Assembly (NCBI GenBank): GCA_009691385.1 | Contig: SICQ01000003.1 | Location: 1-37,070 of the forward strand | Origin: Candidatus Ryanbacteria bacterium | GTDB taxonomy: Bacteria > Patescibacteriota > Minisyncoccia > Ryanbacterales > GWA2-47-10b | DNA: 37,070 bases | Direction: 5' to 3' | Shown here: positions 1 through 37,070 of the stretch, piece by piece | How positions within the stretch are numbered: the stretch's first letter is position 1 | Layout of the letters: every line of letters begins with the position of its first letter | Position numbers and translations under genes: made by a program | Notes under the pieces: model-generated | The model's database searches: none | Told to the model about the DNA's origin: nothing | What the model saw: the letters and a program-made list of their open reading frames with translations, nothing else

Positions 1-170
1 TGCTCGTGTGGTAAATCGAGCAAAGTTTCTGCGTGCGTTTTTGGTATCACCATTGTATGCCCTAGTGTGCGCGGATGAATATCGAGAAACGCAAAGACGG
101 CATCGTCCTCATAGACTTTATCCGCAGGAATCTCACCTTTGGCGATTTTGCAAAAAATACAGGTTTCCAT
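1..170 (-). CDS. HIT-family (histidine triad) protein, N-terminal part, cut by window edge
   Basis: The minus-strand frame from the ATG at 170 reads METCIFCKIAKGEIPADKVYED and then an FLDIHPRTLGHTMVIPK stretch. This is the classic N-terminus of HIT-domain nucleotide hydrolases/transferases, including the CxxC pair that can bind zinc. The HxHxH catalytic triad lies further downstream and is outside the window, so activity cannot be judged. Only about 56 codons are visible. The start lies 2 bp after the end of the 172-501 gene, so the two are probably co-transcribed. No good Shine-Dalgarno site is seen. A second, truncated copy of the same gene start lies 390 bp upstream at 520-561. The family call rests on the N-terminal motif only. 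Confidence 0.85.
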   Translation of the reverse strand, partial: METCIFCKIAKGEIPADKVYEDDAVFAFLDIHPRTLGHTMVIPKTHAETLLDLPHE

Positions 171-171
171 T

Positions 172-501
172 TCACCAGTGCCACCCACTACCACCAAAAA
201 TAAAAATACTAGTAAGAAGTAAAATAATACTGATTATGAGTAAAGACGAATACAAGAAAGAATGAAAGGGTTGTTCGTCTTCTCTAATCCATCTCCAAAG
301 TGCTACCAAAAATGGTGGTAGCCCAATGAGAAGCGAGAATAGTATAAAAAAGGATGATATGCCAACATAAGCGCCGAAATCTAAAAACCCTCGTTTATCA
401 TAATTAAAAAACCAATCATAAAAATTAAGTAATACAAGTACCCCATTTACAATAGAAAGTATTTTTATAAGCCAGTAATTTCCGTTGAGTATTTCTTTCA
501 T
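172..501 (-). CDS. Small three-segment membrane protein, unknown function
   Basis: This is a 109-residue protein with hydrophobic segments near residues 12-27, 45-65 and 83-103. Charged stretches (YDKRG, WIREDEQ) between them suggest three membrane spans. It ends in a glycine/tryptophan-rich tail, GGSGWHW. I do not recognise a family. It sits directly between a truncated HIT gene start at 520-561 and the intact HIT gene at 170, so it may have arrived with the event that duplicated the HIT start. A perfect TATAAT ends exactly 6 nt before the ATG, suggesting a leaderless transcript. Confidence 0.6.
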   Translation of the reverse strand: MKEILNGNYWLIKILSIVNGVLVLLNFYDWFFNYDKRGFLDFGAYVGISSFFILFSLLIGLPPFLVALWRWIREDEQPFHSFLYSSLLIISIILLLTSIFIFGGSGWHW

Positions 502-507
502 ATCCTT

Positions 508-513
508 ATTATA
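508..513 (-). promoter_or_regulatory. -10 box of a leaderless promoter for the 172-501 gene
   Basis: On the minus strand TATAAT is followed by AAGGAT and then the ATG at 501. The 6-nt distance places the transcription start at or next to the start codon. No convincing -35 is seen. AAGGA could also be read as a weak ribosome site, but it would lie too close to the ATG. Confidence 0.5.
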
Positions 514-519
514 GGGCGT

Positions 520-561
520 TTATTTTTCTTTGGCGATTTTGCAGAAAATACAATTTACCAT
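520..561 (-). pseudogene. Relict of a HIT gene 5' end (13 codons, MVNCIFCKIAKEK then stop)
   Basis: The minus strand from 561 encodes MVNCIFCKIAKEK followed by TAA. It aligns codon for codon with the intact HIT start METCIFCKIAKGE at 170. The core TGTATTTTyTGCAAAATCGCCAAAG is shared with one mismatch. After the match the reading frame stops and the -10 box of the 172-501 gene begins. The relict overlaps the last codons of the 555-791 gene. This is best explained as a leftover of duplication or insertion at the HIT gene start, though a real micro-ORF cannot be excluded. Confidence 0.65.
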
Positions 562-791
562 ACAAAAAAGAGGTTACTCAAGATAAAAAGCATAGAAACT
601 ACAATAATAGCTAACACGATTGTACCAACACGCCAAATACTTTTCATGACGCTTTCTTTTCGTGTCTTTCTTAGAAAATATGAAAAAGTGGTCAACAACA
701 AGACAGCGACTATAACAAAAAAAATAAAGCTTACCCAGAAAAGCCCTGCTCCATAGAACATATCGCTTTTCAAATATGCCATGTTGCTCAT
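555..791 (-). CDS. Small two-segment membrane protein, unknown function
   Basis: This 78-residue protein has two strongly hydrophobic segments (about residues 13-40 and 54-76) joined by a basic loop, LRKTRKESVMK, which suggests a hairpin with a cytoplasmic loop. No family is recognised. The ATG at 791 lies only 1 nt from a TAATAT box (793-798). The second in-frame ATG at 782, which starts MAYLKSD, lies 10 nt after that box and may be the true start. It follows the 806-1645 gene by 14 bp on the same strand and may be read through from it. Its last codons overlap the HIT relict. Confidence 0.55.
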   Translation of the reverse strand: MSNMAYLKSDMFYGAGLFWVSFIFFVIVAVLLLTTFSYFLRKTRKESVMKSIWRVGTIVLAIIVVSMLFILSNLFFVW

Positions 792-805
792 GATATTAGA
801 CTAAT

Positions 806-1645
806 TTACAAACGCTTTTTTGTATATACTTCGTGCATTGCACTCACATCATCGTGGAGGCGTACGATGCGTGGGCTCAAAGTCTCTACAATGTACTGCA
901 TAAGCGCTTTGAGATCTTCTAATTTTTTGCGCGTTGAGATATTGCCCTGCGTATAAATATACAAATGCGTACCCTGAAAACCAAACTCAAAAGACTTTGC
1001 CTTATCCAAAAGAGCCTCTGCAACCTCAGGTGTAAAAATCTGGAGCGCCTCTACCTCGTAATCTTCTTGAACATACAAAGTGAACTGTTTATCAAACGCA
1101 TTGTGTAGTTGTAGCTTTTTTTGCCCGCGAGATACAAACTCATTGGCATCCCAAAAACCGGCTTTTTCTACAGATATTGTAGGAAGAGCTCCGCTATACT
1201 CAATCTCACAAACCGTGTACGGATGATGCTGACGATTTTTACCCGAACCAGTAGAAAAATCATAATAAAATATACGTATCGGGTTGTCTCGATACCTACC
1301 ACTCACTACATCAGTCATCTTGCGTCCATTGCCCCTTTGGAAAAGTGCGCCGTCCAAATTCGTAAGCGATCCGTAATATGCATAGATAAAATTGTTCGCG
1401 CGGGCGAATTGTTGCATAAAGAGATGTGACATTTTGTTACGCACATACATCCATGTGGCAAGCGGAATAAAAAATACAATACCGAGCGAGTCGTGAGTAT
1501 ACCCCTTGTATATAAGAAAAAATCCGAGCATGAGCGGTAGTATGCCCAAAAAGAAAACCCCGAGCGGGTGATCTTTTATATATTTAAATGTGCTCTTATT
1601 GACGTCCTCGATCGTCTCGGTGATCAAATCGTTTTGTTCGGTCAT
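806..1645 (-). CDS. Membrane protein with soluble C-terminal domain, possibly DUF3137-like
   Basis: The 279-residue protein has a short acidic N-terminus and two membrane segments (about residues 28-45 and 52-66). A soluble alpha/beta domain of some 200 residues follows. Stretches such as MTDVVSGRYRDNPIRIFYYDFSTGSGKN and FEFGFQGTHLYIYTQG recall the DUF3137 family of membrane-linked proteins, where a region around an inhibited or displayed phospholipid-facing domain is common; this is a weak resemblance, not a firm call. It begins 2 bp after the Clp-like gene and is likely the last main gene of the 4456-to-806 operon. No enzyme motif is evident. Confidence 0.6.
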   Translation of the reverse strand: MTEQNDLITETIEDVNKSTFKYIKDHPLGVFFLGILPLMLGFFLIYKGYTHDSLGIVFFIPLATWMYVRNKMSHLFMQQFARANNFIYAYYGSLTNLDGALFQRGNGRKMTDVVSGRYRDNPIRIFYYDFSTGSGKNRQHHPYTVCEIEYSGALPTISVEKAGFWDANEFVSRGQKKLQLHNAFDKQFTLYVQEDYEVEALQIFTPEVAEALLDKAKSFEFGFQGTHLYIYTQGNISTRKKLEDLKALMQYIVETLSPRIVRLHDDVSAMHEVYTKKRL

Positions 1646-1647
1646 AT

Positions 1648-4077
1648 CTAAAGACCTGCGATATCTTCAGCGCTAAATCGAAACGTATCACCGCGTTTAA
1701 GCTTTCCTTCCAAAATCTTTTTGGCGATCACTTGTTCGACACGGTCAGCAATAGCTCTCCGCATAGGACGCGCGCCAAATGTCGGATCGTACCCGATCTC
1801 AACGACACGCGCGGCAAGCTCTGGTGTCGGCTCAAAGATAATTTCTTGTTTTTGAAGTCTCTTCATTAAATCTTGCAAAAGCAACATTGCTACTTGGGTC
1901 AACTCAGACTTGTCGAGCGGGCGGTATACAATAGTCGCGTCAAAACGATTTAAAAGTTCGGGTGAGAAAATGCGCTCTCTTCGAATCGCATCGATCACGC
2001 GCCCTTCGATATCTGCGAGCTCTTTTCCTTCTTTGAGTAAGTCCCAAATAATATTGGCGCCTGCATTTGAGGTGGCGATAATCATCGTCTCGCGCGCAGA
2101 AACTTTTTTACCTGCACCATCGGAGAAAAGCCCTTCATCGAGAATCTGTAAAAAGAGATTATGAACTTCGTGGGATGCTTTCTCAAACTCATCAAACAGC
2201 AACAGAGAAAAAGGTTTTTCGCGAAGGCGTGATACGAGAATACCGGGATCGTGCGCATCGCGCGAACCAATCAGTTTTTCAATACCATCAACGCCTTGAT
2301 ATTCAGACATATCAAACCGAAACATTGATTCCTCCCCACCAAAATAGGTAAATGCCAACGCTTTTGCGGTCTCGGTCTTGCCAACGCCCGTAGGTCCTAA
2401 AAATAAAAATGATCCTACGGGTCGCGTGCTGGCACGAAGCCCTGAGCGCGCTCTGCGCAACGCATCAGATACTGCATGTACTGCTCGCGCCTGCCCGATC
2501 ACGCGGGCGCCTATCAATTCTTCGAGATGCAAAAGCTTTGACCTCTCTTCTGGCTCGGCAATGGTCGTAGGTATATGCGTCTTTTTTTCTACCACCGTAT
2601 CGATATCAGAAGGCATAATCACAATACGATCGGTCGGTACCGCTGATGCGGCTTGCTGTAAAAGATCGATAGCCTTTTCAGGCATAGCACCAGTTGTGAT
2701 AAATCTATCGGCGAGTTCATAGGCACGCAAAAGCGCGGGATAGGTAAAAAACTTTCTTGTATGTGGCTCGATGACACCGAGCGCATCTTGCAACATACCG
2801 AGCGTACGCTCCCGCGTGGGCTCTTCGAGTGTCACTTTTTCAAAAAGCTTCATAATCTTGCCGTTTGATTCGAGATCGCGATGAAATGAATCTGTATCAG
2901 AGAGCGCTACTATCTGTATCGCTGAACCAGCCATATATGGCTCGAGGAGTGTGACTACATCGACGCCAAGCTCATGGGCTGAGGCAATAAAGCTCGGAAA
3001 GTTTTCTATAACCAAAAGGATATTGCCAGCACCAACCGCTTCGTTAAACATTTGAATCATCAAACTCTCAAAGGCGCCTTTGGTCTGCGCTCCAGCAACA
3101 ACCGACGAGCTATCAAAAAATACCACCCGTTTGTGTTCGAGCGCCGGATGCGCGTGACCAGTGCGAATCCACTCTGCGAGACCCTCAAGTACCGCGTGCT
3201 TGCCCGAACCCTCCTCACCTACCAACAGCACATTGGCTTGCGCGTTGCGTGCCAGCACTTCTTCTACGCGCTCAATCTCATCTTTACGCGCTTCTCGTGC
3301 AAAATGCGTCGTGCCGTATGAAAGATCATGCGAATACTGATTAAGCGTCCATGTGTAACCGTATCCCAAATCTTTTCCAATGCCCGGTATACGCGCGAGT
3401 CGAGCGCGGCTCCACCAGCGTGTGCGTGCGTATTCTTCTTCAAATTCGGCCTCTACCCACAAAGCCGCCCCTTCCAAATCTTCGCGCTTTACCTCGTGCG
3501 CAAATAAAAATTCGGCAAATGATGTATCTGCGTCAATCGCAAATACCAGTACGCGCGCAACTGACAATGCATGACTCTCTCCTACGATCGCCTCAATAGT
3601 TGCTTGCGGCGCGTTTGATGTTTGATATATTTTAAACCACGCATCAAAATCCCCGCGCGCGATACCAAGACGAAAAAGCAAAAGATGAAACGCGTCGGTG
3701 TCTGCAAGCGCGCGCCACCATTCACGAAATGAAAGCTTGTCATCGGGCCCACGTGGCATGAGCGCCCACAGGCGTAGTATCTCGGAAGATACCTTGATGC
3801 GCCCCGAGCCAATCGAGACCATCTCGCCCGTGAGCGCCGTACGATAATAAAACTCAAGAAACCCAAAAAAGAAGAAAAATGAGAATGCTATGAGCCCCAT
3901 GCCTCCCGCCACATTGATATATGGAATGTTGACGGGCAATATGTTTGCCGCAACAAAAAATCCAACACCCGCGATACCTACAAATAAAAATATTTTGACG
4001 AGCATCCCACGCGCGCCCGTCGAGAGGGCCTGCTCAATGCGTAAAATATGTCTCTGCGGGATCATATCAAAAAACAA
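1648..4077 (-). CDS. Membrane-anchored Clp-like double AAA+ protein with degenerate first ATPase domain
   Basis: The 809-residue protein has two N-terminal membrane segments (about residues 26-47 and 54-76), a linker, and two AAA+ domains arranged as in ClpB/ClpC. D1 (from about 265) has a Walker A of GEEGSGKH, where the family has T/S after GK. Its Walker B reads LLVIENF instead of hhhhDE, and no double-arginine finger follows. D2 keeps GPTGVGKTE, LLLFDEFEKA, the TSNAGA sensor, the PELLNRF arginine finger and the GARPMRR sensor 2. The usual GYVGYE pore loop of D2 and the ClpP-docking IGF/VGF loop are not visible. Known family members unfold proteins, but this one may be a D2-driven membrane remodeller. 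It overlaps the 4067-4456 gene by 11 bp. Confidence 0.85.
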   Translation of the reverse strand: MFFDMIPQRHILRIEQALSTGARGMLVKIFLFVGIAGVGFFVAANILPVNIPYINVAGGMGLIAFSFFFFFGFLEFYYRTALTGEMVSIGSGRIKVSSEILRLWALMPRGPDDKLSFREWWRALADTDAFHLLLFRLGIARGDFDAWFKIYQTSNAPQATIEAIVGESHALSVARVLVFAIDADTSFAEFLFAHEVKREDLEGAALWVEAEFEEEYARTRWWSRARLARIPGIGKDLGYGYTWTLNQYSHDLSYGTTHFAREARKDEIERVEEVLARNAQANVLLVGEEGSGKHAVLEGLAEWIRTGHAHPALEHKRVVFFDSSSVVAGAQTKGAFESLMIQMFNEAVGAGNILLVIENFPSFIASAHELGVDVVTLLEPYMAGSAIQIVALSDTDSFHRDLESNGKIMKLFEKVTLEEPTRERTLGMLQDALGVIEPHTRKFFTYPALLRAYELADRFITTGAMPEKAIDLLQQAASAVPTDRIVIMPSDIDTVVEKKTHIPTTIAEPEERSKLLHLEELIGARVIGQARAVHAVSDALRRARSGLRASTRPVGSFLFLGPTGVGKTETAKALAFTYFGGEESMFRFDMSEYQGVDGIEKLIGSRDAHDPGILVSRLREKPFSLLLFDEFEKASHEVHNLFLQILDEGLFSDGAGKKVSARETMIIATSNAGANIIWDLLKEGKELADIEGRVIDAIRRERIFSPELLNRFDATIVYRPLDKSELTQVAMLLLQDLMKRLQKQEIIFEPTPELAARVVEIGYDPTFGARPMRRAIADRVEQVIAKKILEGKLKRGDTFRFSAEDIAGL

Positions 4078-4456
4078 TCATCCATACGCCACTGATAAAA
4101 AGTGCGGGAATGGCTATGGGACTCAAAAGTGCGGCGGCCACAACGATAAAGCCGATTACAAACGCCCCTACTTGCACAACTAATCCTGCGCTAATAAAAA
4201 CCAGCCGTACGAGCGCGCCCACCACACGCATCAAGATATTGACTGCAAATACTTCAAAAATATCTTCGAGATCAAACCCTTGTTTTTTCTGTTCGCGCAT
4301 ACGGTGAAAGGGCGCGAACAGACTACGGGCAAGTTCGGGAACGGAAAAGAAATGCAGTAAAAACCACTGCACATTCATCCACGCCTCAAACATCAGCACG
4401 AGCCCCGCCTCGTACTGCCACCAAAGATATTCCCCCGCAATGAGGGCACTATTCAT
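4067..4456 (-). CDS. Membrane protein upstream of the Clp-like ATPase, unknown function
   Basis: The 129-residue protein has an amphipathic, Trp-rich N-terminus and a motif-like stretch, LARSLFAPFHRMREQKKQGFDLEDIFEVF. Two or three hydrophobic segments follow (about residues 77-127). I recognise no named family. Its stop overlaps the start of the membrane-anchored Clp-like protein by 11 bp, so the two are translationally coupled and may form one membrane complex; that partnership is inferred from position. It opens the operon and has an extended -10 box exactly 6 nt before its ATG. Confidence 0.65.
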   Translation of the reverse strand: MNSALIAGEYLWWQYEAGLVLMFEAWMNVQWFLLHFFSVPELARSLFAPFHRMREQKKQGFDLEDIFEVFAVNILMRVVGALVRLVFISAGLVVQVGAFVIGFIVVAAALLSPIAIPALFISGVWMIVF

Positions 4457-4462
4457 ATAAAT

Positions 4463-4471
4463 AGTATATCA
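4463..4471 (-). promoter_or_regulatory. Extended -10 box fused to the uppS stop codon
   Basis: The minus strand reads TGATATACT followed by ATTTAT and then the ATG at 4456. The TGA is the stop codon of uppS and also supplies the TGn of an extended -10. The 6-nt spacing predicts a leaderless transcript for the 4067-4456 gene and the Clp-like operon. Confidence 0.6.
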
Positions 4472-5179
4472 CGCGCCAAATCTTCGTTCACGGCTTTTGA
4501 AATCTTTTATAGCACCTTCAAAGTCATCAGGCGTAAAATCGGGCCAAAGCTTTTCGGTGAAATACAACTGCGCGTCCGCTGTATCCCACATCATAAATCC
4601 CGCTGATAAGTGTGAATCACCGCCGGTACGAATCACGAGATCTACGGGCGGAAGATCGCGCGTCCATAAATATTCTTTTGGAGAGGTAAATGGTTTATCA
4701 GACGCCACAGCCGCTTCAAATGCTCGCGTCATTTCTGTCTTGCCGTCGTAACACAGCATTAAATTCATGACATGTTTTTTACGGTCTTTGGTCTCTTTTA
4801 TAAGTCGCTCGCCAGTCTCTACCAGTTTTTTAGGAAACAACGAACGCCACTCGCCTACAATCGATATGCGTACATCGTTTTCTTTGAGTCGTGGATTTTC
4901 AAGCGCGTCTAAAAGAGCCTTTGAGAAAGCTTTGAGGAGAAATTCGACTTCAGCAGCTGGGCGTTTTTTGATATTATCGACGCTCATCCCCCAAAAAGAC
5001 ACACAAAAGATATTGAGTTCGAGCGCGCGATCAATGACTTTTTCATATGCGGTAATACCTTCTTTGTGTCCGAGCCACGGGAAGAGACTTCGTTCCTTTG
5101 CCCACCGGCGGTTGCCGTCAGGAATGATAGCTACATGCCCTACGGAGTAATCTTGCATGATGTTCTCTAGTATAGCCAT
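4469..5179 (-). CDS. uppS: Isoprenyl transferase (undecaprenyl diphosphate synthase family)
   Basis: The product condenses isopentenyl diphosphate units onto an allylic primer to make the polyprenyl carrier for cell wall precursors. The N-terminus holds HVAIIPDGNRRWA, the diphosphate-binding motif with its catalytic Asp. The C-terminal signature appears as DLVIRTGGDSHLSAGFMMWDTADAQLYFTEKLWPDF, equivalent to the family's IRTSGE..LSNF region, with some substitutions. At 236 residues it has normal family length. The start is ambiguous: ATG 5179 gives an extra MAILENI, while ATG 5158 (MQDYSVGHVAII) starts closer to the conserved region and lies 10 nt after a TATACT box inside the longer reading. 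The stop TGA is part of the next gene's promoter. Confidence 0.93.
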   Translation of the reverse strand: MAILENIMQDYSVGHVAIIPDGNRRWAKERSLFPWLGHKEGITAYEKVIDRALELNIFCVSFWGMSVDNIKKRPAAEVEFLLKAFSKALLDALENPRLKENDVRISIVGEWRSLFPKKLVETGERLIKETKDRKKHVMNLMLCYDGKTEMTRAFEAAVASDKPFTSPKEYLWTRDLPPVDLVIRTGGDSHLSAGFMMWDTADAQLYFTEKLWPDFTPDDFEGAIKDFKSRERRFGA

Positions 5180-5254
5180 AGAACGCTTTGTAGGGAAGAT
5201 TTGGCTCGGGACTTTTCGTATGAGGACAAAAATGATACGATGACCGCGTCATAC

Positions 5255-5326
5255 GGCCCTATCGTCTAATGGTTAGGACAGCGCTCTTTCAAGGCGTAAA
5301 TCCGGGTTCGATTCCCGGTGGGGCCG
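5255..5326 (+). tRNA. tRNA-Glu (anticodon TTC)
   Basis: This is a full 72-nt cloverleaf. The acceptor stem pairs GGCCCTA with TGGGGCC. The D arm is GTCT/GGAC, the anticodon loop is CTTTCAA with anticodon TTC, and the T arm is CCGGG-TTCGATT-CCCGG. The discriminator is G and CCA is not encoded. Confidence 0.95.
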
Positions 5327-5346
5327 CTTATAAAAATAAACGAGCG

Positions 5347-5355
5347 TGATACACT
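5347..5355 (+). promoter_or_regulatory. Extended -10 box of a leaderless promoter for the 5362 gene
   Basis: TGATACACT is followed by ATATCT and then the ATG at 5362. The -10 ends 6 nt before the start codon. No clear -35 is seen, as is common for extended -10 promoters. Confidence 0.55.
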
Positions 5356-5361
5356 ATATCT

Positions 5362-5619
5362 ATGAATATGGAAATACCAAAAAATCCCAATGAAGAGTTA
5401 GGCGAATCTCAGGAAGCCGCCCCTCGCCTTGAGGTGGGGGCAACTGTTCGCGTACCGAGAAACAATGGTGAATATATTGAGGAAGGCTGGAGAGTGCTCG
5501 GCTACAATCCAGACAACGATACCTACTCTGTGCTAAAAGTGACTAGTATAGAAGGTACCGACAATGCGAAATTTGAGAAAAAGGCGGTGCGGCGCGCGGA
5601 GCTGGAAAGTCTCAACTAA
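5362..5619 (+). CDS. Small soluble protein, unknown function
   Basis: The 85-residue protein has an acidic, low-complexity N-terminus (about 20 residues). A compact beta-rich region follows (VGATVRVPRNNGEYIEEGWRVLGYNPDNDTYSVLKV), and the C-terminus is a charged helix. The pattern resembles a small SH3-like barrel, but no family is recognised, and no signal peptide or membrane span is present. It is monocistronic between two tRNA genes, with an extended -10 box 6 nt before the ATG and no ribosome site, so a leaderless mRNA is likely. Confidence 0.7.
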   Translation: MNMEIPKNPNEELGESQEAAPRLEVGATVRVPRNNGEYIEEGWRVLGYNPDNDTYSVLKVTSIEGTDNAKFEKKAVRRAELESLN

Positions 5620-5646
5620 ATACTCTAGAATAAACGCGTTGTTTTT

Positions 5647-5718
5647 GCGCCCTTAGCTCAGTGGTAGAGCGTTTGCATGACACGCAAAAGGCCGGAAGTT
5701 CGATCCTTCCAGGGCGCA
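5647..5718 (+). tRNA. tRNA-Val (anticodon GAC)
   Basis: This is a 72-nt cloverleaf. The acceptor pairs GCGCCCT with AGGGCGC, and the D arm is GCTC/GAGC. The anticodon stem-loop is TTTGC-ATGACAC-GCAAA with anticodon GAC, and the T arm is GGAAG-TTCGATC-CTTCC. The discriminator is A and CCA is not encoded. Confidence 0.95.
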
Positions 5719-5734
5719 CACTTATTAAATTTAG

Positions 5735-6193
5735 TTAAACAGCTGGAGTTGAAGACTGGGTCGAGACGACAGCCTCTTCAGTATTAGTTACAAACTTTTT
5801 GCTTACCAGATAAAATGCTGCCAGGCGAAAAATGTAGTCCGCAATATTCCATAAACTAGAAACTCCAAAAAACGATCTAGTAAAGGACCCCATCGCCACG
5901 AATGCCCCCGTAACTAAAAAGAAGTAAATGCTCGATAACAAGACTATTTTGTCTTTTTCCTGGATTATATATGTCTTTTGTAAATATCGAGCCGAATAAA
6001 TCACTCCGAGTACTATAGCGAGAATACTTATAACAAGCTCGACTACCCATAAAACCGTTGAGTCAATCGAACCTATTTTTGGAAAGATCATAAAACTATA
6101 AACCAAACTCACGATAAGTGGCACAACGAAACCCGCGGTTAGGTAATGCGTTGCGGCGATATACCAACTCGCAGAGGCTTTTTTTGTTTTCAT
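5735..6193 (-). CDS. Four-span membrane protein, unknown function
   Basis: The 152-residue protein has four hydrophobic segments at about residues 17-37, 46-66, 83-103 and 112-130. The N-terminus is short and basic (MKTKKASAS), and the polar tail is rich in Thr/Ser/Val. This looks like a small integral membrane protein, and no family motif is recognised. It is alone on its strand between tRNA-Val and tsaD. The 92-bp gap to tsaD must hold promoters for both directions. AT-rich sequence lies upstream of its ATG, but I see no convincing ribosome site. Confidence 0.65.
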   Translation of the reverse strand: MKTKKASASWYIAATHYLTAGFVVPLIVSLVYSFMIFPKIGSIDSTVLWVVELVISILAIVLGVIYSARYLQKTYIIQEKDKIVLLSSIYFFLVTGAFVAMGSFTRSFFGVSSLWNIADYIFRLAAFYLVSKKFVTNTEEAVVSTQSSTPAV

Positions 6194-6270
6194 AAAAGTT
6201 TCTACTTTTAAATAATTAGCCGACTTACTGTCAGTATATCAATAACTAGCTATCACTATAAAGGTAAATT

Positions 6271-6279
6271 TGTTAATAT
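6271..6279 (+). promoter_or_regulatory. Extended -10 box of a leaderless promoter for tsaD
   Basis: TGTTAATAT is followed by CCCATC and then the tsaD ATG at 6286. The spacing is again 6 nt, and no ribosome site lies between. Confidence 0.55.
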
Positions 6280-6285
6280 CCCATC

Positions 6286-7350
6286 ATGCTTAAAGGTAGC
6301 CAAGACCTTACAATCTTAGGCATCGAGACCTCGTGCGATGAAACCGCCATCGCGGTTGTTGACGCGTCGGGCGGGCTTGCCTCACCTAAGTTTCGTGTGC
6401 GCGCAAATATCATCTCCTCGCAAATCAAAATGCACGCGCCCTATGGTGGCGTGGTACCAAACCTTGCCAAGCGCGAACATATCCGTAATCTGCCAATTAT
6501 CCTTGAACAAGCGCTCCGTAAGGCTGGTATTGGTGATCCGCAAAAAGAAATAAATGCGATAGCAGTCACCGTAGGCCCCGGCCTTGAACCCGCACTTTGG
6601 ACCGGTATTACCTTCGCCCAAAAATTAACACAAGAATGGAATCTGCCGGTGGTGGCAGCCAATCATATGGAAGGGCATTTAGTAACACCGCTTCTGGGCC
6701 CGCGTGTATCAAAAGTGGCCTTCCCGCTCATAGCACTCTTAGTGTCAGGTGGTCATACCGAGATCGTACTTGTAAAATCATGGGGTAAATATCAGGTGCT
6801 GGGTGAGACGGTAGACGACGCCGCGGGTGAAGCATTTGATAAAGTAGCACGCATGCTCGAGCTACCGTATCCGGGTGGACCCGAGATAAGCCGTCTCGCG
6901 CGTACCGGCAACCGCTACAGCTTTTCATTCCCCCGCCCAATGTTACAACAAAAAAATTATAACTTTAGTTTTTCAGGCCTGAAAACCGCCGTACTCTACC
7001 AACTGCGTGATTTGCGTGAACAAAAAATTCCTTTTAGTAAAAATGATATTGCCGCATCGTTTGAAGATGCGGTTATCGATGTACTTATGCTCAAAACCAT
7101 GCGTGCGGCAGCCGAACACAAAGCAAAATCCATCATCGTTGGCGGAGGAGTCGCAGCAAACACGCAGTTGCGAGCACGCATGCGCGATGCGGTAAAAAAA
7201 GAAAAACAAAACCGCGCGCTCTATTTGGCACCGCTCTCGATGACGGGAGACAACGCGGCAATGATCGCGGCATCGGCATATTTTCATGCGGTTTGTGATG
7301 ATTTCGCCAACTGGAAAAAGCTCGAAGCGCATGCTACGCTCCCCTTATAA
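6286..7350 (+). CDS. tsaD: tRNA N6-adenosine threonylcarbamoyltransferase TsaD
   Basis: TsaD transfers the threonylcarbamoyl group to A37 of ANN-decoding tRNAs, together with TsaB and TsaE. The 354-residue protein shows the ASKHA-fold start ILGIETSCDETAIAVV. The metal-binding NHMEGH sits near residue 125, LVSGGHTEIV follows, and then DDAAGEAFDKVARMLELPYPGGP, with the late GGGVAANTQLR and GDNAAMIA motifs. Length and motif order are normal. The gene starts 6 nt after an extended -10 box. Its stop codon lies inside a TATAAT box (7346-7351) directly ahead of valS. The partner tsaE is at 25068-25526, and tsaB is not in this window. Confidence 0.97.
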   Translation: MLKGSQDLTILGIETSCDETAIAVVDASGGLASPKFRVRANIISSQIKMHAPYGGVVPNLAKREHIRNLPIILEQALRKAGIGDPQKEINAIAVTVGPGLEPALWTGITFAQKLTQEWNLPVVAANHMEGHLVTPLLGPRVSKVAFPLIALLVSGGHTEIVLVKSWGKYQVLGETVDDAAGEAFDKVARMLELPYPGGPEISRLARTGNRYSFSFPRPMLQQKNYNFSFSGLKTAVLYQLRDLREQKIPFSKNDIAASFEDAVIDVLMLKTMRAAAEHKAKSIIVGGGVAANTQLRARMRDAVKKEKQNRALYLAPLSMTGDNAAMIAASAYFHAVCDDFANWKKLEAHATLPL

Positions 7351-7351
7351 T
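7346..7351 (+). promoter_or_regulatory. Candidate -10 box overlapping the tsaD stop, ahead of valS
   Basis: TATAAT contains the tsaD stop TAA and is followed by AAAAGTACAA and the valS ATG. The 10-nt gap would leave a leader of only a few bases. No -35 is evident, and valS may equally be read through from tsaD. Confidence 0.35.
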
Positions 7352-7361
7352 AAAAGTACAA

Positions 7362-9521
7362 ATGAAACTCGAAGACCTCCCAAAAAGTTACGAAGCGTCC
7401 GCACACGAAGACGAAATCTTTCGCCTCTGGGAATCCTCAGGGCTTTTTAATCCCGATACCCTTCCTGACGCCGGCGCACGTCAACCATTTTCACTTATGA
7501 TGGCGCCGCCCAATATCACCGGGCACATCCATGTAGGCCACGCGCTCGAAAATATCATCTCTGATGTCATCGTCCGCCGAAAACGCGCGGAGGGTTTTCG
7601 TCCCCTCTTTTTACCGGGCAAAGACCATGCGGGTATCGCGGGTCAATTCGCGGTTGAAAAAGAACTCAAAAAAGAAGGGGTGACGCGTCAAACGCTTGGT
7701 CGCGAAAAATTTGCCCTGCGCGTCTGGGAATATATGCGTGAGATTGGATCAAATATCGATCAAGAACTCAAGCACCTCGGTATCTCTGCTGATTGGTCAC
7801 GTGCGCGCTTTACGATGGATGAAGAGTACCAACACGCCGTCGAACAAGTATTTTTGCATTATCACGAAAAGGGTTATATCTATCGTGGTAAGCGCGTGGT
7901 CAATTGGTGTTCTCGTTGCCAGAGCACCATCTCGGATCTCGAGATAACCTACAAAGAAGAACAGGGTAAGCTCTATTTTATCCAATATGGTCCGGTAGTT
8001 GTCGCGACCACCCGCCCCGAGACCAAGCTCGGTGACACCGCACTCGCGGTAAACCCCAAAGATGAGCGTTACAAAGACTATACGGGCAAGACGATGACCA
8101 TCGAATCAGTCGACCCTGATACCAAAGCTGGCAAATCACCGCGCAAAAAAGAATACGAATTGCCAGTCGTAGCCGATGACGCAGCTGATATGTCATTTGG
8201 CTCAGGTATCATCAAAGTCACCCCTGCGCACGATGTCGCTGACTTTGAGATTGCTTCCCGTCATCCAGAAATCAAAACGCTTGAGATCATCGGCACCGAT
8301 GGCCGTATGACCGAAGCTGCAGGCGCGCGTTTCGCCGGCATGAAAGTTGCCGAGGCCCGTGAAGCACTGGTAAAAGATCTAGAAGAACTTGGATTACTTG
8401 TAAAAATAGAAGACCTTGATCACTCGATCGGTATTTGTGATCGCTGCGAGACCGTCATCGAACCACTACTCTCTGACCAATGGTTTGTAAAGATGGACAA
8501 GCTCGCCGACAAAGCTCGTAAAGCGATTGAGAAAAATAAAGTCACTTTTGTACCACCCAACCGCAAAGACATGATGCTCGATTGGGCAAAAAATCTGCGT
8601 GATTGGAATATCTCGCGACAGCTGTGGTGGGGTCACCGCATCCCCGCGTGGCACTGCGAATGCAAAGAAAACGAAGAATGGCGCGTGGGACTCGTAGCGC
8701 CCGCTGATCTCTGTCGCCGTTGTAAAAAACCGTGGAGTCAGACTGATGATGTGCTTGACACATGGTTTTCGTCAGCTCTCTGGCCCTTTGTCACCCTTCA
8801 TTGGCCGGATCAGACTACTGATCTGAAAGACTACTACCCTACCGCACTCATCTCCTCTGCGCGTGAGATTTTTTATCTGTGGATTTTCCGCATGCTGTTT
8901 TCTGGTCTCGAGTTTATGGATGATGTGCCATTTAAAACTGTCTATACCCACCCGACCATCCTCGATAAAAACGGCCGTAAGATGTCAAAATCAAAAGGCA
9001 ATGTCGTCGACCCGATGAAATTGATTGAAACATACGGCATTGATGCTATGCGTTTTGGTATTATTTGGCAGGCCATGGGTACCCAAGACATTCATTGGAC
9101 GGAAGACCCGCTCCGTGCCGGTAAAAAATTCTTAAACAAGCTTTGGAACTCATCGCGCTTTATCATGGTACAGATCGGCACTGACCCGCGCGAGATTAAA
9201 CGCCCAAAACCGAAAGACGATGCATCAAAAAAAGTGCTAGAGGCATGCGACGCGATGGAGAAAGCGGTCACCGACTCAATCGCCTCGTATGAGTTTGGTC
9301 AAGGGTTGCATGCTGCCTATGATTTCTTTTGGAATGACTTTTGCGCAGTGTATATCGAGGAGGCGAAGAAAAATCCTTCGCGCGAGACTCGCGATATGCT
9401 CTTTTATATACTCGCGACCTCACTTAAAAATCTTCATCCGTTTATCCCATTTGCTACCGAATACATCTGGGGACTTCTTCCGTTTGCAGAAAAGCGCCTT
9501 TTGATCGCAGAAAGGTTATAA
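7362..9521 (+). CDS. valS: Valyl-tRNA synthetase, lacking the C-terminal arm
   Basis: The protein charges tRNA-Val and edits mischarged Thr. The class I motifs are clear: PPNITGHIHVGHAL (HIGH) near residue 50 and KMSKSKGNV near residue 545. The inserted CP1 editing domain is marked by TTRPETKLGDTALAVNP. The anticodon-binding helical domain ends with HPFIPFATEYIWGLLPF, and the protein stops shortly after, at 719 residues. Typical bacterial ValRS is roughly 850-950 residues and carries a C-terminal coiled-coil arm that clamps the tRNA elbow; that arm is absent here. The gene lies 11 bp after tsaD and 7 bp before prsW. Two tRNA-Val genes lie within 4 kb, which is probably coincidental. Confidence 0.96.
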   Translation: MKLEDLPKSYEASAHEDEIFRLWESSGLFNPDTLPDAGARQPFSLMMAPPNITGHIHVGHALENIISDVIVRRKRAEGFRPLFLPGKDHAGIAGQFAVEKELKKEGVTRQTLGREKFALRVWEYMREIGSNIDQELKHLGISADWSRARFTMDEEYQHAVEQVFLHYHEKGYIYRGKRVVNWCSRCQSTISDLEITYKEEQGKLYFIQYGPVVVATTRPETKLGDTALAVNPKDERYKDYTGKTMTIESVDPDTKAGKSPRKKEYELPVVADDAADMSFGSGIIKVTPAHDVADFEIASRHPEIKTLEIIGTDGRMTEAAGARFAGMKVAEAREALVKDLEELGLLVKIEDLDHSIGICDRCETVIEPLLSDQWFVKMDKLADKARKAIEKNKVTFVPPNRKDMMLDWAKNLRDWNISRQLWWGHRIPAWHCECKENEEWRVGLVAPADLCRRCKKPWSQTDDVLDTWFSSALWPFVTLHWPDQTTDLKDYYPTALISSAREIFYLWIFRMLFSGLEFMDDVPFKTVYTHPTILDKNGRKMSKSKGNVVDPMKLIETYGIDAMRFGIIWQAMGTQDIHWTEDPLRAGKKFLNKLWNSSRFIMVQIGTDPREIKRPKPKDDASKKVLEACDAMEKAVTDSIASYEFGQGLHAAYDFFWNDFCAVYIEEAKKNPSRETRDMLFYILATSLKNLHPFIPFATEYIWGLLPFAEKRLLIAERL

Positions 9522-9522
9522 T
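9517..9522 (+). promoter_or_regulatory. -10 box overlapping the valS stop, leaderless promoter for prsW
   Basis: TATAAT contains the valS stop TAA (9519-9521) and is followed by AAAAAA and the ATG at 9529. The distance to the start codon is 6 nt, as at other genes here. No clear -35 is visible. Confidence 0.45.
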
Positions 9523-9528
9523 AAAAAA

Positions 9529-10323
9529 ATGGATTGGCTTGCCCAAGCGCTCAAACCCGTTGAGAGCTTAAACCTCGAACCGCTCGCGTGGGCGTTTGCC
9601 GCCGGATTTCTTGCCGCGTTTGTTTGGCTTTGGTTTTGGCTCAAAGAAGACGAATCGCCTGAACCGCGCCGGCTCATCATCCTCGCTTTTGTAGGAGGTA
9701 TGCTCGCAATTCCCTTGGCACTCGTCATGCAATGCTCATGGCTCTCTGGCGTACTCGAATACCTCAACTACAGCGATACCGATTGCACAAAAGGGGTGCC
9801 TGCTGAACTCTCTGGTAACACGAGTCTCCTACTCCTTATCGGATTTGCGGCTATCGAAGAGTTTGTAAAATATTTCGCAGTCCTCGTGCTCATCTTTTGG
9901 CGGCGTGAATACGATGAACCGGCAGATGCCATGATCTATCTCATCACCGCGGCACTTGGATTTGCAGCGGTTGAAAACGCCTTTTATCTTTGGAATCCGT
10001 TTCAGACAGCGCTCTTGCACGGCTTTACTACCGCCAACCTTCGGTTTTTGGGCCCTACCTTGCTCCACACCCTTTCATCAGGGATTTTCGGCTATTTCAT
10101 AGCAAAAGCATTTCTTTCTGGCTGGCTTCGTGAGGAATTTGACGCGATTTTGGGATTTTTAGCGGCAACGGTATTGCACTCGCTCTTTAATATTTTTATA
10201 CTAAGGTCAGAAGGGCACAGGATCGAACCCGCCCTGCTCCTGCTCATCGTCTCTGGTATTTTTATCCTCTTTTCGTTTGAGCGCATTAAGCATACAATTA
10301 AAAAATATTATGCCAAAAGATAG
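9529..10323 (+). CDS. PrsW-family intramembrane metalloprotease
   Basis: The 264-residue polytopic membrane protein has about eight hydrophobic segments. The PrsW/CPBP-type motifs are in order: EEFVKY (EExxK) near residue 112, AAVENAFYL near 145, LLHTLSSG near 178 and VLHSLFNIF near 213. These supply the glutamates and histidines expected to hold the metal. In Bacillus the family cleaves the RsiW anti-sigma factor, but no anti-sigma gene is visible here, so the substrate is unknown. The C-terminus overlaps the small heat shock gene by 14 bp, which couples the two and hints at a membrane or stress-related role. The start is supported by a -10 box 6 nt upstream. Confidence 0.88.
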   Translation: MDWLAQALKPVESLNLEPLAWAFAAGFLAAFVWLWFWLKEDESPEPRRLIILAFVGGMLAIPLALVMQCSWLSGVLEYLNYSDTDCTKGVPAELSGNTSLLLLIGFAAIEEFVKYFAVLVLIFWRREYDEPADAMIYLITAALGFAAVENAFYLWNPFQTALLHGFTTANLRFLGPTLLHTLSSGIFGYFIAKAFLSGWLREEFDAILGFLAATVLHSLFNIFILRSEGHRIEPALLLLIVSGIFILFSFERIKHTIKKYYAKR

Positions 10324-10840
10324 AAGATCATTTTTTGAACGCCTGACAGGTACTGTCGCGGCACCTCAACAACAAGAAGATTATTTTGAGGAAGAAGAGG
10401 TTGAGTCGGAGCCACAACCGCCCCGCGCGCATTTGGCTGTCACCCATACCAAGCCTCGTGCCAAATCAGCACCCATCAAAAAAGAAGAAGACTGGATGAC
10501 ACCAGAAGAAGAGGGTCAGCTCACCGTTGATGTCTACCAAAAAGATGATGAGATTGTCATCCAATCAACAGTTGCGGGCGTCCGCCCTGATGATTTGGAT
10601 GTGCAGATCACTCGTGAGATGGTCACCATACGCGGAAAACGCGAGCAAGCGCGCGAAATCGCGCATGATGACTACTACTACCAGGAACTGTATTGGGGTA
10701 GCTTCTCACGATCAATCCTGCTCCCCTGCGAAGTCGATGTAGATGGGGCTGAGGCATCACTCAAAAATGGCTTGCTCACGGTAAAGCTTCCTAAAATGGA
10801 CAAAAATCGTAGCGAGCGCATCAAGGTAAAAAACGAATAA
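10310..10840 (+). CDS. Hsp20/alpha-crystallin family small heat shock protein
   Basis: This ATP-independent holdase keeps unfolding proteins soluble. An acidic, low-complexity N-terminal arm of about 60 residues (rich in Glu, Gln and Pro) precedes the alpha-crystallin domain. That domain runs from GQLTVDVYQKDDEIVIQSTVAGV through DDLDVQITREMVTIRGKR to the signature NGLLTVKLPK. A short tail ends IKVKNE, where an I-x-V can serve as the oligomer contact. I chose the ATG at 10310 (MPKDRRSFFERL), giving 176 residues; the longer ORF start at 10277 lies well inside prsW and adds unrelated residues. The gene ends the tsaD-valS-prsW-hsp20 run and is followed by a strong terminator. Confidence 0.93.
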   Translation: MPKDRRSFFERLTGTVAAPQQQEDYFEEEEVESEPQPPRAHLAVTHTKPRAKSAPIKKEEDWMTPEEEGQLTVDVYQKDDEIVIQSTVAGVRPDDLDVQITREMVTIRGKREQAREIAHDDYYYQELYWGSFSRSILLPCEVDVDGAEASLKNGLLTVKLPKMDKNRSERIKVKNE

Positions 10841-10856
10841 CAATAGCATCTCAAAC

Positions 10857-10883
10857 AAAAAAATCCCCGTACGGGGATTTTTT
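10857..10883. terminator. Rho-independent terminator after hsp20, bidirectional
   Basis: AAAAAATCCCCGTACGGGGATTTTTT is a perfect inverted repeat with a GC core. It has A- and T-runs on both sides, so it can stop transcription from either direction. It lies 17 bp after the hsp20 stop. Confidence 0.9.
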
Positions 10884-10888
10884 GTTTC

Positions 10889-10908
10889 TGGTGCCGCGGG
10901 GGTGAATC
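10889..10908 (-). repeat. Relict of a tRNA-Phe 3' end with encoded CCA
   Basis: The 18 bp GTGCCGCGGGGGTGAATC at 10891-10908 are identical to 11003-11020, the 3' end of the intact tRNA-Phe. Read on the minus strand this copy is GATTCACCCCCGCGGCACCA. It therefore carries half the T arm, the acceptor strand, the discriminator and a CCA tail that the intact gene lacks. The repeat unit is 112 bp away. Short tRNA 3'-end copies of this kind are typical of attachment-site scars. Confidence 0.7.
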
Positions 10909-11003
10909 ATTTCTCTCCTCAACAAATACGGGGATCCTCGCTCGAACCGGTGGCGCTCGAATCCCTTCGATTCATTTTTATTTATATTGTCGTTCCGACA
11001 TTG

Positions 11004-11075
11004 TGCCGCGGGGGTGAATCGAACACCCGACACGACGCTCTTCAGGCGTCTGCTCTACCACTGAGCTACCACGGC
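11004..11075 (-). tRNA. tRNA-Phe (anticodon GAA)
   Basis: The minus strand gives a 72-nt cloverleaf. The acceptor pairs GCCGTGG with CCGCGGC, including one G-T pair, and the D arm is GCTC/GAGC. The anticodon stem-loop is GACGC-CTGAAGA-GCGTC with anticodon GAA, and the T arm is GGGTG-TTCGATT-CACCC. CCA is not encoded. Confidence 0.95.
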
Positions 11076-11121
11076 GTGCGTAGAAAGATAATAGCAAACT
11101 CCAGACAGATTTCAATTCTGG

Positions 11122-11193
11122 TGCGCGGTGAGGGATTCGAACCCCCGACCTTTGCTGTGTAAAAGCACTGCTCTACCACTGAGCTAACCGCGC
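11122..11193 (-). tRNA. tRNA-Val (anticodon TAC)
   Basis: The minus-strand cloverleaf pairs acceptor GCGCGGT with ACCGCGC. The anticodon loop is TTTACAC with anticodon TAC. The T arm is GGGGG-TTCGAAT-CCCTC with one G-T pair, and there is one mismatch at the top of the anticodon stem. CCA is encoded at 11119-11121, unlike the other four tRNA genes in this window. Confidence 0.94.
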
Positions 11194-11221
11194 ATTGTCC
11201 CATCATTCTACACATTTCTAT

Positions 11222-11277
11222 AAAAAAATAAACCCCGCCCACAATCGCCATGATGGCGATTGTGGGTCTGGGGTTTT
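11222..11277 (-). terminator. Strong terminator after the 11286-11702 gene
   Basis: The minus strand forms a long hairpin from CCCACAATCGCCAT and ATGGCGATTGTGGG, extended by AACCCC/GGGGTT. It ends in TTTATTTTTTTA. It lies directly after the orphan gene stop and isolates it from the tRNA genes. Confidence 0.88.
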
Positions 11278-11285
11278 GACCGCAT

Positions 11286-11702
11286 TTACGCGGCGGTTTC
11301 GGCCGCTCCTCCCGTCTGACGGGAGGTCGTCGCTAGACGACTCCTATGAGCGCGGCGAGCCTGCTCTTGCGCCTCACGCCCAGTCAGCACAGAAAAACCG
11401 AAGTGCTGAGCGAGACGAATTGCCTCAAGACGATTCTTGTTGTGCTCCTCGTAGTTGCTCAGATCCTGTGTGCGCTTGAGGCTAAGCGCCATGATGACGG
11501 TCTTGACCCGCGCGATAGCCTCCGCGCGACCAGTGTAAGCTGAGATGCCAAAAACTTCTTTGAATCTTTCTACCGCGGCAGCCTTATGGGCCGCCTCGCT
11601 GCGGGCACGGTCCTTGCGGGCACGAACCACTTGCAGCAGAAAGATGAAAAGAAATAACACGCAAAAACCGGCAACGACATACGCGAGCATATGCGAGTAC
11701 AT
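11286..11702 (-). CDS. Orphan GC-rich gene: single-span protein with Ala/Arg-rich helical tail
   Basis: The 138-residue protein has one N-terminal membrane span (about residues 5-25, LAYVVAGFCVLFLFIFLLQVV). A positively charged, mostly helical tail follows, rich in Ala and Arg. No family is recognised. The codons are clearly more GC-rich than those of the neighbours. Expression signals are unlike the surrounding genes: TTGACG-17 bp-TATTAT, a 5' UTR with a GAGCTA/TAGCTC stem, a strong AAGGAGGGAGG ribosome site before the ATG, and a private terminator. The last 60 bases of coding sequence hold two tight hairpins (11308-11326 and 11326-11341). It belongs to the same expression class as 15357, 19429 and 25632. 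Confidence 0.7.
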   Translation of the reverse strand: MYSHMLAYVVAGFCVLFLFIFLLQVVRARKDRARSEAAHKAAAVERFKEVFGISAYTGRAEAIARVKTVIMALSLKRTQDLSNYEEHNKNRLEAIRLAQHFGFSVLTGREAQEQARRAHRSRLATTSRQTGGAAETAA

Positions 11703-11757
11703 GGTATACCTCCCTCCTTGGAGTCTGTGAGCTAAAAGAACGAATCTCCTAGCTCAA

Positions 11758-11786
11758 ATAATATCAAATATAGCAGTTTTCGTCAA
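11758..11786 (-). promoter_or_regulatory. Sigma70-like promoter of the 11286-11702 gene
   Basis: The minus strand has TTGACG (11781-11786), a 17-bp spacer and TATTAT (11758-11763). It lies about 55 bp ahead of the start codon, leaving a structured 5' UTR. Confidence 0.75.
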
Positions 11787-11808
11787 GTACCCTGTTGAAA
11801 ACTCCTTG

Positions 11809-11880
11809 TGTCCTCGGCAGGAATCGAACCTGCACCACCTCCTTCGGAGGGAGATATTCTATCCATTGAACTACGAGGAC
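11809..11880 (-). tRNA. tRNA-Arg (anticodon CCG)
   Basis: The minus-strand cloverleaf has acceptor GTCCTCG with CGAGGAC. The anticodon stem-loop is TCTCC-CTCCGAA-GGAGG with anticodon CCG, and the T arm is GCAGG-TTCGATT-CCTGC. CCA is not encoded. It lies 9 bp after the stop of the YkuK-like gene, so it may share its transcript. Confidence 0.94.
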
Positions 11881-11889
11881 ATTACTTTT

Positions 11890-12417
11890 TTAGGTGTGGC
11901 GATCAGCAACTACCGAGGCGCCGTACGAATATGGCTTGATGACGGGCACAAACCCAAATCCCCGCACCATACCAGCAATACTATCAATAAATGACTTGGT
12001 AGGGCCATTGAGACCCATATCAAGGTGTATACAGCGCACCTCAAGGCGATCTTCCCAAAACACCTCGTCGCCAATCACCTCGCGTACCGTACTACGAATC
12101 TCTTGCGCGAGCATGATGGAGAGAAATGCTTCTTTCCATATACGATCGCGGAGCCCATGGAATTCTTGATTGTTGCGTGTCCAAAAATAAATAGCGCCGT
12201 TGCCTACTTTGCGCACGACAATTGCGGTCACAAACGCAGCACTGCCACTCTCGGCAGCCTGTGAATCGCTCCCCACCACAATCTCGTGGGTAGCGAGCCT
12301 GTCGAGTGCGATTTTATCGCGAATGCGTAGCACAACATCGCGAAGGGAGAGTTGCTCCCCTGCATCATTGCGAAATATTCGCTCATTGTTTTTGTCAGAT
12401 AAGGCTTCCTTGGACAT
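11890..12417 (-). CDS. YkuK-like (DUF458) RNase H-fold protein
   Basis: The 175-residue protein matches the YkuK/DUF458 family pattern. EIVVGSDSQAAESGSAAFVTAIVVRK forms the first two strands of an RNase H-like fold with a conserved Asp. The middle region contains LDMGLNGPTKSFIDSIAGMVRGFGF, and the C-terminus SYGASVVADRHT is typical. The family is predicted to be a nuclease, and its substrate has not been settled to my knowledge. The gene overlaps the upstream exonuclease gene by 23 bp, which makes coupled translation and a shared nucleic acid role likely. tRNA-Arg follows 9 bp downstream. Confidence 0.82.
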   Translation of the reverse strand: MSKEALSDKNNERIFRNDAGEQLSLRDVVLRIRDKIALDRLATHEIVVGSDSQAAESGSAAFVTAIVVRKVGNGAIYFWTRNNQEFHGLRDRIWKEAFLSIMLAQEIRSTVREVIGDEVFWEDRLEVRCIHLDMGLNGPTKSFIDSIAGMVRGFGFVPVIKPYSYGASVVADRHT

Positions 12418-12976
12418 ATGGTTCCCTCTCTCGCGGTTTTATATCAGACCACCTGACCGGTATGCGTATACGCCCCCGATCACGCGTGTCGCCTAAGACA
12501 AATCCTCGTTCTTTACCGAACTCGTAGAGGTCTCGGGTAAGCGTAACATCTTTTAGACAATATTCCTTCACCTTGTCTTTTAAGCCATCGCGCCACCACC
12601 AGATCGCATCGAGCCCGTAACCGATTTTCCCCGCGCCCAGCGTCGCTCGCGTGAGGTTATCAAGAGAAAGACGAAAGCCGGCAGATTTCTCAATATCTTC
12701 CATCAAGTCGAGTACATGCAGTTTTTGCAGATCAATACCTACATGCGGCTGCAATACCGGCAAGTCAAAGTGATTGATATTAAACCCTATCAAAAGACCG
12801 GAGTTTTGAAGTAGTGGTTCGAGCTCGCCAAACTCATGCTTTTCGTAGGCATACGCGCGCTTGGTACTATACGCGTAGGTACCTACTACTGTCACGCCGA
12901 GCATCTGCATATTTTGTTTCCCACCAACTTCCTTAAATTCCTTCTCTGTTTCTATATCAAGAACTATCGTTTCCAT
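12395..12976 (-). CDS. DEDD-type 3'-5' exonuclease-like protein (RNase H-like)
   Basis: The 193-residue protein shows the three exonuclease motifs of the DnaQ/RNase-H-like superfamily. Exo I is VLDIETE at residues 4-10, Exo II is GFNINHFDLPVL near 65-76, and Exo III is YCLKDVTLTRDLY near 145. This single-domain form resembles the helicase-linked or stand-alone ribonuclease H-like exonucleases of CPR genomes. Its substrate cannot be told from the sequence. It heads a two-gene unit with the YkuK-like gene (23-bp overlap) and is divergent from the LTD gene at 13043. A weak TACATA box lies 6 nt before its ATG. Confidence 0.85.
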   Translation of the reverse strand: METIVLDIETEKEFKEVGGKQNMQMLGVTVVGTYAYSTKRAYAYEKHEFGELEPLLQNSGLLIGFNINHFDLPVLQPHVGIDLQKLHVLDLMEDIEKSAGFRLSLDNLTRATLGAGKIGYGLDAIWWWRDGLKDKVKEYCLKDVTLTRDLYEFGKERGFVLGDTRDRGRIRIPVRWSDIKPREREPYVQGSLI

Positions 12977-13027
12977 AATGTGTATGTATCTATTTCTATC
13001 ACGCGGGGTGTTCGAGCGTCAAAACGC

Positions 13028-13036
13028 TGATATACT
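13028..13036 (+). promoter_or_regulatory. Extended -10 box of a leaderless promoter for the LTD gene
   Basis: TGATATACT is followed by ATCACT and the ATG at 13043, again with 6-nt spacing. The extended -10 is identical to the one before the 4067-4456 gene. Confidence 0.6.
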
Positions 13037-13042
13037 ATCACT

Positions 13043-13930
13043 ATGAATCAAGACGTGCTCTTGCTTGCCGTGGTGGTTATTGGACTTCTCGCGGTTGCGC
13101 ACTTTACCACGCTCGGCGGAGGCATCGCGGGCGGCGTCATCACACCCCTTAACCCCAAAGCTGAATTTGGCGTGATCCGCATGCAAGAATCTATACTACG
13201 CGGACCACGCGGTAGCACGGGCACCACCCCACCTCCTACCATAACTCTCACACCTCCTCCTGCCGTACCACAAGATATTCTTGCGCGCTCATTTGCACTC
13301 TCAACGCGCAATGCAAAATCACGCAATATCAATGAAGAGTATGTAGAGATAGTTTACGCGCCCACTAAAAATGCCGCGCCGGTTGATATTAGTGATTGGA
13401 TGATTGCTGATAGCAAGGGTGAATCATATAAGCTCGGGGGCATATCGCTCATACCCGGAATCTCTTCCCTCTATAACCAAGATCGCCTTATACTGCGGGG
13501 TTCTGCGCGAATCCATGTTGTTACGGGTCGTAGCCCCTTGGGTGAAAACTTTCGCCTTAATAAATGTGCGCCGTATTTTTCTCAATATAAAACCTTTACT
13601 CCACGCATTTCAGATTCATGCCCCTCGCCTTCACGCGAACCGGGGCAAGATAGCTTGAGTGATACCTGCTACCAATATATAAAAACGATTTCTGCCTGTC
13701 GCATACCTACCAATATCCCATTTTTCCTCGACAATACCTGCCGTGAGTTTATACAAAAAAACGCAAGCTATGATGCCTGCGTAAAAAATCACAAAAGTGA
13801 TACGGATTTTTATGGTGATGAATACTGGGTGTACCTCAATCGCCCCGAACATATCTGGTCAGATATACGCGACTCGGTGATACTCAAAGACGCGCGTGGA
13901 TCAGTCGTCAAAGCTATCTCGTATCAGTAA
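13043..13930 (+). CDS. Exported or membrane-anchored protein with lamin-tail-like (LTD) domain
   Basis: The 295-residue protein starts with a hydrophobic segment (about residues 4-24) that can act as signal or anchor. A Thr/Pro-rich linker follows (TPPPTITLTPPPAVPQ, about 60-77), and then a beta-sandwich resembling the lamin tail domain. Its hallmarks are EEYVEIVYAPTKNAAPVDISDWMIADSKGESYKLGG and the late YWVYLNRPEHIWSDIRDSVILKDARGSVV. The cysteines in the second half (CAPY, DSCP, DTC, SAC, NTC, DAC) could form disulfides outside the cell. LTD domains occur on many exported CPR proteins, but their role is unclear. It converges on the SpoU gene with a 17-bp overlap. Confidence 0.75.
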   Translation: MNQDVLLLAVVVIGLLAVAHFTTLGGGIAGGVITPLNPKAEFGVIRMQESILRGPRGSTGTTPPPTITLTPPPAVPQDILARSFALSTRNAKSRNINEEYVEIVYAPTKNAAPVDISDWMIADSKGESYKLGGISLIPGISSLYNQDRLILRGSARIHVVTGRSPLGENFRLNKCAPYFSQYKTFTPRISDSCPSPSREPGQDSLSDTCYQYIKTISACRIPTNIPFFLDNTCREFIQKNASYDACVKNHKSDTDFYGDEYWVYLNRPEHIWSDIRDSVILKDARGSVVKAISYQ

Positions 13931-14390
13931 GTTTATATACTGCAACGCCAACCGCAACCGACACATTGAGTGATTCTTTTTTGCCACGCATCGGCAGTAC
14001 AATGCTCGCATCGACTTTTTCTAAAAGCGCACCTGATAACCCACGCACTTCATTGCCAGCGATGAGTGCTACCGGAAATTGTGGATAAAACTCTCGATAA
14101 TCTTTCGCGTCATCACTCTGCTCAAGCGCTACGATCGAAAACCCTTCTTTTTTGAGCTTTGTGATCAAACGAGAAATGTCCGCCACACATTCCCACGCAA
14201 CAGAGTTTTCAGCGCCAAGCGCGGTTTTGGCGATCTCCTTGCGTACCCTGCCCATCTCGTCAGTAGGACTCGGTGTATACCCGGTCATATATACTTTTGC
14301 CACACCTGCGCCGTCAGCCGTACGCAATACGGAGCCTACATTGTGTAGGCTCCGTATATTGTGCAGAACTATGACAAGCTCTTCGCGCAT
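13914..14390 (-). CDS. SpoU/TrmH-family RNA 2'-O-methyltransferase
   Basis: The 158-residue SPOUT methyltransferase uses SAM to methylate a ribose 2'-OH. The three motifs are present: NIRSLHNVGSVLRTADG (motif 1, residues 12-28), PVALIAGNEVRGLS (motif 2, near 109-122) and IVLPMRGKKESLNVSVAVGVAVY (motif 3, near 130-152). It has only the catalytic domain, with no N-terminal RNA-binding extension, similar in size to TrmL-type enzymes. Whether it acts on tRNA or rRNA cannot be decided. It begins 2 bp after the SIMPL gene stop. A perfect 14-bp palindrome lies within the codons for motif 1. Confidence 0.9.
   Translation of the reverse strand: MREELVIVLHNIRSLHNVGSVLRTADGAGVAKVYMTGYTPSPTDEMGRVRKEIAKTALGAENSVAWECVADISRLITKLKKEGFSIVALEQSDDAKDYREFYPQFPVALIAGNEVRGLSGALLEKVDASIVLPMRGKKESLNVSVAVGVAVYKLTDTR
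14327..14357. repeat. Perfect 14-bp inverted repeat inside the SpoU motif 1 codons
   Basis: ATACGGAGCCTACA and TGTAGGCTCCGTAT are separated by only 3 nt, giving a 31-nt perfect hairpin. It lies within the first 65 nt of the mRNA coding region, across the conserved NIRSLHNVGS residues. No T-run follows, so it is not a terminator. Confidence 0.85.
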
Positions 14391-14392
14391 GC

Positions 14393-15220
14393 TTACTTGA
14401 TCTCGTAGATGAGCGAGACCGACGCTACAATCTCGTTTTCTCCTGGCTGAATGCTCGGTACGGGTGCGGCCATACTCTTTGTATCGCCACCCAAACCCAT
14501 TTCCCGAGCATAATACATTGGAGGCATGCCACCACCATTCTCAGAAAACCCAGTGAGCTTACCAAGTCGTACACCGAGGTTGCCCGCGAGTACTTTTGCC
14601 TCGGCACGCGCTTTGGTGATAGCCGCCTCACGCGCCTCGGCGCGCAATTTTTCTACTACCTCATCGTCAACCGTAAACTGGAGTTGACCAATCTGGTTTA
14701 CTCCCGCCTCGGTAGCACCTGTAGTGATCTTGCCGATGTCGTCGAGCTTGCGCACTTTGACGGCAATAGTCTCTTCAATGACGAACTTTTTGGTACCTTT
14801 GCGTGGAGGGCAGATGACACTCGCGCCTTCAGTACTTACACATGGACGATAATCATACTCTTCAGACGGATAAATGTTGTATGAAGTCGTCTTGATATCA
14901 CGACTCTCTACGCCATTCTTTTTAAGAAAATCGATGACACTTTGCGATTTTTTCGATGCAGCATCGCGTGCTACCTCCAGTGACGCATTCTCCTCACGAA
15001 TCGTAAACGAGATAAGACCGATATCAGGCTTTACGACACGCTTTTCTTCGGCGGATACTGAGATGGTGCGTGATGGATAATCATTTTGTCGGTAGGTGCT
15101 CTTTGCCGTAACCAACAAAAAGATAGCCAATGCCGCGAGCACGCCGATAATAAGCCATCGCATAAGCCCGCCAGCAGACGAACTGATAGATACTTTGAAC
15201 CCTTCTTTTTCTTGTTCCAT
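14393..15220 (-). CDS. SIMPL-domain (DUF541) membrane-anchored protein
   Basis: The 275-residue protein has a cytoplasmic N-terminus, one membrane span (about residues 16-38) and an extracytoplasmic SIMPL domain. The domain start is typical: TISVSAEEKRVVKPDIGLISFTIREENASLEVARDAASKKSQSVIDFLKKNGVESRDIKTTSYNIYPSEEY. Later parts include KVRKLDDIGKITTGATEAGVNQIGQLQFTVDD. Known relatives form oligomeric envelope proteins linked to stress, but no precise role is established for CPR members. A pair of cysteines (CVSTEGASVIC, near 128-139) may form a disulfide. It is transcribed ahead of the SpoU gene with a 2-bp gap. An AT-rich TAATAA box lies 6 nt before the ATG. Confidence 0.9.
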   Translation of the reverse strand: MEQEKEGFKVSISSSAGGLMRWLIIGVLAALAIFLLVTAKSTYRQNDYPSRTISVSAEEKRVVKPDIGLISFTIREENASLEVARDAASKKSQSVIDFLKKNGVESRDIKTTSYNIYPSEEYDYRPCVSTEGASVICPPRKGTKKFVIEETIAVKVRKLDDIGKITTGATEAGVNQIGQLQFTVDDEVVEKLRAEAREAAITKARAEAKVLAGNLGVRLGKLTGFSENGGGMPPMYYAREMGLGGDTKSMAAPVPSIQPGENEIVASVSLIYEIK

Positions 15221-15296
15221 AAAATATTATTAAATAGTAATCAATAAAGATGACCCTTGTCTCTATTCTAACGGTCTAGGGACGGTTTTGCTACGC

Positions 15297-15325
15297 TTGA
15301 CCGTAAGGCAAAGAATCGGTATCGT
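15297..15325 (+). promoter_or_regulatory. Sigma70-like promoter of the 15357-15527 gene
   Basis: TTGACC (15297-15302), a 17-bp spacer and TATCGT (15320-15325) lie ahead of a 25-30 nt leader that contains AAAGGAGGAC. Confidence 0.55.
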
Positions 15326-15356
15326 AGCTTGGAACTCTCGTACCAAAGGAGGACTC

Positions 15357-15527
15357 GTGGCAAAGAAAAGGGGCGATACGGGTCGCGCGGCGTATTGCTC
15401 GGTTTGCGGCCTCAAACGAAGAGGTCGGCATCGCACGCAAGAAGACTGCCAAAAAGCCATCGAAGCGTATCTCAAGACGCGCCCTCAACGCCAACTCAAG
15501 ACCGATCGAAGAAGGTTTGGGTGGTGA
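15357..15527 (+). CDS. Orphan small basic protein with possible zinc-binding Cys/His cluster
   Basis: I start this gene at GTG 15357, because a strong AAAGGAGGA ribosome site lies just upstream, inside the longer ORF of the track. The product is 56 residues, very basic, and holds CSVCGLKRRGRHRTQEDC, which is a CxxC-x7-H-x5-C pattern that could bind one zinc ion. The rest is a short helix (EDCQKAIEAYLKTRPQRQLK) and an Arg-rich end, so nucleic acid binding is plausible. It has its own 17-bp-spaced promoter and a terminator right after the stop, like the other orphan genes in this window. No family is recognised. Confidence 0.65.
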   Translation: MAKKRGDTGRAAYCSVCGLKRRGRHRTQEDCQKAIEAYLKTRPQRQLKTDRRRFGW

Positions 15528-15554
15528 TCATAAAAACCAAATCTTACACACACG

Positions 15555-15594
15555 CAGCCGTATCCTATCATGGGGTCGGCTGATTTTTTATTTT
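15555..15594 (+). terminator. Terminator after the 15357-15527 gene
   Basis: CAGCCG pairs with CGGCTG, enclosing TCC/GGG, and is followed by ATTTTTTATTTT. The T-run runs into the end of the convergent murE gene. Confidence 0.8.
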
Positions 15595-16852
15595 ATGACT
15601 TATTTATTATATTGCGCGCAATAGCACGATCATCCCACGGGATTTTTTTGCCACCGGCGAGTACCATGAGCGGTTCGAATCCTTTACCGGTGATGATGAT
15701 AGTATCGCCAGCGTTCGCCTTTTGTATCGCTATCTCAATAGCTTTTTTACGATCAAGCTCGATGACCGCTTTGTGCGTAGTAATCCCCTTTGAAACTTCA
15801 TCGGTAATGGTTTTTGGATCTTCGTCATATGGATCTTCATCGGTCAAAATAATCTCATCGCAAAACTGGTCGGCGATCTTGCCTAACTCAGGGCGTTTCC
15901 ATTTGTCACGCCCGCCGCCAGCGGCCCCCAACACGCATACAAGATGCTTTGCTTGCGGCTTAAGTGTTTGATATACCTTTTCGAGTGCGTCGGGTGTATG
16001 CGCATAATCAACCACCACCGCAAACGGTTCGCGTGAGATATATTCAAGACGGCCCGCGACACCGAGTACCTTACCAATACCTTGGCGTATTGATTCGGGC
16101 GGGACATGGTGAGCTGATGCAACCGCAATCGCGCACAAGATGTTTTCAAGATTAAATTCGCCTTCCAGCATTGACTCAAAATATGTCCTTTCAATCATAA
16201 AAGAGACGCCGCGCTCAAACGAAACATCCGTAGGTGATACCGCGTGAAGTGAACTCTCAAGTAGCTTTGCATCTCGTGCGTATTCCCATACCTCTGCGTG
16301 AGGAGCAGCATCAAGAAACATCTTGGCATCGGTCATTGTCGCGTTGACTATAATATGTTTTTTCTTTTTCCACGAATTGTTAAGCGCGCGGAAAATCTTG
16401 AGCTTGGCTTCACGATACTGCTCAAACCCGCCGTGCGACTCGATATGCTCGGGCGTCAGATTAGTGATCGCAACGGTATCAAATGCAATGTGCGCGTGGC
16501 GAAATTGCCGCGCACCTTCACTGGTCGTCTCCAAAATCACCACATCACACCCTGCCGCCTTGGCATCGAATAAAAACTTTTGCACAAAAAAGCGTCCTGG
16601 CATGGTCATTTTTTTATCATTAACCACCTCCTCACTACCGATGCGAAAACGGAGCGATGAGGCTGACGCCGTCTTATGCCCTGCTTCTTCAAAAACATGA
16701 TGTAAAATCTCAACGGTGGTTGATTTGCCATTGGTACCCGTCACGCCAATAACCGTAAGCTTGCGTGATGGAAACTGATACCAGAGAGCGGCGGTGAGCG
16801 CCATGCACCAGTGATATACCAGCATGATAGGTTGAGGAATAAGTTTTCTCAT
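15593..16852 (-). CDS. murE: MurE-type Mur ligase lacking the N-terminal UDP-binding domain
   Basis: MurE-type ligases add the third amino acid to UDP-MurNAc-dipeptide using ATP. The P-loop GVTGTNGKST sits at about residues 35-44, whereas classical MurE has it near residue 110; domain 1, which holds the UDP, is missing and replaced by a short hydrophobic lead. The central domain keeps NLTPEHIESHGGFEQYREAKLKIF. The C-terminal domain keeps VVDYAHTPDALEKVYQTLK and GAAGGGRDKWKRPELG. The substrate-choosing DNPR/DNPA motif reads DEDPYDEDP, so the amino acid used cannot be predicted. It overlaps ruvA by 4 bp. The family call is good, but the precise substrate is uncertain. Confidence 0.85.
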   Translation of the reverse strand: MRKLIPQPIMLVYHWCMALTAALWYQFPSRKLTVIGVTGTNGKSTTVEILHHVFEEAGHKTASASSLRFRIGSEEVVNDKKMTMPGRFFVQKFLFDAKAAGCDVVILETTSEGARQFRHAHIAFDTVAITNLTPEHIESHGGFEQYREAKLKIFRALNNSWKKKKHIIVNATMTDAKMFLDAAPHAEVWEYARDAKLLESSLHAVSPTDVSFERGVSFMIERTYFESMLEGEFNLENILCAIAVASAHHVPPESIRQGIGKVLGVAGRLEYISREPFAVVVDYAHTPDALEKVYQTLKPQAKHLVCVLGAAGGGRDKWKRPELGKIADQFCDEIILTDEDPYDEDPKTITDEVSKGITTHKAVIELDRKKAIEIAIQKANAGDTIIITGKGFEPLMVLAGGKKIPWDDRAIARNIINKS

Positions 16853-17424
16853 GACTTATGTCTACCTAACATCTTGAGCGCCTCCTTGATCTTGCCATCA
16901 ATGCTTTCGATATCGCGAGGCAACTTGTGGAGCGTGTCTCTCGCTTCGCGCACATTGTAACCAAGCGATACGAGTGCATCGAGCGCGTCAGATTCTTCCG
17001 ATGAAATAGTGACACCGTCTGCGCCGCCAAGTTTGTCTTTGAGCTCGAGCATTATTTTCTCAGCCGTCTTCCTGCCAATACCTGATATTTTTGTTAGATA
17101 CACTGTCTCGCCTGACGCGATAGCGCGCCGGAGCGAATCGAGGGGCGCTACTGAAAGTATGCCGAGGGCAGATCGCGGACCAATACCGGAGATACCAATA
17201 AGCATTTCAAACATCTCAAGCTCTGACATGGTAGCAAAACCGTAGAGTTCGAGTGCTGTCTCACGCACCGCAAGATGTGTAAAAAGCTCGACGGGCTCGC
17301 CTTTTTTGGGCAGTGTCTTTGCCGTCTCGAGTGAGACTGATACTTTGTAGCCAACACCACCTACATTGATGATGAGGTGCTTGGTACCACGAAACGCAAG
17401 AATGCCGGAGAGGTATGCTATCAT
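16849..17424 (-). CDS. ruvA: Holliday junction DNA helicase subunit RuvA
   Basis: RuvA binds four-way junctions and loads RuvB for branch migration. The N-terminal OB fold starts MIAYLSGILAFRGTKHLIINVGGVGYKV. Two helix-hairpin-helix motifs follow around FEMLIGISGIGPRSALGILS and LTKISGIGRKTAEKIMLELKDKL, and the small C-terminal RuvB-binding domain is DALDALVSLGYNVREARDTLHKLP. I prefer ATG 17424 over 17433 because MIAYLSG is the usual N-terminus. A TTGTGA-17-TACGAT promoter also ends 7 nt before it. It is coupled to murE by a 4-bp overlap and faces uvrB head to head. ruvB and ruvC lie at 30294-33049. Confidence 0.95.
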   Translation of the reverse strand: MIAYLSGILAFRGTKHLIINVGGVGYKVSVSLETAKTLPKKGEPVELFTHLAVRETALELYGFATMSELEMFEMLIGISGIGPRSALGILSVAPLDSLRRAIASGETVYLTKISGIGRKTAEKIMLELKDKLGGADGVTISSEESDALDALVSLGYNVREARDTLHKLPRDIESIDGKIKEALKMLGRHKS

Positions 17425-17431
17425 TGCTTTC

Positions 17432-17460
17432 ATCGTATGTCATTTCGTCTTGTCTCACAA
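17432..17460 (-). promoter_or_regulatory. Candidate ruvA promoter embedded in the uvrB coding start
   Basis: On the minus strand TTGTGA (17455-17460), a 17-bp spacer and TACGAT (17432-17437) end 7 nt before ATG 17424. The whole promoter overlaps the first codons of uvrB on the other strand. Confidence 0.5.
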
Positions 17461-19383
17461 TTCAAACCGTCTGGCGATCAACCTCAAGCAATTGAGAAAC
17501 TTTCACGCGGGCTTCAAGATGACAAACAATACCAAACACTCTTGGGTGTTACGGGTTCGGGTAAAACTTTTACCATGGCAAATATCATCGCAAATACTGG
17601 TAGACCCGCGCTCATCCTCTCTCACAACAAAACTCTTGCCGCACAACTCTACGAAGAGTTCAAAGAATTTTTTCCTGACAGTGCTGTGCATTATTTTGTC
17701 AGCTACTACGACTACTACCAACCTGAAGCATACATGCCAAATACGGATACCTATATAGAAAAGGACGCAAAGATCAATCAGTTTATCGACGAGCTCCGCC
17801 ACGCAGCGACCCAAGCAGCACTCACCCGCAAAGATTTGATTATCGTCGCCTCCGTATCGGCTATCTACGGCATCGGCGCGCCAGAGGCCTATTTAGATTT
17901 TTCATTTATCATGCGGCGAGGCGAGCGCATGAGTCTCAAAGCGCTCTCAGGCAAACTTGCCGAACTCCAATACATACGAAACGACATCGAGCGCAAACCT
18001 GGCACTTGGTCACGCAAGGGTGATTCGGTCATTATCGCGCTGCCGTCGGGCGATCGTGTATTGCGTATCAACTTTTTTGGTGATGAGGTAGAAGAAGTAT
18101 TAGAAGGTCCTCTGGCGTTCGACTCACAACTCGTATCCCAATCAGAAATCCGCATATTCCCTGCCAAACACTTTATGACGCCTGAAGATGATATTAAGCG
18201 CGCGGTAGTGGCTATAGAAAAAGAATTGACAGAGCGAACAGGTGAGCTTGAGCAAAATGGTAAAGAGCTGGAAGCTGAACGATTGCGTAGGCGCGTTCGT
18301 TATGATCTCCAGATGCTGCGCGAGACAGGATACACCTTGGGTATTGAAAACTATTCGCGGCACCTCGCAGGCCGCGCGCCTGGTGAGCCGCCAACCACCA
18401 TGATCGACTATATGCCGAAAGGTTTTATCACCTTCGTTGATGAGTCACATATGACGCTTCCCCAGATCAGAGGTATGCAGGCCGGAGACCGTGCACGCAA
18501 AACAACGCTCGTTGATTTTGGCTTTCGTCTACCATCAGCGCTCGATAATCGCCCGCTCACTTTCGATGAGTTCAAGAAAAAAGTAGGTCAGACCATTTTC
18601 GTCTCCGCGACCCCGAGTGCGTATGAGATAGCGCACGGCAATATCGCCGAACAACTTATACGCCCGACGGGCCTTTTGGATCCTACGGTAGAAGTGCGCC
18701 CTGCGGGTAAGCAGATCGCGGATACAGAAAAAGAAATCGTCATCCGTGCCAAGAAAAAAGAGCGATCACTTGTCATAGCGCTCACCAAAAAGATGGCTGA
18801 AGATATCGCTGAGTATTTGGGCGAACGCGATCTGAAAATCGCATGGCTTCACTCGGAGGTCAAAACGATCGAGCGCTATGAGATTTTACAGCAACTCCGC
18901 CGTGGCGATGTTGACGCAGTGGTAGGCATCAACCTCCTTCGTGAAGGACTTGATCTGCCCGAAGTATCGCTCATCTGTATATTGGATGCGGATAAAGAAG
19001 GTTTTTTGCGCAATGTCACCTCATTTATCCAAACCATGGGTCGTGCCTCACGCCATCCTGACGGCCATGTCATTTTGTACGCAGACAAGATGACTGACTC
19101 GATGAAAACAGCGATCAGTGAGACCACGCGCCGCAGATCATACCAAGAGGCGTATAACAAAGCACATGGCATCACGCCAACCGCGCTCGTCAAAGAAATA
19201 CGCAAACCGCTTTTTGCAGGCAAGAAAAAAATAGTCAAAGATGATGTACTCGCGATGTTTGGCAAAGACAAACGATCAGCCACAGAACTCAAGCGTGAGG
19301 TGGAGGCAGAGATGCTCGAAGAGGCCGCTCGCCTCAATTTTGAGCGCGCTGCCGAACTGCGCGATATATTAAAAAACTTATAA
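17437..19383 (+). CDS. uvrB: Excinuclease ABC subunit UvrB
   Basis: UvrB is the damage-verifying helicase-like subunit of nucleotide excision repair. The product is 648 residues from ATG 17437 (MSFRLVSQFKPSGDQPQAIEKL); the ORF track start at 17377 lies inside ruvA and adds unrelated residues. It has Walker A GVTGSGKTFT, the beta-hairpin region YYDYYQPEAYMPNTDTYIEKD, and the DEAD-like DESHMTLPQ. The later helicase motifs are GINLLREGLDLPEVSL and QTMGRASRH. The C-terminal UvrC-binding helix pair is EEAARLNFERAAELRDIL. The length is normal. The start codon is 3-12 bp from the divergent ruvA start, so its promoter must lie inside ruvA. No ribosome site is seen. Confidence 0.97.
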   Translation: MSFRLVSQFKPSGDQPQAIEKLSRGLQDDKQYQTLLGVTGSGKTFTMANIIANTGRPALILSHNKTLAAQLYEEFKEFFPDSAVHYFVSYYDYYQPEAYMPNTDTYIEKDAKINQFIDELRHAATQAALTRKDLIIVASVSAIYGIGAPEAYLDFSFIMRRGERMSLKALSGKLAELQYIRNDIERKPGTWSRKGDSVIIALPSGDRVLRINFFGDEVEEVLEGPLAFDSQLVSQSEIRIFPAKHFMTPEDDIKRAVVAIEKELTERTGELEQNGKELEAERLRRRVRYDLQMLRETGYTLGIENYSRHLAGRAPGEPPTTMIDYMPKGFITFVDESHMTLPQIRGMQAGDRARKTTLVDFGFRLPSALDNRPLTFDEFKKKVGQTIFVSATPSAYEIAHGNIAEQLIRPTGLLDPTVEVRPAGKQIADTEKEIVIRAKKKERSLVIALTKKMAEDIAEYLGERDLKIAWLHSEVKTIERYEILQQLRRGDVDAVVGINLLREGLDLPEVSLICILDADKEGFLRNVTSFIQTMGRASRHPDGHVILYADKMTDSMKTAISETTRRRSYQEAYNKAHGITPTALVKEIRKPLFAGKKKIVKDDVLAMFGKDKRSATELKREVEAEMLEEAARLNFERAAELRDILKNL

Positions 19384-19389
19384 TTATAA

Positions 19390-19421
19390 ATAAAAATGGA
19401 GCCGTTCTGCTGAATGGCTCC
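19390..19421 (-). terminator. Terminator after the 19429-19653 gene
   Basis: The stem GGAGCCGTTC/GAATGGCTCC has a 4-nt loop and is followed on the minus strand by ATTTTTATTTA. It also lies just after the uvrB stop, but the T-run is on the minus-strand side. Confidence 0.85.
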
Positions 19422-19428
19422 TAGTCTT

Positions 19429-19653
19429 CTACGCCTGCGCCCTGAGTTGTGGAGTTTGCCTCTCAGCATCATGTCTGCGAAACTCTGCGTTCATACGATT
19501 GAGAGTTGCGTTCAACTCCTTGAGCTCTGAGGCAAAACCTTCTGCGACAAAACCCGCCTTGTTGTCTCCGAACTGCATTGTTCGTAGCGCCAACAGTGCC
19601 GTGACGCGCGCACGAAGCGCTTTGCGCCTTTCGGTCTTCTCGGTCGATTCCAT
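19429..19653 (-). CDS. Orphan small helical protein
   Basis: The 74-residue, highly charged protein is predicted to be mostly alpha-helical. Heptad-like stretches (FASELKELNATLNRMNAEFRRH) suggest a short coiled coil, and it has a basic N-terminal half, KTERRKALRARV. No signal peptide or span is present and no family is recognised. It is transcribed alone from a TTGCGT-17-TAATCT promoter, with a strong GGGAGGGTGG ribosome site and a private terminator. These signals match the other orphan genes at 11286, 15357 and 25632. It sits between uvrB and rpsT and faces uvrB's end. Confidence 0.65.
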   Translation of the reverse strand: MESTEKTERRKALRARVTALLALRTMQFGDNKAGFVAEGFASELKELNATLNRMNAEFRRHDAERQTPQLRAQA

Positions 19654-19685
19654 ACCACCCTCCCGATTGGAACTCGTTTAGAAAA

Positions 19686-19714
19686 AGATTACCGACAAAC
19701 GGCAAAATACGCAA
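19686..19714 (-). promoter_or_regulatory. Candidate promoter of the 19429-19653 gene
   Basis: The minus strand has TTGCGT (19709-19714), a 17-bp spacer and TAATCT (19686-19691), about 32 bp before the start codon. Confidence 0.5.
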
Positions 19715-19738
19715 GAGACTACATCCTTTCATAAAATA

Positions 19739-19767
19739 TTGACGGACAAGGAGAAAACAGGTACTCT
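19739..19767 (+). promoter_or_regulatory. Promoter of rpsT, leaderless
   Basis: TTGACG (19739-19744), a 17-bp spacer and TACTCT (19762-19767) end 7 nt before the rpsT ATG. This is one of the clearest leaderless promoters here, because both hexamers are good. Confidence 0.7.
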
Positions 19768-19774
19768 AGAACCC

Positions 19775-20038
19775 ATGCCAAACACTGCATCAGCAACCAA
19801 GGCTCTACGCCAATCAGAGCGCCGTCGTGTACTCAATGTACGCCGCAAGCGCTCGCTTCGTGATGTCCTCAAAGGGTTTGAGAAGGCCATCCTTACCAAA
19901 AATAAGGCTGAGGCCATTAAGCTCTTGCCCGCCGTGCAAAAGGCGCTCGATAAGACCGCGAAGTCAGGCCTCATCAAGAAAAACAACGCCGCGCGGAGAA
20001 AATCGCGCCTTGCCGCACAAATTAAAAAACTCGCCTAA
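19775..20038 (+). CDS. rpsT: Small ribosomal subunit protein S20
   Basis: S20 is a helical primary-binding protein of the 30S subunit that contacts 16S rRNA. The 87-residue product MPNTASATKALRQSERRRVLNVRRKRSLRDVLKGFEKAI has normal family length and the very basic composition expected. It ends with the conserved IKKNNAARRKSRLAAQIKKLA. I use ATG 19775; the ORF track start at 19739 falls in the -35 box. The gene converges on holA with a 4-bp overlap, and its terminator hairpin lies within the holA coding sequence. Confidence 0.96.
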   Translation: MPNTASATKALRQSERRRVLNVRRKRSLRDVLKGFEKAILTKNKAEAIKLLPAVQKALDKTAKSGLIKKNNAARRKSRLAAQIKKLA

Positions 20039-20913
20039 CGAGTAGGGGTGAGTAAAAACTGAAGAAACCTTGTCTCCAAGGTTTCTTTTTTTCTCATATC
20101 GCTCATCTCAATCAAATCAAGATATGCCCCTTCAATCTGTCCGCGTGAAAAATTACGCATCTGTGTCTTTGCCTTACCAAGCACAAAAGGCTTTACGCCT
20201 GCCGTATTGCCCGATGCCACTCGCGCAAGATTTTTGATATGCCACAAAAAGGGGCGTAGTACATCGTCTGGTTTAAAACCTGCGCTCATAAACCGCTCAA
20301 ACAACAATGCCGCGCGCACCCTCTCCCCCGATCCCCATAGGTCGCCTAACGAGAACAAATCATTGTTCGTAGGCGCCGGAGCTTCGTGCTGATGCGACTC
20401 TCCTCCCAACAATACTTTTTCGAGCTCTCGGGCGAATCTCTCGGGTGTATTAGTATACAAAAACCAAAGTGATTCTTTGGTAGGAGGACTGACTGTAGCA
20501 TCTACTTCTTTTGCCGCCGCATCGATGTATGCTGAAAATTTTTGACGGGTAAAATCAGTAAACTCCTCTTTTTTGTTCGCATATTTTTCAATATCACTAA
20601 AAATCTTATTTTTGGTTGGCGTCCCCTCCTCCCAAAATACGACGACTGAATCATCCTGGGCCCACCGTTCAAGATGAGACTTGAGCGCGTCACGCATATC
20701 GGCGTCCAAATCTGATGCGCGCTTGATGATATAAAAATCTTTTGAACCAAAGAGTGACCCTGAACCAATCTGTGAAAGACGCTCGCCCCGTGCCTCATCA
20801 TCGCAATCGATCATCTCCCACGCGGGTCCGGCCTCACGGCGAAAGCGTACGGCAAAACGCTCCAACATCTGACGCGATGCGGTAGTATTCGATCCGTACA
20901 ACAGATAGATCAT
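20035..20913 (-). CDS. holA: DNA polymerase III delta subunit
   Basis: HolA is the clamp-loader subunit that opens the DnaN sliding clamp. The 292-residue protein starts MIYLLYGSNTTASRQMLERF. The N-terminal AAA-like domain includes GSGSLFGSKDFYIIKRASDL and VVVFWEEGTPTKNKIFSDIEKYA. The family-typical late region is ERFARELEKVLLGG and FSLGDLWGSGERVRAALLFERFMSAGFKPDDVLRPFLWHIKNL. It is shorter than the 330-345 residues common elsewhere. A start overlap of 4 bp couples it to the response regulator upstream, and the end overlaps rpsT. The holA-rpsT neighbourhood is common in bacteria, which supports the call. Confidence 0.92.
   Translation of the reverse strand: MIYLLYGSNTTASRQMLERFAVRFRREAGPAWEMIDCDDEARGERLSQIGSGSLFGSKDFYIIKRASDLDADMRDALKSHLERWAQDDSVVVFWEEGTPTKNKIFSDIEKYANKKEEFTDFTRQKFSAYIDAAAKEVDATVSPPTKESLWFLYTNTPERFARELEKVLLGGESHQHEAPAPTNNDLFSLGDLWGSGERVRAALLFERFMSAGFKPDDVLRPFLWHIKNLARVASGNTAGVKPFVLGKAKTQMRNFSRGQIEGAYLDLIEMSDMRKKETLETRFLQFLLTPTR
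20064..20092 (+). terminator. rpsT terminator located inside the holA coding end
   Basis: GAAACCTTG-TCTC-CAAGGTTTC is a perfect 9-bp stem followed by seven or more T residues, 25 bp after the rpsT stop. On the other strand the same bases encode KETLETRF near the HolA C-terminus. Confidence 0.85.
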
Positions 20914-21290
20914 TTTCCTATGTAGTTTGCCTCGAGTACTTTTTTGATCGTCTCTACGATTTCCTGTGGAGTATGATGCGCCTTGATCATAAACTCTGCA
21001 GCGCCCAATTTCATCGCTTGGTCTACATCATCACGAGAACCGAGGTTTGAGATTATAATAATGGGAATTGATGCGTAGTCATGCTGCGCTTTGAGCTCAG
21101 TGAGAATCTCGAAACCACCTTTGCCCGGCAATATTAAATCAAGCAAGATGATGTGTGGCGGATTTTTGTGAACTGCGGCAAATGCTTCGTCCGCATTGAT
21201 GGCTTCGGTGACGGTAAATCCTTCGTGTTTAATCTTTTCTACTAATAGCCCACGTAAAAACTTATCATCTTCAACGACGAGTATTTTCAT
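20910..21290 (-). CDS. Single-domain (CheY-like) response regulator
   Basis: The 126-residue receiver domain starts MKILVVEDDKFLRGLLVEKI. It has the acidic pocket (EDD), the phospho-accepting Asp in IILLDLILPGKGG, the Ser in IIIISNLGS and the conserved Lys in FMIKAHH. There is no output domain, so it must act by protein contact. I prefer ATG 21290, the usual family start; ATG 21344 would add 18 residues unlike receiver domains, and neither has a clear ribosome site. It follows the histidine kinase and overlaps holA by 4 bp, so the pair sits between polA and holA. Confidence 0.9.
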   Translation of the reverse strand: MKILVVEDDKFLRGLLVEKIKHEGFTVTEAINADEAFAAVHKNPPHIILLDLILPGKGGFEILTELKAQHDYASIPIIIISNLGSRDDVDQAMKLGAAEFMIKAHHTPQEIVETIKKVLEANYIGK

Positions 21291-21361
21291 TTCATTTCGT
21301 TTGAGCATTGACGCGATTGGCATCGATGAGTCGTCTGTTGTCATAGGGCTAGACTAGCATA

Positions 21362-22516
21362 CTAGAGTGCAGCCACAAAGGGTTCGGTAGGTGGATTGAC
21401 GGGACTCTTGAGTGTTGAGGCGCGCGGGATACGGATAAGAAAAGTCGTCCCCTTACCTTCTTCCGAATGAAACGAAATCTCGCCACCGTGCGCGGTAATA
21501 ATATTTTTTGTAATAAAAAGGCCGAGCCCCGTGCCTTCCGTCTCCATATGCATGACATTGGAACCGCGATAAAAGCGGGTAAACATACGCGGCTGATCTT
21601 CTTTGGAAATGCCGATGCCGGTATCGCTAATCTTGAGAACAACAGACACGCTATCGGCCTCGAGTCGTACTGATACCGTACCGCCCGCCGCTGTATAACG
21701 AATAGCATTTTCGGTAATATTGCCAATGGCGATAGAAAGACGATCAGGATCAGCGTTGAGGATGATAGGGTCGTCTGACACTTTGCCGAGCGTGAGTGTG
21801 ATATTTTTTGCTTTTGCTAAAATCATCTTTTCATCGACAATCTTTTTGGTAAATATGATGATATCAATCTCTTCAAATTTGTAACCAAACTTTCCCTCTT
21901 CGATGCGAGCGGCATCCAACAAATTATGCACGAGTCGTATCATTGATTCATTGGCGATCGTACCCTTCTCAACCGCTTCGCGCTGATTTTTGGTTATCTT
22001 ACCAAAATCACCGTCTTTAATCCCTTGATATACCCACTTTTGGATCGAGAGCGGCGTACGAAGCTGGTGTGCGGCGATTGAGATAAACTCTGATTTGAGT
22101 TTTGAAATTTCTTCTTGGCGATCTTTTGCTTCTTGAATGCGTTCTGCCATTTCATTAAAAAAAGTGCCGAGTACACCAACCTCATCTTTACGCGAGACAG
22201 TGATGTGTACCTTAAAGTTCCCTGCACCAATTCGTTTGACCGCTTCGGTCAGCACCGACAGAGGCCGTGTGATATACCGCGTAACCATAATAGCGGCAAA
22301 CGAAGCGATAATAAAGACAAAAAGAAAGATGAGTATAAATTGTATACTAATAGTCTCGATAAGAGCGGTGGCATCCCTCGGGGCTAGTACTGCGCGAATA
22401 CGCGACTGGTAGGTAGCGACAAAAAAGAGTGATGCGATCCCCATAGGGAAAATACCGAGCGCGAGCAGGGTAAGAAAAAATCTAAAGAACAGTGAATGCC
22501 GAATCTTTGGATTCAT
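21362..22516 (-). CDS. Membrane sensor histidine kinase with HAMP domain
   Basis: The 384-residue kinase has two membrane spans (about residues 11-33 and 55-77) with only about 20 residues between them. It therefore has almost no external sensor domain and may sense the membrane itself or an internal signal. A HAMP linker follows (RYITRPLSVLTEAVKRIGAGNF...DEVGVLGTFFNEMAERI), then the H-box FISIAAHQLRTPLS with the phospho-accepting His near 150, the N-box ENAIRYT, the G1 box DTGIGI, the F-box FTRFYRG and the G2 box GTGLGLFI. It lies 21 bp after polA and ahead of a receiver-only regulator, its likely partner. Confidence 0.93.
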   Translation of the reverse strand: MNPKIRHSLFFRFFLTLLALGIFPMGIASLFFVATYQSRIRAVLAPRDATALIETISIQFILIFLFVFIIASFAAIMVTRYITRPLSVLTEAVKRIGAGNFKVHITVSRKDEVGVLGTFFNEMAERIQEAKDRQEEISKLKSEFISIAAHQLRTPLSIQKWVYQGIKDGDFGKITKNQREAVEKGTIANESMIRLVHNLLDAARIEEGKFGYKFEEIDIIIFTKKIVDEKMILAKAKNITLTLGKVSDDPIILNADPDRLSIAIGNITENAIRYTAAGGTVSVRLEADSVSVVLKISDTGIGISKEDQPRMFTRFYRGSNVMHMETEGTGLGLFITKNIITAHGGEISFHSEEGKGTTFLIRIPRASTLKSPVNPPTEPFVAAL

Positions 22517-22537
22517 ACAAGTATCTTTAGTATATCC

Positions 22538-25078
22538 TTAAAAGACCATTGAGGTCATCTCCTGCCAGTTTGCACCTCGCTTCACCTCAGCGATGATTGG
22601 TACTGAAAACTCTGGCACCCGCTCCATGATCGCCTTGATCGTACTTACGGTCTCGGCGATTTTTTCTTTTTTAATTTCAAATACAAGTTCGTCGTGCACC
22701 TGCAGCAGCATGCGCACATCATGGTTATCGCGCGAAAGCTTGAGCTCATGCGCGATATCAATCATCGCGCGCTTTACAATATCGGCAGCGGTTCCTTGTA
22801 CGGGCGCGTTGACCGCCATGCGCTCGGATTCTTTGCGTATATATTCAAATGATGAACGGAGGTTGGGTAAAAACCGCTTGCGGCCAAAAAATGTTTTGAC
22901 ATATCCTTTCTCTCTTCCCTCATGTATCGTACGCTCGCGGTATTCTTCAATACCTGGAAACTCTTGCAAATAGTTATCGAGCGCCGCCTCAGCTTCCGCG
23001 ACAGTCATGTGACCTGTCTCGGCGAGTGAGCGTGCACCCATGCCATACAAAATACCAAAGTTAACCGTCTTGGCGCGTCTACGCATCTCACTTGTTACCT
23101 CACCTGTCGCCACATGAAAAATCTCTGATGCGGTACGGGTATGGATGTCTTCACTAGTTTGAAAGGCGTGCGTGAGTTTTTTATCGCCTGAAAGTTGTGC
23201 TGCAATTCTGAGCTCGAGTTGAGAATAGTCAAACGCAAGAAGCTCATATCCCTTGGGTGCGACGAACGCGCGACGGATGCTACGACCAAGCTCTGATTTT
23301 ATCGGAATGTTTTGAAGATTAGGGTTTGACGATGAAAGACGCCCTGTGGCCGCCCCTGTCTCATTAAATGTCGTATGCACCCGACCATCGGACCCGATGA
23401 GCTTTGGAAGTGCCGTAATATAGGTAGAAAGCAATTTTGAAATCTCGCGATATCTAATCAACATATCAATGATCGGGTGGAGTTCACGCAATTTTATGAG
23501 CTCTGAGAATTGCGTTGATACCGCCTTGGTAGAAGTTTTGCGAATACCCTTGGTAGATAATCCGAGTTTTTCAAAAAGTATTACCGAGAGTTGTTTTGGC
23601 GAGTTGATATCAAACTCTTCTCCCGCCGCCTTCCAAATATCAGCTTCGAGTACATGCTCTTCATGCTCCGCCTCTTTTGATAGTTTTGCGAGTACCGCAG
23701 TATCGAGCGTGATGCCCGCCTCCTCCATCTCAAATAAAATCGCCACGAGCGGCAATTCAAAATCAAAATATATGGGTGCGAGATCCTCTTTCTCTATTTT
23801 CTTTTTGAGAGTATCTGCGAGGCGCACAACCTCGGCGATAGTTAACGGTTTACCTTCGAGCAAATCGCCGAGCGACAATCCGCGCTCATCGGGATTGAGT
23901 ATCCACGCGCCAAGCTTTGTATCAAATGACACCGGAAAGCTCGCGCCCAAAAATGTCATGAGCGCGTGTGCGTCGTGCACGATTACTTCTTTTGAATCGC
24001 CCAAAAGCGCCAAAAGTACCGCGCGTTGCGCCTGCGGCACACTATATGTATTTGCATCAACACCGAGTATCAACCCATCTTCACCAAAGAAAAGCGCCGC
24101 GCGCGCGCCTGCCTCTACACTGTCATCGAGCTCCTTGTGCACCACTATTGGCTTTTCTTCTTCTTTCTTTGGTGGGGCGCCAGCATCTTGCAAACGCGAG
24201 ATAAGACTGGGGAAATGAAACTTGCGAAAAATCTTTGATACTTCTTCGATAGGAATACTCGCAAATGCCATACTACCCAAATCCGCTTCCACCGGCGCGT
24301 CTCGGCGAATTGTTGCGAGTTCTTTTGAAAAGAGTGCGTCTTCTTCACCTTCGATTAGCAATTTTTTGATGCGATCCTTGAGAAATGCTGGTGATTTTTT
24401 CTCTTTTTTAAGTTTTATATACATCTCTTCGATCGAACCGTAGTGTTTAATCAGATCGGTAGCACTCTTCTCGCCAATCCCCTTGATGCCGATAATGTTA
24501 TCGGATGGATCGCCTTTCAAGCCCTTATAGTCAGCAATGAGTGTAGGACCAAAACCAAATCGTTCGAGCACCTTCTCTTCGTCATACAATATCGTATCTT
24601 CGATGCCTTTGCGGAGCGTGTAGACCATCACGCGCTTATCGTCGATGAGCTGCATCGTATCCATATCACCCGACGCGATGATGATGGTCAAATCTTTTTC
24701 TTTTTTGAATTTCTCGACGAGCGTGCCCAAAATATCATCTGCCTCAAAACCGGGTGCCTCGAGTATCGGTATGCCAAACGCACGAAATACTTCTTTTACT
24801 TTATCGAACTGTGGGATGAGATCGCTCTTGGTCTCGGATCTCGTCGCCTTATAATTTTCATACACAATATGCCGAAAAGTAGGCTCCTCTCTATCAAACG
24901 CGGCGACGATGTGTGTAGGGCGCAGATCGCGAATCAATTTTAACAGCACCGCTGACACACCGTAGACAGCGCCAAGTGGCTCACCGGACGGTGACGCAAA
25001 TGACGGCAACGCGTGAAATGACCGGTGGATGAGCGCGTGCGCATCGAGGATGACTAATTTTTTTAGTTCACGCGCCAT
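22538..25078 (-). CDS. polA: DNA polymerase I, proofreading site degenerate
   Basis: The 846-residue enzyme fills gaps and removes RNA primers. The 5'-3' exonuclease domain (about residues 1-290) shows LVILDAHALIHRSFHALP, AFDREEPTFRH and GIKGIGEKSATDLI. The middle domain lacks the DxE and other acidic motifs of an active 3'-5' exonuclease (it reads ALFFGEDGLILGVDANTY), so proofreading is probably lost, as in Taq. The polymerase domain is intact: DYSQLELRIAA (motif A), RRRAKTVNFGILYGMG (motif B) and QVHDELVFEI (motif C). It overlaps tsaE by 11 bp and precedes the kinase-regulator pair and holA in one run. Confidence 0.97.
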   Translation of the reverse strand: MARELKKLVILDAHALIHRSFHALPSFASPSGEPLGAVYGVSAVLLKLIRDLRPTHIVAAFDREEPTFRHIVYENYKATRSETKSDLIPQFDKVKEVFRAFGIPILEAPGFEADDILGTLVEKFKKEKDLTIIIASGDMDTMQLIDDKRVMVYTLRKGIEDTILYDEEKVLERFGFGPTLIADYKGLKGDPSDNIIGIKGIGEKSATDLIKHYGSIEEMYIKLKKEKKSPAFLKDRIKKLLIEGEEDALFSKELATIRRDAPVEADLGSMAFASIPIEEVSKIFRKFHFPSLISRLQDAGAPPKKEEEKPIVVHKELDDSVEAGARAALFFGEDGLILGVDANTYSVPQAQRAVLLALLGDSKEVIVHDAHALMTFLGASFPVSFDTKLGAWILNPDERGLSLGDLLEGKPLTIAEVVRLADTLKKKIEKEDLAPIYFDFELPLVAILFEMEEAGITLDTAVLAKLSKEAEHEEHVLEADIWKAAGEEFDINSPKQLSVILFEKLGLSTKGIRKTSTKAVSTQFSELIKLRELHPIIDMLIRYREISKLLSTYITALPKLIGSDGRVHTTFNETGAATGRLSSSNPNLQNIPIKSELGRSIRRAFVAPKGYELLAFDYSQLELRIAAQLSGDKKLTHAFQTSEDIHTRTASEIFHVATGEVTSEMRRRAKTVNFGILYGMGARSLAETGHMTVAEAEAALDNYLQEFPGIEEYRERTIHEGREKGYVKTFFGRKRFLPNLRSSFEYIRKESERMAVNAPVQGTAADIVKRAMIDIAHELKLSRDNHDVRMLLQVHDELVFEIKKEKIAETVSTIKAIMERVPEFSVPIIAEVKRGANWQEMTSMVF

Positions 25079-25526
25079 GTCTAAATCTCACCATGCGTTC
25101 AGCGCGCGCGATATGTCTAAACGAGATCCAAACGGTATCTTTGGGAAATATTTTTTTGGCGCGCTCCGCCCACTCGACGACCACGATATTTTTTGGATCT
25201 AAAATAATTTTTTTAAAGGCGATTGCGTCGAGCTCGCGTGGCGACTTGATACGATATAAATCAAAATGCCATACATTTTTAAATGTAGAACCTTTGAGTG
25301 CGTAGCGTTTTGCTATCACGAAAGTTGGCGACTGAAGTCGCCCGCGCACGCCAAGGCCGTTCGCGACACTCTGCGTAAAAAAAGTTTTACCTGCACCAAG
25401 CTCGCCCGAAAGCGCGAGGCAAAGGGCGTATTTTTTATTTCTGGCAACTGTCTTAATCTGGGCGCCAAAGAGTTTGCCGAGCGCGCGTGTCGCCTCGGGA
25501 GTTTTGAGTGCATAGGTAAGCTCCAT
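25068..25526 (-). CDS. tsaE: tRNA threonylcarbamoyladenosine biosynthesis ATPase TsaE
   Basis: TsaE is the small P-loop ATPase that cycles the TsaB-TsaD complex during t6A synthesis. The 152-residue protein has Walker A SGELGAGKTFFTQSVANGLGV, the switch-like SPTFVIAKRY, HFDLYRI near residue 96 and the Walker B-like VVVEWAER. Length and order are normal for the family. A GGAGG ribosome site lies just before the ATG at 25526, unusual for this window. It opens the run tsaE-polA-kinase-regulator-holA and overlaps polA by 11 bp. tsaD is found separately at 6286-7350. Confidence 0.95.
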   Translation of the reverse strand: MELTYALKTPEATRALGKLFGAQIKTVARNKKYALCLALSGELGAGKTFFTQSVANGLGVRGRLQSPTFVIAKRYALKGSTFKNVWHFDLYRIKSPRELDAIAFKKIILDPKNIVVVEWAERAKKIFPKDTVWISFRHIARAERMVRFRHGA

Positions 25527-25555
25527 CGTGCCTCCAGCGTAGCAATCTTATGCTG

Positions 25556-25596
25556 AAAAGCAAAAACGACCGTTCCCATGATTGGGTTCGGTCGTT
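25556..25596 (-). terminator. Terminator downstream of the 25632-26138 gene
   Basis: On the minus strand AACGACCG and CGGTCGTT pair around CCC/GGG and are followed by TTTTTGCTTTT. It separates the orphan gene from tsaE. Confidence 0.85.
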
Positions 25597-25604
25597 CTCG
25601 GTTG

Positions 25605-25627
25605 GGAGCCCCGTATGACGGGGCTCC
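25605..25627 (-). terminator. Second perfect hairpin right after the 25632-26138 stop
   Basis: GGAGCCCCGT-ATG-ACGGGGCTCC is a perfect 10-bp stem with a 3-nt loop, 4 bp after the stop codon. It lacks a T-run, so it may protect the mRNA 3' end rather than terminate; the true terminator follows at 25556-25596. Confidence 0.6.
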
Positions 25628-25631
25628 ATGT

Positions 25632-26138
25632 TTATTCATCTTCTGACTCGACATCCTCCTCGCGGATACCGGCTGCCGGCTCGACGGTGCGTCCGCTGTT
25701 GCGGATCGCCTCATCGTAGGTGGCGCGATACTCGTCAGACTCGGTCGCATCTGCGACAGCAGACTTGCCGTCGTAGCGACCGTCTGCGCGCCCCTTGGCA
25801 CGATGACAGGCAATGTCATCATCAGCACAGCTGGTGTCCACCAACTTGGTACGGCCAAAGACAAGGCCGAGACTGAAATTGACGATCCCGAGTGGAACAT
25901 CGATCAGCCCTGGCTCGCGCTCGACCCGAATGTTTGGGTCTCTACGCTGGACCACGATCACGCGATCATGGTGACGGTAACCGCCGTTGTAGCGATTGCC
26001 ACCACCGTTCCAGCGACTGCTGTGCGAACGGCCTCCGCGCTCCCAGCACATGTTGCCGTAGGTGCAGCGGGCTTCCGCTGCAATCGGTGCGATGAGCGTC
26101 ACCATCAGAAGAATCAAGATTGAAAGAACAGTCTTCAT
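25632..26138 (-). CDS. Orphan secreted protein, GC-rich, unknown function
   Basis: I start at ATG 26138, because GGAGG lies 5 nt upstream; the longer ORF start at 26150 is inside that ribosome site. The 168-residue product begins with a signal peptide, MKTVLSILILLMVTLIAPIAAEA. Next comes a Gly/Arg/Asn/His/Ser-rich region (about residues 32-58), then a hydrophobic stretch, GLIDVPLGIVNFSLGLVFG, and an acidic tail ending EEDVESEDE. Four cysteines could form two disulfides. No family is recognised. The promoter is consensus (TTGACA-17-TATAAT), the 5' UTR folds, and two hairpins follow the stop. High expression of an envelope or exported protein is likely. Its GC content is higher than its neighbours. 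Confidence 0.7.
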   Translation of the reverse strand: MKTVLSILILLMVTLIAPIAAEARCTYGNMCWERGGRSHSSRWNGGGNRYNGGYRHHDRVIVVQRRDPNIRVEREPGLIDVPLGIVNFSLGLVFGRTKLVDTSCADDDIACHRAKGRADGRYDGKSAVADATESDEYRATYDEAIRNSGRTVEPAAGIREEDVESEDE

Positions 26139-26154
26139 CGTAACCTCCATATCT

Positions 26155-26177
26155 CAGCCGAGACGCCATGCCTCGGC
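26155..26177 (-). promoter_or_regulatory. 5' UTR hairpin upstream of the 25632-26138 gene
   Basis: AGCCGAG and CTCGGCT form a 7-bp stem around a 9-nt loop in the leader, between the promoter and the GGAGG site. It could stabilise the mRNA. No regulatory ligand is suggested by the sequence. Confidence 0.5.
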
Positions 26178-26199
26178 TAGCAGTTCAGTGTACATGGCT

Positions 26200-26228
26200 A
26201 TTATACTACCAAAAATACCTTTTGTCAA
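26200..26228 (-). promoter_or_regulatory. Consensus sigma70 promoter of the 25632-26138 gene
   Basis: The minus strand has perfect TTGACA (26223-26228), a 17-bp spacer and perfect TATAAT (26200-26205). This is the best promoter match in the window. Confidence 0.9.
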
Positions 26229-26269
26229 TACCTCCAAAAGCCCTTATTATATGCTAGGAATAAGACAAT

Positions 26270-27127
26270 ATGGGTGATTTAAAGTCAGCAATCGCATCAG
26301 CATCAGCGGTACTCATCGTACTCCCCGACTCGGTGCGTGATAAAGATTATTTGGCGGCTTTGCAGATACAGAAAATAGCGCCACAAAAAACAGAACTTAT
26401 CGCACCTGAGGCAAAAGAGCTCGAATGGAAAGATACCTTTGGTCTTGAACGCGGCAAGCGTGAATTTGTTATTGATATCAACACAGCACTCACGCCCGTA
26501 GATGAACTCCGTTACGAAAAGACTGATACTACCCTCTCGATCTACCTCTCACATAAAGGCGCCTTTAATGAAAAGGCACTTTCATGGGGTGAGCATCGCG
26601 CGCCTGCCGATCTTTTTATCACTCTTGGTTTTTCATCGGAAAGTGAGGCAAAAAAAGCAATCGAAAACCTTCCTCGCAAGGGAGCTGCGCGACATATCTG
26701 GGTAGAAGGAGATACCAATGGCCACAGTGCGCCCGCTACCACGAAACTCTCGACGATATCGGCGGGTCTTTTGGGAAGATTGGTTGTCCGTTCACGCATT
26801 GATACTGATACCAATACTCTTTGGTCATTCATCACCCGTGATGATTTTGCAAAGACAAATGCGGGTCCGCACGAACTCCCCAGTCTTATGGCTACCTATG
26901 CGTCACTCGCGTCACTACCCGAACACGCCTTAGTCTTTTGGCAACATGATGACGCGGGTACCCAAGGATTTTTTAGATCAGAGAACGCACAACTAGTGAA
27001 TGATATCGCGCGACACCTCGGGAAAATGCCAGAAAACCCACACTATGTGACACTCGCTTCGTTTGCCAACTTTATCGAGGCGGAGATGGAGACACGCAAA
27101 TTGCTCCGTGAACTCAAAGTGCGCTAG
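26270..27127 (+). CDS. Unknown protein, possibly a degenerate DHH-type phosphoesterase
   Basis: The 285-residue soluble protein precedes pilB. The N-terminal stretch SASAVLIVLPDSVRDKDYLAALQIQKIAPQKTELIAP resembles the first Rossmann-like unit of DHH phosphoesterases. The C-terminal HALVFWQHDDAGTQGFFRSENAQLVNDIARHLGKM resembles the DHHA1 substrate-binding end. The catalytic DHH triad and other acidic metal ligands are not visible, so if related it is probably inactive as an enzyme. This resemblance is by eye and weak. Its stop TAG forms the first bases of a TAGAAT box before pilB, which starts 9 bp downstream. A TATGCT box and AGGA lie upstream of its ATG. Confidence 0.6.
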   Translation: MGDLKSAIASASAVLIVLPDSVRDKDYLAALQIQKIAPQKTELIAPEAKELEWKDTFGLERGKREFVIDINTALTPVDELRYEKTDTTLSIYLSHKGAFNEKALSWGEHRAPADLFITLGFSSESEAKKAIENLPRKGAARHIWVEGDTNGHSAPATTKLSTISAGLLGRLVVRSRIDTDTNTLWSFITRDDFAKTNAGPHELPSLMATYASLASLPEHALVFWQHDDAGTQGFFRSENAQLVNDIARHLGKMPENPHYVTLASFANFIEAEMETRKLLRELKVR

Positions 27128-27130
27128 AAT
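27125..27130 (+). promoter_or_regulatory. Candidate -10 box ahead of pilB, overlapping the upstream stop
   Basis: TAGAAT contains the stop TAG of the 26270 gene and is followed by AGAAGC and the pilB GTG at 27137, a 6-nt spacing. A possible -35, TTGCTC (27101-27106), is 18 bp upstream. Confidence 0.5.
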
Positions 27131-27136
27131 AGAAGC

Positions 27137-28807
27137 GTGGCATTTGACGAAGAAGAACAAAAAGAAAAGCTCAGTCAACTCCAACAAAAAGAGGAGGAAG
27201 ATTTAGCTCAACTGCTTGCTAAAAGATATAAAACTCCTTATCTCAACTTGGGGCGTGCCTTTATTGATCTTGATGCGCTTAAACTTGTACCGAGAGATCG
27301 CGCCGAGGCGGCTGGTCTTGCGGTCGTACAATCAACTGGCAAAAAACTACAAATCGCTGTCAAAAATCCAACACTCGATAAAGCAAAAGAAATAGTGACC
27401 GAACTACGCCGCGATGGCTATCAGCCACAACTTTTTTTGGTATCCATGCGAAGCTTAAAACATGCGTGGGTTCGCTACGAGGAAGCTGGCGAAGAAACCC
27501 CGAGCATTACCAATGTCATTGATATTTCAAAAGATAAGATTGTTGAATTCCGCCGTGAGATAAAAACGACAAAAGATTTTGAACGGATGTTGAGTGAAAA
27601 AATCTCACAGGGTAAAACCAAACGAGTGACTGACTTGCTTGATTATGTATTAGGAGGCGCATTTGAACTTGTCGTCTCTGATATCCATGTCGAACCGGCA
27701 GAAGATGCCGTACATATGCGCGTTCGTCTCGACGGTTTACTCCAAGATATCGTGAGCTTCTCACACGATATGCACAAAATGCTATTGGTGCGCATCAAGC
27801 TTGTCTGCGAACTCAAACTCAATATTCATGATAAATCACAAGACGGCCGCTTTACTATTCGCGCAGGTGAATCTGATGTGGAAGTGCGCGTCTCAACCCT
27901 CCCCGGCCCCTATGGCGAATCGATTGTCATGCGTATTTTGCACCCACGCGCCATTGAGACATCGTTTGAAGATCTCGGTATCCACCCCGTACTTCTTGAA
28001 CTTATTGAAAGAGAAATCCAAAAACCAAATGGCATGATCATCACCACCGGCCCTACCGGATCTGGTAAAACCACCACACTCTATGCGTTTATCAAAAAAC
28101 TCAATGAGCCGGGGGTGAAGATTATCACCATCGAAGATCCTATTGAATATCACATCAAAGGCATTACCCAGACGCAAATCAATAAAGAAGCTGGCTACAC
28201 CTTTGAGACAGGGCTCTCGGCAATCGTGCGTCAAGACCCTGATATCATTCTAGTCGGTGAGATGCGCAACCGCGAAACCGCGGAGATTGGCATGCAGGCG
28301 GCACTCACTGGTCACCTCGTATTCTCCACACTCCACACCAACAACGCACCTGGCACCATCCCCCGCCTTATTGATCTTGGTGTACCACCAAATATCATCG
28401 CGCCTGCCATCAACCTTGCTATCGCCCAGCGCCTCGTGCGTATCTTGTGTCCGCACTGCAAAAAACAAATGCCGCCGACACCCGAACAAATGACAACAAT
28501 AAAAAAACTGATGGAAACTTTGCCCCAAAAATATACGCGCCCGACGCTCGACAATATATCACTCTGTACACCGGGCGGATGTGGTGAGTGTAACTTTCTC
28601 GGATACAAAGGACGCCTCGCGGTCTTTGAAGCATTTTTAATTGATGACGATATGGAGCGCCTTATCTTAAAAAATCCTTCGGAAGCAGCGGTACGCGAGG
28701 CCGCAATCGCACAAGGAATGGCAACACTCGAACAAGATGGCATCTTAAAGCTCTTGCAGGGCATCACCTCGTGGGACGAACTCAACCGCATCGTCGGTTT
28801 AATCTAA
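27137..28807 (+). CDS. pilB: Type IV pilus assembly ATPase (PilB/GspE family)
   Basis: This hexameric motor powers pilus extension or secretion. The 556-residue protein starts at GTG. The N-terminal GspE/MshEN-type domain is PYLNLGRAFIDLDALKLVPRDRAEAAGLAVV. The core carries Walker A TTGPTGSGKTTTLYAF near residue 305, the Asp box TIEDPIEYHIKG, Walker B DPDIILVGEMRN and the His box GHLVFSTLHTNNA. A zinc-type tetracysteine follows: CPHC near 438 and CTPGGCGEC near 475. The length is normal. It is the only pilus gene in the window, so pilin and PilC must lie elsewhere. It follows the DHH-like gene with 9 bp between them. Confidence 0.95.
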   Translation: MAFDEEEQKEKLSQLQQKEEEDLAQLLAKRYKTPYLNLGRAFIDLDALKLVPRDRAEAAGLAVVQSTGKKLQIAVKNPTLDKAKEIVTELRRDGYQPQLFLVSMRSLKHAWVRYEEAGEETPSITNVIDISKDKIVEFRREIKTTKDFERMLSEKISQGKTKRVTDLLDYVLGGAFELVVSDIHVEPAEDAVHMRVRLDGLLQDIVSFSHDMHKMLLVRIKLVCELKLNIHDKSQDGRFTIRAGESDVEVRVSTLPGPYGESIVMRILHPRAIETSFEDLGIHPVLLELIEREIQKPNGMIITTGPTGSGKTTTLYAFIKKLNEPGVKIITIEDPIEYHIKGITQTQINKEAGYTFETGLSAIVRQDPDIILVGEMRNRETAEIGMQAALTGHLVFSTLHTNNAPGTIPRLIDLGVPPNIIAPAINLAIAQRLVRILCPHCKKQMPPTPEQMTTIKKLMETLPQKYTRPTLDNISLCTPGGCGECNFLGYKGRLAVFEAFLIDDDMERLILKNPSEAAVREAAIAQGMATLEQDGILKLLQGITSWDELNRIVGLI

Positions 28808-28838
28808 TAGCTGACTACGACAACTACTTCACTAACCG

Positions 28839-29120
28839 CTATTTGAGCAGTCTGAATACCAGCGAAACGGTTTCTCTCCGTAATATCCAAAACACCCAAG
28901 TCAGAGCTGTAGCGAACGCCAAGTTAATGGCTGCGCCGAGATAATCGAATTCTATATTGGAACCGTTATATTCTCCCTTAAATATATAAGAATTCATTGG
29001 CCATCCATAGTCTCCCCTGCAGCCAGCAATACAATCAACTGGTGCTATGGTCGCAAAAGATGGGTAGACAAAAATACCAAATAAAATTAAGAATGTGACA
29101 AATGTTAAAATATATTTCAT
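28839..29120 (-). CDS. Small exported or membrane protein, unknown function
   Basis: The 93-residue protein has an N-terminal hydrophobic segment, MKYILTFVTFLILFGIFVYPSFA, that could be a cleaved signal peptide. A short external part has two close cysteines (DCIAGCRGDYGW). The C-terminal span is AAINLAFATALTWVFWIL, before a basic end. No family is recognised. It is monocistronic and converges on pilB. An extended -10, TGATATAAT (29130-29138), lies 9 nt before the ATG, so the leader is at most a few bases. Codon use is AT-richer than pilB. Confidence 0.6.
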   Translation of the reverse strand: MKYILTFVTFLILFGIFVYPSFATIAPVDCIAGCRGDYGWPMNSYIFKGEYNGSNIEFDYLGAAINLAFATALTWVFWILRRETVSLVFRLLK

Positions 29121-29129
29121 TTGAACTTT

Positions 29130-29138
29130 ATTATATCA
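29130..29138 (-). promoter_or_regulatory. Extended -10 box for the 28839-29120 gene
   Basis: The minus strand reads TGATATAAT, 9 nt before the ATG at 29120. No -35 is obvious and no ribosome site lies in the 9-nt gap. Confidence 0.55.
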
Positions 29139-29163
29139 CTTCCTCTCGAAAGCGAATAGGAAG

Positions 29164-29196
29164 CTTTCTCGCAAGAATCTCCAGACAATGTGCCCA
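29164..29196. repeat. 33-bp direct repeat, left copy
   Basis: CTTTCTCGCAAGAATCTCCA and the following 13 bases are identical to 30028-30060. The two copies bracket the transposase cassette. A partial inverted copy lies at 30217-30246. Confidence 0.85.
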
Positions 29197-29203
29197 TGCG
29201 CAT

Positions 29204-29240
29204 AAATGAAATGGACGTCCGACATCCATTCATTTCATTT
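29204..29240. repeat. REP-like palindrome left of the transposase
   Basis: AAATGAAATGGACGTC and its near-complement surround a CGAC centre, giving a long imperfect hairpin. It ends 2 bp before the transposase stop codon. It shares the ATGGACGTCnGACrTCCAT core with the palindrome at 29902-29922. Confidence 0.8.
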
Positions 29241-29242
29241 AT

Positions 29243-29884
29243 CTATTCCAGCAAGGACCCTTCGAGCTCTTTGGATAAAGATTTGCGTGCAATAATATCG
29301 GCGAGGGATGCTCGCGCAAAATCCTTGTACTCCCTCGCGTCCTGAAACTGCTTGAGTATTATTGCGGTGTTACATAATTTTTTATTTGTGTTGCCAATAT
29401 ATTCTTCCCAACTACTCTTGATAGCTTGCTTAATCCCGTGCACCTCATTGTTAAGATTAATATATGCGCTCACATGAAGTAGATATTCGTTTGAGACAAT
29501 GTGAGTTGAACGAAATTTACCAGCAAACAAAACGCCGCTTCTGTTGTGTCGGTGGTTAAAATATTTTGTGTAGCCACCAACCAATCTTTTAACAAATTCG
29601 CTTACGCCGTTTTCTACCTGTTGCCGCACGAGCAAATGAAAATGGTTTGGGTTAAGACAATAACAAACGATATCTACCAATCGACCTTTACGAGATGTTA
29701 CACGACCAAGTCTTCTGTCGAGCATGTATTCGTAAATACTTCCAACGGGCTCAATCGTGTTGAAAATCTCAACGCTCTTGAGAAATCTGTTGAGATCTTT
29801 TCCATCCATGAATATCTTCCTTTTATCAACCCCGCGATTGCAAATATGATAGTGCTCCCCAGCAGCAAAGATTGTCTTTCCCAT
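29243..29884 (-). CDS. IS200/REP-associated tyrosine transposase (Y1/HUH family)
   Basis: The 213-residue protein has the Y1_Tnp fold. It starts with GEHYHICNRGVDKRKIFMD. The HUH motif appears as CLNPNHFHLLVRQ near residue 75, and VKRLVGGYTKYFNHRHNRSGVLFAGKFRS follows, containing the candidate catalytic Tyr. LLHVSAYINLNNE lies in the C-terminal half. This is the RAYT or transposase-17 type that cuts single-stranded DNA at palindromes. Palindromes sit 2 bp after the stop and 17 bp before the start, as expected for its recognition sites. The frame is complete, so it may be active. The C-terminal extension has no recognised domain. Confidence 0.88.
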   Translation of the reverse strand: MGKTIFAAGEHYHICNRGVDKRKIFMDGKDLNRFLKSVEIFNTIEPVGSIYEYMLDRRLGRVTSRKGRLVDIVCYCLNPNHFHLLVRQQVENGVSEFVKRLVGGYTKYFNHRHNRSGVLFAGKFRSTHIVSNEYLLHVSAYINLNNEVHGIKQAIKSSWEEYIGNTNKKLCNTAIILKQFQDAREYKDFARASLADIIARKSLSKELEGSLLE

Positions 29885-29901
29885 GTCTTACATTGTACCA
29901 A

Positions 29902-29922
29902 AATGGACGTCGGACGTCCATT
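29902..29922. repeat. REP-like palindrome right of the transposase
   Basis: AATGGACGTC-G-GACGTCCATT is a perfect 10-bp inverted repeat with a single-base centre, 17 bp upstream of the transposase start. It shares its core with 29204-29240. Confidence 0.85.
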
Positions 29923-30027
29923 ACATTACATAAAAAACAAAAATGCCCGCAGGATGTTCCGTGCGAGCCTTGAGTGAGAAAATGCGGACTCACCCCTTCG
30001 GGCTACCGTTAAAGAGTCACTTATTCA

Positions 30028-30060
30028 CTTTCTCGCAAGAATCTCCAGACAATGTGCCCA
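30028..30060. repeat. 33-bp direct repeat, right copy
   Basis: This is identical to 29164-29196. It also forms the left arm of the fold-back element that ends near 30247. Confidence 0.85.
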
Positions 30061-30247
30061 GGCATGGGTGCCACAGGCTGAAGGCCTCTTCGAGGAGCAA
30101 TCGCGCCGACCCCTCCTCGCAGAGCGCAATATGCTTTAGAATAAAGCTACATTATGCGCTGTGAGGAAGGGGACCAGATTGTCCGTGTACTAAAAGAAGG
30201 CCCAGATAAGGTAAACCTCAATTGTCTGGAGATTTTCAGGAGAAAGC
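30028..30247. repeat. Fold-back (MITE-like) element or structured RNA region upstream of ruvB
   Basis: The 409-bp gap 29885-30293 holds no recognised gene. Within it, CTTTCTC...AATCTCCAGACAAT (30028-30053) is inverted at 30220-30246 (ATTGTCTGGAGATT...GAGAAAG). A second nested inverted repeat pairs CCCCTCCTCGCAGAGCGCA (30110-30128) with TGCGCTGTGAGGAAGGGG (30155-30172) around a small CTTTAG/AATAAAG-type loop. The whole could fold into one long stem. I compared it by eye with RNase P, tmRNA and SRP RNA and found no match. To the left, 29930-30027 shows only short stems. Confidence 0.55.
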
Positions 30248-30282
30248 CTCTTCTGAAGAACAATGACCACTATTATAGCTAA
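30154..30282 (+). CDS. Possible 42-codon ORF inside the fold-back region
   Basis: The reading frame [42 protein letters not shown] is too short for the ORF track and ends 11 bp before ruvB. A TAGAAT box lies 11 nt upstream. The part NCLEIFRRK is encoded by the inverted copy of the 33-bp repeat, whose other copies would read HCLEILARK on the minus strand. It may be a real small protein, the remains of a larger gene, or chance. No family is recognised. Confidence 0.25.
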
Positions 30283-30293
30283 AATATAGCCAC

Positions 30294-31298
30294 ATGTCAA
30301 TACCAGCCCAAAAACTCGATGACCGCTCGCTCGACAGCACCTTACGCCCCGCACGCTGGGACGAATACATTGGCCAGCACCAGATAAAAGAGAATTTGGC
30401 TATTTTGATCGAAGCTGCTAAAAAACGAGGTGAGCCGCTCGAACATTTACTCTTTTATGGCCCTGCCGGCCTTGGTAAAACGACACTCGCCCACCTTATC
30501 AAAAACGAAATGGGCGCCCAGATGAAAATAACTTCGGGCCCTGCGATCGAACGGGTGGGAGATCTTGCCTCAATCCTCACCAATCTTTCTTCGGGTGATA
30601 TTTTGTTTATTGATGAAGTACACCGGCTCAACAAACTTATCGAAGAGATCCTCTACCCCGCCATGGAAGCTCGGTCACTCGATATCATCATTGGCAAAGG
30701 GCCTGCTGCGCGCACCATACAGCTCGAGCTCCCCTCTTTTACTCTTATTGCGGCTACTACCCGCGTAGCACTCCTTTCCTCGCCGCTACGCTCACGCTTT
30801 TCGGGTGGCACCTTCCGACTCGAGTTTTATTCGGAAGATGATCTCAAAGAAATCTTACGCCGTTCGGCAAAACTTCTTGGTATCGCCGCCGAACAAGACG
30901 CGCTCACTGAAATCGCCAAGCGAAGCAGGTTTACACCGCGTGTTGCCAACCACCTTCTCAAGCGTTGTCGTGATGTAGCAGAAGTCAGGGGTGACGGTGT
31001 CATCACTGATAGAATCGCGCGTATGGCGCTCGAACTTCTTGAAATTGACGAAGTAGGACTATCGTCAGAAGATAGACGCATACTCGATATATTGATAGAA
31101 AAATTTGCTGGTGGGCCCGTAGGGGTCGCGACACTCGCCGCCGCATCATCAGAAGAAGTGAGTACTATCGAGGAGATCCATGAACCGTATCTCATGCGTC
31201 TTGGTTTTATTGAACGAACACCACGAGGTAGGATGGCTACGCGTCGCGCCTATGAGCACCTAGGTGCTACGCCACCCGCAACCCTTTTCAATACATGA
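30294..31298 (+). CDS. ruvB: Holliday junction branch migration helicase RuvB
   Basis: RuvB is the AAA+ motor that drives branch migration with RuvA. The 334-residue protein has the usual start [20 protein letters not shown], Walker [14 protein letters not shown], Walker [12 protein letters not shown], the sensor AATTR and the arginine finger SPLRSRFSG. The C-terminal winged helix includes [40 protein letters not shown]. The length is normal. It overlaps the next gene by 4 bp and starts a run that ends with yebC and ruvC. A TAAAAT box lies 8 nt before the ATG and no ribosome site is seen. Confidence 0.97.
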
Positions 31299-31513
31299 TA
31301 ACTATTTTCGCCACTATTGCGTTCGCACTTTTTGTGGGACTCTACACCCTCGGTATTTGGATGGCTACTTGGCAAGAAGAGGAGCTTTCTCTCTCACACG
31401 AAAAAGCGGTGCATATGAATATTATTATCATCGCCATTTCTTTTGTACTCCTTGTTATAGCACTCTGGGCGTTTATCCATATCAATTGGGATACTCTCAT
31501 CCTCACCCTCTAA
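31295..31513 (+). CDS. Small two-span membrane protein, unknown function
   Basis: The 72-residue protein has hydrophobic segments at about residues 2-24 and 42-63. A polar loop, [16 protein letters not shown], lies between them. No family is recognised. Its ATG overlaps the ruvB stop (ATGATAA arrangement), and its own stop overlaps the next start (TAATG), so translation of ruvB, this gene and the PH-domain gene is coupled. That tight link suggests it works with the PH-domain membrane protein that follows. Confidence 0.7.
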
Positions 31514-32028
31514 TGGTCACTCTTCAACCGAACGAAAAAATATTGATGACAATTCACAAACACTGGTTTGTCTTTTTTGGTCGCATGCTCGCCTTGCTCT
31601 CGGTGGGTGTCGTGCCACTCTTTGGATTTTTGTTTGCGCCTGAGCTCGGATCTTTTATCAACCCAGACTCACTCTGGTACCTCCTTCTCTTTTTTGCCAT
31701 GATCTGGTGGCTCGTACTACTCTTTCTCTTTTTTATTGAATGGCTTGATTATTGGCTTGATGCATGGATAATTACCGATCAACGAATTATTGATATTGAA
31801 CAAAAAAGTCTCTTCCGACGCGAGGTATCCGAATTCGTCATCGCGCGCATTCAAGATATCAAGATTGAGACACCGGGATTTATTGGTACTGTACTCAAAT
31901 TTGGTAACATCCGCATACAAACCGCTGGCGAGGAAAGTTTTACGATTGAGACGGTGCCCCATCTCAACGAGATAAAAAATCTTATTATGTCATTCGCGCA
32001 CAAAGGCGCGATACGCGACCCCGACTAA
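31513..32028 (+). CDS. Membrane protein with bacterial PH domain
   Basis: The product is 171 residues from ATG 31513; the ORF track start at 31264 lies inside ruvB. A short N-terminal part, VTLQPNEKILMTIHKHWFVFFGR, is followed by two membrane spans (about residues 24-45 and 55-78). A bacterial PH-like domain (DUF304 type) then begins at LDAWIITDQRIIDIEQKSLFRREVSEFVIARIQDIKIETPGFIGTVLKFGNIRIQTAG. This pattern is that of YdbT/YdbS-like membrane proteins. Its role is unknown. The start overlaps the previous stop by 1 bp, and yebC follows 14 bp later. Confidence 0.85.
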   Translation: MVTLQPNEKILMTIHKHWFVFFGRMLALLSVGVVPLFGFLFAPELGSFINPDSLWYLLLFFAMIWWLVLLFLFFIEWLDYWLDAWIITDQRIIDIEQKSLFRREVSEFVIARIQDIKIETPGFIGTVLKFGNIRIQTAGEESFTIETVPHLNEIKNLIMSFAHKGAIRDPD

Positions 32029-32042
32029 TACAACCAAACCAT

Positions 32043-32591
32043 ATGTCAGGACATAATAAATGGGCCCAGATCAAGCGCCAGAAGGCTGTGACTGACGGCA
32101 AGCGTAGTAAGATGTTTGGTAAAATTGCACGCATCATCAGTATTGCCGCACGCGATAAGGGCCCCGACCCGAGCCTCAATATATCGCTCAAATCGGCGAT
32201 GCAAAAAGCGCGTGAGGTAAATATGCCGCAAGACAATATTGATCGTGCCATAAAAAAAGGTGTGGGGGGTGGCGAGGGGGTAACTCTTCAAGAATTTGTA
32301 TATGAAGCGTATGGGCCAGGTGGGGTAGCACTCCTTATGACGGGCATTACCGACAACAACAACCGAACTTCAAATGAAATAAAACATCTCTTATCGGAGC
32401 GTGGTGGCAAATGGGCAAACCCTGGAAGCGTACTTTGGGCATTTGAGAAAAAAGAAGCTGAATGGATCCCCCAAGAATATAGTCTTGTTGAAATCTCACC
32501 TACGGACACCGAGGCACTCTATAAACTTATGGACGCACTCGATGAGCATGATGATATCCAAGATATCTTTGTAAACAATAAAGAATCATGA
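32043..32591 (+). CDS. yebC: YebC/TACO1-family protein lacking the third domain
   Basis: YebC proteins act as ribosome-associated factors for hard-to-translate stretches, and some are reported as DNA-binding regulators. The N-terminal signature SGHNKWAQIKRQKAVTDGKRSKMFGKIARIISIAA is complete. The next part, GVGGGEGVTLQEFVYEAYGPGGVALLMTGITDNNNRT, is also normal. After GSVLWAFEKK the chain jumps to EYSLVEISPTDTEALYKLMDALDEHDDIQDIFVNN, the family's C-terminus. About 60 residues, corresponding to the inserted third domain, are absent, giving 182 instead of about 240-250 residues. It overlaps ruvC by 4 bp, the usual neighbour. Confidence 0.94.
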   Translation: MSGHNKWAQIKRQKAVTDGKRSKMFGKIARIISIAARDKGPDPSLNISLKSAMQKAREVNMPQDNIDRAIKKGVGGGEGVTLQEFVYEAYGPGGVALLMTGITDNNNRTSNEIKHLLSERGGKWANPGSVLWAFEKKEAEWIPQEYSLVEISPTDTEALYKLMDALDEHDDIQDIFVNNKES

Positions 32592-33049
32592 GAGTTCTTG
32601 GGGTTGACCCTGGTATTGAACGTGTCGGATGGGGTATCGTCGATACGATAGGGGCGGTATCGACCTACTACGACTGTGGGCGGATCACTACTCCACGCAC
32701 ACTCTCCCACCAGGGACGGCTTGAAATGATCGCGCAAGAACTTGGCACTATTATCAAAACAGCAAAGCCCGAGTGCGCGGTTGTTGAACGACTCTTTTTC
32801 GCAAAGAATAAAAAAACAGCGCTTGCGGTAGCGGAGGCACGGGGGGTTATCATGCTCACCTTATCGGCAGCTTCACTCCCGACGCAGGAATTTACCCCTA
32901 TGGAGGTTAAAATGGCGGTAACGGGCAATGGTAGAGCAGAGAAAAAACAGGTAGCGTGGATGGTACACAATATTTTGAAGGTACCATCTGAGGTCACCTC
33001 GGATGACGCGTTAGACGCGCTTGCTCTTTGCCTTATGATAGCAAAATAA
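32588..33049 (+). CDS. ruvC: Holliday junction resolvase RuvC
   Basis: RuvC cuts four-way junctions after RuvAB migration. The 153-residue protein has the RNase H-like catalytic acids: VLGVDPGIERVGWGIVD (first Asp), AVVERLFFAKNKKTALAVAEARGV (Glu) and SDDALDALALCL (final Asp pair). The length is slightly short of the usual 160-175. It overlaps yebC by 4 bp (ATGA) and ends the ruvB-yebC-ruvC run, so all three RuvABC subunits are encoded in this window. A DnaA-box-like TTATCCACA lies right after the stop. Confidence 0.96.
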   Translation: MRVLGVDPGIERVGWGIVDTIGAVSTYYDCGRITTPRTLSHQGRLEMIAQELGTIIKTAKPECAVVERLFFAKNKKTALAVAEARGVIMLTLSAASLPTQEFTPMEVKMAVTGNGRAEKKQVAWMVHNILKVPSEVTSDDALDALALCLMIAK

Positions 33050-33051
33050 GG

Positions 33052-33060
33052 TTATCCACA
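33052..33060 (+). promoter_or_regulatory. Perfect DnaA-box-like 9-mer TTATCCACA
   Basis: The 9-mer matches the strongest E. coli DnaA box exactly and is in an intergenic space near the dnaN end of the window. It is alone here, with no cluster and no AT-rich unwinding element next to it, so a role in initiation is unproven. Confidence 0.35.
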
Positions 33061-33159
33061 GAGTCTTGTATTGCCCTTTTCGCCAGCTCTCGGTATGTTC
33101 TTGGTATTAGATACGCAAGGTCGTAGATACTAGCAATAAATTAAGTACTTTTTGGGGAT

Positions 33160-33294
33160 ATGATACTACACACACAACCTTGGGCCGCAGACGACGAAAA
33201 GGAGTTCGCCGATGAAGATGAACTGACCGATGAAGAAGTGAGTGAAGACGACGCGGATGATGACGATGATACTTTTGAAGAAGAAGGCGTATAG
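33160..33294 (+). CDS. Tiny very acidic protein, unknown function
   Basis: The 44-codon frame is too short for the ORF track. After MILHTQPWAA it is almost entirely Asp and Glu (DDEKEFADEDELTDEEVSEDDADDDDDTFEEE). It has a GGGGAT stretch before the ATG and a strong terminator right after the stop, and a TTGGTA-17-TAGATA promoter-like pair lies upstream. The terminator supports a real transcript. The composition suggests a disordered, charged protein or DNA mimic, but no family is recognised. Confidence 0.5.
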   Translation: MILHTQPWAADDEKEFADEDELTDEEVSEDDADDDDDTFEEEGV

Positions 33295-33300
33295 TCCCTA

Positions 33301-33328
33301 CACCCCCGCAGTTGCGGGGGTGTTTTCT
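33301..33328 (+). terminator. Terminator after the acidic small gene
   Basis: CACCCCCGCA-GT-TGCGGGGGTG is a perfect 10-bp GC-rich stem followed by TTTTCTT. Its T-run merges with the -35 of the next promoter. Confidence 0.9.
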
Positions 33329-33356
33329 TGAAAAAAGGCCTTATTTTTGATATAAA
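33328..33356 (+). promoter_or_regulatory. Promoter of the class A PBP gene, leaderless
   Basis: TTGAAA (33328-33333), a 17-bp spacer ending in TGA and TATAAA (33351-33356) end 6 nt before the GTG at 33363. It combines a -35, an extended -10 and the leaderless spacing. Confidence 0.7.
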
Positions 33357-33362
33357 AGGTGT

Positions 33363-35837
33363 GTGATTTTTCGATCGTTACGCAAAAGGCGCAAACACAA
33401 ACTACTCCTCACTATCCTCGCTGTCATGACTGCCGGTGTATTTCTTTTTATACTGGCGGGCGCCCTTTTGTTTACATTCATCAAAATACCTACTCTTGAA
33501 GATTTCCGAGAACGCAAGGTAGCTGAGTCGACAAAGATCTATGACCGCACGGGTAAAGTGCTTTTATGGGAAGTCCATGGGGAGGAACGCCGTACGGTAG
33601 TGCTATTTGAAAATATCTCACGCAATGTAAAAAATGCGACTATCGCTATCGAAGATTCAAACTTTTATTCGCATCATGGTATCAGCCCCCTTTCTCTCTT
33701 TCGTGTCGTCTTTCTTAATATCTTTCAGGGTAAGCAAGTAGGTAGTGGTGGATCAACTATCACTCAACAACTTGTCAAAAACACTTTGCTGACGCGTGAG
33801 CAAACCCTTATCCGTAAAGCAAAAGAAATCATTATCGCGATCAAACTAGAATCCGCCTACTCAAAAGACGATATTCTCAACCTCTATCTCAACGAAATCC
33901 CTTATGGATCAAATACCTATGGTATTGAATCTGCCGCACAAAACTTTTTTGGTATATCAGCGTCCGATGTGTCACTCGCCGAGGCAGCGTATTTAGCAGC
34001 CCTCCCCCAAGCCCCCACTCGCTATTCACCTTATGGCAATAATCGAAAAGATTTGGAAGCACGCAAAGATCTTGTACTCGAACGAATGCGCACCCTTCAG
34101 TATATTTCGACGGAAGAATATGAGAGTGCCAAAAAAGAAAAGGTGGCATTCCTCCCCCAACGCAAACAGGGGCTCCTCGCACCACACTTTGTGATGTATG
34201 TCCGTGAGATGCTCAATGAAAAATATGGCGAAGATGTTGTAGAACAGGGTGGCTTAGAGGTTATCACAACCCTTGATGCGAGTTTGCAAGCAACCGCTGA
34301 AGAAATAGTTGCGCGTCGAGCGCCTGATATGCAGAAAAATTTTAATGCATCAAATATAGCACTGACCGCTATTGACCCGAAGACCGGCCATATCCTCGTT
34401 ATGGTTGGCTCGCGTGATTATTTTGATGTCAATAATGATGGTAATTTCAATGTGGCACTCGCGCGCCGCCAACCCGGATCCACTTTTAAACCCCTTGTCT
34501 ATGCGACCGCCTTCAAAAAAGGAATTACACCGGAGACGGTAGTATTTGATCTTGAGACAAATTTTGCGGCAGCTGGCGACCCATATGTGCCACAAAACTA
34601 TGATGAAAAATATCGCGGTCCCATCACACTTCGTCAAGCGCTCGCTCAATCTCTCAACATACCTGCGGTAAAAACACTCTATCTCGCGGGTATCGGCGAT
34701 TCTATTGAGACTGCGCGTGATTTTGGGATAACCACTCTTACCAACCAAAACCGCTATGGCCTTACCCTCGTGCTTGGTGGTGGAGAAGTATCTCTCTTAG
34801 AACTTACCTCTGCGTACGGTGTGTTCGCGAATCAGGGGGTGAAAATAAATCACCACCCTATTATTCAAATCAAAGATAAGAACGGGACTATTTTAGAAGA
34901 AGAAAAAATACAATCCGAACCAGTCATAGACGCCAATATCACCAATATGATCTCGAGCATCCTCTCTGATAACATCGCGCGTACACCAGCATTTGGTGCG
35001 CGCTCTCCTCTTTATTTTGATGGGATGTCTGTCGCTGCGAAAACTGGTACTACCAACGACTATCGTGATGTCTGGACAATTGGGTATAACCCTAATATTG
35101 TTGTTGGGACTTGGGCGGGAAATAATAACAACTCTTCGATGACCAAAAATGTCGCAGGTTTTATCATCGCGCCACTCTGGCGCGAATTTATGGATACAGC
35201 GCTCGCACAGGTAGAAAAAACTTCTTTTACCCCACCTCAACCAACTGGTGCCAAAAAACCAGTATTACGCGGTGTTTGGCGTGGATCGCGTGCCTATGAG
35301 GTTGATAAGATATCAGGTAATCTTGCCACCACCTTTACTCCTCAAGACCAGCGAGAAGAGCGAGTAACCCAAGAAGTCCATTCGATCTTGTATTGGATTA
35401 ACAAAGACAACCCTGATGGACCTATACCTACCAACCCTGCGCAAGACCCTCAATTTTCACTTTGGGAGGCCCCTGTACGCGCTTGGGCGGAACAAAATGG
35501 ATATAAAGATGGTGATAGTTTAGGAAAACCGATTGAGTATGACTCTTCTCACTCGCCTGAAAACTGGCCTGTGATTTTATATCCAAAAGATGAAGAGCAG
35601 AAAATATTTAACTATGGGGATGATATTATCTTCCACCCAACTATTACCGGTAAATATTTTGTTATTGATATTGAGATATTTGTTGATGGCGAATATGTGC
35701 GATCGGAAAAACGAACACCTCAAAATCTTGAGATTGGAGACTATGAAAGTGGTGAACACACCTTAAAACTTAAGGTGTATGATAGTATTGGAAACAAACA
35801 AGAACGAGAGATATCTTTTATTATCGCGGCCCCTTAA
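33363..35837 (+). CDS. Class A penicillin-binding protein (glycosyltransferase/transpeptidase)
   Basis: This bifunctional enzyme polymerises and cross-links peptidoglycan outside the membrane. The 824-residue protein starts at GTG with a basic stretch and one span (about residues 15-37). The GT51 domain shows AIEDSNFYSHHGIS with the catalytic Glu, GGSTITQQLVKN and RKAKEIIIAIKLE. The transpeptidase domain has GSTFKP (SxxK), QSLNIPA (SxN) and AKTGTTNDYRD (KTG). A C-terminal extension of about 200 residues ends in a beta-rich, possibly Ig-like domain. With uppS and murE it indicates a real wall pathway. It converges on the DciA-like gene with a 17-bp overlap. Confidence 0.95.
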   Translation: MIFRSLRKRRKHKLLLTILAVMTAGVFLFILAGALLFTFIKIPTLEDFRERKVAESTKIYDRTGKVLLWEVHGEERRTVVLFENISRNVKNATIAIEDSNFYSHHGISPLSLFRVVFLNIFQGKQVGSGGSTITQQLVKNTLLTREQTLIRKAKEIIIAIKLESAYSKDDILNLYLNEIPYGSNTYGIESAAQNFFGISASDVSLAEAAYLAALPQAPTRYSPYGNNRKDLEARKDLVLERMRTLQYISTEEYESAKKEKVAFLPQRKQGLLAPHFVMYVREMLNEKYGEDVVEQGGLEVITTLDASLQATAEEIVARRAPDMQKNFNASNIALTAIDPKTGHILVMVGSRDYFDVNNDGNFNVALARRQPGSTFKPLVYATAFKKGITPETVVFDLETNFAAAGDPYVPQNYDEKYRGPITLRQALAQSLNIPAVKTLYLAGIGDSIETARDFGITTLTNQNRYGLTLVLGGGEVSLLELTSAYGVFANQGVKINHHPIIQIKDKNGTILEEEKIQSEPVIDANITNMISSILSDNIARTPAFGARSPLYFDGMSVAAKTGTTNDYRDVWTIGYNPNIVVGTWAGNNNNSSMTKNVAGFIIAPLWREFMDTALAQVEKTSFTPPQPTGAKKPVLRGVWRGSRAYEVDKISGNLATTFTPQDQREERVTQEVHSILYWINKDNPDGPIPTNPAQDPQFSLWEAPVRAWAEQNGYKDGDSLGKPIEYDSSHSPENWPVILYPKDEEQKIFNYGDDIIFHPTITGKYFVIDIEIFVDGEYVRSEKRTPQNLEIGDYESGEHTLKLKVYDSIGNKQEREISFIIAAP

Positions 35838-36117
35838 AAGCAACTCTTTCTACAATACCTTGTGGCGTGCTATCACGAAGCTTACCAAGTATCTCGTGTT
35901 GGCGTTGATGTACATAATGTTTTAAAATCGCTGACGCAGTATAGATGATAACTGTCTCGTCGCGATATTCAGCTTGATATTGCCCTTCGTATCCAACTAA
36001 AATCGCTTGGAGTGCTTTGGTGATTGTTTCGTTTGATCGTTTTCTTGTAAGCTCATATGATCTATCAATCCGAGTAAATGCGTCTGGTAGAAGGACGAAA
36101 ATGCGATTAAAACTCAT
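35821..36117 (-). CDS. DciA/DUF721-like small protein
   Basis: The 98-residue protein has a helical N-terminal half and a C-terminal part, GQYQAEYRDETVIIYTASAILKHYVHQRQHEILGKLRDSTPQGIVERVAFK. This matches the shape of DUF721/DciA: strand, then a helix with conserved hydrophobics, then L-x2-L and a final strand. DciA loads the replicative helicase DnaB. Its place immediately after dnaN (4-bp overlap) supports a replication role. The match is by eye without database support, so the name is tentative. It overlaps the end of the PBP gene. Confidence 0.6.
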   Translation of the reverse strand: MSFNRIFVLLPDAFTRIDRSYELTRKRSNETITKALQAILVGYEGQYQAEYRDETVIIYTASAILKHYVHQRQHEILGKLRDSTPQGIVERVAFKGPR

Positions 36118-37070
36118 ACATTACCCTTCATTGGCATTACAATATAAATTGATCCTTCACGGTTAGTTGGTTTAATAAGGAGTGGTTGTGATTCAGAATT
36201 GAATCCAAAAAATAATTTTTCTTCACTATATGATTCGACTCCTTGAAGGAGGTATTGGAAATTAAAAACAATAGAAACATCCTCGCCATCGAACTCACCC
36301 CTCATAACACCTTTATAGGTACCTTGATTATTCTTACTCTCAATCGTGATAGTTTTGTTTTTTATATCGAGTGCGAAAGACACGCTATTGAGTTTATTTG
36401 CAAAGATACTCGCTCGTCGTAATTGAGCTACAATCTCTTGGCGTACAACTGTGCCATGAGTTTTAAATGTCTTGGGGATAATCTGTTGATAATCTGGGAA
36501 ATTCCCCTCTGTAAGTCGTGAATAAAGTGTTATATCTCCAAATTTAAATAATCCCTCACCCTTACCTATTAAAAACTCTACCTTATCACTATCACTCTGA
36601 TCGGTAAGGCGAATAATCTCTTCAAATGTTCGTGATGGGAGTAAAAAGATTTCTTTTGGATTTTTTATAGATAGTGCCGCGAGCTTTAACCTCTCTTCAC
36701 CTAAACGAAAACTATCCGTAGAAGCTATAAGGAGTACTTCCTTTTCAAGAACCGCTAATACACTTGCGAGCTCTGGTTTGATGGCGCTTTTTGATACAGA
36801 AATGAGAACTCGAGAGAAAAATTGTGATATATCTTTTTTAAAGATGGTCGCCTTATACAACTCTTTAAGTGTGGGAAATGGAGGAAAATCTTCTTGCGGG
36901 TATCCTTTTATATTCGTTTCCTGTCCTTGTACAGTAAGGATAATATCAACACCACTACTCTCAATGGTAATCTTTTCATCTTTAGATAATGTAGATACAT
37001 AAGAGAGAAATTGTTTTGATGGCACTACTACACTACCTTGTTCACTTACTGTACAGCGAACTGTTGTTTG
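36114..37070 (-). CDS. dnaN: DNA polymerase III beta sliding clamp, N-terminus beyond window
   Basis: DnaN is the ring that tethers polymerase to DNA. The frame is open to the window edge (QTTVRCTVSEQGSVVVPSKQF before the ORF track start, which is an internal GTG), so about 60 N-terminal residues lie outside. Family features include VPSKQFLSYVSTLSKDEKITIES, GYPQEDFPPFPTL and LLIASTDSFRLGEERL, followed by RTFEEIIRLTD, LTEGNFPDYQQIIPK and the C-terminal REGSIYIVMPMKG. In many bacteria dnaN is next to dnaA and the origin. It is coupled to the DciA-like gene by a 4-bp overlap. HolA, its loader subunit, is at 20035-20913. Confidence 0.95.
   Translation of the reverse strand, partial: QTTVRCTVSEQGSVVVPSKQFLSYVSTLSKDEKITIESSGVDIILTVQGQETNIKGYPQEDFPPFPTLKELYKATIFKKDISQFFSRVLISVSKSAIKPELASVLAVLEKEVLLIASTDSFRLGEERLKLAALSIKNPKEIFLLPSRTFEEIIRLTDQSDSDKVEFLIGKGEGLFKFGDITLYSRLTEGNFPDYQQIIPKTFKTHGTVVRQEIVAQLRRASIFANKLNSVSFALDIKNKTITIESKNNQGTYKGVMRGEFDGEDVSIVFNFQYLLQGVESYSEEKLFFGFNSESQPLLIKPTNREGSIYIVMPMKGNV

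Follow-up and report, generated by a model that had tools for sequence, protein, structure and literature searches.

Phage moron genes and single-gene cassettes consist of a single gene with its own sigma70 promoter and terminator and a deviating GC content. Mixtures of leaderless and Shine-Dalgarno (SD) initiation within one genome are known from mycobacteria, Deinococcus-Thermus and haloarchaea such as Haloferax (PMC3986360; surveyed in PMC5397173), and SD-scarce bacteria such as the Flavobacteriia have no conserved CCUCC (PMC10783764, PMC6107228). These papers on anti-SD loss do not mention Patescibacteria or CPR (PMC10783764) or Parcubacteria (PMC6107228), and within the literature searched we found nothing on point concerning SD or leaderless initiation in Patescibacteria, Parcubacteria or CPR. 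As in the mixed systems, both kinds of gene occur in the genome described here and a -10 box adjoins the start codon; unlike in those systems, SD use is confined to a small minority and goes with GC3-rich, stand-alone and lineage-restricted genes, in a Patescibacteria-type genome whose anti-SD is altered. A changed anti-SD and few SD genes are shared with the SD-scarce bacteria, but here SD genes persist as a conserved set. The four genes at the centre of this analysis, A-D, resemble phage morons in being single genes with their own sigma70 promoter and terminator and a deviating GC content, but they are chromosomal, syntenic and vertically kept, with no phage context or phage relatives found.

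The window, by which we mean the whole stretch of 37,070 nucleotides analysed, is contig C28 of a 633,616-base genome in 46 contigs that is 85% complete (G000); the nearest named matches of its thymidylate synthase (ThyA) are from Colwellbacteria and Wolfebacteria, which points to a Patescibacteria-type lineage of ultra-small bacteria. It was compared with a sister species (G001), with a second sister in the same genus (G002; three genomes of the genus were compared) and with a genome from another family of the same order (G005). The features of the four genes are as follows.

11286-11702, minus strand: gene A, 138 aa, hydrophobic N-terminus followed by a charged region; homologues in G001 (68% identical) and G002 (43%).
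11758-11786, minus strand: promoter of A, TTGACG-17-TATTAT; identical hexamers in G001, TTGACG-17-TACTAT in G002.
11709-11719, minus strand: SD of A, AAGGAGGGAGG (AAGGAGG); AAGGAGG also in G001 and G002.
11221-11276, minus strand: terminator of A, 12-bp stem and T run; compared in three species.
15357-15527, plus strand: gene B, 56 aa, with a C-x2-C-x7-H-x5-C pattern; the G001 copy has 91 aa and is 73% identical across the aligned part.
15297-15325, plus strand: promoter of B, TTGACC-17-TATCGT; identical hexamers in G001.
15346-15352, plus strand: SD of B, AAGGAGG; AAAGGAG in G001.
15555-15594, plus strand: terminator of B, CAGCCG/CGGCTG stem; G001 has a counterpart in the same place, past its longer ORF, with a longer stem (AGCCGTACC/GGTACGGCT) and a T run.
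19429-19653, minus strand: gene C, 74 aa, soluble, of no recognised family; 77% identical in G001 over 64 aligned residues.
19686-19714, minus strand: promoter of C, TTGCGT-17-TAATCT, the weakest of the four; TTGCCT-17-TAGTCT in G001.
19659-19663, minus strand: SD of C, GGAGG within GGGAGG; GTGGAGGGG in G001.
19391-19421, minus strand: terminator of C, GGAGCC/GGCTCC stem; compared with G001, letters of the stem differ on both sides.
25632-26138, minus strand: gene D, 168 aa, signal-peptide-like N-terminus and conserved C-terminal Cys/Arg/Gly motif; relatives in G001, G002 and G005.
26200-26228, minus strand: promoter of D, TTGACA-17-TATAAT; consensus hexamers and spacing identical in G001, G002 and G005.
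26144-26148, minus strand: SD of D, GGAGG; AGGAG in G001, GGAAGG in G002, AAGGAAGG in G005.
26157-26177, minus strand: 5'-UTR hairpin of D, 8 pairs; found in three species.
25605-25627, minus strand: hairpin directly after the stop codon of D; G001 has a hairpin of different letters there.
25562-25595, minus strand: terminator of D, the second of the two hairpins, with a T run; identical in sequence in G001, while in G002 one pair of the stem differs on both sides.

These ORFs, promoters, SDs and terminators all lie where the original prediction had placed them, with 17-bp spacing throughout and one fully consensus promoter (that of D), and the UTR lengths it gave fit -10-to-start distances of 31-61 nt. 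Its GC-rich codons are likewise borne out (GC 0.55-0.59 and GC3 0.56-0.65, against a window GC of 0.47), as is the absence of recognisable homology: A-D have no match above cut-off in Pfam or NCBIfam, none in PHROG, and only chance-like matches in a PDB sequence search. Relatives of A, B and C among 111 genomes are confined to the genus, save for two marginal matches (E 0.004-0.007), and a scan of the genome collection with D as sole query returned no relative. By the look of their sequences A would be membrane-anchored and D secreted, and the Cys/His pattern of B would possibly bind zinc.

On the earlier suggestion to check conservation in sister genomes, A-D are all kept in G001, syntenic and with the same order and neighbours, and every gene has its 17-bp promoter, SD and terminator at the same positions there; A and D are also present in G002, each with promoter, SD and terminator. 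The SDs of A-D lie 4-12 nt before the start and are conserved between species. Spacing is 17 bp in 11/11 promoter instances (four in G000, four in G001, two in G002, one in G005). Promoter-like matches in 18 kb number 31 where 23.7 are expected, which is weak evidence by itself; it is conservation, not promoter matches, that provides strong evidence for the signals. The terminator stem of A is 100% paired in three species with 6 of its 12 pairs changed on both sides, a result equalled in 1 of 500 shuffles; two pairs of the 5'-UTR hairpin of D are also changed on both sides, but 119 of 500 shuffles equal that. In G005 the relative of D carries a hairpin unrelated to this one in the leader, after the promoter and before the SD, and a terminator is present. 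Synonymous divergence (dS) of A-D between G000 and G001 is 0.68-1.37, and omega is 0.31, 0.17, 0.22 and 0.16 respectively, compared with 0.01-0.10 in twelve neighbouring genes, consistent with purifying selection on all four; these values argue that A-D are real, fast-evolving, lineage-restricted proteins. One further GGAGG in the window, ahead of a gene at 25068-25526 that is TsaE-like by position and sequence, was considered as an SD and rejected: its counterpart is GGGGG in G001 and GTAGG in G002, and since it is not conserved it looks like chance.

Genome-wide counts were made on 295 kb of G000 (~47% of the genome) and 213 kb of G001, using a home-made gene caller in which an SD and a leaderless-type -10 box receive an equal start bonus. 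An SD was counted from at least 5 nt, and the complement motif served as control (a reversed motif with the same GGAGG core scores too, as expected). SDs precede 22 of 36 GC3-rich genes in G000 and 11 of 223 others (p=9e-15), with no link to GC3 for the control (1/37 vs 11/223); some of these 22 genes may be false ORFs. The same association appears in G001 (15/32 vs 7/144, p=2e-8), where the high-GC3 set comes partly from one contiguous recombinase-bearing stretch, and in G005 (10/31 vs 10/222, p=1e-5), and is not significant in G002 (2/12 vs 10/172, p=0.18). A scan of all 4-mers placed GGAG at the top in G000, G001 and G005, while a strict AAGGAG genome pattern matched only A and B and is too strict for counting the class. 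The stretch in G001 (the first 18 kb of contig C2) is itself GC3-rich and encodes two large serine recombinases, suggesting a mobile element or island.

A search of the genome for further genes of this type, as had been proposed, thus recovers 22 leadered SD genes with raised GC3 in 295 kb, extrapolating to about 50 in G000. The second expression class that had been predicted appears to exist, with A-D among its members; because such genes are found throughout the genome and include ordinary enzymes, A-D are not an isolated set, and special coordination of the four finds no support. Members include ThyA, a HIT protein, dCMP deaminase, a cytidylyltransferase and an M23 peptidase. Class genes are more often monocistronic (16 of 22 high-GC3 SD genes vs 60 of 210 others), shorter (median 141 aa vs 279 aa), less often matched in Pfam (7/24 vs 16/20) and, among matched genes, less similar to the sister species (median identity ~66-71% vs 89-90%). 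An N-terminal hydrophobic segment occurs in 10 of 22 SD genes and 75 of 210 others (p=0.36); as this enrichment is not significant, the proposal of envelope proteins finds no support as a trait of the class. Promoters scoring at least 9/12 were found at 8 of 23 genes in the wider class against 4 when shuffled, a modest excess obtained with a detector that requires A at -10 position 2 and that missed a conserved TTGACA-17/18-TTTACT. One locus (L019:674-3905) is a GC3-rich SD cluster of ThyA, a DHFR-like ORF, the HIT protein, dCMP deaminase and cytidylyltransferase.

The background from which this class stands out is of another kind. In G000, -10 boxes peak 6-7 nt before start codons, and a leaderless-type box 5-10 nt before the start is found at 75 of 219 low-GC3 genes and 4 of 40 high-GC3 genes; the remaining ~2/3 of low-GC3 genes are operon-internal or have no assigned start type. 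The view that housekeeping genes are leaderless or coupled therefore seems to hold as a tendency, short of a strict rule, and of the signals thought to be unseen in them the SD likewise contrasts as a tendency, while spacing and terminators are not exclusive: 16-18 bp spacers predominate at leaderless-type genes too, and terminators also occur outside the SD class.

We consider it probable that A-D are stand-alone, leadered SD genes belonging to a minority class in a genome where leaderless or coupled genes prevail. Each would comprise a sigma70 promoter, a leader of 25-55 nt carrying an SD, a single short ORF and a terminator of its own, whereas most other genes would either begin without a leader, their -10 box lying a few bases ahead of the start codon, or depend on operon coupling. 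We infer that one RNA polymerase-sigma70 serves both kinds and that the position of the transcription start differs: at SD genes transcription would begin upstream, and the 30S subunit would be recruited through the altered 16S tail, UUUUCUCCUA, with which the SDs of A-D have computed pairing energies of -6.5 to -10.3 kcal/mol. This layout would allow a gene to be expressed on its own and make the leader available for control. The class appears enriched for fast-evolving genes restricted to the lineage, and a plausible reason is that such genes sit singly between operons. The signals, their conservation and the class-wide association are read directly from the DNA; where transcription starts, whether SD pairing is used, what the proteins do and any control are deduced from it.

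The anti-SD itself has changed. In G000, G002 and G004 the 16S tail is GGAUUUUCUCCUA instead of GGAUCACCUCCUUA, so that the core CCUCCU becomes UCUCCU and CUCCU is kept in G000, and in G005 the tail is GGAUCAUAUCCUA, with core AUAUCCU. Among 27 readable tails from the class (16S 3' ends L045-L048 and L174-L199), 10 have CCUCC, 5 have CUCCU only and 12 are without CUCC, so that change or loss of the anti-SD core has occurred more than once in the class. SD counts relative to control are 23/5, 9/1, 8/2 and 8/0 in four genomes with CUCC-only tails, and small (2/1, 1/0, 1/0, 2/2) in four without CUCC; G005 likewise has an excess of SDs over control. That the SD excess tracks the state of the tail is a lead rather than a result, as the samples range from 23 to 295 kb and differ in GC, and the excess is small also in two CCUCC genomes (G021 2/1; G047 6/4 at 6 nt).

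These tails bear on whether the SD leaders are remnants, their GGAGG present by descent or for another role and pairing no longer used. The altered cores in G000, G002, G004 and G005 and the 12 of 27 relatives without CUCC would fit that account, as would the computed preference of the SDs for the canonical over the native tail. We nevertheless regard it as very unlikely, given that the SDs, unlike the chance GGAGG at 25068, are retained from species to species, that pairing with the native tail still reaches the energies given above, and that the SD excess is found in the four CUCC-only genomes and is small in the four without CUCC. Dedicated regulation is also highly improbable as the reason for the shared signals. 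The common 17-bp spacing and strong SDs could mark A-D as a regulon co-expressed under its own regulator, and the 5'-UTR hairpin of D would suit one, but 17 bp is the sigma70 optimum, in the range that prevails at leaderless-type genes; a motif from the 5' UTR of A is present at A only in the sampled G000 DNA; and no shared operator was noticed among A-D by inspection short of a systematic motif search. Nothing links the four beyond generic sigma70 signals, and the proposal that they are regulated or expressed together finds no support.

The common donor that had been envisaged is disfavoured as well. Raised GC3, a private promoter and terminator like those of phage morons, the scarcity of known families and a match of one class gene (L026:3469) to DUF397, which we take to be an actinobacterial family, are what genes recently imported from a single GC-rich source (phage, plasmid or host bacterium) would show if donor signals and codons were retained. 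Recently acquired genes would be absent from the sister site and have a relative in the donor, but A-D are syntenic in G001 despite long divergence, the anatomy of D extends to another family (G005), and searches of viral contigs gave no relatives of A-D, and those of phage records none of D. In G002 the homologues of A and D have roughly average GC3 (0.44 and 0.51) yet retain promoter and SD, and an SD gene on contig C10 of G000 with GC3 0.72 has a G002 homologue at 0.41 that retains the SD; the leadered type thus stays with the gene while composition shifts, and this counts against explaining it by a recent GC-rich donor. The nearest matches of ThyA, a class member, are again Colwellbacteria and Wolfebacteria, both Wolfebacteria having an SD. 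We judge the donor account unlikely. Visual inspection shows a TTGACA-TTTACT promoter at the C10 gene that is conserved, and in all three members of the genus (L204-L206) its 5' UTR contains a hairpin followed by TTTTGTGTTT, a terminator-like element and possible attenuator.

Returning to the minority class of leadered SD genes, a broader reading is tentative, and we hold it to be less probable than not: the order may split initiation between core genes, leaderless or coupled, and mainly stand-alone lineage-specific genes that use SDs. The altered anti-SD would then be maintained only for as long as a genome has such genes, and its loss would have recurred within the class. If true, SD initiation, near-universal in textbooks, would be a specialised tool of a gene minority here, the leader would offer a sequence mark for lineage-specific genes in Patescibacteria-type genomes, and the tails would be a natural series in which to study why the anti-SD is retained or lost.

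Elsewhere in the window, a probable structured RNA closed by a long stem (30034-30248, plus strand; fold z-score -5.2) lies upstream of ruvB (30294-31298), and a search of it against Rfam up to E=1 gave a sole, chance-like miRNA match on the other strand. The interval 30028-31457, which takes in ruvB as well, shares 96% identity with G001. A Y1/IS200-like transposase gene (29243-29884, minus strand) lies within an insertion at ~29165-30062 that is absent from G001, is flanked by a direct repeat of ~30 bases and has inverted repeats near its ends.

Follow-up and report, generated by a model that had tools for sequence, protein, structure and literature searches.

A tsaE/ORF285-pilB slot in Minisyncoccia as a candidate locus for abundant, fast-changing exported envelope proteins

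The described systems closest to the protein considered here are the glycine-zipper lipoproteins (PF13441, PF13488 and PF05433) and proteins carrying a PelC/CsgG/LptE-type domain. Glycine-zipper lipoproteins resemble it in being small and exported and in containing Gly-rich or low-complexity parts, and they occupy the same chromosomal slot in genomes G003 and G008 and, by weaker matches, in G063 and G121. In contrast, our protein has neither a zipper match nor a lipobox. G003, a member of the same bacterial family, encodes the PelC/CsgG/LptE-type domain in this slot, behind the same perfect promoter, but a relation of this domain to our protein is not detectable. An obligately episymbiotic life has been described for cultivated Patescibacteria (PMC12206443).

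The gene lies in a 37,070-nucleotide stretch (hereafter the window) of a 634-kb, 85%-complete assembly of Candidatus Ryanbacteria bacterium, class Minisyncoccia, a small bacterium whose close relatives are not in culture. We consider that, on balance, it is probably the local occupant of a conserved slot, located between tsaE and ORF285-pilB, for abundantly made exported envelope proteins. No earlier description of this slot was found in the open-access library searched, which covers few subscription journals.

The exported-protein gene and its expression signals

The gene extends from 25632 to 26138 on the minus strand and encodes a 168-aa protein of no known family; the gene is supported by its open frame and by homology in five genomes. 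Its start codon is at 26138; the catalogued 172-aa ORF begins four codons too early. The initial annotation had described a perfect consensus promoter and a GGAGG, and both were readily located on the minus strand. The −35 element TTGACA (26223..26228), which is kept in all five homologues, and the −10 element TATAAT (26200..26205) are separated by a 17-nt spacer and score 12/12 in a sigma-70-type consensus scan, and the GGAGG ribosome-binding site was read directly at 26144..26148. A hairpin just 5′ of this site (26153..26180, minus strand) was predicted by folding, in a leader that is conserved in the genus. A structured leader had also been noticed earlier: a stem was likewise predicted at this place in G001 and G002 and, from other sequences, in G005 and G003, but the folding z of the hairpin in the window was only −1.46 and the stem was weak or absent in G004. 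The two 3′ hairpins that had been noticed were recovered on the minus strand. The first (25605..25627) was predicted by folding and has a 10-bp stem with no T-run after it, whereas the second (25562..25595, stem at 25595–25566) is followed by TTTTT on direct reading and is a likely intrinsic terminator. The stretch containing both stems gave a folding z of −5.5. The second hairpin was near-identical in G001 and G002, and different hairpins with T-runs were present in G005 and G004.

The perfect TTGACA-17-TATAAT arrangement occurs seven times in the 634-kb assembly compared to 0 for a reversed-pattern control, and it is present at 5/5 homologues of the window gene. One of the seven is located some 320 bases ahead of the 16S rRNA gene, likewise in G001; another is the second perfect promoter of the window, described below, and others lie in front of short ORFs of membrane, pilin-like or Cys-containing type. 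A strong promoter for the slot gene is a well-supported prediction. As the same class of promoter precedes the 16S rRNA gene in this assembly, it fits high expression of the slot gene, and transcription would be both strong and constitutive. The slot gene scored highest of the window ORFs against a ribosomal-protein-operon codon-usage reference; the effect was very small, and codon usage is a weak expression test here, with too little bias and a reference set that includes a few non-ribosomal ORFs.

The product had been read as a secreted protein with a Gly/Arg/His/Asn-rich segment, a hydrophobic patch, an acidic tail and no known family, and our analysis agrees on each count. By inspection, the hydrophobic N-terminus up to AEA/RC is a signal peptidase I-type signal (residues 1–23, 26070..26138 on the minus strand, as are all of the segments that follow). 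Export is a well-supported prediction, and cleavage probably occurs after AEA, judging from the sequence. The protein has no lipobox and direct reading places its Cys at +2 of the cleavage site, so it does not read as a bacterial lipoprotein. Residues 24–70 (25929..26069) constitute a basic segment rich in Gly, Arg, Asn and His by composition, with 9 R and 8 G among 47 aa and a predicted pI of 10.8, compared with a computed pI of 4.4 for residues 104–168. A hydrophobic patch, evident in the sequence and in the alignment of homologues, covers residues 77–95 (25854..25910). The alignment also defined a conserved C-terminal module (residues 104–147, 25698..25829), in which C104, C111, G116, G120, A129, E133 and Y137 are invariant among five homologues, and this module is followed by the acidic tail (residues 148–168, 25635..25697), recognized from sequence and composition. 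An AlphaFold2 model of the full-length protein was too poor for a fold test (pLDDT 43); helices were predicted in the C-terminus at low confidence. Searches of Pfam (up to E 1), NCBIfam, PADLOC and PDB sequences gave no match and PHROGs gave matches at chance level only; no common cytoplasmic family, a match to which would have spoken against the initial annotation, appeared in these family searches. The glycine-zipper models PF13441, PF13488 and PF05433 likewise gave no Pfam match up to E 0.1.

The slot and its occupants

The slot is bordered on the left by tsaE (25068..25526, minus strand; PF02367, E 7e-33) and on the right by ORF285 (26270..27127, plus strand), whose family is found in 107/188 class genomes and which gave no match in a Pfam search. 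In slot loci ORF285 is adjoined by a pilB/GspE-type ATPase gene (27137..28807, plus strand), named from sequence rather than by profile; across the class loci ORF285 usually adjoins pilB. The consensus scan also revealed a 10/12 promoter-like site on the plus strand (26222..26250) that probably belongs to the divergent ORF285. Its −35 overlaps that of the slot gene, and the two may be in competition or under a common regulator.

In each of the ten order genomes, at least one leftward gene whose product has a signal peptide or lipobox lies between tsaE and the ORF285-pilB pair; G006 additionally carries an ABC transporter gene between its slot gene and tsaE. A further 40 loci came from other parts of the class; because they were chosen from a ranking by ORF285 similarity and the genomes are related, the counts are not independent. 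Of these loci, 30 keep tsaE and 10 have none there or in the fetched stretch. With classes assigned by reading N-termini, 12 of the 30 have no occupant and 16 contain exported proteins, while L125 encodes a membrane-anchored protein and L121 a protein that shows no evident signal; leftward exported proteins were therefore found in 16/18 occupied tsaE-syntenic loci outside the order. A crude hydropathy rule classed 20/27 first-in-slot proteins as exported versus 11/73 other ORFs, the former figure being biased upward since the 31 slot genes were picked with their N-termini in view.

Slot genes are also distinguished by their promoters. In the 250 bases upstream of the gene, the best sigma-70-type score was at least 11 for 21/31 slot genes, compared with 0.8% of upstream regions after shuffling and 2.1% of real windows drawn at random. 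A score of at least 10/12 was obtained for 25/27 first-in-slot genes but for 0/12 tsaE genes beside an empty slot (Fisher P 2e-8, a value that ignores relatedness and overstates independence). L121 and L125, which are outside the set of 27, have a promoter score of 10. Related bacteria keep this promoter position next to different exported proteins, so that the site has the look of a conserved locus for cell-envelope proteins that are abundant and change fast. The shared position of the slot proteins suggests, but does not prove, a shared role.

Homologues of the window protein are encoded at the same place in G001 (65% identity), G002 (40%), and G004 and G005 (about 24–25%). Of the 384 class genomes sampled, a profile of the five sequences matched 5, all of them among the 10 that represent the order. 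These proteins, including that of the window (G000), constitute an order-specific exported family that shares the tsaE/ORF285 slot, the perfect promoter, a signal peptide, the C-terminal pair C104/C111 and the G/A/E/Y positions, whereas identity falls to 24–25% at the far end and, of four Cys in the genus, only two are common to all five. The remaining occupants represent several families, none of them detectably related to the window protein. In G003, which belongs to the same bacterial family as the window, the same perfect promoter precedes a glycine-zipper lipoprotein gene (PF13441 at 3e-6, slightly below the model cut-off, and PF13488 slightly above its cut-off). The G008 occupant matched PF13441 at 5e-13, above the cut-off, and those of G063 and G121 gave weaker glycine-zipper matches. 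The G003 and G008 matches, together with the PelC-like C-terminal domain of the G003 protein described below, mark these occupants as envelope proteins, in favor of the envelope reading of the slot. A different helical C-terminus is common to the occupants in G007, G009 and G175. A resemblance by eye (C...C-R-G) between the C-terminal module of the window protein and the G121 and G008 occupants was rejected as homology, as shuffled sequences scored equally. The G003 occupant (L058/L073) is unlike that of the window despite their common bacterial family, which points to gene replacement or to loss in one lineage.

Candidate roles of the slot protein

According to the model that we favor, the consensus promoter would yield a monocistronic mRNA that carries a hairpin at its 5′ end and stops at a strong terminator, elements that are all present in the sequence. 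After Sec export and trimming of the product by signal peptidase I, the mature 145-aa protein would remain in or on the envelope. There, its flexible, basic Gly/Arg-rich half may bind anionic envelope polymers, while the C-terminal helical module, possibly closed by a C104–C111 disulfide, may contact proteins. At the cell surface, the protein would then have a structural or organising role, and its sequence could drift or be swapped between lineages. As the protein has no lipobox, retention in the envelope is unproven, and as homology to the PelC-like and glycine-zipper occupants is not detectable, function is transferable by position only. A disulfide, raised by the initial annotation as part of a disulfide-bonded core, is possible because neither C104 nor C111 varies among the five homologues. 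VKOR, DsbB and Thioredoxin_4 genes were not found in the 85%-complete Ryanbacteria assembly; DsbB was found in G001 and Thioredoxin_4 in G002.

The slot gene is under purifying selection, yet it is the fastest-diverging of its neighbours. Relative to G001, dN was 0.23 for the slot gene, 0.12 for tsaE, 0.08 for ORF285 and 0.03 for pilB, and the corresponding dN/dS values were 0.17 (with dS near saturation), 0.10, 0.04 and 0.03. We read the product as a fast-diverging envelope or surface protein that is predicted to be abundant. Fast divergence is also compatible with a host- or neighbour-contact factor that binds a partner cell after release or display, in which case the slot would vary as partners vary. 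The order-restricted distribution of the family (5/384 class genomes by profile), the different protein families found in one slot and the description of cultivated Patescibacteria as episymbionts are in keeping with this proposal. However, the Pfam, NCBIfam, PADLOC, PDB and PHROGs searches found no adhesin, toxin or binding domain in the window protein, the other occupants resemble ordinary envelope lipoproteins, and the dN/dS of 0.17, with dS near saturation, indicates no excess of amino-acid change. We regard a contact function as rather unlikely. A broader conjecture is that partner-facing surface proteins of Minisyncoccia have a dedicated locus that is strongly transcribed and is conserved in promoter and position while its coding sequence is repeatedly replaced or re-evolved, with lineage-specific partner recognition as the result; we hold it to be doubtful. 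In uncultured Patescibacteria, fast divergence hampers the detection of candidate abundant surface proteins by homology, whereas a fixed position and a near-consensus promoter should allow candidates to be picked genome by genome, such that cell cover and partner contact become testable by metatranscriptomics or metaproteomics.

It is very unlikely that the slot proteins, including that of the window, assemble like PelC, CsgG or LptE into rings or scaffolds for polymer export or surface fibres. The basis for this idea is the C-terminal domain of the G003 occupant, which is homologous to that of G063, from another family, and recurs in slot proteins of other families. A model of the domain built with nine slot sequences (pLDDT 86, pTM 0.82) has a predicted PelC-like fold, the best Foldseek match being PelC (5t11, E 5e-6, probability 1.00), followed by Cj1090c, LptE and CsgG-type lipoproteins; a solved-structure profile search with the same domain gave nothing significant. 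However, the domain profile matched nothing in the Ryanbacteria assembly or in 9/10 order genomes. The window protein also lacks a lipobox, and its C-terminus is predicted to be helical rather than beta-alpha.

A metal- or redox-responsive exported protein, in which His and Cys bind metal ions, would account for the presence of these residues in the window protein, for a His-rich stretch in the G006 occupant and for a poly-His run in that of G100. Set against this, the mature window protein has only 4 His, C104 and C111 are its sole invariant Cys, and the promoter looks unregulated, making this function highly improbable. Finally, although tsaE is just downstream on the same strand, the notion that the promoter serves tsaE-polA or an RNA, with the exported ORF being incidental, can practically be dismissed given that a hairpin and T-run separate the two genes, that tsaE beside an empty slot never had such a promoter (0/12) and that the frame is under purifying selection.

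A second perfect promoter and its structured RNA

The initial annotation had ranked the slot gene as the strongest expression unit in the window. The consensus scan identified a second, equally perfect TTGACA-17-TATAAT promoter at 30300–30272 on the minus strand, so that the slot gene is instead one of the two strongest units. The second promoter drives a structured RNA that is conserved, about 240 nt long and located between pilB and ruvB (30030–30266, minus strand), as recognized by folding (z −6.3) and covariation: 15 of its 83 predicted pairs were changed on both sides with pairing kept. No Rfam family was found for this RNA, and matches to it were present in G000–G005. A 34-base copy of its 3′ end, 97% identical, is located about 900 bases away at 29166–29199 on the minus strand, just to the left of a 213-aa ORF (29243–29884) that by eye looks like a REP-associated transposase.
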